DNA of 38,265 nucleotides from a virus. The stretch lies in IMG/VR virus record IMGVR_UViG_3300009488_000035, positions 1 to 38,265 of that record; one strand, 5' to 3'. The notes under the pieces were generated by a model, which did no database searches, was not told the origin of the DNA, and saw nothing but the letters and a program-made list of their open reading frames with translations. The translations under genes and the position numbers were made by a program. Positions 1-38,265 of this stretch are shown piece after piece (within the stretch, counting starts at the first letter, position 1; each line of letters begins with the position of its first letter).

Positions 1-275
1 CCCTGGATGTTCTGGCCAGCTTTCATGGCTGAGCCAAGATGCTGAATATACAAGAGACGCCCCGGGGAATCATCCTCAGTCGTCCGCTGAAGGAATGCCT
101 TGTCCTCTGAATGGTCATACCAGAAGAAAGAGTTATCGCCCTCATCGCCGAAGACTTTGAGATCGCAGTCGATCCCGCCTCCATCGTCTATGTTAAAAGC
201 GTCAATGAATGGCCGCCCTATCGTTCCAAATACTTCACGATTCAGCGCGCCTATGTCAACTTTCTGTACTGACAT
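1..275 (-). CDS. Virion-associated protein, N-terminal part, cut by the left window edge
   Basis: The start at 275 is well placed behind a GGAGG ribosome site 9 bases upstream. About 91 codons are visible before the edge, beginning MSVQKVDIGALNREVF and rich in Asp and Gly. I do not recognise a family. It follows the capsid gene and a small gene in the late operon, so a decoration or other virion role is likely but inferred. The fragment entering at the right edge lacks its N-terminus and is similarly Gly/Asp-rich, so the two may be one gene cut by linearising a circular genome. The frames differ by one base if the ends are joined directly. Confidence 0.7.
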   Translation of the reverse strand, partial: MSVQKVDIGALNREVFGTIGRPFIDAFNIDDGGGIDCDLKVFGDEGDNSFFWYDHSEDKAFLQRTTEDDSPGRLLYIQHLGSAMKAGQNIQ

Positions 276-309
276 TTTTCTATACCTCCATGCCCCCTGC
301 GATCATGTC

Positions 310-600
310 TCACATCGCAGATGACTCTATTTCCTGTCGTAATTGTGCTTTGGTCTTATTGGCTGCACTTGGGATCCCCAGACTCCGGGCTTTTTCCATA
401 AGCTCCTTTTTCCTCATCTCCTGGAGAGGCGTTTCTTTCTCTTCCACACCTATATACTTGCTGTATTCCTCAGCTTTCTTAGCAAGCTCCTCATCATCAA
501 CGATCTGAGTCTTGTTGCGAGGGAACCAAACTGCCTCCCCTGTCTTTGGATGTGGAACAATAACTAGCCGCCCGTGATTAGTGATCTCAAATCTACCCAT
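310..600 (-). CDS. Small late protein with C-terminal SAP/HeH-like helical motif
   Basis: A 96-residue protein that starts 10 bases after AAAGGTAGG. Residues 1-40 look like a short beta-rich domain (GRFEITNHGR, VWFPRNKTQIV). Residues 60-92 form a charged helix-extended loop-helix (MRKKELMEKARSLGIP then KTKAQLRQEIE), the pattern of HeH/SAP/Rho-N-like modules often found in small phage head proteins downstream of the capsid gene. That position suggests head completion or decoration, which is inference. It is separated from the capsid gene by about 70 bases that carry one copy of the dispersed palindrome. Confidence 0.75.
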   Translation of the reverse strand: MGRFEITNHGRLVIVPHPKTGEAVWFPRNKTQIVDDEELAKKAEEYSKYIGVEEKETPLQEMRKKELMEKARSLGIPSAANKTKAQLRQEIESSAM

Positions 601-635
601 TCCGACCTACCTTTCAATTCGATACGAGGGTTACT

Positions 636-667
636 TTTGCTCTCTTCGAAGCCTTGAGAGAAGCAAA
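636..667 (-). repeat. Dispersed palindromic element, copy 1 (reverse on +)
   Basis: This is a 32-base imperfect palindrome. On the minus strand its arms are TTTGCT(T)CTCT and AGAGAGCAAA around an 11-base loop, so the stem has 10 pairs with one bulged T. It begins 3 bases past the capsid stop codon (on the transcript) and ends about 36 bases before the next start. Here it is intergenic and could be a hairpin in the late mRNA. Confidence 0.9.
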
Positions 668-669
668 TC

Positions 670-1842
670 CTATAACACCTCGAGCCGCTTACATAAGACA
701 GCGGCGTGGACGTCACCGACGAATGTATCGATCCGCGTTGTGAAATGGTAATAATTCCCACGATCTTCAGGGGATCTCGCCGCTTCCATGATGAATTCCA
801 GGTGGATACCGACTCCGAAGTTGCCGTTTTTGGTCAGCACAGCATCAGTCAGATCGCCACCAGTCGTCGGAAAGCCTGACTGCAACGTTCCCTTGATTGC
901 GGCCGTATCTACCCACGCCTCTTTCTGAGCGTCTACCGTGTCGATCTTCATAGTGACAGGCATCAAGGGACAAGGAACGATTGGTATGCCATTTGCAGTT
1001 GTCAGCGTTCTCCCCATTACTTGCATATCACCAAGCTCCGTCCCGCGCTCCTGCAACTGCTCACAGTAATCGACGAGGATCTTGTCGTTTACGAAAAACC
1101 TGAGGTCAGCAAGGCCATCAGCGAGGTATTCGGAAGGCATTTCCTTATACATCCGCCCGAACTTGATCTCCTGGCCGAAGGGCTGTGTAGTTTTCGTTTC
1201 TACGATCCCCTTTGTCGTCGTGAGAGCGAAATCCGAAGCTCTGTCTGTGACGATATTCGAGGCGTCCAGGATGATGGTCGAGCCTGTCGAATCGTTCTCG
1301 TGGAGTTCGCCGCTTTGAGAATGATCCAGCCTGTAGCGCCAGCCATCCACCTCTCCCCTGGAATTATCTACCTCATAGCCATTCAGATCATGGGTATCCC
1401 CTAGCCAGCAGATTTGCTCCATCTCCCGGGCCATTCTCTTCTCTACCATACTGAACAGATGATTCTTGAACTCGGCAGCGGAGCCAATCGTGAGATCCTC
1501 GTAATCTCTGTCTTTGATCAGAAGACCTCCACGAAGCTCTTTGCTGGTCAGCAGGATCGTATCATGTGCGAACTGCGTCTTGATCTTCGTGGAATCGTAC
1601 TTCGCTTCAGGAACGAGAAAATCACCACTTCCCCAGGCGATCCCCCTGATGTTCTTCGTCCTGTATTTCATATTGACTTTTCGAGCGTAGTATTTCATGT
1701 TCGAGAGATCCCACGAGCGCTCGATAAAGCCAGCAGCTTCCTCTGGATTAAGCGTTATTGTCGGCAGTGTGAGCATTTTATTGATAGCAGCTTGAACGCT
1801 AAACTTTCCGCTACTATCCAGCAGATCTCTGTTGCTTAACAT
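670..1842 (-). CDS. Major capsid protein, HK97-fold type
   Basis: A 390-residue protein of typical length for an HK97-fold capsid subunit. It starts 10 bases after AGAGGTGAT. The N-terminal arm (ITLNPEEAAGFIERSWD) is followed by a core with DSTKIKTQFAHDTILL-type strands, a long spine-like helix at about 130-150 (SAAEFKNHLFSMVEKRMAREMEQ), and a P-domain-like C-terminal half ending CKRLEVL. The assignment rests on these features plus the fixed gene order portal, minor head, protease, scaffold, capsid. No obvious protease cleavage site was identified. Confidence in the role is high, while the exact family is less certain. Confidence 0.85.
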   Translation of the reverse strand: MLSNRDLLDSSGKFSVQAAINKMLTLPTITLNPEEAAGFIERSWDLSNMKYYARKVNMKYRTKNIRGIAWGSGDFLVPEAKYDSTKIKTQFAHDTILLTSKELRGGLLIKDRDYEDLTIGSAAEFKNHLFSMVEKRMAREMEQICWLGDTHDLNGYEVDNSRGEVDGWRYRLDHSQSGELHENDSTGSTIILDASNIVTDRASDFALTTTKGIVETKTTQPFGQEIKFGRMYKEMPSEYLADGLADLRFFVNDKILVDYCEQLQERGTELGDMQVMGRTLTTANGIPIVPCPLMPVTMKIDTVDAQKEAWVDTAAIKGTLQSGFPTTGGDLTDAVLTKNGNFGVGIHLEFIMEAARSPEDRGNYYHFTTRIDTFVGDVHAAVLCKRLEVL

Positions 1843-1913
1843 TTTCGATCACCTCTATTTTTGCAAAAGACATGGACATAGTATCATGTCTTAATTGTCA
1901 TACCTGAGGTAAC

Positions 1914-2852
1914 TTAGAGCGGAACACTCTTATAGTGATCAACCACCTCGTCCGCTCCAGCGCCTCCTGTCTCTTCAGCCTGTCTTGCTACGCCCGCGCT
2001 CTTTTCCACCACCTGGAGGCGATCCTCGATACCTTTCAGAGCTTCGAGTATCTTCGCGACACCTGGATCGGGATCTGGATCGGCATCTGTGCCTTCGGGT
2101 TTTTCACCGGGCTTTGGGTCTTCGCCTTTCTCCAGCTTCCCGATTCGCGCTGTGATGGCTTTCAACTTCTCCAGAATGGCCTCGGCGCCAGTCGGTTCCT
2201 TACCATCCTCTTTCTTCCCGCCGATGATCTCCGCTATAGCATCCAGAGCAGTTTTCAGAGCTGCCATTTCTTCATCTGAATACTTATTTGCAGGCGGATC
2301 GGTTTCCTCTTCAGCAGCAGGCTCCGCATCCAGATCTTTCAGGAAATGCCCGACAGCTTTCGATAGATCCGCCGGCATCTGGCCCTCATACTGGCTCAGA
2401 ATATTGAGCGAATCAATCGCCTCTTGATCCAGCTTCTTGAGCTGCGCTTCCGTTACGTCCTTCGCTGTGAGCGCTTTGATAAACGCGATCAGTTTTGCGT
2501 AATCCATTGTATTCCCCTCTGCTTTCGACAGATGATAGCTCGTCTCAAACCCATTCTCGGCGTCACTGGCTACGGTATAAGAGCAACTAACAGGATCGAT
2601 ATATAATTCCTCGTCATTGTCTGGCTTGAAATAGTTGAAATAGAAAGCTTTTAGGTCTTCGATTTCTTTACCATTCACCGTGAGCTTTGTACCCTCTAAG
2701 GTTCCGTCTGACTGAAGCCTTACATCCACCTCGGCTTTTTCGAGATCGCTTTTGAGGAACAAAAACTTTCTCTTGTTTGCTGGAGCGTCAACGACACTGA
2801 CCTCCTCAATATCTATCTGCAGCAGTTCCCCGCCTTCTTTCTTCAGCTTCAT
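1914..2852 (-). CDS. Probable capsid scaffold protein with XkdF-tail-like N-terminus
   Basis: A 312-residue, strongly acidic protein that starts right after GGAGGTAATT. Residues 12-35 (VSVVDAPANKRKFLFLKS) match the peptide usually seen near the end of XkdF-type prohead proteases, where the protein feeds into the scaffold. Residues about 115-312 are helical with Glu/Lys runs, Pro/Asp-rich linkers (DADPDPDPG) and coiled-coil stretches (LEKLKAITARIGKLEK; ILEALKGIEDRLQVVE), as expected of a scaffold. Here this protease-tail peptide opens a separate gene immediately downstream of the protease, so the classic protease-scaffold arrangement may have been split. The scaffold role is inferred from composition and position. 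Confidence 0.7.
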   Translation of the reverse strand: MKLKKEGGELLQIDIEEVSVVDAPANKRKFLFLKSDLEKAEVDVRLQSDGTLEGTKLTVNGKEIEDLKAFYFNYFKPDNDEELYIDPVSCSYTVASDAENGFETSYHLSKAEGNTMDYAKLIAFIKALTAKDVTEAQLKKLDQEAIDSLNILSQYEGQMPADLSKAVGHFLKDLDAEPAAEEETDPPANKYSDEEMAALKTALDAIAEIIGGKKEDGKEPTGAEAILEKLKAITARIGKLEKGEDPKPGEKPEGTDADPDPDPGVAKILEALKGIEDRLQVVEKSAGVARQAEETGGAGADEVVDHYKSVPL

Positions 2853-2972
2853 AATTACCTCCAGATCTTATATCGGCGGTCATATAAATCAGCATCGCCA
2901 CGCAAACGCATCGAGTTCGGTATTCAGCTTCCAGAAAAATCTTCCTGGAACTGTGAGCTCAATCGTATATGA

Positions 2973-3899
2973 TCAAACAGTCTCCTCTATGCGGAGCGCT
3001 TGCCCCGCCATAGAGTATCCTGTAAGTTCCCCTTTTTCGATCTGCTCCCAGACATCCTCATCCACAACTCTACTGGCCAGCATCCAGGAGCCTTTCTTGA
3101 TTGGCTCCTCTTCAATCTTATAATCGACAGGAGCTATAAAACTCTCCAGAACGCGTATCGAAGCGTCTGAACCTTCGTGATTGATCTTGTAAACCTGCTC
3201 GCTCTCCATGAAAGAATAGGCTGCTTCCCTGATCTCATCCTCATTAGCCCAATCGCCCTGCGAATCTTTCGTATCTGGCTCATAGACAATTCCCATAACG
3301 ATCCGCTCTGGATTCTTGTCGGCTTTCTGGACCCCGACGAATTTTACGAATTTAGAAAACTGCTTTTTATCTCCTGCCTTTTTGACTTCCTTTGCCGCCT
3401 CGAATTTCCCATCGTGATCTTTGCAATGGGCTCGAGCATCATCCGGATCCCACGTATCTTTATGATAGCGATATGCCTGCTCTGTCATAGATGTTTCGCC
3501 TTTGAGTTTCCCCATCAGGACGGAGTATTCCTTCCCATCGTGTTTACGTTTGGTCGTCCTGATAGATTTGTCCTTGAAAGCACTGGGAGATTTCAACTGG
3601 CAAGCGTGGAAGTTCGGATAAGGCTTTGATATGTCAACAGGCTCGCTCTTGCTCACTTCCTCTGCGACGATCCCGAATAACGTGCGATCAATCTCAGCAG
3701 GCAGGAAAGAAATATCCTGTTTCCGCATCTCGTCAGATACCAGCCGGTATATTTTCATAAAATCCTCTTGTTTGCAATCCGGCCAGTTGGGATCCATGAA
3801 ATACTTGTCATGCACTTGCACGCATCGGAGTCGCAAGGCATGAAGAGCTTTGACATCTAAACTATCAAGATCGGTTTTTTTCAATCTTTCGATCCTCAT
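2973..3899 (-). CDS. xkdF-like: Prohead protease, XkdF-like putative serine protease
   Basis: A 308-residue protein starting after GGGGGCATT. The C-terminal half carries the XkdF family pattern: RIVMGIVYEPDTKDSQGDW (about 195-215), then a His in YKINHEG (about 237), then SFIAPVDYKIEEEPIKKGSWM and a final GELTGYSMAG. The N-terminal 190 residues hold Cys/His-rich helices (KDHDGKFEAAKE) and may be a separate domain. The family cleaves scaffold and capsid arms during head maturation. It sits between the minor head gene and the scaffold. The start overlaps a small membrane-protein ORF by 35 bases. Confidence 0.8.
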   Translation of the reverse strand: MRIERLKKTDLDSLDVKALHALRLRCVQVHDKYFMDPNWPDCKQEDFMKIYRLVSDEMRKQDISFLPAEIDRTLFGIVAEEVSKSEPVDISKPYPNFHACQLKSPSAFKDKSIRTTKRKHDGKEYSVLMGKLKGETSMTEQAYRYHKDTWDPDDARAHCKDHDGKFEAAKEVKKAGDKKQFSKFVKFVGVQKADKNPERIVMGIVYEPDTKDSQGDWANEDEIREAAYSFMESEQVYKINHEGSDASIRVLESFIAPVDYKIEEEPIKKGSWMLASRVVDEDVWEQIEKGELTGYSMAGQALRIEETV

Positions 3900-4005
3900 A
3901 ATGCCCCCGTATCCTGTTTATTGCCTCTTCGATGAAAAGGTTCATACAATAACATCCCCACAAGATAACAGCAATTCCCCAGAGAAATGGAATAAGATAT
4001 GTCAT
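3865..4005 (-). CDS. Small one-helix membrane protein
   Basis: A 46-residue product starting at the ATG that follows GGAGATTTGCTT. A hydrophobic helix at residues 3-21 (YLIPFLWGIAVILWGCY) is followed by a basic cytoplasmic-type tail. Its 3' end overlaps the protease start by 35 bases, so the two are translationally linked. A small membrane protein in a head module is unusual. Holin-like or host-membrane functions are possible, but nothing in the sequence decides this. Confidence 0.6.
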   Translation of the reverse strand: MTYLIPFLWGIAVILWGCYCMNLFIEEAINRIRGHYEDRKIEKNRS

Positions 4006-4018
4006 AAGCAAATCTCCA

Positions 4019-4195
4019 TCAACTCTTTTTCTTAGCGTAATAGCGGGCAAGTTCCCTTTTTGCTCTGTTCAGTTCCTTGATCACTTTGTCCAGATCCTTG
4101 CTATCTCTAGTATGGAAATCTATCTTTACTACAGCAGTCCCGAAGTCAGTAAAGACCTGGCAATGATCAAATTTGACCATCTTTCTCACTGACAT
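4019..4195 (-). CDS. Small hypothetical protein
   Basis: The 58-residue start at 4195 is chosen because GAGGAG lies 8 bases upstream. The protein has a short beta-type segment (CQVFTDFGTAVVKIDFHTRD) and then a basic amphipathic helix (LDKVIKELNRAKRELARYYAKKK). No family is recognised. It lies between the minor head and protease genes in the late operon. Confidence 0.55.
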   Translation of the reverse strand: MSVRKMVKFDHCQVFTDFGTAVVKIDFHTRDSKDLDKVIKELNRAKRELARYYAKKKS

Positions 4196-4239
4196 AATTA
4201 CTCTCCTCATGCAGCGACCGCTGGCCTCCAGCCACATAT

Positions 4240-5022
4240 TCAGTTTGGATGCGCTGGAATCAAGCCACGCGCCTCGGCTATTGAGAATACTTTGCCATCA
4301 TTCGGGGCGCATATATCGCAAGCTGCCTCACCGCGTGTGAGCCATTCAGCATCGATCTCCGCCGCCTCATAAGCCTGTAGCGTTCCTTCAGAAACGGCGC
4401 GGGAAGTCTCCGTCCTGGCGATCATCACCGCTCGTCTTCGATGCAATCTCTTCTCATAGCTCCCAACGCTCCGATCTATTTGTGCTCTCGAATAATGCGG
4501 CTTCTGGATCAGTAATCGCTCCTCATAATTGGCAACAGAGATAACTTGCTTTTCTGTCAATCCCACCAGAGGCCTGATCCGCCTTCCAACTTGTGGCATA
4601 CTCTTCCCCGCATTCACTCCATCGCGGATTGCCCACCTGAGCGCGGTCTTCGTCTCTTCAGTCACCTCGCGGACCATATCGGCGGTGATCGTCTGAGCCA
4701 GTTCTACCGCCGCCGGGTTCAGCATATCGAATGAGAGCTTTATCCCTGCGATTCTATAGCCTTCAGTACCCGCATCCGCTATGGCTCTCAGAACCGTCGG
4801 CTTGATGATGATCTGCCCCTCGCTCTCGATAGCCATCCAATCAGTCAATTCCATCACGATAGTCTCTGCCTGGTCTTTGCGGATCATATTGCTGTTAATC
4901 CCTTTGATGATCTCGTTTCTCGTAAACTCCAGCCATTTACGCACTGCTATCCTGACTTTCTTTTCGTGCTCTTTTTGCAGCCGGAGCATTCTGGCGTTGT
5001 AATTATCCCGTTTCAGAATCAT
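4240..5022 (-). CDS. Minor head protein, SPP1 gp7 / Mu gpF family, ending at a UGA in its zinc motif
   Basis: A 260-residue protein starting after GGGGAAG and overlapping the end of the portal gene by 20 bases. It has a helical N-terminal half. The family core at about 195-260 contains MIARTETSRAVSEG, then the CxxC of EAACDICAPNDGKVF, and ends IPAHPN. In this family HPN is normally followed by CxC or CRC to complete a zinc-binding site. Here the next codon is TGA, and the same frame continues with ICGWRPAVAA before a second TGA at 4207-4209, exactly the expected family tail. Either a nonsense mutation has removed the last 11 residues, or the UGA is read through or recoded. The role is head morphogenesis at the portal vertex. 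Confidence 0.8.
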   Translation of the reverse strand: MILKRDNYNARMLRLQKEHEKKVRIAVRKWLEFTRNEIIKGINSNMIRKDQAETIVMELTDWMAIESEGQIIIKPTVLRAIADAGTEGYRIAGIKLSFDMLNPAAVELAQTITADMVREVTEETKTALRWAIRDGVNAGKSMPQVGRRIRPLVGLTEKQVISVANYEERLLIQKPHYSRAQIDRSVGSYEKRLHRRRAVMIARTETSRAVSEGTLQAYEAAEIDAEWLTRGEAACDICAPNDGKVFSIAEARGLIPAHPN

Positions 5023-6427
5023 CTTCCCCAATCTCCACAAGAGTCGCATCCATGTAATAACTATATCCGGTAGCGTAGGGCGTCTCTCCACGCTTTTCTC
5101 TATACTGGTTCGGAGTCATAGTTCCGGTTCGTATCCTGCCCATATCCTCTTCATGCTCGATTACCTCGTCCCTGATATCCAGATTCGTAAAAGACACCTC
5201 ATAAGAAGGGCAGTTAAGCCCGATAGCGAAGATATTATCAGACCATAGCTCCTCTATATCCCGCTGTAATGGCTCCACAACGCCGTTGATGTAGTTTGTT
5301 GTAAGCTCCGCCGCGACGTTCCCAGCGAGGCTCCCCTGGCGGATGGGCAGCCCAAGTCTGTATGGCGGCATCTTATATGCAACGAGAATATCCTGGTCGA
5401 TCAGCGTTCTCAGAATTCTGAATGAGCCTTCTCTGATTTCTACGGCGAGCTTATCAACTTTGATCTCGCAACCTTCAGGCGTATCTACTACCAGCGTAGA
5501 GTGAGCTTTATCAGCGCCTGTCAGAGAGTTCATATAATCTTTGACAATCGTGATGGAATCCGTATCATCCTCTCCCGTACCATCTTCCCATTCGCCTGTC
5601 AGAGTTACGAGACAAGCTGGGATCCCGCAATTAGTGAAAAACGAGAGATTATAGTCGCGTATTCCCAGCCCTGTGAGAATATCTCCAGTAGTAGGAAGCA
5701 TGTTCGGCACGCCATACCAGCGCGATTTTGGATAGTAGGTATGGTAGAAAATCAACTCATTAGCGCGCTGTTTGATGTTCAGTCCTGGCGACTCTTCGCC
5801 TGTTTTCGGGTCCAGGATTAGTGGGAGCCCTTTTCTCTCCTCTGCTTCAGGATCGTCTCCCATAGCGAATCGTGCGAACCATGCTTTATTGACATCTTTT
5901 CTCTGACAGAACTTTTTGCCTCCCTTATGCACCCAGAGATCCCCTGTCGGCATGTGGCGAACTTCTGAGACCTCGTTATCCATACGTCTGACAACCTGGA
6001 GAGCGGAGTTTCCCGTAACGCCCCAATCCATAATGAATGCCTTGTTTATCCGCCGGAAGGACATATCAGGATTAGGCCGTTTTATAAAAGCCATGATCTT
6101 ATCGTATTCAGCTTGATTCTCTGCCATATCCTCACGCGGCTTGACTGTCCAGCCCAATCCAGCGACATCAGTAGCGATCTGATCCACGCAAGCCCAGACC
6201 ATCACATTGCTTTCCCACATGAAATAAAAAGATGACGCAGGATAGGGATGTTTCGCCAGATTATCAGAGCCGATCCATTTTTCCTCATCAGGCAACTGCT
6301 GGTCGGCTTTCGTGATCTCCGCTTTCTCCAGGATGTTGTAAGGGAAAACGCCGCCAGATCGGGTCACAACAAACGCCCTGGCCTTCTTCGGCTTGACTGG
6401 CTCCTGTATTTGCTTCCTGAATTTCAC
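5003..6427 (-). CDS. Phage portal protein (PBSX-type)
   Basis: A 474-residue protein, normal length for a portal subunit. The start codon is GTG behind GGGGAGGG and overlaps the terminase stop (GTGA). The family pattern includes WACVDQIATDVAGLGW near the N-terminus, the stretch ELIFYHTYYPKSRWYGVP (about 233-250) typical of PBSX-type portals, DYNLSFFTNCGIPACL, and the C-terminal KMPPYRLGLP and TMTPNQYREKRGETPY. It forms the dodecameric DNA channel at the head vertex and docks the terminase. Gene order with terminase upstream and minor head protein downstream agrees. Confidence 0.9.
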   Translation of the reverse strand: MKFRKQIQEPVKPKKARAFVVTRSGGVFPYNILEKAEITKADQQLPDEEKWIGSDNLAKHPYPASSFYFMWESNVMVWACVDQIATDVAGLGWTVKPREDMAENQAEYDKIMAFIKRPNPDMSFRRINKAFIMDWGVTGNSALQVVRRMDNEVSEVRHMPTGDLWVHKGGKKFCQRKDVNKAWFARFAMGDDPEAEERKGLPLILDPKTGEESPGLNIKQRANELIFYHTYYPKSRWYGVPNMLPTTGDILTGLGIRDYNLSFFTNCGIPACLVTLTGEWEDGTGEDDTDSITIVKDYMNSLTGADKAHSTLVVDTPEGCEIKVDKLAVEIREGSFRILRTLIDQDILVAYKMPPYRLGLPIRQGSLAGNVAAELTTNYINGVVEPLQRDIEELWSDNIFAIGLNCPSYEVSFTNLDIRDEVIEHEEDMGRIRTGTMTPNQYREKRGETPYATGYSYYMDATLVEIGEDDSETG

Positions 6428-7710
6428 GCTGCTGCCCTCCCCTTGCGTCTGCTCTTCATAGTGTGATGCGCGTATCGCTCCGCATCCTGGCCGTGATCGT
6501 CTTCGTGAGCCATATCCTCTTTCGCCTTGTTCATCCAGACATACCCGGGCTTCTCAGTAATCGTGGAATATGGTTTCTTATTGATTACAAGCCGCTGATC
6601 TTTTTCCACCAGCGCATCAGCCATATAGAAGATTTTATCCTGCTCGTATTTATCATATACCGTTTGCTGGCCAGACATCCGGTCTTTTTTCGCGTGTATC
6701 GTCTTGATCTTATGCTCCCTAAGAGTCGCCATATCCTCAGCATCGTGATCGCAGATTGCGCGTGGCGCCATGGAGTCCTCTTTGCAGTATTTCAGAATCA
6801 GCGGAGCATGTGTGTTGACCGTTCTGTGAGTGTGATAGATCTCTCGATAGAGATACCATACATCAGATGGAGAGATAGCCCACCACTGACAATTGAAAGG
6901 ATTGTCGAATCCGAAATCTATCGAAAGTACGCGCTTCCAATCTTTCGGAATTGCTATGTGTCCGGTACGCGCCTGAAACTGTGGCCACGTCAGAACGTGC
7001 TTTGCAGGATCGAATGGATATACGAGTCCTTCTGCAGCTACCCATAATCCATCTTTGTACCTGAGCTTGTATATGCCTGTCAATTGATCCAGCCGTTCCA
7101 TGTAGCTCCTGGGCAACAGGTGTCTCAGTATGGTTCCTTTGATCGCCTCATATCCATCCCACTTTTCGACAAGGAAGCGCTTGTTTAGCCAATGAGCAGG
7201 CACGTCAGGATTGCTGATAAGCATACACTGATGAAAAGGGACGCCGGGCAAACGCAGGCACCTGGAGATTTTCTCCTCAAAATCATTTTCAGAGACCTCA
7301 CGCGCTTCCTCAACCACAACAAAACCATATTCGCGGGAGGCCAGCTTGTTGACATCATTAGCGGAATCCAGCCCGACGCCCCAGAACTCCGTGCCATTAT
7401 GCAGCCTTCTGAATAATTCCGTGTCGTTCTTATCTTTCACAAGCCCCGGATGAAGGACTTTATCAATAAACCATTTCCAGAGAGTGGCCTTCAGATCGAC
7501 GCGCTTCCTTCTCACAAGAGCGATACAGTTCCCCGGATACTTCCATCCTACAGCCAGAGCTTTCGCAGCCCCGATATGCGTCTTGCCAGTTCCCCATGCC
7601 CCCCAGAAAAACAAATTGAGCGCGATGTTCCTGAGCGCCTGTAGCTGGGCTCTGGATTCCGGCTTGAAATCGATCACTTTGTCTTGTGGCTGGATCACGG
7701 TTGTAGTCAT
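6424..7710 (-). CDS. terL: Terminase large subunit
   Basis: A 428-residue packaging motor. The Walker A motif GAWGTGKT lies at 37-44 and the Walker B segment VVVEE at about 131-135. The C-terminal nuclease shows the three acidic patches of RNase H-like terminases: SIDFGF, ICDHDAED and the final EDDHGQDAERY. The ribosome site is weak (CGGAAAA) and the start lies just after the stop of the small upstream gene, so translational coupling is likely. It cleaves concatemers and pumps DNA into the prohead with ATP. Confidence 0.93.
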   Translation of the reverse strand: MTTTVIQPQDKVIDFKPESRAQLQALRNIALNLFFWGAWGTGKTHIGAAKALAVGWKYPGNCIALVRRKRVDLKATLWKWFIDKVLHPGLVKDKNDTELFRRLHNGTEFWGVGLDSANDVNKLASREYGFVVVEEAREVSENDFEEKISRCLRLPGVPFHQCMLISNPDVPAHWLNKRFLVEKWDGYEAIKGTILRHLLPRSYMERLDQLTGIYKLRYKDGLWVAAEGLVYPFDPAKHVLTWPQFQARTGHIAIPKDWKRVLSIDFGFDNPFNCQWWAISPSDVWYLYREIYHTHRTVNTHAPLILKYCKEDSMAPRAICDHDAEDMATLREHKIKTIHAKKDRMSGQQTVYDKYEQDKIFYMADALVEKDQRLVINKKPYSTITEKPGYVWMNKAKEDMAHEDDHGQDAERYAHHTMKSRRKGRAAA

Positions 7711-7713
7711 GAA

Positions 7714-7977
7714 TTATTTTTCCGATGCTTCCATGCTGGATTGAATTGACCACTCTATGAATTCCGCCGCCAATTCAGCTTTAGATTTCAGCTTCCCAGG
7801 CGTGAGGTTGTCCTTGCTCACACACTGACATAGTAGATAGCGTTTCGTCACTACATCATAACCCTCATACCCGCGCCCGTAACATCGTTTACATTTCGGA
7901 TCCGGTCGCTCTTGCAATTCGAGCCAGTTGCCGGATTCCATAGCTGCTTCCAATTTGCGGAATCTTTCAACTGTCAT
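7714..7977 (-). CDS. Small zinc-ribbon protein between terminase subunits
   Basis: An 87-residue protein. The ATG at 7977 is preferred to the upstream GTG because GAGGAG is 8 bases away. The sequence CKRCYGRGYEGYD then LLCQCV forms a CxxC...CxC knuckle with the Gly pattern of DnaJ-type zinc repeats (residues about 28-53), and the rest is helical. Its position between small and large terminase genes suggests a packaging accessory role, but I know of no characterised match. Confidence 0.6.
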   Translation of the reverse strand: MTVERFRKLEAAMESGNWLELQERPDPKCKRCYGRGYEGYDVVTKRYLLCQCVSKDNLTPGKLKSKAELAAEFIEWSIQSSMEASEK

Positions 7978-7982
7978 GGTTG

Positions 7983-8399
7983 TCACTCCTCAGCATCTGG
8001 GAATGGATCATCACCCAGACCGACAAAATTGATAAATACGCGTCCTGGAGTATCGATCTCCAGCTTCATTTCCGGCTTCAATCCTGCGCGGTCCAGAATA
8101 TCCCGCGCCGCTCCCAGCTTGACGGCCTCCGTTTTCGCGTTCAGCATCAGCTCCTGGAGAACTGGCAACGCATCCAGCGCAAGCGAGATCATCCGCGACC
8201 TGGACAGATCAAAGAGCTCCTGTTTCTTCTGTTCCCAATAGGCTTGCACTTTTGGGATTGTCAAAAGTCTGCTTGCCTTCGATGCTGCAATGTCATCATT
8301 CTTTGGCTTATAGCCAGCATCTTTGTATGCCTGCGTATACGTCTTACCTTCCAGGAGCCCATTGATGAAAAGTATCTGACGGTTATTTATCTCCGGCAT
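7983..8399 (-). CDS. terS: Terminase small subunit
   Basis: A 138-residue protein. The start at 8399 follows GAGAGG. The N-terminal region INNRQILFINGLLEGKTYTQAYKDAGYK is the HTH DNA-binding pattern of the Terminase_2 family, followed by KASRLLTIPKVQAYWEQ and a helical oligomerisation region. It recognises the packaging site and recruits the large subunit. It overlaps the upstream small gene by 17 bases. Confidence 0.85.
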   Translation of the reverse strand: MPEINNRQILFINGLLEGKTYTQAYKDAGYKPKNDDIAASKASRLLTIPKVQAYWEQKKQELFDLSRSRMISLALDALPVLQELMLNAKTEAVKLGAARDILDRAGLKPEMKLEIDTPGRVFINFVGLGDDPFPDAEE

Positions 8400-8640
8400 C
8401 CTTGATCGCCTCTCGAAATCGCTTAGCAAGTCGCATCCGTGATTTCTGAATCGTCATGGATCCTGCGGCATATCCGACGGTTTTGATCAGTTCTGCGATG
8501 GTATTGATCTGGAGAGTGGTATGGATTCGGGGATTGTCAGGATGGAGCTCGATTTCTGAAAGCGGTAGTATCTCCGTATCCAGTTTTGCAACGAGTTCCT
8601 CGGTGGATTGGGCTGGCCTGCTAAATTTCGGGTTTGCCAT
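8383..8640 (-). CDS. First late-operon gene, small HTH-like protein
   Basis: An 85-residue protein. The ATG at 8640 was chosen because translation from an upstream start at 8772 would run through a strong hairpin and has no ribosome site; the 8640 site itself (GGTG) is weak. Residues about 30-85 are helical, with TLQINTIAELIKTVGYAAGSMTI resembling a HTH. It is directly upstream of the terminase small subunit, so it may be a packaging co-factor or late regulator. Confidence 0.55.
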   Translation of the reverse strand: MANPKFSRPAQSTEELVAKLDTEILPLSEIELHPDNPRIHTTLQINTIAELIKTVGYAAGSMTIQKSRMRLAKRFREAIKDAGDK

Positions 8641-8675
8641 TTTAACACCAGGATTGTTAAAACGGCTGGAAGGCA

Positions 8676-8724
8676 AAACAAACCCCGGTCGGGAAATACT
8701 TTGCCCTCCAACCGGGGTTTGTTT
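8676..8724. terminator. Perfect 14-bp hairpin in the late leader (terminator/attenuator candidate)
   Basis: The arms AAACAAACCCCGGT (8676-8689) and ACCGGGGTTTGTTT (8711-8724) are perfectly complementary across a 21-base loop, itself able to pair GGG with CCC. It lies between the late promoter and the first late gene. On the minus-strand transcript the stem is followed by TTTTGCC-type sequence, so it could be a weak intrinsic terminator or antitermination target. A packaging-site or protein-binding role is also possible. Confidence 0.65.
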
Positions 8725-8772
8725 CAGCAAAGGATTCGGCAAGATAGGCTCAAGTATCTTGCTGTATCCCAT

Positions 8773-9086
8773 CGAAAAGATGTTACCATATCACTCCAAT
8801 TATACCAAGATACTGTGAATTGATCAAGGAATCTTTTTAACTTCTGTTAGTAATAGCCCCATAATGAAACTTATGCAGACCAATCACGCCCGTAGATGCG
8901 CTATTTACGCGGGTTGGAATTTTGTGACATGGTTATGCCATGAAATGGTAGGATTTCTCTTTTTCCTGGCATGATTCTATACAAATGGTTTGTATTTCTT
9001 GAACGATTCGGCATGAGGTAGGCAAGATGGCCTGCCGGTGTGATTACTTCTTGTTTAAGTTCTGGGACTTGATTCGATCTAATTTT
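8773..9086. other. Non-coding region between early and late operons
   Basis: No gene is seen here. Besides the late promoter it holds short palindromes: CATGG-TTATG-CCATG at 8928-8942 and TACAAA-TGG-TTTGTA at 8980-8994. Its place next to the terminase small subunit makes it a natural candidate for a cos or pac site, but no recognised motif proves this. Confidence 0.5.
8799..8827 (-). promoter_or_regulatory. Late-operon promoter
   Basis: On the minus strand there is TTGATC, a 17-base spacer, and TATAAT preceded by TGG (extended -10). Transcription would start near 8792 and run into the hairpin leader and the terminase genes. Confidence 0.75.
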
Positions 9087-9287
9087 TTATTTGTTGTGTT
9101 GATGAATCTGACCGTGCCCTGCGTTTCGTATGCAAATCATATTTTCCACCGCTTCATCCATATCGCTTTTGAGCGAGTAGCCAATCAATTCTTTCCCTTT
9201 CATTGCCAAATATACCGGCGCTGGATAATAAATCATCATAGCATCTTCCGGGATAGTATCCACCTCTATGATCTTTATTTCGATCAT
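9087..9287 (-). CDS. Small hypothetical protein, last gene of the early operon
   Basis: A 66-residue protein. The start at 9287 is fixed by AAAGGAGGT seven bases upstream. It has alternating beta segments (IEIKIIEVDTIP, AMMIYYPAPVYLAMKGKELIGYSLKS) and a short C-terminal helix with one Cys and several His. It lies 14 bases downstream of the endolysin gene, so a lysis-related role is conceivable but unsupported by motif. Confidence 0.5.
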   Translation of the reverse strand: MIEIKIIEVDTIPEDAMMIYYPAPVYLAMKGKELIGYSLKSDMDEAVENMICIRNAGHGQIHQHNK

Positions 9288-9301
9288 TGCCGCACCTCCT
9301 T

Positions 9302-9670
9302 TTAGTATCTCCACATGATTCTCTGGCTTTTAGCTTGATCAGAATCAGCGTGAATGAAATTCTTTCCTACGCCGATCCGCGTGAACCCAGCCCGAATTAG
9401 CCCAAATATAACAGCAAATCGCTCAGAACTCGACGCCACCCGAATATCAGCCGCTAATCCTACTTCGTGCGAGCTGGACTTCGATCCGCCGACTGCCGCG
9501 TTGTGCGCGTCACATCTGAAGCCGCTGTTGATGATAAACGGAATTCCTGCAATACTCCGAGCCATCTGGAGTTTGCGAATAAAGCCTATATACATCTCTA
9601 TCTTACCGCAACAGGGACATCTGAACTCGTCCACCGAAAAATTCTCTGATAATCTTTCAGATACTCTCAT
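9302..9670 (-). CDS. Peptidase M15 family endolysin
   Basis: A 122-residue single-domain enzyme. The ATG at 9670 follows AAAGGAG. The M15A zinc ligands are visible: His and Asp in SSHEVGLAADIRV (H-x6-D) and His in KNFIHADSD. The preceding INSGFRCDAHNAAVGG is characteristic of VanY/M15 cell-wall carboxypeptidases. An extra CPCC near the N-terminus may bind metal or form a disulfide. It would cleave peptidoglycan stem peptides or cross-bridges during lysis. No standard two-helix holin was recognised next to it. Confidence 0.85.
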   Translation of the reverse strand: MRVSERLSENFSVDEFRCPCCGKIEMYIGFIRKLQMARSIAGIPFIINSGFRCDAHNAAVGGSKSSSHEVGLAADIRVASSSERFAVIFGLIRAGFTRIGVGKNFIHADSDQAKSQRIMWRY

Positions 9671-9706
9671 TAAGATCACGCTCCTTTTGTGTGTTTTTAA
9701 TCGAAA

Positions 9707-9907
9707 TCAAAATACCTTTTTAGGCTTTCCCAACTGCTCCGCTTGATGTATTTCAACGTCAATCAGACGGCAGTGGATGTTATTATGTCCTGCCCGGCCG
9801 CAATATGAGCAAACCTTCGAAGCGCGCGCTATCTTGTCAAATTTCGCTTCCGTGATCTTTGCGCTTTTGCTTCTCTCAATACATCGAAGAGAGCAAAAGT
9901 CATTTCT
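9707..9907 (-). pseudogene. Startless zinc-knuckle reading frame directly after the stop of the upstream gene
   Basis: After the TGA of the 226-residue gene (9908-9910), the same frame stays open for 66 codons and encodes a clear CCHC zinc knuckle: CSYCGRAGHNNIHC (C-x2-C-x4-H-x4-C), ending KPKKVF. No ATG, GTG or TTG lies in this frame upstream of the knuckle. The nearest ATG is in another frame and stops after 24 codons. A palindromic element copy sits between the TGA and the knuckle (read FCSLRCIERSKS). It may be a C-terminal domain cut off by a stop, a readthrough extension, or a remnant that lost its start when the element entered. Confidence 0.5.
9866..9897 (+). repeat. Dispersed palindromic element, copy 2
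   Basis: Full-length, forward on the plus strand, with arms TTTGCTTCTCT and AGAGAGCAAA and a diverged loop containing AATACATCG. It lies just after the stop codon of the 226-residue gene and inside the open frame that carries the zinc knuckle. Confidence 0.88.
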
Positions 9908-10588
9908 TCATAGCCCTTTCTGTTTCAGAAAGTTGTCTAGATCCCGGCGATCTTTTGTTTCCCGCTCTTCATGTGTTAGTTTAGCATCTTTATCAGGCCA
10001 TTCGCCAGAGATCCGCTCAATACCTTTTTCAGATTCTATCAATTTGGAACAAGCCGCTATGTTGAAAGGTAGGCAATCAATTTCCCTGAGCGTAAACTTG
10101 ACAATCGGAATGTCTATGATAATTCGATACCGAAATTCCCCGATGTATTGATATTTCTTCACCAGGTTAAGATTTGCTCTCTTCGATGCTTTGAAGGTAG
10201 TACCTGAAGTAAAATCTGAGATCTTGCGGATGCCATCGGAGATCCGCCTCAGGATCCAGTTATTGGCGCCCACGTTATAATCCAGAACCACTTCTTTTTC
10301 CCCCTGGAGCATATTGAACATGCCCCATCTTCGGCGCTTGCGATGTTTTTCCAGGACAGGACAATTAGCATAAGCGCAGTATCCGCCGGCATAGTTGACC
10401 CCGGCTGGTACGCCATCCGGCAGGAGCTTTCCCTTTCCAAATCTTCCCCTGGACGCAATGACTTTGATGTTATTTCTGAGAAAAAGTCTGCCAATTCCGC
10501 GCAGCTTTACCTCGAAAACTTTACCCCGGAGTTCGCTTACTAGCGGAGTGTTTCCCATCTTCCATTGATAATTCCATTTATTGCTCAT
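9908..10588 (-). CDS. Hypothetical early protein carrying a long-form palindromic element
   Basis: A 226-residue protein of unknown family. The ribosome site AAGGGAG is 13 bases from the ATG. It is basic, with a Cys pair in YCAYANCPVL (about 70-80), a central LDYNVGANNWILRRISDGIRK, and a beta-rich FRYRIIIDIPIVKFTLRE. Residues about 126-139 (TSGTTFKASKRAN) are encoded by the nine-base-longer version of the palindromic element, in frame. The stop is TGA, and the same frame then runs on into a zinc knuckle, so the full ancestral protein may have been about 290 residues with a C-terminal knuckle suited to nucleic-acid binding. Confidence 0.6.
   Translation of the reverse strand: MSNKWNYQWKMGNTPLVSELRGKVFEVKLRGIGRLFLRNNIKVIASRGRFGKGKLLPDGVPAGVNYAGGYCAYANCPVLEKHRKRRRWGMFNMLQGEKEVVLDYNVGANNWILRRISDGIRKISDFTSGTTFKASKRANLNLVKKYQYIGEFRYRIIIDIPIVKFTLREIDCLPFNIAACSKLIESEKGIERISGEWPDKDAKLTHEERETKDRRDLDNFLKQKGL
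10173..10213 (-). repeat. Dispersed palindromic element, copy 3 (long form, +9 bases)
   Basis: Read on the minus strand, this copy has AGGTACTAC inserted after the left arm compared with the short form. The addition is three codons (Gly-Thr-Thr) and keeps the frame of the host gene. The right arm GAAGAGAGCAAA is intact. Confidence 0.88.
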
Positions 10589-10607
10589 AATTTATTTACC
10601 GCTCCCT

Positions 10608-10853
10608 TCAGAAAGGCCAGCCCAGCGCGCGCAAGCCGTCTGCCTGTTGCTCGTCTTTCGCTTCCGTCATTAGCAAGCCCCAGCGCGCACTGAAAAGTTC
10701 CGCCGCTAACATTCCCAGTGATGGTGTTATATGGAATGTCTTGCCCCATGTTTCGCCCCTGCGTTTCTTTAACATATCATAAACATCGTCTATAGATTGC
10801 TCCATCATTCTCCGCGTGATTTCTCTGATTTCTTTCCAATCTTCCGGCTCCAT
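10608..10853 (-). CDS. Small hypothetical helical protein
   Basis: An 81-residue protein. The start at 10853 follows AAAAGGAGGCAAACT. It is helical and charged (WKEIREITRRMMEQSIDDVYDMLKKRR), then HITPSLGMLAAELFSARWGLLM and a Trp-Pro-Phe terminus. Not recognised. It lies in the early operon between a small membrane protein and the 226-residue gene. Confidence 0.6.
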   Translation of the reverse strand: MEPEDWKEIREITRRMMEQSIDDVYDMLKKRRGETWGKTFHITPSLGMLAAELFSARWGLLMTEAKDEQQADGLRALGWPF

Positions 10854-10927
10854 AGTTTGCCTCCTTTTCCCTCGCTTGAAAACGCTTCCCGTAAATAAAA
10901 ACCGAAGCGTTTCCAAACAGTATTGGA

Positions 10928-11071
10928 TTATCTAGCCAGGTCGATCAAGTTTGCACACATTTTGAGAGCGACACCTATCGCTAGAATGATCCCCGCGTAG
11001 ATTCCGATCAGAATCGAAGCTCGCGCTAGTCCCTGCTTTCTGGTAAGAAGTAAATTCTTTATCCTTTCCAT
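10928..11071 (-). CDS. Small one-helix membrane protein
   Basis: A 47-residue protein. The start at 11071 has GAGGTG eight bases upstream. The basic N-terminus (MERIKNLLLTRKQGLAR) precedes one strongly hydrophobic helix (ASILIGIYAGIILAIGVAL), giving an N-in orientation by the positive-inside rule. It could be a small holin-like or membrane-regulatory protein, given the endolysin in the same operon. This is inference only. Confidence 0.65.
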   Translation of the reverse strand: MERIKNLLLTRKQGLARASILIGIYAGIILAIGVALKMCANLIDLAR

Positions 11072-11094
11072 CGTTTTCACCTCATCATGATTAT

Positions 11095-11211
11095 GCTTCT
11101 CTCAAGGCTTCGAAGAGAGCAAAATTAGCTTCTCTTGAGGCTTCGAAGAGAGCGAAATTTTCTTCTCTTGCCCCTGGCTTTTGCTTCTCTCTGAGCATCG
11201 AAGAGAGCAAA
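11095..11211 (+). repeat. Dispersed palindromic element, three tandem copies (4-6)
   Basis: Copies at 11095-11123, 11128-11157 and 11180-11211 are all forward on the plus strand. The first two are spaced 33 bases apart, with about 22 bases before the third. The loops differ (AAGGCTTCG, GAGGCTTCG, GAGCATCG) while the arms are kept. The third copy and most of the second lie inside the 3' end of the 94-residue gene, whose stop codon falls within the second. The first lies between that gene and the membrane protein gene. Confidence 0.9.
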
Positions 11212-11409
11212 TCCGGCTGTCTCTGGAACCTTCCAGAGTCCAAAATCACTATACATCTGGCATCTGGTGATATACAGTACTATAGCGACCTCTTCTGGAT
11301 CAATCGCTGTGCATTGGTAAGCTGCTGAATCTTCACTACAGTTCGCCATCAGGTCGTTTGTAAGCTGGCGAATTTCTTTTGCTGTTGGGCTAGTCTGTTT
11401 GCTTCCCAT
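11125..11409 (-). CDS. Hypothetical early protein whose C-terminus is built from palindromic elements
   Basis: A 94-residue protein. The start at 11409 follows GAGGAG. Residues 1-64 look like the original protein (helical, with AIDPEEVAIVLYITRCQMYSDFG). From about residue 65 the sequence is element-encoded: GFALFDAQREAKA from one copy and FRSLRSLKRS from the next, in two different frames of the element, ending on a stop inside the second. The elements have evidently replaced or extended the native C-terminus. No family recognised. Confidence 0.6.
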   Translation of the reverse strand: MGSKQTSPTAKEIRQLTNDLMANCSEDSAAYQCTAIDPEEVAIVLYITRCQMYSDFGLWKVPETAGFALFDAQREAKARGKRRKFRSLRSLKRS

Positions 11410-11419
11410 TTTACTCTCC

Positions 11420-11851
11420 TCACAGGTGATCGATTTGCGCTGCAGCTTCTTTGATCTCTGGGTTGCCAATAGCCATCAAACGAAGTATGCCATAGATCGT
11501 CGTTCCTGAAATCTTGAGCCTGATACATTCTTTCGTGATCGCCTCAAGCCCGCGCTGTATCTCTTTCGCTTTGAGCCTCGCTATTTCCTCTGTAAGATTG
11601 CGGATGCCCGCCTCGAATGTTTCTGCCTCCTCTTTGTTTTTTTCTGCCAGGAGCATAGGCTTCCGCTTTTCTTCCTCCCTTGCCGACTTTTTGAGATCTT
11701 TCGCAACCTGGACTTTCCTCAGCAATTCCTTTTCCTTTTCAGGATCCAGATCCAGATCGCTGAGGATATTCTTGGTCTGCTTTACTGACCAATCCTCTCT
11801 GATGCAATCCTCAATTAGTTCGTTCACATATGTTTCAGTAAAACCGCCCAT
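11420..11851 (-). CDS. Coiled-coil hypothetical protein
   Basis: A 143-residue protein. The start at 11851 follows AAAGGAG (12-base gap). The N-terminal helical domain (YVNELIEDCIREDWSVKQTKNILSDLDLD) is followed by a long Lys/Glu coiled coil at about 38-98 and a helical C-terminus. The composition suggests a structural or DNA-processing accessory factor. The gene is 25 bases downstream of the HNH gene. Confidence 0.6.
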   Translation of the reverse strand: MGGFTETYVNELIEDCIREDWSVKQTKNILSDLDLDPEKEKELLRKVQVAKDLKKSAREEEKRKPMLLAEKNKEEAETFEAGIRNLTEEIARLKAKEIQRGLEAITKECIRLKISGTTIYGILRLMAIGNPEIKEAAAQIDHL

Positions 11852-11876
11852 GTTCTTTTTCCGCTCCTTTCTGGTT

Positions 11877-12167
11877 CTAAAAGACCTTTCGCGAAACAGC
11901 TATTCCGGACAACTCTCTGTCGTGATACGCTAATTCCCTTTTCTCCCTAAACCACATGGTCACTTTCTCATGGCAGTCGGCACACAGGACGACAAGATCG
12001 TAAAGGTCTTCATCACCGACATACTCATAGCTGTTATGATGCACATGCAGATTCTTCGTCTCTGCACACAGCGCGCACCTATATCCGAAACGCTCTAGTG
12101 TCGCATTCCTTGTCACGAGCCACGCGTCGGATTTCAGATATATATCGTTATACCATGTTCTGTCCAT
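11877..12167 (-). CDS. HNH endonuclease
   Basis: A 96-residue protein. The HNH core is clear: CALC (zinc Cys pair), LHVHHNSY (catalytic His-His), then LVVLCADCHEKV (second Cys pair and final His). It starts one base before the stop region of the upstream replication gene. HNH proteins of this size usually stand near terminase genes, assisting packaging. Here it lies in the early operon between replication and coiled-coil genes, so a recombination or free-standing homing-type role is equally possible. Confidence 0.8.
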   Translation of the reverse strand: MDRTWYNDIYLKSDAWLVTRNATLERFGYRCALCAETKNLHVHHNSYEYVGDEDLYDLVVLCADCHEKVTMWFREKRELAYHDRELSGIAVSRKVF

Positions 12168-12944
12168 TTATTCAGGGTAGTCCTCTGTTATATACCCGTT
12201 TCTAATCCTGGACACTAGCGCACCGCCGGGATTCCTAAACGTGATTCCTTTCTCAAAGTCCTTTTTGATCTGTGCTATCTGCCGGAGAAGATACCGCGTT
12301 TCATATTTTGCCGCCAGTTCAGATCGCGCCGGCTCCTTTACGTGATGATAATCTAATTCCCTGCGCGCCTTCTCGAAATCAGCTTCCGATTTTTCCTCAG
12401 TTACCAAAAAACCATTACCACCATTTTTAGGACTTTTCTCAACCCCCTCTCCGGTAGTAACTATATTAATATTGGTATGGGTATGGTCCTCTCCTCTCTT
12501 CTCTTCTGATCTTAGGATGGTGCCCTCTACTGTGCCCTCTACTCGTCCTCTACTGTGCCCTCTACTGCTCCCTTTTTGTTCCAGTAAGCTATTTCCCCCA
12601 GTCCAGACGCCCTTATACAGCAACAGTGATTTATAGTTAATTTCGTACTTTGCGCAGGTGTTTTTACCAAAGTTTCCGGAGATAACTTTCAATAATGGCT
12701 TACCATCTATTCTGAACTTGCACAAATTAGCGCGCCTCCCGCGAACGGATTTCGGGGTATTTCCACCACCCGCCGCCATCGCCTGAAGGTTATTCAGATC
12801 AAATGGCATCTTAAATCCGCGCCTGTTGTGTTCCAGGATGATACCGATCAGAAACGTGAACGACTCTTCGCTCAGTTTGCATACCAGGCCATATTTGTCA
12901 ATACCCAGCATTACATCAATCAACGTAAAAGGCCGATCAACCAT
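12168..12944 (-). CDS. Phage replication protein, O/DnaD-like, with internal origin-like repeats
   Basis: A 258-residue protein. The start overlaps the methyltransferase stop (TAATG). Residues 1-110 look like a winged-helix initiator domain (DKYGLVCKLSEESFTFLIGIILEHN, FGKNTCAKYEINYKSLL). Residues about 125-190 are a low-complexity linker, and the C-terminal 70 residues are helical (KYETRYLLRQIAQIKKDFEKGI), resembling the helicase-loader-binding tail of phage replication proteins. A DNA repeat array lies in the linker, as the lambda origin lies inside gene O. Assignment is by architecture and position next to recombination genes. Confidence 0.6.
   Translation of the reverse strand: MVDRPFTLIDVMLGIDKYGLVCKLSEESFTFLIGIILEHNRRGFKMPFDLNNLQAMAAGGGNTPKSVRGRRANLCKFRIDGKPLLKVISGNFGKNTCAKYEINYKSLLLYKGVWTGGNSLLEQKGSSRGHSRGRVEGTVEGTILRSEEKRGEDHTHTNINIVTTGEGVEKSPKNGGNGFLVTEEKSEADFEKARRELDYHHVKEPARSELAAKYETRYLLRQIAQIKKDFEKGITFRNPGGALVSRIRNGYITEDYPE
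12520..12566 (-). repeat. Four direct repeats inside the replication gene (iteron/origin candidate)
   Basis: There are four near-identical units of AGTAGAGGGCAC (minus strand), three of 12 bases and one of 11, ending in a degenerate fifth. Because one unit is 11 bases, the reading frame changes from Ser-Arg-Gly-His to Val-Glu-Gly-Thr while the DNA repeat stays the same. A/T-rich DNA (ATATTAATATTGG) follows on the gene's downstream side, as in lambdoid origins. Confidence 0.6.
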
Positions 12945-13579
12945 TAATCATCGCCCTTCCTGCCAGATACAGGCCATCTACCTTTATACGGTGTATCAAT
13001 TATTTCCATCTCAAGCTGGTATTCCCTTAATATTTCATTCCCCCAAGCATCCCATCCATTTGTCTGCTCGCGAGCAAATAGTTCAATACGTGGTAGATCG
13101 CCAAAGAGATTCACAATGAGTCTGCGAAAGAGATCGGGCTTTTGAGAGTGTGCCAAGCGTTTATGAAATTGCACATTCATTATATCCTTTCTCAATCTCT
13201 GGGCTCCTTTTCCTCTTCGGCCTAGTAACAAAATCTCAGGATTGGAACGTGTATAGCGTCCCATACCCATAGCAGGGATACTCGCCTGTGTCAGTTTGAT
13301 CCATGTGAAGGCAACTGTTTTATAATCAAAACCCCATGACTCAACAACTGATATACCCTCTTTCAGTTGCGGATAAGTGACCCATAGAAAAAGAATAGAA
13401 TCATCGGCCGCGACATCTTTGACAGGCAAATTACATATGGAATCCGTCCTCATGCAGGGATAATGCGCTTCCGCGCCTCCTCCATGACTATAGCTTTTGT
13501 CAGCATAGAACCACGGCGGATCAGCATAGATTATTTTATAATGTTTTAAAGGAAGTTCTAAAAGGTCATTATAAACCAT
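12944..13579 (-). CDS. MT-A70 family DNA adenine methyltransferase
   Basis: A 211-residue protein. The ATG at 13579 follows CAGGAGGC. The catalytic DPPW motif is in IIYADPPWFY (residues 20-23). Conserved downstream blocks are FLWVTYPQLKEGISVVESWGF, FTWIKL, RSNPEILLLGRRG and HSQKPDLFRRLIVNLFGDLPRIELFARE. Phage members methylate N6 of adenine and can protect against restriction or mark origins. It stands between the Bet recombinase and the replication gene in the early operon. Confidence 0.88.
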   Translation of the reverse strand: MVYNDLLELPLKHYKIIYADPPWFYADKSYSHGGGAEAHYPCMRTDSICNLPVKDVAADDSILFLWVTYPQLKEGISVVESWGFDYKTVAFTWIKLTQASIPAMGMGRYTRSNPEILLLGRRGKGAQRLRKDIMNVQFHKRLAHSQKPDLFRRLIVNLFGDLPRIELFAREQTNGWDAWGNEILREYQLEMEIIDTPYKGRWPVSGRKGDD

Positions 13580-13678
13580 ACTTAGCCTCCTGGATCCGCT
13601 CCGACATAACGCCTCCATCATTAAAGCGGAGCCGAAGCCCCGCCCTGACAAAGTCTTTCTGCTCCGTCGCACAAGTTG

Positions 13679-13746
13679 GCTCCTGAGTGGAAAGTGTCCA
13701 GGACGGTGAGGTTATCACCATCCTGGATGGAGTAAAGCTCAGGAGC
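13679..13746 (-). other. Nested hairpin between Bet and methyltransferase genes
   Basis: The outer arms GCTCCTGAG/CTCAGGAGC (9 bp) enclose a second stem TCCAGGA-C-GGTGA / TCACC-A-TCCTGGA with a 5-base loop. It starts 2 bases beyond the Bet stop codon. There is no U-tract, so a simple terminator is unlikely. An mRNA processing or stabilising structure, or a protein-binding site, is possible. Confidence 0.6.
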
Positions 13747-13748
13747 GC

Positions 13749-15719
13749 TTATTTCGGCGCATCGTTGAGGGCTTCTTGCTCCTCTTTCTGATTCTGGGTA
13801 GGTGCCAGATGTTTTGACAATTCCTGTTCGAGAGTTCTGAGTAGAAGTTCTGCCTCTGGCAGCTTCATCATGCCCATTCGCTTTGGCTTATATCCGATCA
13901 CATCTTTAACCTTCACCCTGAAAGCAACCGATCCCAGCGTTTTATACTGCGGAAGGGACGTAGCGAGCGCGCGCAATCTCTTGAATTGCTCTTTGGTGAT
14001 CTCCTGTTCTTCATCCGGTGGCTCCGTCTGTCCAGGAAGCACAGGATTGGGATTGTGATCGACTATATCCAGTTGCGGATTCTCTTCATCAGGTTTGGCA
14101 TCCGGATCGAAATCTGGCAACCGTCGGATCCGGACAATAGCCTCTGCGTAATCATCCAGAGTCCATGAATCTGCTGGGGCTTTGTGTAGATTTTCGAGGA
14201 TCCACGCGTCCCGCTTCTCTACGGTTCCGAATTTCTTGACGCATACCGTAAGTAGATCCTTTGTGAGGTTCCGCTCCTCTTTTTCCGCTGATTCGATTAC
14301 AGCGTCAATCTCCGCACGGAGTTCTTGCGCTGTTTCCTCTGTGCCAGTTTTTACCGCATCTTTCACAGCGTCCTCAACAGGCGTGCCATCTTTCGTGACT
14401 GGCTCTGGAAATTCTGCCTGGATCAAGAGGATCGCTTTCTGGAATTGTTCCGCCATCCATTTCGAGAGATCAGTATCATCAGGGAAGTGTTCCAGAATCC
14501 ATACGTCGCGCTCCTGGATTCCAGCGAAACAGGTTGCACCTAATTCCATGAAAGTTGATCGGAGTGCCTCGAGCTCAGGATCGGAATCTTCGTCCTTTCC
14601 GGTATCCACAACATCGCCCAGGACTTTCAGAGCTTTTTGATAATCTTCCACTGTCCAGGCTCCGATAAGCTTTTCTGCAACCGTTTTGCAGAAAGCATCC
14701 CTGTCCTGGATTCCAGCGAATACCGTCGCTCCCAATTCAGCGAAAGCGGCTTTCAGTTGCTCGAGCTCAAGATCGAATCTTCCGCTCTTCCCTTTCGTTT
14801 CCTCTTCTGGCTCCTGTTTCGGTTTGTGCGCCTCTGCTCTCTTCGAAGCCTTGAGAGAAGCAAACGGCATTTTATGGATGGCGCTGAAAGCCTTTGCATA
14901 ATGCGGCGCTTTCCATTTTGTGACAGAAGCTTCGCCCGTGTTCTGGAGTTGCCAGGAGTGCCGATCATCTTCATTTGCGAAGAGGTCCTTGATCATCCCA
15001 AAATATGATTCTCTGAGCGCTGTTAGATCCTCTCCGCTATCTACCGTCACCGATGCCACTTCAGGAATCTCCTGGGCAGGCTCCGATGCTTCCAGCGGCG
15101 GCTCATTATATGCCTGTAAAGCAGGATTCTCGAATCCGCCGCCGAGTTCCTCAGCGATATATGGTAGATGCTGAGTTTCCAGTCCCGCGTATCGGAGCGC
15201 TCGTGTTACAGCGCATTTTCTGAACATATCGCGCAACATTGTCTCCCAAAACCTGTTCGGCTTATTATCGCTTTTGCGCCGTTTGATACAATCCTCCAAC
15301 CACGTTTCCCAGACGTGAGGTCTTTCTCTGTCCTTGATCGTCAAAGTGATTTTGCACACTTTGGGATCGTCAGGATCGTCGAATTCATACTCAATATGCT
15401 CCAGCCCATTAGCGTATGCCACATCCAGATACTTTCTATAGCCCACTATCGTCTGACCAGGTTCGCCTGCGATCTTCATAAAGTATACCTCGCCCTTTAG
15501 CGGATCCAAATTCAGGGCGCGGCATTTTCCCATGAACCAGAAAATATCATCATCTGTGCCGCCTTTGCATATATATTTTCTCACAAGCTCCTTGTTGATC
15601 TGGATTGTCTCATAGCTGTATTGGAGCGGCGCTATCTCCGCGCCGGTTCCCTCTGTTGCTGGCTGTCTGGTTTCCGCATCCATCTTATCAAGTTCTGCCA
15701 TGTCATTTTTCTGATTCAT
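13749..15719 (-). CDS. bet: Bet/RecT-family single-strand annealing protein with repeated C-terminal domains
   Basis: A 656-residue protein. The start at 15719 is favoured over 15779, which lies deep inside the upstream gene. Residues about 25-200 match phage recombination protein Bet: LVRKYICKGGTDDDIFWFMGKCRALNLDPLKGEVYF, then IVGYRKYLDVA and FWETMLRDMFRKCAVTRALRYAG. A normal Bet is about 250-350 residues. Here the remaining 430 contain at least three degenerate repeats of about 60 residues sharing LGATxFAGIQxRDxW and a DYxKA helix, with acidic linkers. One palindromic element is in frame (PFASLKASKRAEA). With the upstream exonuclease it would form a strand-annealing recombination pair. Confidence 0.85.
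   Translation of the reverse strand: MNQKNDMAELDKMDAETRQPATEGTGAEIAPLQYSYETIQINKELVRKYICKGGTDDDIFWFMGKCRALNLDPLKGEVYFMKIAGEPGQTIVGYRKYLDVAYANGLEHIEYEFDDPDDPKVCKITLTIKDRERPHVWETWLEDCIKRRKSDNKPNRFWETMLRDMFRKCAVTRALRYAGLETQHLPYIAEELGGGFENPALQAYNEPPLEASEPAQEIPEVASVTVDSGEDLTALRESYFGMIKDLFANEDDRHSWQLQNTGEASVTKWKAPHYAKAFSAIHKMPFASLKASKRAEAHKPKQEPEEETKGKSGRFDLELEQLKAAFAELGATVFAGIQDRDAFCKTVAEKLIGAWTVEDYQKALKVLGDVVDTGKDEDSDPELEALRSTFMELGATCFAGIQERDVWILEHFPDDTDLSKWMAEQFQKAILLIQAEFPEPVTKDGTPVEDAVKDAVKTGTEETAQELRAEIDAVIESAEKEERNLTKDLLTVCVKKFGTVEKRDAWILENLHKAPADSWTLDDYAEAIVRIRRLPDFDPDAKPDEENPQLDIVDHNPNPVLPGQTEPPDEEQEITKEQFKRLRALATSLPQYKTLGSVAFRVKVKDVIGYKPKRMGMMKLPEAELLLRTLEQELSKHLAPTQNQKEEQEALNDAPK
14835..14864 (-). 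repeat. Dispersed palindromic element, copy 7, inside bet
   Basis: Short form, reverse on the plus strand. It is read in the Bet frame as FASLKASKRAEA and falls in the linker between the first and second C-terminal repeats. Only the base before the left arm and the last residues differ from the consensus. Confidence 0.9.
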
Positions 15720-15939
15720 TTTCTTTCTCACTTTCTTGAAGGAGCACCTCAGCGTTTTCAACGGCGTTGATGAATTCATCCCGCTTTTGTTTCGCCATAG
15801 CGATCCAGTGTCTTGTTTCGGTCCTGAGAAAATGGAGATCTTCCGAATCCGTTCGCTGCCAATCCTGGCTGGTGAGCGCTTTCAGATAATCGATAACGCA
15901 TCTCAGCGCGTGGACTTTTTGATCGTGTATGCTTCCCAT
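15703..15939 (-). CDS. Small helical early protein
   Basis: A 78-residue protein. The start at 15939 follows AGGGAG. It is helical throughout (HALRCVIDYLKALTSQDW; LRTETRHWIAMAKQKRDEFINAVENAEVLLQ) with an acidic tail. It overlaps the Bet start by 17 bases and follows the exonuclease by 11 bases, so it may be an accessory of the recombination pair. No family recognised. Confidence 0.6.
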   Translation of the reverse strand: MGSIHDQKVHALRCVIDYLKALTSQDWQRTDSEDLHFLRTETRHWIAMAKQKRDEFINAVENAEVLLQESEKENESEK

Positions 15940-15950
15940 TAAGATACTCC

Positions 15951-16721
15951 CTATGGCTTGACTCTGCCGCCATTTTCCGCCTCGCACTCCTGCCAGTATC
16001 GACAATAGCGCTGAGAGCACAGGTTATTATTAACTCGGTTAGCGTACCAGATCTCCGCCTCGATACCTTTCGCTACTCCGGATAGGAGAGTCAGAAAATA
16101 CCGCTCTTCGGCTTCCGTCACCTCTACTGGAAAAGATAGAATCCTGGGAACCTTTCCCCGGACACCGTAATCTATTCTAGCCTCCATATCTGGGCTCTGG
16201 AGCTTGCGGCGCATAGCGCTGGTGTAGCCGTAGGTCTGGAGCAAATGCGTATCACGCGGCCGATTCAGACCGCGCGCGGTGGTTTTGTTTTCGATAACGA
16301 TCCCATCGTCGCTCACTAGATCCACTCTGCCTGTGAAAGGCCACGGCTTATTGCTGAAAGTCATGGTAAACATCTGCTCAACTTCCACTGGCTGAATCTT
16401 ATATGCGATAACGCTTTGATACTCAGCCAGAAGCATGATCCCTGAATCTTTTTCGATTCCGCGATCCTCTCCCTGCCTGAGCTCTATCTCATGTTCGTCA
16501 AAGCCCGCGCTGAAAATGGCCAGGACATCATCCAGCGGAAGATCCCGATATGTGTCGCATTTCTGCAAATAATTGTGCTTTGTGGTATCGTGGAAAACCG
16601 TTCCTATGGCAAGTGCTATATTGGCAGGTTTCCAGAGTTCAAGGCAATATTGGCAGTAGTAGCGGTATGGGCAAATCAGGAAGGTGGTTACTCGGCTGCT
16701 GGATAAACGTTTTACTTGCAT
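15951..16721 (-). CDS. PD-(D/E)XK exonuclease, RecB/Cas4-like with a predicted Fe-S cluster
   Basis: A 256-residue protein. The ATG at 16721 follows AAAAGGAGG. It opens with RLSSSRVTTFLICPYRYYC, the usual N-terminal motif of PDDEXK_1 nucleases, then has a conserved GTVFHDTTK His helix, the catalytic GRVDLV ... IVIENKT (D and ExK) and LLQTYGYTSAM. Cys at about 17 plus Cys at about 235, 240 and 246 (CSQRYCRYWQEC) match the four ligands of the Cas4/AddB iron-sulfur cluster. It would resect DNA to make single strands for Bet. Confidence 0.85.
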   Translation of the reverse strand: MQVKRLSSSRVTTFLICPYRYYCQYCLELWKPANIALAIGTVFHDTTKHNYLQKCDTYRDLPLDDVLAIFSAGFDEHEIELRQGEDRGIEKDSGIMLLAEYQSVIAYKIQPVEVEQMFTMTFSNKPWPFTGRVDLVSDDGIVIENKTTARGLNRPRDTHLLQTYGYTSAMRRKLQSPDMEARIDYGVRGKVPRILSFPVEVTEAEERYFLTLLSGVAKGIEAEIWYANRVNNNLCSQRYCRYWQECEAENGGRVKP

Positions 16722-16759
16722 CTTATTGAGCCTCCTTTTGATCCTTTGCTGATTCTCCG

Positions 16760-16966
16760 TCAATCGAAGATTATGATGTCCTTCAACTCCATCTTGAGAG
16801 CTGCCGCAGCCGCTTCGACTTTCTTTGTGTGGAATCCTCCATTTCTCCACCGGAAAAGCGTCCGCGCAGAAATATCAACGCTTTTTTCATTGAGCAAATC
16901 CGCCAGACTTCCAACAGTAGACACGCCTTCGGTTTCCTCGATCATTCGATCTATGTTTACCCTCAT
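16760..16966 (-). CDS. Small HTH regulator
   Basis: A 68-residue protein. AAAGGTGG lies 9 bases from the ATG. The sequence VGSLADLLNEKSVDISARTLFRWRNGGFHTKKVEAAAAALKM fits a Cro/C1-type helix-turn-helix with recognition helix at SARTLFRW. It lies second in the leftward early operon, directly before the recombination genes, a position typical of cII/antirepressor-like regulators. Confidence 0.65.
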   Translation of the reverse strand: MRVNIDRMIEETEGVSTVGSLADLLNEKSVDISARTLFRWRNGGFHTKKVEAAAAALKMELKDIIIFD

Positions 16967-17006
16967 TATCTTTCACCACCTTTCGGTTGGAATCTAATGA
17001 CTCAAA

Positions 17007-17032
17007 CTAACACAAGCTAGTTAGAGAACTAG
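17007..17032. promoter_or_regulatory. Operator-like palindromes between the two early regulators
   Basis: A perfect 6-bp-arm palindrome CTAGTT-AGAG-AACTAG (17017-17032) overlaps a second one, CTAAC-N8-GTTAG (17007-17024). They lie between the stop of the 124-residue regulator and the start of the 68-residue regulator, so binding of either regulator is a reasonable guess. Confidence 0.45.
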
Positions 17033-17050
17033 AGAAAAAAATATGATAAT

Positions 17051-17425
17051 TCATTCATCTCTCTTACGAAGTTGTGCTTTAAGAGACAATACCTCATGCT
17101 GTAGTTCTTGGCTCTGCTTGGTGAGCGCAAGTATAATCGTGTCTTTTCTTTCCCGGAGATCATTCAATTCTTCCCATATTTCCCTGGCCTGATCATCTGC
17201 CAGAACGGATACGCGCACTTTCAAGCACTTAGCGATCTTCTTGGCAAGATAGAGGCTGACGCTGGTTTTAGCCCGAAGGATTTTATATAAAGTATCCCTG
17301 TGTATCGCCTTCCCTGTCTCCTGGCTCAAGCGAACCATGTCAGGGACTTTCAGATCCTGGAGTTTCATCTCTCTCTTAACGTTTTCCGCGAATTCTACTT
17401 TGACATCCTCTCTCTCTTGATTCAT
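17051..17425 (-). CDS. HTH regulator with C-terminal coiled coil (Cro-like position)
   Basis: A 124-residue protein. It starts after AGGGAGG and is the first gene of the leftward early operon. Residues 12-72 form a C1/Cro-type HTH (LKVPDMVRLSQETGKAIHRDTLYKILRAKTSVSLYLAKKIAKCLKV). Residues 78-124 form a coiled coil. It is divergent from the S24-type repressor, so it is placed like Cro. Its tail shares RERxDTIILxLTxxxQxL with the protein encoded at 20200-20556, hinting at a shared oligomerisation module. Confidence 0.75.
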   Translation of the reverse strand: MNQEREDVKVEFAENVKREMKLQDLKVPDMVRLSQETGKAIHRDTLYKILRAKTSVSLYLAKKIAKCLKVRVSVLADDQAREIWEELNDLRERKDTIILALTKQSQELQHEVLSLKAQLRKRDE

Positions 17426-17469
17426 TTCTATATCCTCCCTTGATAGGGTTTATAACTCTATATCAGTTA

Positions 17470-17499
17470 ATTATACCATAGAGCGACACGATATGTCAA
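17470..17499 (-). promoter_or_regulatory. Leftward early promoter
   Basis: On the minus strand there is TTGACA, an 18-base spacer and TATAAT with TGG before it. This is the strongest promoter visible. The transcript would begin near 17463, about 38 bases ahead of the regulator start. Confidence 0.85.
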
Positions 17500-17508
17500 C
17501 CTAAAATA

Positions 17509-17530
17509 GGCTTTGATTATATCTAAAGCC
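17509..17530. promoter_or_regulatory. Operator candidate between divergent promoters
   Basis: The inverted repeat GGCTTT-N10-AAAGCC lies between the leftward and rightward promoters. Nearby CGACAC (17484) and GTGTCG (17547) form a second, wider inverted pair. These are plausible repressor sites for the divergent regulator genes. Confidence 0.45.
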
Positions 17531-17579
17531 TCTTTAACTAACAAAAGTGTCGATTTTAGTATACAAATATCTTGAAATC

Positions 17580-17588
17580 TGGTATAAT
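17580..17588 (+). promoter_or_regulatory. Extended -10 promoter for the repressor gene
   Basis: TGGTATAAT is an extended -10 element. No good -35 lies 16-18 bases upstream, which suggests a weaker or activator-dependent promoter. It stands about 90 bases ahead of the repressor start. Confidence 0.6.
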
Positions 17589-17679
17589 GAGATAATTACC
17601 AGTTATACGATCATTTATTTTTTTAAGCCGCCGACCAAGTTTGGCGGAGCAAATGCCAGAACAGATCAGGAGGTATCGA

Positions 17680-18396
17680 ATGAGAAAAAAGCCATTTACT
17701 TTGACTCTCAAGGAGAAAGAGACGATAGGGCTAATCATCAAAGACAGGCGAAACAGACTCGGCTTAACTCTCGACGATCTAGCTGGCGCGATAGGGAGCA
17801 CAAACGCATATTTATCCATGCTAGAAAACAGTAAGCGCATAGCTTCAGATAGAGTCCTCCGCCAGATCACTGAGGAACTCGATTTGGATTATGAGTACCT
17901 GCGAGAACTTTCAGAAAAAGAGCGGTATGAAAGAGAAGCAAACAAGATTAGATCCAAATATTTTGAGATACAGAAAATAGCTCAGGATAAATGCATGAAC
18001 CTGGATAGCTCTGTTCTGTATGTTCCTATACTTGGGACCGTTCCTACTCAAGCTCCACTTGCAGATGAATCGGAGACAGCTATCTGTGTGCCTCAGAATT
18101 GGATCAGTGAGGCAGACAAAATCTTCGCTCTACAGATCAGTGATGACACCATGACCGGTCGGCTTGAGGATACCGACCTCGTAGCTGTCAAGAGAGGACT
18201 CGATCCAGAAAATAATGATATAGTAATAGTCCGCGTAAATGATATGATAATGGCGAAGACAATCGAGTTTATTGGTAATATGGTTGTGTTAAGAAGCACA
18301 AACGGACAGCCTGAGACGATGCACTTCACCGAAAAAGATAAGGAGCAGATGGAGGTAATCGGCAAAGTGATTTTCAGGATTACCCAGGCTTCGTGA
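17680..18396 (+). CDS. C1-type repressor with S24 peptidase-like domain, catalytic Ser replaced by Thr
   Basis: A 238-residue protein. The ATG at 17680 follows AGGAGGTATCGA. The HTH lies at about 24-53 (RRNRLGLTLDDLAGAIGSTNAYLSMLE). The C-terminal S24/LexA-like domain at about 115-238 has FALQISDDTM, where the family has G-D-S-M: T157 sits at the nucleophile position. K193 (MAKTI) keeps the catalytic Lys. The usual Ala-Gly cleavage site is replaced by Thr-Gln (GTVPTQAP, 119-126). It therefore probably represses lytic genes but may not self-cleave in the RecA-dependent way, so induction could depend on an antirepressor. Confidence 0.85.
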   Translation: MRKKPFTLTLKEKETIGLIIKDRRNRLGLTLDDLAGAIGSTNAYLSMLENSKRIASDRVLRQITEELDLDYEYLRELSEKERYEREANKIRSKYFEIQKIAQDKCMNLDSSVLYVPILGTVPTQAPLADESETAICVPQNWISEADKIFALQISDDTMTGRLEDTDLVAVKRGLDPENNDIVIVRVNDMIMAKTIEFIGNMVVLRSTNGQPETMHFTEKDKEQMEVIGKVIFRITQAS

Positions 18397-18408
18397 AAAG
18401 GAGATGCT

Positions 18409-18906
18409 ATGTCACTGAATTGTGGAGAACCGCAACAGAAAGAGGAAGAGGAACCTGAAATAGAGAAGAAGAAAGGCATTTGGGCTGGTGGGGATGTATC
18501 TTATAAATCTGGCTGTCTAGTAGCTCTGATTGTTGTTGCTTTCGCGATTCTTGCCGTTGTAATATTTCAATTCTTATCATCAGATGGCGATACAAAAAAG
18601 CCAGATATTCTCAAGTTTAGCGCCTCAGTCTCATTCACGGGAACCCAATTTATCATCATTAACCAGGATACTTTTGATTGGCTCAATGTCAAGCTGGAGA
18701 TAAACGCCGGATTGATCGCCGGCGGTTATTCACTGGAGCATCCAGTTATGAAAGCCGGGCAGAGCTACACAGTTGGAGCACTGCAATTTGCTAAATCCGA
18801 TGGCACGCGTTTTAATCCAATCACAATGAAGCCTCAGAAATTAGCTATTTATTCACGCGATAAGCGTGGCATGATAAAGGGATCATATCATGCCCGATGG
18901 AAGTAA
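18409..18906 (+). CDS. One-helix membrane protein co-transcribed with the repressor
   Basis: A 165-residue protein. It starts after AAAAGGAGATGCT, 12 bases beyond the repressor gene. The acidic/basic N-terminal tail (30 residues) precedes one transmembrane helix at about 36-56 (CLVALIVVAFAILAVVIFQFL). The remaining 108 residues would lie outside and form a beta-rich domain (FTGTQFIIINQDTFDWLNVKLEINAGLIAGGY). Expression with the repressor in the prophage state suggests lysogenic conversion, such as superinfection exclusion. This is inferred from position and topology. Confidence 0.7.
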   Translation: MSLNCGEPQQKEEEEPEIEKKKGIWAGGDVSYKSGCLVALIVVAFAILAVVIFQFLSSDGDTKKPDILKFSASVSFTGTQFIIINQDTFDWLNVKLEINAGLIAGGYSLEHPVMKAGQSYTVGALQFAKSDGTRFNPITMKPQKLAIYSRDKRGMIKGSYHARWK

Positions 18907-18934
18907 ATCTGTTCGTCAAATCGGCTCAAAATCA

Positions 18935-19022
18935 TCCGCACTATTGAGTACAGTAATATCCGCACTATCGGGTTAAATAGTCCGCACTATTGAGTACAGT
19001 GATCCGCACTATTGAGTTAAGT
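18935..19022 (+). repeat. Four iterons upstream of the plasmid-type rep gene
   Basis: There are four direct copies of TCCGCACTATTGAGTACAGT at 18935, 18959, 18981 and 19003 (20 bases each; spacing 24, 22, 22). The second and fourth end in GTTAAAT/GTTAAGT. Spacing near two helical turns and position just before a Rep gene are hallmarks of a theta-type plasmid origin or of Rep autoregulation. A 9-base inverted match (ATAGTGCGG) lies at 20717-20725. Confidence 0.85.
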
Positions 19023-19045
19023 TTTTGGAGGCAAAGTCAATAATC

Positions 19046-20203
19046 ATGCGCTTTTATAGACCCAGAGACTTCTTTATTACTCTTTTAAAACGATTTAAAA
19101 GGGCGCCTGTGCAATTAGAGCTTGATCCGGACTCTCCCGAATCTTCTTCTCTCAAGGCTTCGAAGAGAGCAAAATTTGCTTCTCTCAAGGCATCGAAGAG
19201 AGCAAAATCCACCCCACCGAAAGAAGTCAAGGAAGCAAAAGAGAAAAAGCCAAAGCCCTCCCCGGAGATAGTGAGAAGCGAACTCAACCTGGAAAAGAAC
19301 GCGGTCTTTGCAGTCTCCACTTACAGGGAAAGGTCCAGGGAGGTCATCAGAACCTATGAGACGGATTCGGGATCCATGGAGCGCAGAGTCGTTGTAGGCA
19401 GAGCGACGGACGGCTCCGAAGTCGGTATCCTCACCACGACTCATTTCAAGCTGTATCTTGCCCTCCTGGAACTCTGGGAGAAAGCAGGGAAGCCAGTTAG
19501 CCAGCCTGTCCATTTCACCGTCCTCAAGTTGATAAAACGTCTCAAATTGGTGGATTCAGGGAATAATTATAAGAACATGCTGAAATCAATGGAAGGACTG
19601 AGAAGCATACCGATACGATTCATTGATAGCTTCCAGACCAAAGATGGAGAATTCCGGTCAACAGGGCATTTGAGCGTCCTATCGTACCTGGATATATACG
19701 AGAGAAAGAGAAGGACGAAAGGCGGAGATAAGGTCTATGGATACGGGGAATTCCAGTTTGACAGGCACATTCTTATGTCGCTTGTGGAAAATTTCACGCA
19801 CCCTCTTCGATTAGATGTGATCACCAGTTTCAGAAAACATCGGGAACTAGCTATACTCCTCTACACATATCTTGATCGCCAATTAGCCTTCAGAAGAAAG
19901 TTTGAGATTACGCTGAAAAAGCTCTACACGCAACTTGATCTGTCTCAGGCATACATTACCTATCCATCACAGAGGAAATCGAAAATAGAGCCCGTTCTGG
20001 AGCAACTGATAGGCAAAGAACTATCTACAGGGAAGTTATCATACTGCGAAACCGAGAAGACGAAGGACGGGAGGGATTATAAATTGGTTTGCAGAAAGAC
20101 CGGCGTTACGCAAATCCCCGCGCCGGAGCCTGTCAAATTAGATTGGAGCCTGGCCCTGGACAAACTGTTATCTCAGATGGAGCAAATGAAAGACAACCGA
20201 TGA
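19046..20203 (+). CDS. repA-like: RepA-like plasmid replication initiator
   Basis: A 385-residue protein. The ATG at 19046 is preceded by GGAGG at a long distance (about 14 bases), which may keep expression low. Residues 1-80 are a basic linker that includes two tandem palindromic-element peptides (SSLKASKRAKFASLKASKRAK, at about 34-54). The core at about 85-330 resembles the replication initiator protein A family: LTTTHFKLYLALLELWEK, FTVLKLIKRLKL, then FQFDRHILMSLVENFTHPL and LAILLYTYLDRQLAFR, a pair of winged-helix units. The iterons directly upstream support replication initiation. The next gene overlaps by ATGA. Confidence 0.75.
   Translation: MRFYRPRDFFITLLKRFKRAPVQLELDPDSPESSSLKASKRAKFASLKASKRAKSTPPKEVKEAKEKKPKPSPEIVRSELNLEKNAVFAVSTYRERSREVIRTYETDSGSMERRVVVGRATDGSEVGILTTTHFKLYLALLELWEKAGKPVSQPVHFTVLKLIKRLKLVDSGNNYKNMLKSMEGLRSIPIRFIDSFQTKDGEFRSTGHLSVLSYLDIYERKRRTKGGDKVYGYGEFQFDRHILMSLVENFTHPLRLDVITSFRKHRELAILLYTYLDRQLAFRRKFEITLKKLYTQLDLSQAYITYPSQRKSKIEPVLEQLIGKELSTGKLSYCETEKTKDGRDYKLVCRKTGVTQIPAPEPVKLDWSLALDKLLSQMEQMKDNR
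19145..19207 (+). repeat. Dispersed palindromic element, two tandem copies (8-9) inside rep
   Basis: The units lie at 19145-19174 (first TTTG part lost) and 19175-19207, a 33-base period of 11 codons. Both are read as (F)ASLKASKRAK in the N-terminal linker of the initiator. The loops differ at one base (GGCTTCG versus GGCATCG). Confidence 0.92.
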
Positions 20204-20556
20204 AGGAATGGATAACTGTCAAGGAAGCCGCGAAACTTCGGAAATGCACGGAAAGAAACATTCTGCAACTGATAAAGAAAAATGAGCTTGAGGCCAGAAA
20301 GGAAGGGCATCGCTGGCTGATACGGAAAGATTCAATAGAAAAGATTTCCGAAAAATCTCCGAATAATTCCGAACTCATTTCCGTACTTAAAGCAGAACTC
20401 CAGGAGAGGAATGATCAGATAAAACAGTTGCAGGAAGAATTAAGCAAGGTCCGAGAAAGATCCGATACGATTATTCTTAGACTTACAGAACACAATCAGC
20501 AATTATTGGAAGATAAGCGCCCCTGGTATCACAAGCTATTCAAGCGGCATCAATAA
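20200..20556 (+). CDS. HTH_17/excisionase-like DNA-binding protein with coiled coil
   Basis: A 118-residue protein. Its ATG overlaps the rep stop (ATGA). Residues 1-50 (WITVKEAAKLRKCTERNILQLIKKNELEARKEGHRWLIRKDSIEK) are a typical MerR/Xis-like HTH_17. Residues 60-105 are a coiled coil, and the end is KRPWYHKLFKRH, a Trp/Lys-rich tail seen in many plasmid-borne regulators. Coupling to rep suggests a copy-number, partition or replication helper role. An excisionase role is less likely because no integrase is seen. Confidence 0.7.
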   Translation: MKEWITVKEAAKLRKCTERNILQLIKKNELEARKEGHRWLIRKDSIEKISEKSPNNSELISVLKAELQERNDQIKQLQEELSKVRERSDTIILRLTEHNQQLLEDKRPWYHKLFKRHQ

Positions 20557-20791
20557 CACCGCTGGCGGAACTTCCAGCGCTCCAGCGAGAGCCGCTACGG
20601 TATCAACGCTCGCGCCCCTGGAGCAGTCAAGGATTTTCAGGTGTCAGAATTCTGCACGGAAGCTGCTTTCCGTGGCCACGGGATCCCTTCCAGGAAGTGG
20701 AATCCGCAAGCCAGTCATAGTGCGGGATCTTGATTTTACCTCAAAAGTGTCAGGATTCCGCACATAATATTCGAAAGGATTTCAGGAGGGA

Positions 20792-20844
20792 AGGCGGCTC
20801 CCGGTCTGTAAGATGAGGAGAGTTTTTTGTTTCAGGAGCCGCCT
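20792..20844 (+). terminator. Terminator of the rightward operon
   Basis: The arms AGGCGGCTCC/GGAGCCGCCT (10 bp, perfect) are followed by GATTTTG. An inner stem CTCC/GGAG is directly followed by TTTTTT, so two alternative intrinsic terminators are nested. It would stop transcripts from the repressor-rep operon before the convergent tail genes. Confidence 0.75.
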
Positions 20845-20847
20845 GAT

Positions 20848-20888
20848 TTTGCTCTCTTCGATGCCTTGAAGGTAGTACCTGAAGCAAA
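20848..20888 (-). repeat. Dispersed palindromic element, copy 10 (long form)
   Basis: This is the nine-base-longer version with GGTACTACC, between the terminator and the last tail gene stop. It is followed by TTTGCTCT, which looks like the first arm of a further, truncated unit. Confidence 0.88.
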
Positions 20889-20907
20889 ATTTGCTCTGGT
20901 TGTGACG

Positions 20908-21798
20908 TTACTGGAATAATCCTATAGCGATCAGATCGTTGATCATCGTGCCGACTATATCAGCCAATTCCGCGACTGCTACAGTATTAGCATCGTAATC
21001 GCGATCTTCCAATTCATTCGCTACTGTGTACGTCTCAGGACTGTCGAAAAGGGTTACCGTATGAATCGCTCCGCCATCATTCATGACTATTTTGCAATTC
21101 CCTGAAGTGTCTTGCCATATCCGCATCCTATCATTAGCAGGATTCGCTACGGTGTCCTGCTCAAAACCGACGAAGCAATTAGTTCCGCCAGATAACACCA
21201 ACTCGTCGCTCCCTGCTATGCCTACGGTGATCGTCCACGCTCCCACTCCATCTCCAACCTGGATATTATCCTCAAAAGTAACTTCCCCCGCTCCTGAATC
21301 GCGGATATTATCTGCTCTCAAATTGGGCACATCCAGATAAAGCCCCGCATCAAAAGCCATGTGGATTCCGACAGTGATCAGCGCAGCTCCTGAATGATCC
21401 AGATTGTCAGTATATATAGTCCCTGTCACATCAAGATCGCCATCCACATTAAGAGTGGTATTCATAGCGATAGCTGCAGCGCCGGAATCGTCTATCGTAT
21501 CTACCGTCAGAGATCCTACAACATCCAGCGCACCACCAACGCTAAGAGCGCCTGTTATTTGTACCCCATCATCCAGGATGATATCTCCGCCGGAAAAATA
21601 GATCTCCAGATTGCCGCCCCACTTTATCCCCTTGTCAACGACAATATCAAAATTGCCGTCAGAAACGTTATTAACGAGATCCCCTAGTCCTTCACCGATA
21701 GCATTGATATTATCTACCAGTGTATTCAGAAAAGCAGGATTGACCTGTGTGCTGGTCGTTACTGCCGGCAAACTTGGATCGTCTGGAAATGTACCCAT
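20908..21798 (-). CDS. Tail fibre/spike-like protein with repeated beta motifs
   Basis: A 296-residue protein. The start at 21798 has GGAAGGAG at 12 bases. Residues 1-45 may attach to the tail (LVDNINAIGEGLGDLVNNV). The middle shows short repeats with DSGA: TIDDSGAAAI, NLDHSGAALI and NIRDSGAGEV, alternating with Val/Gly/Asp-rich strands (GALSVGGALDVVGSLTVD) typical of trimeric beta-helical fibres. The C-terminal 60 residues may be the trimerisation or receptor-binding tip. It is the last gene of the late operon, where receptor-binding proteins often lie. Confidence 0.7.
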   Translation of the reverse strand: MGTFPDDPSLPAVTTSTQVNPAFLNTLVDNINAIGEGLGDLVNNVSDGNFDIVVDKGIKWGGNLEIYFSGGDIILDDGVQITGALSVGGALDVVGSLTVDTIDDSGAAAIAMNTTLNVDGDLDVTGTIYTDNLDHSGAALITVGIHMAFDAGLYLDVPNLRADNIRDSGAGEVTFEDNIQVGDGVGAWTITVGIAGSDELVLSGGTNCFVGFEQDTVANPANDRMRIWQDTSGNCKIVMNDGGAIHTVTLFDSPETYTVANELEDRDYDANTVAVAELADIVGTMINDLIAIGLFQ

Positions 21799-21799
21799 T

Positions 21800-22873
21800 T
21801 TAGAATCGCTCTCCTTCCGATAATAGAATATAAGTCCCCGAATAACTGGTAACGCTAAACCGCTCATGTACGCCTATGATAATGAAATACCCTGCGATGC
21901 CAGTCTCCTCACTCCTGATAAAGATTCTATATGCGATTCCCAGAAGCGGACACGCTGGCATCTTCAGAAGATAGATCTCTCTTTGATAAGGGAAATAATC
22001 CAGCGTCTGATCGATTATCTGACCCGCATTCGTCCACGTCCCTATAAGCTCGTCAGTCTCCTGATCTCCATGCGCTCCGTATTTACGCTTCGATACCGAA
22101 TCCGTCCTGGACCGCGTATGCTGGCCAGCGTAGACACCATCGCCGGCAGTGAACTCCGGCCGAATGCAATGGACGAAATCTATTGCCTTATAATTGATCA
22201 ATTCCGCTACTTGCTTATGGATTAGATACTCGATATCCGAATCGGTGAATACATACCCTGTATCAGTGAAAGTCGTTCTTCTGGTAAGATTCAGCCTTCC
22301 TTCTGGATCGAAACGCTGGATATATCCTATGCAGAGAGCGGCGCCATGGATCATAGCCCAGTAATTTCTGAGCTCAAGAAAGGTATCCCCGAATTCTTTA
22401 GTAGTTGGAGGTCCTGTTTCATTCTCGTAGATGACTTCACCGATCCGTGCCAGGCTTGCCAGTTGGTCTACCAGCTTAACGGGCGTCTCATAGGATGAAT
22501 AATCACCGCTAGTCCTCGATTTGCGGAGCTTATATCCCTCTTCAGCTAGTGTCAGAGTGATATTCTGATCCGTATCCATAGTCACATCGCGAATGATTCC
22601 TGAAAACCGCGCGACGTTATTCCCATCAAAGCCGGCAAACAGCTTGATCTTCGCTCCGCGCCGGAACACTGGTCGGCCAGCTTCGATATATTTCCCCGCC
22701 TCATCAGCTATCGTGAGCGTCCCTGTCCCATAATTCGGCTCGTGAAGAGAGTCTTCAGCCCTGCGAGAATACGTTGCTACCATACTATCGCTGGTTATAT
22801 CCCCATGATAAGCTGCGAAAACGGAAAAGGTGGGATGTCTGACTCTTTCTCTGGATTTTGCCAAGAGCGACAT
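21800..22873 (-). CDS. Tail hub / baseplate-like protein
   Basis: A 357-residue protein starting after GGGGGAGTCCTAT. Beta-rich segments such as GTGTLTIADEAGKYIEAGRPVFRRGAKIKLFAGFDGNNVARFSGIIRDV and LTLAEEGYKLRK resemble the hub fold of phage late-control D / gp27-type and Tal N-terminal proteins. It lies two genes downstream of the tape measure, where a tip hub is expected. The family is inferred from pattern and position. Confidence 0.65.
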   Translation of the reverse strand: MSLLAKSRERVRHPTFSVFAAYHGDITSDSMVATYSRRAEDSLHEPNYGTGTLTIADEAGKYIEAGRPVFRRGAKIKLFAGFDGNNVARFSGIIRDVTMDTDQNITLTLAEEGYKLRKSRTSGDYSSYETPVKLVDQLASLARIGEVIYENETGPPTTKEFGDTFLELRNYWAMIHGAALCIGYIQRFDPEGRLNLTRRTTFTDTGYVFTDSDIEYLIHKQVAELINYKAIDFVHCIRPEFTAGDGVYAGQHTRSRTDSVSKRKYGAHGDQETDELIGTWTNAGQIIDQTLDYFPYQREIYLLKMPACPLLGIAYRIFIRSEETGIAGYFIIIGVHERFSVTSYSGTYILLSEGERF

Positions 22874-22885
22874 ATAGGACTCCCC

Positions 22886-25123
22886 CTATTCAAGTGCGAT
22901 TTGACCCCTCAACTTCAGCGAAGCAGACCTTGTTGGGGTCGCGGCATTTGCCTCCCCGGTATGATGCCTGCGCTCTGAAAATGATAAACTGGAAACTCTA
23001 TAATACTGATCGTATTCCACCTCGACTACATCTCCATTAGCGAAGCTAGATACTTCCCGGCCGCAGTTCGCAAATGTCTCATTCCCGCCATCGAATGGGA
23101 TCAGATCCCGCCCGGCATCTCCCTGCGTATTATCCATAGCTGTCGCGGCTCCCGGTTCATCCAGGTGCCACTGAGCGATTATATTCCCCGCTCCTGATAG
23201 ATCCTCGGCGGGCTCGTTATAAGACGCTAATATCTCGCCCGCTGTCCGCATATCATTGAAAAGCGCAAGGTGAGCGATAGAGCCATCGAAGAAGGTTGCA
23301 CCTTCATGCTGGCCAACCGTAAAATCGGGATCTTTGTCAGCGATACTGTTTTTGAAGCCAGTCGCCTGAGAGACAAATGCACCATTTTTGTAAAAATCAA
23401 CAGTCCCTTCAGAGGCGTCATAGACAGCACAAATAAACGCCCATTCATCAACTACTAAATTCAGGCCGGAGGACTGTCCACTCGTGTTACCCCCCATCAT
23501 TCCGTCATCGTTGATATACACAATCAATTCATCATCGTCTCGCCGAAAAAGATACATGCGCTTATCACCAGCGCCCAACCACTTACCGACGATTGTTTTG
23601 ATGATGCCAGAAACACTATCAGGCTTTATCCATACCTGGATAGTCAAATCATTCGCCCCGGTGATCCCCGACTCAGGAAAGTCAGCATCGCTGCGATAGA
23701 AATACTGACTATTACCATCCAGATGTGCGGAGACTTTATCAGCAATAATCGAATCACCCTCATCTCCGATCCTGTAATCCAGTTTATGGCGCAATATGTA
23801 ATCATCTGTCAGATTTTCTATACGAATAGCCGCGCCCGCATCATCTAAAACCGCCCGATTCTTTAACGGGACTGTGGTACTCAGAGATTTGTTCACCGTA
23901 ACCTCAACGTAATAGCTGTCCAGATCGAGAGCAGTTCCTGCTCCCTTTGTCCCATTCGTCTGAACCAGAACGCGCACAAAGCCAGTAGCTGTATCGACAA
24001 ACATCTGCGCGTGCTCTGGCTTCATGAGCGATAGAGAGACAGTCTCTTTGGTGGAGACGCGTGTCGCTCCTATCTCTACCCAGTTGCCAGCGGTCACATT
24101 CCATAGATAGACCGTTACGCCATCCTGGTTCGATGCTGAAGCATCATTCGCAGCGCCTTTATAAGTCACCTCAAAACTCTGAATATCTGCAGCGGATGCA
24201 TATTCGCCAGAGATTTTAGGAGTAAACTTATGATACTGATAATGCCCCGTCACGGATGCGGAATCCCTGACGTAGTTTTCATCGTCATCATCCAGAATAT
24301 TGTAATCGGCGGTAGTGAATTCTGTTGTCGAGAAATCCCCTGCAGCCGAAGGCTCGGAGGCGCTCTTTGAATCATAAGCGCAGTGCGTTCCTGATGGATT
24401 GGAGATCCCCGTGAAATTATATTGAGTCTCCAGATAAGCTGTCATCCGCTCAATCGCTGAAGGGACAGCCTGATCGTTAAAATAAGTTTCCCACCGGCTC
24501 CTGTGAAAATCCAGCATCCGATCAAAGCCATCGTAACTCAATCGCGGAAAGATCATATCGGCCTCTGCTGTAACCATAAACACGTCAGATCGAAGGGTTC
24601 CATCGAGCGTCCACTTCGAGGAGCTCGCCTTTGGATAGTTATAAGACAGCGATTCAGGATCCACTTCGAGAACGTTTCCATGAAATTTCAGATCGTCAAT
24701 ATAGAATGCCAGGCCCGAACCTGTACCCGCTCTCAGGTAAATTATTATCTCAATGCAGCCCGCGGGAGAATCAACCTCTTCGTAATGATATGACCAATCA
24801 GTTTCAATAAGCGTCCCTGTGGAGATGTTCGCAAGATTGGAATTGTCATATATGACATAATCGATCTCCTGGCCAGCAGCGCACTTATAAGCCATACTAA
24901 ACGCGTGTTTAGTACTTTCCCGAATGCCGGATATTGTGTAACGAACACCTTTCGTATCAGTATCGGACACGACTTTCAATATAGAATCACGATCTGCGTC
25001 TGTCGTGTCTATAGTCTTCGTGATGGCTGCTCCCGTTTGAGCGACCCATTGCAGCGCTTCCCAGGCCGCCTCAAAAGGGAAAGTCGTATCTTCTGGATTG
25101 GGAAGGAATAATCTCACTGTCAT
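22886..25123 (-). CDS. Distal tail protein with carbohydrate-binding and LamG domains
   Basis: A 745-residue protein that starts overlapping the tape measure stop. Residues about 30-160 form a jelly-roll carbohydrate-binding-like module ending FYIDDLKFHG. A middle part (about 170-460) contains Dit-like features (LSYDGFDRMLDFHRSRWETYF) and beta domains. Residues about 490-660 are a LamG/concanavalin lectin fold (ANDLTIQVWIKPDSVSGIIKTIVGKW; WAFICAVYDASEGTVDFYKNG; FDGSIAHLALFNDMRT). Position after the tape measure suggests a distal tail protein enlarged with glycan-binding modules for host attachment. Confidence 0.7.
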   Translation of the reverse strand: MTVRLFLPNPEDTTFPFEAAWEALQWVAQTGAAITKTIDTTDADRDSILKVVSDTDTKGVRYTISGIRESTKHAFSMAYKCAAGQEIDYVIYDNSNLANISTGTLIETDWSYHYEEVDSPAGCIEIIIYLRAGTGSGLAFYIDDLKFHGNVLEVDPESLSYNYPKASSSKWTLDGTLRSDVFMVTAEADMIFPRLSYDGFDRMLDFHRSRWETYFNDQAVPSAIERMTAYLETQYNFTGISNPSGTHCAYDSKSASEPSAAGDFSTTEFTTADYNILDDDDENYVRDSASVTGHYQYHKFTPKISGEYASAADIQSFEVTYKGAANDASASNQDGVTVYLWNVTAGNWVEIGATRVSTKETVSLSLMKPEHAQMFVDTATGFVRVLVQTNGTKGAGTALDLDSYYVEVTVNKSLSTTVPLKNRAVLDDAGAAIRIENLTDDYILRHKLDYRIGDEGDSIIADKVSAHLDGNSQYFYRSDADFPESGITGANDLTIQVWIKPDSVSGIIKTIVGKWLGAGDKRMYLFRRDDDELIVYINDDGMMGGNTSGQSSGLNLVVDEWAFICAVYDASEGTVDFYKNGAFVSQATGFKNSIADKDPDFTVGQHEGATFFDGSIAHLALFNDMRTAGEILASYNEPAEDLSGAGNIIAQWHLDEPGAATAMDNTQGDAGRDLIPFDGGNETFANCGREVSSFANGDVVEVEYDQYYRVSSLSFSERRHHTGEANAATPTRSASLKLRGQIALE

Positions 25124-28005
25124 TCTTGATACCCTTGCTCTCTAATCCGTCTGCCAATATCTTCAGCAAACTCATTTGCCCAGGCTTCGTCGCCGCCATA
25201 GACGTTTTGTATATTGATATTGATCGTCTGACCACCACCACCGCCTGAATAGGAAGGCTCTGCTATAGGTCCTGGCGCTGCTGGTGATGGCTGGGAAGGG
25301 CTTGTTTCCTCTGGAAAGAATACCTGCTGAGCTAACCCGTAATTAAGCCGCTGTCGGTATTCAGGATCCATTCCCTCGTATATGGATCGGCCTCGTAGTA
25401 ATCCGCTCATAGCACCACCGAAAAGCTCCTCATGCGATCTTACTTTCTCATCATAGCTTACGTAGTAATCATCCAATTCCTTTATTCTGGCCTTGCCAAG
25501 TTCCTTATCTATCGCCTTGATCTGAGTAGCGCGCCACTTCTCAAGCTCTACAGTATCAAAAGCGAATTTCTGGTAGTAGGGATAATAATCATCATATACT
25601 CGCTGGATTAACTCCATGGCCCCTTGATATGCTTCTCCAAGCTCGATCTTGGTCTTTTTCGTGAAAGCGGATTGCAGATCAAGCTCCGATTTCACATTCG
25701 CAGTTGCAGAACTCAGAAACTTTGCCTGTAGCTTTTCGCGTTCGCCTGCTAATCTTTGATCTTCCTGGAAAGAGAGGTTTTTCAATTCCAATTGGCGCTC
25801 GTCATCTTCTTGAGCCATCAGAAATTCGCGTTCAAATATATTATCTGTTGAGCGCTCTAAGGATTCCCTTGCCGCAAGCTCCTCAGCATACTGGTCTTTC
25901 CTGATCCGTATCTCTTTCTGAGAGCGGATCGCCGCCGCCTGAACAGACCAGTCGAAATGTTCCTGAATCAGACCGCTCTCCTTTTTCAGAGTTTCATCAG
26001 AAGTCGATAAACCCTTTAGATAATTTTGCACTTTTCTATCAAAATAATCCCTGTCAATAACCTCGCGCTTATCGATCTCCCAAGCATGTTTCTGCGTTTC
26101 CTTGATTTCCAAGAATCCAGCCTCAGAAAAATGTTTTGCCTTTAATCCTATGATAGTATTTGTAACACCGCGCTCTGCCTCAACAGTTTTTAAGCCGCCA
26201 GCCTTTACTTCCTCATAATAAGCAATCGCCTGGAGTATATTCTGCCCGTAGCCTTCCCCTGTGATGTCTGTATAATCCTTAAAAGCTTTCGTTATATTAT
26301 CCCATCCGCTTTCGCCTTCTTGCAATGTCTTGGTAAAATCTTTGACAGCTTTTTCAATAGTTTCTGTTGACTCAGTTGCCTCGTCCTCTGCTTTGCTCAG
26401 ACCAGTAACTTTCTCTATAGTATACCCAGTCTGCTTTGCAAGCATCTCCATCAGTCTCGTAACAGTGATATTCTCATCTATGGTCACACCCAGCTTCTTA
26501 CTCAGTTTATCAAGGTTAATTCCGAAGTCGCCTATAGCTAACCCCGTCGTATAAAACCCTTGTTTCTCAAGTTCTACTAGACGGTTTTTTAGCATATGGA
26601 AAGCCTCGGCCTGCTCGCCACTCGCTTTGATCCATCCTTCGGCATCCTCTTCGGCGCTTATAGTTCCATCACGCCATTTCTTATAAGCATTGTAAGATTC
26701 ATTCGCAGCCCAGGAAACCGCTAACAGCGCAGCTCCTATCGCTGCTATTTGCGGCACGGAGGTTGCACTGACCATCTGCCATCCTTTGGCTATCTTTGGC
26801 AGTTGAGTCAGCATCAGTCCCGCCCCGCCTGTAACTAAAGCCAAAGCCCCTGCGCTTGCCGCTCCCCAGGCGACCATCTTCTTATCAGTCTCGCCCAGTT
26901 TATTAAACCATCCGACCGAAGAAGTTATATCCCTAGTGACTTTTCGTATGGCTGGCGATAAGGATTCACCAAGCGAAATGGCCGCTCCTTCGGTGGCTGA
27001 TTTCAATAGCGTCAAATCCCCGCTCAAGCTATCCAACTGTACGTCGCGCATCTTCTGGGCCGCCCCCGCAGAAGAACGAAGGCTCTTCTCAAACTCAATG
27101 AGCTTCGCGGACCCCTGAGATACCAGCTTAGACATTGCATCATTTTCTTTGCCAAAGATTTTGATGCTATCAGTAGTATCGAAATTCGCCTGTTCCAGCT
27201 TTCTAACGATCTCCGCCAGAGTGTTCGTCGTAGGGCTTACATCCTCTAAAGTCAAGCCCATCTCAGCAAGCGCCTTCGTGCCATCTGGCGTTACATCCAG
27301 CAAGGTCTTGATAGCGTTTCGTAATCCACTTGCGGCTGTCTCTGCGCGCCCACCGCGATCATATAGCAAAGACAGCGCAGCGACATTATCCTCTATGCTC
27401 CAGTTCATATCGCTAAAAGCCGACGCGGTGATAGGAATGCTTGTGCTAAGTTTTGATAGAGTGGCTTGCGAGGCAGATATTGATTCTGCAAAGGTGTCAG
27501 CAACGCGTCGAGATTGATCGGCTTCTAATTGAAAGCCGCTCAATGTATTGACTACCGCCGAGGAGGTCTCGGCCAACTCGCTCTGGGTTGCGGCTGCTAA
27601 ATCCAATACAGCGGAGGTTGTTTTCATTTGATCCGCTACACTTAGTCCAGCAGAAGCCAGATAATACATACCATCGGCAGCTTCTTTTGCTGTGAAGGCA
27701 GTTGTCGATCCCATTTCAAGGGCAAAGTTTTTCAGAGTATCGAACTCCTCAGATGTCGCACTGCTGACAGCCGCTACGTTCTTCATTGATTTCTCAAAAC
27801 CAGAAAACTTCCCGACAGCAAATGCTAGCGCCCCTGTTACAGCGGTTCCCATTCCTACCAGGGCGAGAGAAACCGGCTTGACATATTTCGGAACTTCCGT
27901 CCCAAGACTCTTGAAACCTTTCTTGGCGCTTTTTATGGACGTATTCAGGCCACCAACGTCCATTTCGATCGCGCTCCTGATCGTGCCCAGTTGAGAAATT
28001 TTCAT
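25120..28005 (-). CDS. Tail tape measure protein
   Basis: A 961-residue protein starting after AAAGGGAAGAAA. The PhageMin_Tail/TP901 core lies at about 65-380 (FEKSMKNVAAVSSATSEEFDTLKNFALEMGSTTAFTAKEAADGMYYLASAGLS), then come a hydrophobic segment (WGAASAGALALVTGGAGLMLTQLP, about 380-403) and long helices. The C-terminus has a Pro/Gly linker (SPSQPSPAAPGPIAEP) and GGGGQTININIQNVYGG. It sets tail length; at about 1.5 Angstrom per residue the tail would be near 140 nm (inference). Upstream lies the G/GT chaperone pair, as expected. Confidence 0.92.
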   Translation of the reverse strand: MKISQLGTIRSAIEMDVGGLNTSIKSAKKGFKSLGTEVPKYVKPVSLALVGMGTAVTGALAFAVGKFSGFEKSMKNVAAVSSATSEEFDTLKNFALEMGSTTAFTAKEAADGMYYLASAGLSVADQMKTTSAVLDLAAATQSELAETSSAVVNTLSGFQLEADQSRRVADTFAESISASQATLSKLSTSIPITASAFSDMNWSIEDNVAALSLLYDRGGRAETAASGLRNAIKTLLDVTPDGTKALAEMGLTLEDVSPTTNTLAEIVRKLEQANFDTTDSIKIFGKENDAMSKLVSQGSAKLIEFEKSLRSSAGAAQKMRDVQLDSLSGDLTLLKSATEGAAISLGESLSPAIRKVTRDITSSVGWFNKLGETDKKMVAWGAASAGALALVTGGAGLMLTQLPKIAKGWQMVSATSVPQIAAIGAALLAVSWAANESYNAYKKWRDGTISAEEDAEGWIKASGEQAEAFHMLKNRLVELEKQGFYTTGLAIGDFGINLDKLSKKLGVTIDENITVTRLMEMLAKQTGYTIEKVTGLSKAEDEATESTETIEKAVKDFTKTLQEGESGWDNITKAFKDYTDITGEGYGQNILQAIAYYEEVKAGGLKTVEAERGVTNTIIGLKAKHFSEAGFLEIKETQKHAWEIDKREVIDRDYFDRKVQNYLKGLSTSDETLKKESGLIQEHFDWSVQAAAIRSQKEIRIRKDQYAEELAARESLERSTDNIFEREFLMAQEDDERQLELKNLSFQEDQRLAGEREKLQAKFLSSATANVKSELDLQSAFTKKTKIELGEAYQGAMELIQRVYDDYYPYYQKFAFDTVELEKWRATQIKAIDKELGKARIKELDDYYVSYDEKVRSHEELFGGAMSGLLRGRSIYEGMDPEYRQRLNYGLAQQVFFPEETSPSQPSPAAPGPIAEPSYSGGGGGQTININIQNVYGGDEAWANEFAEDIGRRIREQGYQE

Positions 28006-28277
28006 TTTCTTCCCTTTGCTTTGAGCTTTGCAAGCATCTGTTCCGAAGTCACGCGCTTGACAATCCGCGTTCTATTACTTCGAGATGGTCTTTCCTTTGA
28101 TCTTCCCCTTGATCTTTCTATGATGTCCAGTTTCTTTTTCATGAAACCGTAGAGATATGGCAATTCGTATTTCAGGACTGCCTCGCGTGTATGACCTGAG
28201 TCCAGAAGGCAAAAACTTATCTCTTCCAGCGTGTCTAACTGGTCTCTGAGGCTATATCCTGATTCTCCGCCTGTGTA
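28002..28277 (-). CDS. T extension of the tail assembly chaperone, reached by -1 frameshift
   Basis: This frame has no start of its own. It opens after a TGA just before the slippery site and runs 91 codons to a TGA overlapping the tape measure ATG (ATGA). It encodes YTGGESGYSLRDQLDTLEEI, then a helical region (HTREAVLKYELPYLYGFMKKKLDIIE) and a basic tail. Joined to residues 1-139 of the upstream gene it gives a GT protein of about 230 residues. The arrangement is that of lambda G/GT and of most long-tailed phages: a short G and a frameshifted GT chaperone binding the tape measure protein. Confidence 0.85.
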   Translation of the reverse strand, partial: YTGGESGYSLRDQLDTLEEISFCLLDSGHTREAVLKYELPYLYGFMKKKLDIIERSRGRSKERPSRSNRTRIVKRVTSEQMLAKLKAKGRK

Positions 28278-28693
28278 GGGTTTTCAGAGTCTACCTCATT
28301 TGCTCTCTTCGATGCCTCGAGAGAAGCAGAAGGCGCATCTTCGCCAGCCTTTGCGTCCGCAACAAATTCATCTTTCTCAAAATCCGCCTCTATCTCTTCC
28401 CGGGTATAGCTAGTGAAGAAATAGATTACCTCTTTGAGAATCTCGTTAGTGGCCGCCTTATCAGTAAACCCTATGCGCGCCCCGACTTCTTCTATGCTTA
28501 TCTCCGCAGCGTCCCGGAGCGCTCTGACCCAGGCAAGCACCCTGAAAACTTCACGATCTAATGGTCCATCTTCGTGGTATAAGCACTTTGGTATGGGTCG
28601 GGTGATCCGTTTAGGCAGGTTCTCGGCAGCCAGGATAACCTCGTTAAGTGTAGCCTTATCACCCTGTAATTTCAGTAAATCAATGAATTCCAT
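28235..28693 (-). CDS. Tail assembly chaperone G protein
   Basis: A 152-residue protein starting after GAGGAG. Residues 1-100 are helical (LLKLQGDKATLNEVILAAENLP; VLAWVRALRDAAEISIEEVGARIGF). Residues 115-152 are an acidic, disordered tail that carries one palindromic element in frame (SASLEASKRANEV). The slippery heptamer lies 13 codons before its stop. Position between a tail-completion gene and the tape measure gene, plus the frameshift, support the G assignment. Confidence 0.8.
   Translation of the reverse strand: MEFIDLLKLQGDKATLNEVILAAENLPKRITRPIPKCLYHEDGPLDREVFRVLAWVRALRDAAEISIEEVGARIGFTDKAATNEILKEVIYFFTSYTREEIEADFEKDEFVADAKAGEDAPSASLEASKRANEVDSENPTQAENQDIASETS
28277..28283 (-). promoter_or_regulatory. 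Programmed -1 frameshift heptamer
   Basis: Read on the minus strand in the G frame, the site is A-AAC-CCT, a canonical X-XXY-YYZ slippery heptamer (AAACCCT). It lies directly inside the window where the -1 frame is open. A palindromic element ends about 16 bases upstream on the mRNA and could form a hairpin near the site. Confidence 0.85.
28299..28330 (-). repeat. Dispersed palindromic element, copy 11, inside the tail chaperone gene
   Basis: Short form. It is read in frame as SASLEASKRANEV in the disordered tail of the G protein. The left arm ends in CTGCTT rather than TTTGCTT, so the outermost pairs are lost. It lies 16 bases ahead of the slippery heptamer. Confidence 0.88.
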
Positions 28694-28716
28694 TTTCTCT
28701 CCTCATCGGCTTTGAC

Positions 28717-29085
28717 TCAGAATAACGCTTTTAACGTCTTCTCCAGGATCGTCCAGATCTTGCCTTGCATCTCCATAAGACCTGGTAGCAGAAAAGCATA
28801 CTTCCCGTTCCAGCGACATTCCACATATATGGCATAATATGTGCCTGCATAAATGTATCCCATGATATAGCTCTTGCTCTCGATAATAACGTGATGGCCT
28901 ATGCTGCGCCGGAGGGTACCCGTTCTGTCGGTAAACCCCTTCCCCGTCCGCTGCCTCTGGAACTCTTTTTTGATATGCGCCTCTGTCGCCAGAGAAGCAA
29001 GCCCCACCCCTTTGACGCCAGCTTTGACAATCTCCGCCTCGGCGCGGTCAAGATTTTTCAGTACCGTATCGAGACCGTAGATCAT
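28717..29085 (-). CDS. Tail completion / HK97 gp10-like protein
   Basis: A 122-residue protein. Its ATG overlaps the stop of the upstream gene (ATGA). The pattern fits the HK97 gp10 family: an N-terminal helix with AEAEIVKAGVKGVGLASLATEAHIKKEF, then TGTLRRSIGHHV, AGTYYAIYVECRW and FLLPGLMEMQGKI. Members act in head-tail joining or tail completion. Here it sits unusually after the tube genes rather than before the tail terminator. Confidence 0.7.
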   Translation of the reverse strand: MIYGLDTVLKNLDRAEAEIVKAGVKGVGLASLATEAHIKKEFQRQRTGKGFTDRTGTLRRSIGHHVIIESKSYIMGYIYAGTYYAIYVECRWNGKYAFLLPGLMEMQGKIWTILEKTLKALF

Positions 29086-31328
29086 GGGTTCTCCACGGAA
29101 TATTTATAATCATCCAGATACATGATAGGAACGTCATGGACGACATAATCCAAATTCGAGAAATTGATCGGCCCAAGCAGGATTTTCGATTCCTCACAAT
29201 ACAACTGGTTTGTATATCCATCGCTATCAGTAAACTGTAGTATCGTCTGAAGAACCGGCGGCTCGAAATTATCATCAAAATGATATTCCCGGAAATCTAC
29301 CTTATGACATGAGAAGTTATCGAACCACGCTGCAACACCATCGCCATAGATTTTGATCGTGAGCGTTCCGCTGGCTGCCGTGAATCTGTGAGTCACCTTC
29401 ACCCAATCGGTCGTCTCTGAGCCATTATCGAGCGTTACAGATGCCGCTCCTGACAGAACGACCATAGCCTTGTCAGCGGTTCCAGCTTTAACATGGCCGC
29501 AAAATGTGTACTCCTCCCCACTGGTAATCGTTACCGCCTGGCTCACGTATTTCGTTGCAGGATCGTCGGAATTGACCTCATAGCAGAACTCTCCAGACTG
29601 TTCCGCCACGTCCTCATCATCTACAGTCGGCACGCCAGTAGTAGCCCACTCGGAGTCTGCAATATCCGACTCGAACCCGCCCGCGTCGATATAGTTTTTC
29701 GATATATGGACGTTATCCCAGTATCCCATCTCCCCATCTGTCGTCGATCCAGATCCCAGGTCGATAGTCGTGGCAGTATCGCCAGCCTCGAAATCGAACT
29801 CTATCTCATACCAGGTCCCGCCGGTAGTGGCTCCGGCTTGCGTTACGGTTATGCCCTTATCCGCCGCAAGGTCCACATCCACAAGCTGGGAAGCTCCGTT
29901 AGGTGTAACTGGCGCTCTAAACCAGCCGTGGAAATGATACTCTACATTAGTGATAGTTGTCACCGTATGCCGAGCAGAGGCTTGAGTCCCATCGGTATTT
30001 TTGACTCTGAGAGATCTGGCTCCATACTTTGTATACTGAGTATCTTTCCTGACCTCACAGAAAGCATCCGGCCTCTTCCAGGGGCCAATCCCCGCGTTTT
30101 CCATTCCCCAATCGAAGTTCATCAGATTGGAGCTCAGGATAGCTATCTGAGATCTGCTATGCACTCCATAATTCGCCGTTTCGCCCCCAACGAATGTTAA
30201 AACCAAACCGTTCGCGGCGGTAGCAAGATCTTCAATATCAGTCGCCGCGGCAGCATCTCTAAATGGCCACCAGGCATCAGGTAATTCCGCCTCTGTTCGT
30301 GGAGTAGCGGCAGCCGTTAGAGCCTGAGCCGCTGTCAGGACCACGTCATCATAAATCGCCGCCTCAGCAATATGCCCATCGAAAGGCCTGCCACCATCGG
30401 ATTCTGCCCCTATAGATATAACAAGAGCATTTGAGCAATCACCAATATTGGCCAGCGTTCCGGTTCTGGATGCTGTATCATCATAGCCCTCGACGTAGAT
30501 TTTACAATCCGCTGCGCTATTCTCATTATAGGTCACTATTACAAAGCGCATCTCGTCTTTGAGGATCGGAGTAGCGCCTGTCAGGAGATAAGCATCGACT
30601 CCATCGTTTACAGCGAAGTTCAGAAAGCCGAAAACGTCAATGAAGAGCACCCACCCAGTGGTCGTGACGTAAGCCGTACCATCGTAATCAGAGCTTTTTG
30701 CGATCAAGACTTCTGTCGTACTTTCACGCCTGCGCTTGAACCTGATGAGGATTGAGTAATCCTGAGTATCCCCTATATCGAACAGGACGTTATCAGCGCG
30801 GGTAAAATACTGCGGCGCCGAATAATCCAGATCCGCCATCACGCCGATTGTTTCCAGGCTGGGTATGTCGTTTCCAGCGCCATCGTCGATGTCTACTGAC
30901 GTTCCTGGAGTAACAGGAGTTCCATCAATGTAGCCCGCATAGAAAGCGCCAGTCTCTTCGCTCAATATGATCTGCTCATTATCCTCAAAAGAATTGTGAG
31001 AGCCTGGTTCGGTCGTGAGTGTATCTTCCGTATCCCCGGTAGTTATAGCAGTGACCTCTTTCGTGCCTGCTTTCTCTACAGGATCGATACCGCAAAGGTC
31101 AGCGAGAGTGTCAACGTTGAAAGCCATCTCACCGATTGTCAAGCCCACATTCCGCCTCACAAGAGTAGCGCCTTTGAGAACGCGGCTCTGGCCTCTCCAC
31201 TCAATAATAGTATCCTCACTGACAAACGAGGATCCGCCGCGCCAATCTGCCATCAGGAAATCAGCCGATGCAATTACGTCTGATAGACCTGCATAGAATG
31301 TGCCATCAAATGCTATATGCTCATTCAT
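29082..31328 (-). CDS. Second tail tube protein split by a large LamG and carbohydrate-binding insertion
   Basis: A 748-residue protein starting after AAAGGGCG. Residues 1-80 align with the neighbouring 167-residue tube protein: IEWRGQSRVLKGATLVRR against VEWRGQSRVLKDVEVVKT, followed by IGEMAFNVDTL against ISEVAFKPGLL. Residues about 690-748 align with that protein's end (GPINFSNLDYVVHDV against GVPINFTNIDKIVQDV). Between them lie about 600 extra residues: a LamG fold at about 170-365 (FDGHIAEAAIYDDVVLTAAQ) and two jelly-roll carbohydrate-binding-like modules at about 400-680. The protein may be a minor tube subunit that displays glycan-binding domains along the tail. Confidence 0.75.
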   Translation of the reverse strand: MNEHIAFDGTFYAGLSDVIASADFLMADWRGGSSFVSEDTIIEWRGQSRVLKGATLVRRNVGLTIGEMAFNVDTLADLCGIDPVEKAGTKEVTAITTGDTEDTLTTEPGSHNSFEDNEQIILSEETGAFYAGYIDGTPVTPGTSVDIDDGAGNDIPSLETIGVMADLDYSAPQYFTRADNVLFDIGDTQDYSILIRFKRRRESTTEVLIAKSSDYDGTAYVTTTGWVLFIDVFGFLNFAVNDGVDAYLLTGATPILKDEMRFVIVTYNENSAADCKIYVEGYDDTASRTGTLANIGDCSNALVISIGAESDGGRPFDGHIAEAAIYDDVVLTAAQALTAAATPRTEAELPDAWWPFRDAAAATDIEDLATAANGLVLTFVGGETANYGVHSRSQIAILSSNLMNFDWGMENAGIGPWKRPDAFCEVRKDTQYTKYGARSLRVKNTDGTQASARHTVTTITNVEYHFHGWFRAPVTPNGASQLVDVDLAADKGITVTQAGATTGGTWYEIEFDFEAGDTATTIDLGSGSTTDGEMGYWDNVHISKNYIDAGGFESDIADSEWATTGVPTVDDEDVAEQSGEFCYEVNSDDPATKYVSQAVTITSGEEYTFCGHVKAGTADKAMVVLSGAASVTLDNGSETTDWVKVTHRFTAASGTLTIKIYGDGVAAWFDNFSCHKVDFREYHFDDNFEPPVLQTILQFTDSDGYTNQLYCEESKILLGPINFSNLDYVVHDVPIMYLDDYKYSVENP

Positions 31329-31349
31329 AATATCACGCCCTTTCCCAGA

Positions 31350-31390
31350 TTTGCTTCAGGTACTACCTTCAAGGCATCGAAGAGAGCAAA
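31350..31390 (+). repeat. Dispersed palindromic element, copy 12 (long form)
   Basis: The nine-base-longer version with GGTACTACC lies in the gap between the two related tube genes, 9 bases after the stop of the shorter one. It could act as an intercistronic hairpin. Confidence 0.9.
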
Positions 31391-31399
31391 ATTGCTATC

Positions 31400-31903
31400 T
31401 TAGTTCTCAAGTAAGAACGAGGCCAGCGAACCTGTAGCGCTGTAGAGCTTCAGTATGACATCCTGGACTATCTTATCTATATTCGTGAAATTGATCGGCA
31501 CCCCCAGAGCGATCCCATCGCCAGCGAATGCCTGGAATATCTGCCCACCGAGCATGCATTGGACGAGCCACTGCATCTCAGGCGGCACGGTATCCTTATC
31601 GAATGTGTAGCTGGTTGCTGGTTCCGTTCCCACCGATTTCAGAGCGTCACTCCCATTCTTTGTTGCTCCATAGAGCGTCTCAAGAAGTCCAGGCTTGAAA
31701 GCGACCTCAGAGATCGTAAATATAATATCGGTCTTTACGACTTCTACATCCTTCAGAACCCGGCTCTGGCCCCTCCATTCGACTGTCTCAGTGGCGATCT
31801 CCGCCACCCATCCGCCCCTGAACTCCGCGACCTCGTTTTCCGCCGCATTCGTGACAGCGGTTGCGTGTGCGTATAATGCCCCTGCTAATCCAACTTCTGA
31901 CAT
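31400..31903 (-). CDS. Major tail tube protein (short copy)
   Basis: A 167-residue protein. The ATG at 31903 follows AAGGAG. Size, position two genes upstream of the chaperones, and beta-rich pattern (WRGQSRVLKDVEVVKTDIIFTISEVAF; GVPINFTNIDKIVQDVILKLYS) fit a siphovirus tube protein. The next gene is a paralogue with a 600-residue insertion. Presumably this short form makes up most of the tube. Confidence 0.7.
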   Translation of the reverse strand: MSEVGLAGALYAHATAVTNAAENEVAEFRGGWVAEIATETVEWRGQSRVLKDVEVVKTDIIFTISEVAFKPGLLETLYGATKNGSDALKSVGTEPATSYTFDKDTVPPEMQWLVQCMLGGQIFQAFAGDGIALGVPINFTNIDKIVQDVILKLYSATGSLASFLLEN

Positions 31904-31914
31904 GATCAAGCTCC

Positions 31915-32583
31915 TTATAATAATTGAGACATGTACTCATAATGTACAGCCTGTGAGTGAGTCGCTTCCGGTATATCGATCTCAGGGATCAAGCCCGACT
32001 TGAACACCTCCCTCAGAACGTCGATCCGCAAGCTTGCATTCGAGATGTCATTCTCTTTTTGATGTAGCAGCTCTCTGATACGATCTGCGATCAGATTCAG
32101 AGCCGTTAGAGGCTGGCCTTTACTTCCCGGCCCCGACTGATAATAAATGAAAAGAAAACACATCCCTGATAAGGTATTCGGGAAATTGTATCCAACAGCG
32201 CCATCTAATCGCATTGCAATAGCCGGGAATACAGCAGGCAAGCTCACTCCTGCTGCTCTTATAGCGCTAGCAGCCACCACTGCCCGATCATCATGGCTCA
32301 CGGCGGCGCCCGAGACCGTTTCCACAGCCTTCGTATGTAAAGTAAAAACGGAGCCATTGATACTTTCTATCCACGTGGCTAACTCGCCGCCTCCGGTTCC
32401 AGCCCCCGCGATCTTTATTCCATGCCCGGCGCTGAAACTTGTCGGACTGGCTACCGTGAGAGTATCCGTCCCTGAGGTTATACTACCCGTTGTCGTGACT
32501 TCCGATCCCGATGAGGTAGTAAGACCGGAATCCGTCGCCAGTCGCCCGCGTATCGCCTCGAATGTTGATTGTGTGACCGACAT
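31915..32583 (-). CDS. Tail terminator-like protein with inserted beta domain
   Basis: A 222-residue protein. Residues 1-25 (STFEAIRGRLATDSGL) and about 105-222 (IRAAGVSLPAVFPAIAMRLD; IRELLHQKENDISNASLRIDVLREVF; HSQAVHYEYMSQ) have the look of a gpU-type tail terminator. Residues about 25-100 are a Ser/Thr/Gly-rich inserted domain (GSITSGTDTLTVASPTSFSAGHGIKIAGAG) of the kind common in fibres and pectate-lyase-like proteins. It lies between connector genes and tube genes, which suits a terminator. Assignment is moderate. Confidence 0.6.
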   Translation of the reverse strand: MSVTQSTFEAIRGRLATDSGLTTSSGSEVTTTGSITSGTDTLTVASPTSFSAGHGIKIAGAGTGGGELATWIESINGSVFTLHTKAVETVSGAAVSHDDRAVVAASAIRAAGVSLPAVFPAIAMRLDGAVGYNFPNTLSGMCFLFIYYQSGPGSKGQPLTALNLIADRIRELLHQKENDISNASLRIDVLREVFKSGLIPEIDIPEATHSQAVHYEYMSQLL

Positions 32584-32593
32584 AGCTGTAAGT

Positions 32594-32941
32594 TCACTTC
32601 CCTAAAGATTCTACGAATGAATCAAATAGGTCGTCCATCCCCGCGCCTTGCCCGCAATATAAAAGCCCTTCCTTGCGGTCAGTAAATTCGCATTTATGAG
32701 CATATCCTGCAAATCTGCGGAGGTGTGAGAAAATGAGCCATGAGCCAGCATTCTTAACGGTGTAATACCAATCCAATCGTAATTGATAATACTTTTCACC
32801 CCAGATCTTGGGTATTCTCCACGTACCGTCCGCTTGCTCTCTGATGAAGAACAACTTAAACGGATCGCGATAGCTCCACCAAAATTGTATTTTCCATGCA
32901 AAGAATCTGAGCCAAATTATCGGGTTCATTGTATATCGCAT
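32594..32941 (-). CDS. Hypothetical protein in the connector region
   Basis: A 115-residue protein starting after GAGGAGGTAATT. It is very rich in aromatic residues (IIWLRFFAWKIQFWWSYRDPFKLFF; LRLDWYYTV). It is not a clear transmembrane helix because charges interrupt it. It ends DLFDSFVESLGK. The position between the head stopper and the tail terminator suggests a neck protein. No family recognised. Confidence 0.6.
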   Translation of the reverse strand: MRYTMNPIIWLRFFAWKIQFWWSYRDPFKLFFIREQADGTWRIPKIWGEKYYQLRLDWYYTVKNAGSWLIFSHLRRFAGYAHKCEFTDRKEGLLYCGQGAGMDDLFDSFVESLGK

Positions 32942-32951
32942 AATTACCTCC

Positions 32952-33287
32952 TCATTGCAGATCCGTTATCCCGCAAACTGTGTTGATATGATTTGACCAG
33001 CTTGCTTTATGCTGTACAACGTAATAATTTCCATCCGAATCCAGTAATCTATCATCTACCTCGACAGGACTTCCTGGCTGAAACATGATCCTGTGAGAGC
33101 TTCTCAGAAGTTGCCCGGGATCCGCCCGCGCTAAAGATGCCGCTGCGCCCATAGGTAGCGGCTGGAGATTGACTGAGATATCCTCTCCATCAGTGACAGC
33201 AGGCCACGTCTCCGCTGGCTCTCCAGCAGGATTGAGAGCGCCCTCAGTCCTGCGATAGATTGTGAGTTTCTTATTGAATCGCAGCAT
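32952..33287 (-). CDS. Head-tail stopper/adaptor (SPP1 gp16-like)
   Basis: A 111-residue protein. FNKKLTIYRRTEGALNPAGEPAETW, then DISVNLQPLPMGAAASL, VDDRLLDSDGNYYVVQHKASW and a short C-terminus follow the phage head-closure (Phage_H_T_join) pattern. It would plug the connector after packaging. It lies directly after the head-tail connector gene. Confidence 0.7.
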   Translation of the reverse strand: MLRFNKKLTIYRRTEGALNPAGEPAETWPAVTDGEDISVNLQPLPMGAAASLARADPGQLLRSSHRIMFQPGSPVEVDDRLLDSDGNYYVVQHKASWSNHINTVCGITDLQ

Positions 33288-33288
33288 A

Positions 33289-34152
33289 TCAGACCACCAT
33301 GGCGCGAACTTTCTTCCGCACGTAAGGACGCAGAAGCATATCGGCCTCTCTTAAGCCTGTGAGCGGCTTCTGCTTTGTCGTATAAGAGATCCCCGCGACT
33401 GTTTCTGTACCTTCGCTGTAGGTCGTATAGAGCGTATCATTATTTCTATATCTGGCACAGATGATACATGCTTCCTTGATCATCTCCGGCGGATCGTTTA
33501 CCGCGCCGTTTGTGTTATCCACATCCGCTGTCGCTTCAGAAGTCCCGCCGGTGATCTCCTCATTATTCTGAAAATCCGTGGAACTCCTGCCTGAAATCTT
33601 CAGATATAAGGGATTGACATCATTCACTTTCGCAGTGGCTCCGCTCGTCCCACCGGTGATGATCTCTCCTACCGCGAACGTGCCTGATATATTATCCATA
33701 TCAAGCCGCTCAGTCCAGCCGTAGCTTCCCACGATATGGATATTCCTCATCCCGCGCGGAAACAGGCAAGATCTCTCCACACGTTTCAGCAAATAGCGCA
33801 GCTCATGCTCGGTTGTGATATTAGTCGTATCAAGAAATACGGAGTGCTTATCATGCGTGTAGTAGGTTGTGGAAAGGCTCACTCCAGAGAGCGAAATAGC
33901 GGAAACGCTGAGGATATTGGGAATGAGATTGAGATTCAGACGGCTCGCTCCATTTCCATCGCGGTCCACAGCAAAAGCTTTCGGATAAAAGAAATCCTTT
34001 GTCAGTTTATGGATCCGCTCCTCAACGCGATCTATTATCGCCTGCTTCTCAGCATCCGTCGCTCCTGAAGCCCAGTTGTCCACGTCTGAATCGCTGATAT
34101 AATAACCTGATGCCGCCGCGCCCGCTGCTCTTGTCCCTGTCCCCGTTCCCAT
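33289..34152 (-). CDS. Head-tail connector with inserted tandem beta repeats
   Basis: A 287-residue protein starting after GGAGGTGG and overlapping the upstream stop (TGATG). Residues about 17-145 and 220-287 look like a gp6/gp15 connector (VEERIHKLTKDFFYPKAF, VERSCLFPRGMRNIHIVGSYGW, IKEACIICARYRNND). Residues about 150-215 carry two copies of an inserted strand motif, GEIITGGTSGATAKV and NEEITGGTSEATADV, which is not part of the usual connector. Such GGTSGATA repeats occur in virion surface domains. The insertion splits the connector fold. Confidence 0.7.
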   Translation of the reverse strand: MGTGTGTRAAGAAASGYYISDSDVDNWASGATDAEKQAIIDRVEERIHKLTKDFFYPKAFAVDRDGNGASRLNLNLIPNILSVSAISLSGVSLSTTYYTHDKHSVFLDTTNITTEHELRYLLKRVERSCLFPRGMRNIHIVGSYGWTERLDMDNISGTFAVGEIITGGTSGATAKVNDVNPLYLKISGRSSTDFQNNEEITGGTSEATADVDNTNGAVNDPPEMIKEACIICARYRNNDTLYTTYSEGTETVAGISYTTKQKPLTGLREADMLLRPYVRKKVRAMVV

Positions 34153-34697
34153 CAGCTAACCACCTCCGTGTCCGGATTGGTGAAATTCCAGCCCGTCTTC
34201 TGCGCCCACACGTAGACTGTTGAGCCGTAATCAAGAAAAAACGTAACTACTCCATTTGCATCTGTAGTTCCTGATGCGATTACAACCGTCCCGCCTATAT
34301 CACTCGTAACCCAGACGTCGGCATCAGCTATAGGATCATGTGGCGCTGCGGAATCCGTGAGAGTATACGTCCAGGTTGTCGCTCCAGCGCCTAGCGTATG
34401 AAGATCATCAAGCAAGCGCGCATTCACCCTGAACTGGAGATTGACCTGCTTGATGGTTCCCGAAGTGAATGTCATTGACAAAACGCCGCGAGTGGCGCTA
34501 TGCCCTACGCCTACAGGCAAACTATACCACCCGTTCTCCATCTCGGTTATAGTGACAGTCATAGCACCGAAAGCCGCGCCATTCTTGCTGATGCGCTTGA
34601 CAAAATCGCCATCGACTAATCCTGTAACAGCGTCGCCATTGACATCGTGAGCGAAGAACGGGACGGTGATTGCTGTTGATTGTTTGAGTGGGTACAT
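34152..34697 (-). CDS. Virion protein with C-terminal Ig/Cna-B-like domain
   Basis: A 181-residue protein starting after GGGAGGG. Residues 1-95 form a beta domain (TVPFFAHDVNGDAVTGLVDGDFVKRISKNGAAF; GWYSLPVGVGHSATRGVLSMTF) seen in phage structural proteins with a bacterial-adhesion-like fold. Residues about 105-181 resemble a Cna-B/carboxypeptidase-regulatory Ig domain (PIADADVWVTSDIGGTVVIASGTTDANGVVTFFLDYG). It may decorate the neck or capsid. The role is inferred. Confidence 0.6.
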   Translation of the reverse strand: MYPLKQSTAITVPFFAHDVNGDAVTGLVDGDFVKRISKNGAAFGAMTVTITEMENGWYSLPVGVGHSATRGVLSMTFTSGTIKQVNLQFRVNARLLDDLHTLGAGATTWTYTLTDSAAPHDPIADADVWVTSDIGGTVVIASGTTDANGVVTFFLDYGSTVYVWAQKTGWNFTNPDTEVVS

Positions 34698-35513
34698 CTA
34701 GTTCACCCTCCCGAAAACACGCCCATGTACGCGTCTCGATATTGATCGCTCCATTGCCATCAGATTAGCCAACTGTGCCAGCATCGCTATATCCATCGTC
34801 GCAAACGCCGCAAATGGACGCTGCATCACGTCCCGAATCTCAGATTGTGTTAGACAGCGATTATAGATACGCACATCGTCTATGAAACCGTCGAAATAAT
34901 GTCCATCAAAAGAGCCATATCTGCCCAATGTAACCGGATTGGCAGAATTATATACAGATGCTATAGTTGCTGTCGTACCAACAGGGAATCCGTCCACATA
35001 TATTTGCATAGTATCATTGCCATTCCAAGTAGCCCCTATATGGTAGAAATTTGTATCAGGCGACCAAGTATAGCTCGCAAGCTGGTAGCCAGTCCCCCCG
35101 CCGGTTGAATTTAGATAATACCTCAATCTACTGCTAGTAACCCATCCAAATAAAACCTGGTCTGTCGTGGCTCCATTGCCTTTTCCTAGTATTATACCTG
35201 TGCCGCCTGCGTCCTCTTTTCTAATCCACGCCAGGATTGTCTGCGCGTTTTCCATACTTATATCCGCAGTCTCCATGAAATCACTCGCCCCATCGAAGAC
35301 TAGCGCGCGTCCAAACTTACCCGGATTCCAGCCAGAGGATGCCGTCGGTGGGAAGACAAAGTTATTCAGCGTCCCCATATTCCCATTCCCGCTCAGATCG
35401 TTGACCCTATCCCCACTGCCTTCCTGAAACAGCCACCAGCCTACTAAGCCGTCAAGCTGTGGGTGTCCTGGAATCAACGGAGTGCCCATAGGAGGTTTTT
35501 GTATCCATGCCAT
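34698..35513 (-). CDS. LamG-domain virion protein
   Basis: A 271-residue protein. A LamG_3/concanavalin-like lectin fold spans about 22-225: LVGWWLFQEGSGDRVNDLSGNGNMGTL, then FGRALVFDGASDFME, QTILAWIRKED, FYHIGATWNGNDTMQIYVDG and FDGFIDDVRIYNRCLTQSEI. The C-terminal 45 residues are helical and basic and may anchor it to the virion. It is one of three LamG proteins here, suggesting binding to host surface glycans. Start overlap TAATG with the upstream gene. Confidence 0.75.
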   Translation of the reverse strand: MAWIQKPPMGTPLIPGHPQLDGLVGWWLFQEGSGDRVNDLSGNGNMGTLNNFVFPPTASSGWNPGKFGRALVFDGASDFMETADISMENAQTILAWIRKEDAGGTGIILGKGNGATTDQVLFGWVTSSRLRYYLNSTGGGTGYQLASYTWSPDTNFYHIGATWNGNDTMQIYVDGFPVGTTATIASVYNSANPVTLGRYGSFDGHYFDGFIDDVRIYNRCLTQSEIRDVMQRPFAAFATMDIAMLAQLANLMAMERSISRRVHGRVFGRVN

Positions 35514-36124
35514 TATTCTATATCCGTTGCCCTGGTGATCATCAGCCTGTATACCAGCGTTGATCCGTTGTCGTCGTAGGTATTGTCAACGATAAGCCGA
35601 ACACGGCGCACGTATACAGACAGATGGGCTATCAGTTCAGACATGGCTATGCTGTAGATATTCACGGTATTAGCGTGTTCATTAGCTGTGCCGTCCAGAA
35701 TGTCAATATCTACATTCGCATCTACAGCACTTTGTCGCACGACCTCGCTGTTGGCAATCGTACCATCCTTAATCCCGCGCCACAGACCCTCCGTCTCGTA
35801 GCCAGTCGTAGACGACATCAGTATAGTGACTGAGCCGGCAGTCAGCGGATTATCATCTATTAACTCTTCATTCGCCGTTCCTATCAAAATGATTTTATCA
35901 GTGCCGGGTATTTCAGCCCAATCCTCATCACCGGACGTATTATGCGAAATCTCTACGATGATCTTTGTGCCGGTGTGCGCTGTCTCGGTATCCAGGAATG
36001 CCTGTAGTATAAGACCTGCTTGCAGGTCGCTTGATATGTCCAGTATGTCAGAATGAACGATGGTATTCTGCGCGACTGCCGTCCAATCAGTTATCACCTG
36101 TCCGCCTGCTGTAATATCCGCCAT
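35513..36124 (-). CDS. Hypothetical virion protein, beta-rich
   Basis: A 203-residue protein with a weak ribosome site (GGTG). It is Asp/Thr/Ile-rich with many predicted strands (IVHSDILDISSDLQAGLILQAFLD; TKIIVEISHNTSGDEDWAEIPG; VYVRRVRLIVDNTYDDNGSTLVYRLMI). The pattern recalls small virion decoration or tail-associated proteins. It is not assigned to a family. Confidence 0.55.
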   Translation of the reverse strand: MADITAGGQVITDWTAVAQNTIVHSDILDISSDLQAGLILQAFLDTETAHTGTKIIVEISHNTSGDEDWAEIPGTDKIILIGTANEELIDDNPLTAGSVTILMSSTTGYETEGLWRGIKDGTIANSEVVRQSAVDANVDIDILDGTANEHANTVNIYSIAMSELIAHLSVYVRRVRLIVDNTYDDNGSTLVYRLMITRATDIE

Positions 36125-36418
36125 TTATATCACCAACCCGTTCTCTATCATAGTCATACCCGTAGCCATCGAGGGATGCGTTTCGATAGCGACTGCCGAT
36201 TCGTAGCTATCGATCTTTTCCTGGAAGAATTCGATAATATCGTCCACAGCATCAGCAACGTTGTCACCAGGACGATATTTCAGCGGATATGTTTCATCCA
36301 GCCCTGCCATATCCTGATCATCATCAGCGCACACCATTCTGAATGTTATATTGTACAGATTTTTCTGCGTCTCAGTGACATGAGATGCTAAAGTAATCAC
36401 TGGTGTTTGTAATGCCAT
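36125..36418 (-). CDS. Small hypothetical virion-region protein
   Basis: A 97-residue protein. The ATG at 36418 follows GGAGGAGG. It has a short beta part (LYNITFRMVCADDDQDM) and an acidic helix (DNVADAVDDIIEFFQEKIDSYESAVA). It lies 4 bases downstream of the coiled-coil gene. Unrecognised. Confidence 0.55.
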   Translation of the reverse strand: MALQTPVITLASHVTETQKNLYNITFRMVCADDDQDMAGLDETYPLKYRPGDNVADAVDDIIEFFQEKIDSYESAVAIETHPSMATGMTMIENGLVI

Positions 36419-36422
36419 TCCT

Positions 36423-36584
36423 CTATGCCTCCTCCAGAACAGCTTTGATCTCCTGTAGCTCAGTTCTGACCTCAATCAAGACATCTCTGATCTCCCGAAG
36501 CGCCTCTTTGAGTTCCACAAGAGCCTCGATGGTCAATTTCGTATCCTCAGAAAAAAGACCGTTGAAACCATCCTGCTCTGCCAT
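36423..36584 (-). CDS. Short coiled-coil protein
   Basis: The 53-residue start at 36584 is supported by AGAGGGTG. An upstream TTG at 36794 would read through the two palindromic elements but has no ribosome site. Residues 15-53 are a continuous Leu/Ile heptad coiled coil (LTIEALVELKEALREIRDVLIEVRTELQEIKAVL). It could be a trimeric stalk or assembly factor. Unknown. Confidence 0.55.
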   Translation of the reverse strand: MAEQDGFNGLFSEDTKLTIEALVELKEALREIRDVLIEVRTELQEIKAVLEEA

Positions 36585-36916
36585 ATCATCACCCTCTTTG
36601 TGGGAGGGATCCATCCCAGCACGTAAGCGGAATTCGGGAAATGCGCTTTTGCTTCTCTCAAGGCTTCGAAGAGAGCAAATTTTGCTTCTCTCAAAGCATC
36701 GAAGAGAGCAATGCGCCGGGACGGATCCCCCTGCTATATGAGAAAATTCGATTTCCAGCGTGACACTAAAGCCCTGATTCTGTTGGCTTTCCAATCCCAG
36801 AATCCGGATCCTGTTCGCCTATATGAGACGCTTCTGGAGACGACAAAAAATAAGAAATCCTTATTCCATGCGCTTTCAGGTTGCAGGCAGCCGAAGCTCC
36901 TGGAGTCTCCTATATG
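36585..36916. other. Gene-free stretch with two palindromic elements
   Basis: About 330 bases inside the late operon without a convincing gene. The only notable content is the tandem element pair at 36648-36711, flanked by short GC-rich inverted sequences. An open frame from 36794 runs through the elements into the coiled-coil gene but has only a TTG and no ribosome site. Confidence 0.5.
36648..36711 (+). repeat. Dispersed palindromic element, two tandem copies (13-14)
   Basis: The copies lie at 36648-36679 and 36681-36711, a 33-base period, both forward on the plus strand. The loops are AAGGCTTCG and AAAGCATCG. If the long upstream frame were used they would be read as CSLRCFERSKICSLRSLERSK, a different frame from that seen in rep and bet. 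Confidence 0.92.
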
Positions 36917-37396
36917 CTACTCATCCTCAGGTTGCTTCTGGAAAATCGACTTCGCTGGATTATCCGCTGGCTCCAGCGTTTCATCTTCGGTATAGGGCTC
37001 CTTCATAAGCTGTTTGCCTTCAGAGACCAATTCAGGAAGCTTTTTCGACTGAACGCTCAGGTCCCCTTCTACGATCTTCTGATAGAGGCTCAGAGCATCG
37101 CGGGGCAGCTTCTCCTCATCATTCAGCTTCACCAGAAGCTTCTTCAGAAGGTTGGCCTGATCCATGCTCAGATCGAGAACCATGCTGAAATCCTCAGCAA
37201 ATTCGTTTTCCCAATCCATGCCCCCGCGATCATTCTGGCGCAGATTGAGACCTTCGGGATCCCGGGCGCGCTCCATCTCATCCGGATCGAAACGTACCGC
37301 TTTGAGCAAGTTATCCGCTGTATTCATATCAAGATAACTACCCTCTCTGGGAAGGAATCCAGGGATCATAAGCCGTTCCAACAATGTGAAAATCAT
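36917..37396 (-). CDS. Hypothetical head-region protein
   Basis: A 159-residue protein starting after GGGAGG. It is acidic and helical (FAEDFSMVLDLSMDQANLLKKLLVKLNDEEKLPRDALSLYQKIVEGDL) with a disordered acidic C-terminus. It may be a tail or head assembly helper. Unrecognised. A structured leader at 37430-37481 lies just upstream of its ribosome site. Confidence 0.6.
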   Translation of the reverse strand: MIFTLLERLMIPGFLPREGSYLDMNTADNLLKAVRFDPDEMERARDPEGLNLRQNDRGGMDWENEFAEDFSMVLDLSMDQANLLKKLLVKLNDEEKLPRDALSLYQKIVEGDLSVQSKKLPELVSEGKQLMKEPYTEDETLEPADNPAKSIFQKQPEDE

Positions 37397-37429
37397 GATA
37401 AACCTCCCGGTCGGATAGGAAGTTGTTAA

Positions 37430-37481
37430 GCAGGATAGCCACCTCCGACCGTAACTCCCGAAGGAGTGGCGGCCATCCTGC
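37430..37481 (-). other. Branched hairpin in the intergenic leader
   Basis: On the minus-strand RNA, an outer stem GCAGGAUGGCC/GGCUAUCCUGC encloses a small hairpin ACUCC-UUCG-GGAGU with the very stable UUCG tetraloop. It is 7 bases past one stop codon and about 20 bases before the next ribosome site. There is no clear U-tract. It may be a partial terminator, a processing site or a regulatory leader. Confidence 0.6.
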
Positions 37482-37488
37482 GAGAATT

Positions 37489-38265
37489 TTAGTAGTCGAA
37501 CAGAGCTATATAACGGACAGTAGATGGACCAACCAGGACGGCGATTTTGTGCGTAGAGTTATCGCCCGTAACGCCCGCATCTACTACCAAAAAACCGCCA
37601 GTTGCTCCGACGTGAAGCAGATAGTCCGCTGCACCGTGTCCATTATTAGCGAAATCGAACACGTAATCCATCGTATTCGATGCTCCGCCGTGATTATACA
37701 TCCTGATGAACGATGCTACTGTGGCATTGTCACCGTTATCAATGTTAAGGTCTATCCCTGATCGGTAGTTGACGGTTGCTCCTCCGCCAATGTCATCCGA
37801 ATAGAGATACAAGCCGCTCAGATGCCCGATTGTTCCTGTCCCCATTCCGCCTGTATATAGAGACACAGCGAATGCGTTTGACACATCCCCGGCTGTAATC
37901 CCCATGTCTACAGATAGAGGGTTAATCTCTGCTGTACCAGTTACATCCCCGCTAACGTGAGTCCAGTTGACGTAAATCCCACGCGCATAGCCAGTTGAAT
38001 GAGCCATTGTCTCATCTATATCAAGCTCAATCTGGTTCACAGCACTAGCGCCTGTAGGAGCATTCGCTATCTTGATCGGGTAAGTTGCCTGACCCGATGC
38101 CATGAATAAACCATACTCCCAGGGATAGCTCACGTTTGCGGTTTCGACTATGAAGGCATAACTATCCGTCAGAGTTCCGCTGTTATTCAGGGATGCCCGG
38201 AAACCTTTGAGCGTCGTGATAGTTCCACCAGCGCCTATATCGACCTGCATTTCAACGCCGTGAGC
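37489..38265 (-). CDS. Virion-associated beta-rich protein, C-terminal part, cut by the right window edge
   Basis: The frame is open to the edge. At least 258 residues are visible, ending VLVGPSTVRYIALFDY. It is Gly/Thr/Asp-rich with repeated strand motifs (LTDSYAFIVETANVSYPWEYGLF; YARGIYVNWTHVSGDVTGTAEI; GHLSGLYLYSDDIGGGATVNYRSGI), like phage decoration or fibre shafts. It is transcribed into the head-tail genes. It may be the missing C-terminal part of the gene cut at the left edge; a direct join is off by one base. Confidence 0.7.
   Translation of the reverse strand, partial: AHGVEMQVDIGAGGTITTLKGFRASLNNSGTLTDSYAFIVETANVSYPWEYGLFMASGQATYPIKIANAPTGASAVNQIELDIDETMAHSTGYARGIYVNWTHVSGDVTGTAEINPLSVDMGITAGDVSNAFAVSLYTGGMGTGTIGHLSGLYLYSDDIGGGATVNYRSGIDLNIDNGDNATVASFIRMYNHGGASNTMDYVFDFANNGHGAADYLLHVGATGGFLVVDAGVTGDNSTHKIAVLVGPSTVRYIALFDY

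Follow-up and report, generated by a model that had tools for sequence, protein, structure and literature searches.

Dispersed palindromic repeats in a tailed-phage genome and their likeness to REP and RPE elements

Families of short palindromic repeats are known from bacterial chromosomes, and the 14 copies of one such unit found in the phage DNA analyzed here represent an unusual density for a phage. This raises the question of what kind of family this is and how it came to be spread, between genes and inside them, over so small a genome. The stretch studied (referred to as the window, 38,265 nt) is a 38.3-kb tailed-phage genome with terminase, portal, capsid, and tape measure genes, probably nearly complete and circularly permuted, since the gene order breaks off past the capsid gene at the left end and resumes at the right end. 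Genes for a peptidase M15 and an S24-type repressor suggest that the host is a bacterium and that the phage is temperate. The microbe that carries it may also maintain it as a phage-plasmid, because a Rep-like gene (19046-20203), with 25% identity to the replication initiator of a Rubrobacter plasmid, is directly preceded by four 22-nt iteron-like repeats (TCCGCACTATTGAGTACAGTAA, 18935-19024). Among the other features of this genome are a perfect sigma-70 promoter at 17499-17470 on the minus strand (TTGACA-18-TATAAT, with a TG before the second hexamer), located upstream of the HTH gene 17051-17425 and divergent from the S24 repressor, and two large tail-region proteins with Laminin-G-3-like domains, encoded at 22886-25123 and 29082-31328 (-).

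Copies of the repeat and their relationships

A first-pass annotation, made from the sequence of the window, had listed 14 places with a 32-base unit. All 14 were examined and each holds a copy, with both orientations represented (Table 1). The stated length is right for 11 of them, which are near-identical 32-mers, while the other three (10173, 20848, and 31350) are a 41-nt variant; four of the listed starts (11095, 11128, 14835, and 19145) also had to be moved to the full-length starts at 11092, 11125, 14833, and 19142. In total the copies are distributed over 11 loci. The consensus of the eleven 32-mers is TTTGCTTCTCTCAAGGC[T/A]TCGAAGAGAGCAAA, from which each copy departs by 0-4 changes. 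Allowing up to three mismatches, TTTGCTTCTCTCNNNNCNTCGAAGAGAGCAAA gave 11 matches in the window and none in 100 dinucleotide shuffles, and a profile search of the window revealed no additional copies, weak ones included.

Table 1. Position, strand, and surroundings of the 14 repeat copies in the window.
Copy	Position	Strand	Surroundings
32 nt, consensus	636..667	-	2 nt behind stop of head-protein gene 670-1842
32 nt	9866..9897	+	10 nt behind stop of gene 9908-10588
41-nt variant	10173..10213	-	in gene 9908-10588 (unknown), in frame, reads FTSGTTFKASKRAN
first unit of head-to-tail dimer (33-nt period)	11092..11123	+	intergenic
second unit of the 11092 dimer	11125..11156	+	followed by a truncated third unit at 11158
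32 nt	11180..11211	+	intergenic; stop (TGA) in sense frame
copy in RecT-like gene 13749-15779	14833..14864	-	in frame, FASLKASKRAE
first unit of dimer in Rep-like gene	19142..19173	+	in frame, SSSLKASKRAK
second unit of dimer in Rep-like gene	19175..19206	+	in frame, FASLKASKRAK
41-nt variant	20848..20888	-	19 nt behind stop of gene 20908-21867
copy near 3' end of gene 28235-28693	28299..28330	-	in frame, SASLEASKRAN
41-nt variant	31350..31390	+	in 71-nt intergenic gap, 9 nt behind stop of gene 31400-31903
first unit of head-to-tail dimer, consensus	36648..36679	+	intergenic
second unit of the 36648 dimer	36681..36712	+	ATGCGC on both sides of dimer

In the 41-nt variant, whose 5' part is TTTGCTTC-AGGTACTACCT-TCAAGGC, GGTACTACC is inserted after TTTGCTTCA, and the same 9-nt insertion is common to all three copies. 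Two of these (20848 and 31350) are identical over 43 nt, as are the copies at 636 and 36648 across 32 nt, and a stub (AGAGCAAA) sits before the copy at 20848. Three head-to-tail dimers of 32-mers were found, all with an exact period of 33 nt, and two of them have GGCT in the first unit and GCA in the second, an indication that the dimer was itself a unit of copying. Given the shared insertion, the identical long copies, and the dimers, DNA must have been copied from one site to another, and the 14 copies arose by copying and not by convergence.

The unit can be drawn as a hairpin with a stem of 5 bp, a bulged T, and another 5 bp, and a loop of 11 nt. It had been proposed that the arms are almost invariant while the loop varies, and that the structure is under constraint, and the alignment supports neither idea. 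Loop positions C17 and T19-A22 are as invariant as the arms, and across the 14 copies conservation is best in the 3' half GCNTCGAAGAGAGCAAA, loop positions included, and not in the paired arms as such. Six of the ten stem pairs are invariant, substitutions in the arms nearly always break a pair, no two-sided (compensatory) change was seen in any of the ten, and the three copies of the 41-nt variant are unable to form the inner stem. The fold of the unit as single-stranded DNA (-6.3 kcal/mol) is only moderately better than that of shuffled sequences (z about -1.4). Taken together, these observations show that a single sequence was copied recently, and not that a shape was selected.

Position between genes and reading frame inside them

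Copies both between and inside genes had been reported from the start, and the count bears this out. Seven of the 11 loci (9 of the 14 copies) are intergenic, although non-coding DNA makes up 11.2% of the window (P = 5e-5), and at four of these loci the repeat closely follows a stop codon, at distances of 2, 9, 10, and 19 nt. The remaining four loci (five copies) are intragenic, and lie in a RecT gene (13749-15779, Pfam E 5.5e-23), the plasmid-type Rep-like gene, which contains a dimer, the gene 28235-28693, perhaps a tail-assembly gene from its position just upstream of the tape measure, and the gene 9908-10588. At all four the repeat is read from the coding strand in the same phase, giving the peptide FASLKASKRAK or a near variant; with the ATG of the Rep-like gene at 19046, the Rep locus is in phase 0 like the others. 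Of the six frames, the 32-mer leaves five open and the 41-nt form four and, given these 4-5 open frames, the chance of one shared frame at four loci is about 0.01. The frame used is hydrophilic, whereas the opposite strand encodes the more hydrophobic FALFEALREA. Compared with the 32-nt form, the 41-nt form has one synonymous and one conservative change, and three extra codons inserted in frame.

The RecT gene offers a closer view of one of these sites. Its product has an unusual C-terminal extension of four related domains of ~70 residues, and the repeat is found directly after the last helix of domain 1, in the interdomain linker. In the alignment, domains 2-4 have a gap of 9-11 residues where domain 1 has inserted residues. 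These sister domains, being without the 11 residues, act as an empty-site comparison and support a probable insertion of the repeat into the linker. Orthologous empty sites were also sought, and the searches for relatives of the four insert-bearing genes found none. Separately, the last ~28 codons of an ORF on the minus strand (11125-11469) run antisense through the repeat cluster (FALFDAQREAK...); its coding signal is weak, and it is possibly a fifth gene altered by the repeats.

Likeness to known repeats and alternative readings

REPs are imperfect palindromes of 20-40 nt, dispersed and mostly intergenic, that are mostly found <20 bp from the 3' ends of genes, form dimers, and occur occasionally in frame in DNA synthesis and repair genes (PMC3733652). 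The phage family is like them in every one of these traits, with its 11 copies of 32 nt and three of 41 nt around a 10-bp bulged stem, its preference for extragenic sites near gene 3' ends (7/11 loci, four within 2-19 nt), and its copies in RecT and Rep. REP families are, however, GTAG- or CGTC-tagged and their dimers are mostly head-to-head (PMC3733652), whereas the aligned phage copies have neither such an end tag nor a constant flank and their dimers are head-to-tail. There is also no associated RAYT, as no match to the Y1 transposase family PF01797 was obtained in the window, which agrees with the failure of the first-pass annotation to recognize a transposase, and the phage-borne family has no known counterpart on a chromosome. 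RPEs, in turn, are palindromic repeats of about 150 bp that make in-frame translational fusions in genes (PMC10969869), although RPE families of smaller size with a CGTC tag also exist (PMC3733652). Here the parallel is the in-frame position in unrelated genes at 4/4 intragenic loci, always with one strand, one frame, and one peptide, as in RPEs (PMC10969869 and works cited there), so that the resemblance to RPE and REP elements claimed earlier is supported. Unlike RPEs, the phage unit is about 33-42 nt long, does not end in CGTC, and belongs to a phage and not to Rickettsia; searched as an exact pattern in 84,980 species genomes, it gave no match, and hence none to a known RPE family or to Rickettsia among them.

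Other mobile repeats are less similar. Target-site duplications, as expected of MITEs and suggested earlier as a check, did not rise above the control, flank identity being no better than that of mispaired flanks; ATGCGC on both sides of the 36648 dimer was discarded as a target duplication, since mispaired flanks give at least 6 nt in 3 of 110 pairs. PARCELs likewise combine a palindromic DNA unit with a repeat peptide encoded in frame by it, and are apparently mobile; they differ in their 25-residue units, long tandem tracts, and often membrane-targeted proteins (PMC2996958). The phage family works like REPs and RPEs but is assigned to neither, as the tag, the RAYT, and a match to a known family are all missing.

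The explanation that we consider best, with a probability of roughly 0.6, is that the repeats form a REP/RPE-like family which is not autonomous and depends for its movement on an activity provided in trans, probably a host one. It is favored because of the position close behind genes, the dimers, the readable insertions in DNA synthesis and repair genes, and the in-frame fusion. The family would spread by DNA copying, as single units, head-to-tail dimers, and a 41-nt daughter form. The copies, the dimers, the variant lineage, the distribution, the uniform frame, and the 11-residue insert in RecT relative to its sister domains are observed, and movement of the copies is inferred. Insertions would be retained at sites where they cause little damage, chiefly right after stop codons, and would be tolerated inside genes only if a unit of 33 or 42 nt preserves the frame and is translated as the hydrophilic FASLKASKRAK within a linker or a tail. 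Since the phage is without a recognizable transposase, we infer an enzyme acting in trans, probably from the host, which could be IS200/IS605- or RAYT-like or some other activity on folded single strands; the phage would have taken the family up from a host absent from databases. The bulged base in the stem would be better tolerated by a folded single strand than by a site bound by a dimer. What counts against this REP/RPE-like reading is the lack of target duplication above control, end tag, constant flank, Y1 transposase in the window, covariation, and orthologous empty sites, together with a 41-nt form that breaks the stem, head-to-tail dimers, and a unit found nowhere else in the searches (see below).

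To our knowledge, the mechanism by which RPE-type elements move is not known, and these elements have been studied in slow-growing obligate intracellular bacteria. If the reading is true, a 38-kb phage with 14 copies, no fewer than two lineages of copying, and in-frame insertions in its replication and recombination genes would offer a far smaller setting for finding new copies. Phages would then be seen to be able to carry such repeats from one host to another, and the repeats to extend viral proteins with peptide linkers.

The main rival, although an unlikely one, is that the copies are dispersed binding sites of a phage protein, such as a repressor, a silencer, or a partition protein; the phage-plasmid N15, for example, has dispersed centromere sites. 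Other models are the stoperators of Cluster A and the sites of Cluster O mycobacteriophages, described as >30 dispersed 17-bp dyad repeats, symmetric (7-3-7), proposed to bind a dimer, conserved across five phages, about a third of them in genes, and with no fixed orientation; the description consulted reports no dimers, frame rule, or length variant for them (PMC4351075). The phage family is comparable in its dyad symmetry, dispersion, partly intragenic location, and absence of orientation bias between genes. Furthermore, the S24 repressor, Rep, and the iteron-like repeats give the phage a temperate and plasmid-like appearance, several DNA-binding proteins are encoded, and a 33-nt period would put the sites of a dimer on one helix face. 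However, an offset of 1 nt puts the half-sites out of register, the non-symmetric loop is also shared, and the 9-nt insertion common to three copies destroys one half-site. Copies in genes share a single frame and a single orientation, a rule that a symmetric site would not impose. The control region between the HTH gene and the S24 repressor (17426-17679) has no copy, and Pfam scans of the window gave no ParA/ParB.

It is also conceivable, if rather doubtful, that the phage has its own proliferating RPE-like coding palindromes, copied by RecT, exonuclease, or plasmid-like replication without a transposase, and building protein linkers.

RNA elements, that is, terminators or mRNA-processing hairpins behind genes, are a very improbable explanation. 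The four copies close behind stop codons and the RNA folds of single copies (-4 to -12 kcal/mol) would fit it, but no copy was called as an intrinsic terminator or is followed by a U-run, which led us to reject the terminator reading, and the orientation is mixed, five copies are inside genes, and neither an Rfam family match nor covariation was found. Selection of the peptide itself, in which FASLKASKRAK would serve DNA-handling proteins as a tail or linker and the intergenic copies would be by-products, appears highly improbable. All the intragenic copies read this peptide, three of the five in Rep and RecT, and the 41-nt form departs from the 32-nt form by the synonymous, conservative, and in-frame changes given above, but most copies are outside genes, a stop interrupts that frame in one of the intergenic copies, the DNA identity is far above what conservation of a peptide needs, and a wobble-freed pattern search matched only a coincidence in phage L007 (see below). 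An artefact of assembly or of the library, such as an adapter or a chimeric insert, might be suspected in a single metagenomic contig with a family unseen elsewhere, but is extremely improbable with copies that vary at several positions, comprise a separate 41-nt lineage, preserve reading frames, and occupy biologically patterned sites.

Searches outside the window and relatives of the phage

A search of related phages, plasmids, and the likely host genome had been recommended, and the unit was not found in the genomes and records covered. With up to three mismatches it is absent from 642 genomes (293 + 148 + 201) of three phyla, those of the nearest terminase matches. Viral contigs searched with three patterns gave nothing beyond isolated half or coincidental matches, and the dimer had no blastn match among plasmid and phage records. 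The match in L007, a 142-kb phage (TTTTGCTTC...GCTTCGAAGAGAGCAAAA), was considered a coincidence, being a single copy in what is likely a gene that uses another frame (FCF...FEESK), and L006 and L016/L017 were rejected as members of the family because they have one half or unrelated middles.

Between the phage and its relatives only head and tail genes are in common, with identities of 23-57%, and the terminase relatives, 55-57% identical, lack the repeat unit. Contig L023, binned in a Thermoplasmatota genome, gives the best chromosomal terminase match; it is 57% identical to this phage in the terminase and 41% in the portal, and is either a provirus in this archaeal bin or a misbinned contig. 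A Thermoplasmatota match fits poorly with a peptidoglycan enzyme and may be a binning matter. Another relative, the phage contig L021, contains three to four tandem repeats of 126 nt at 2543-2993.
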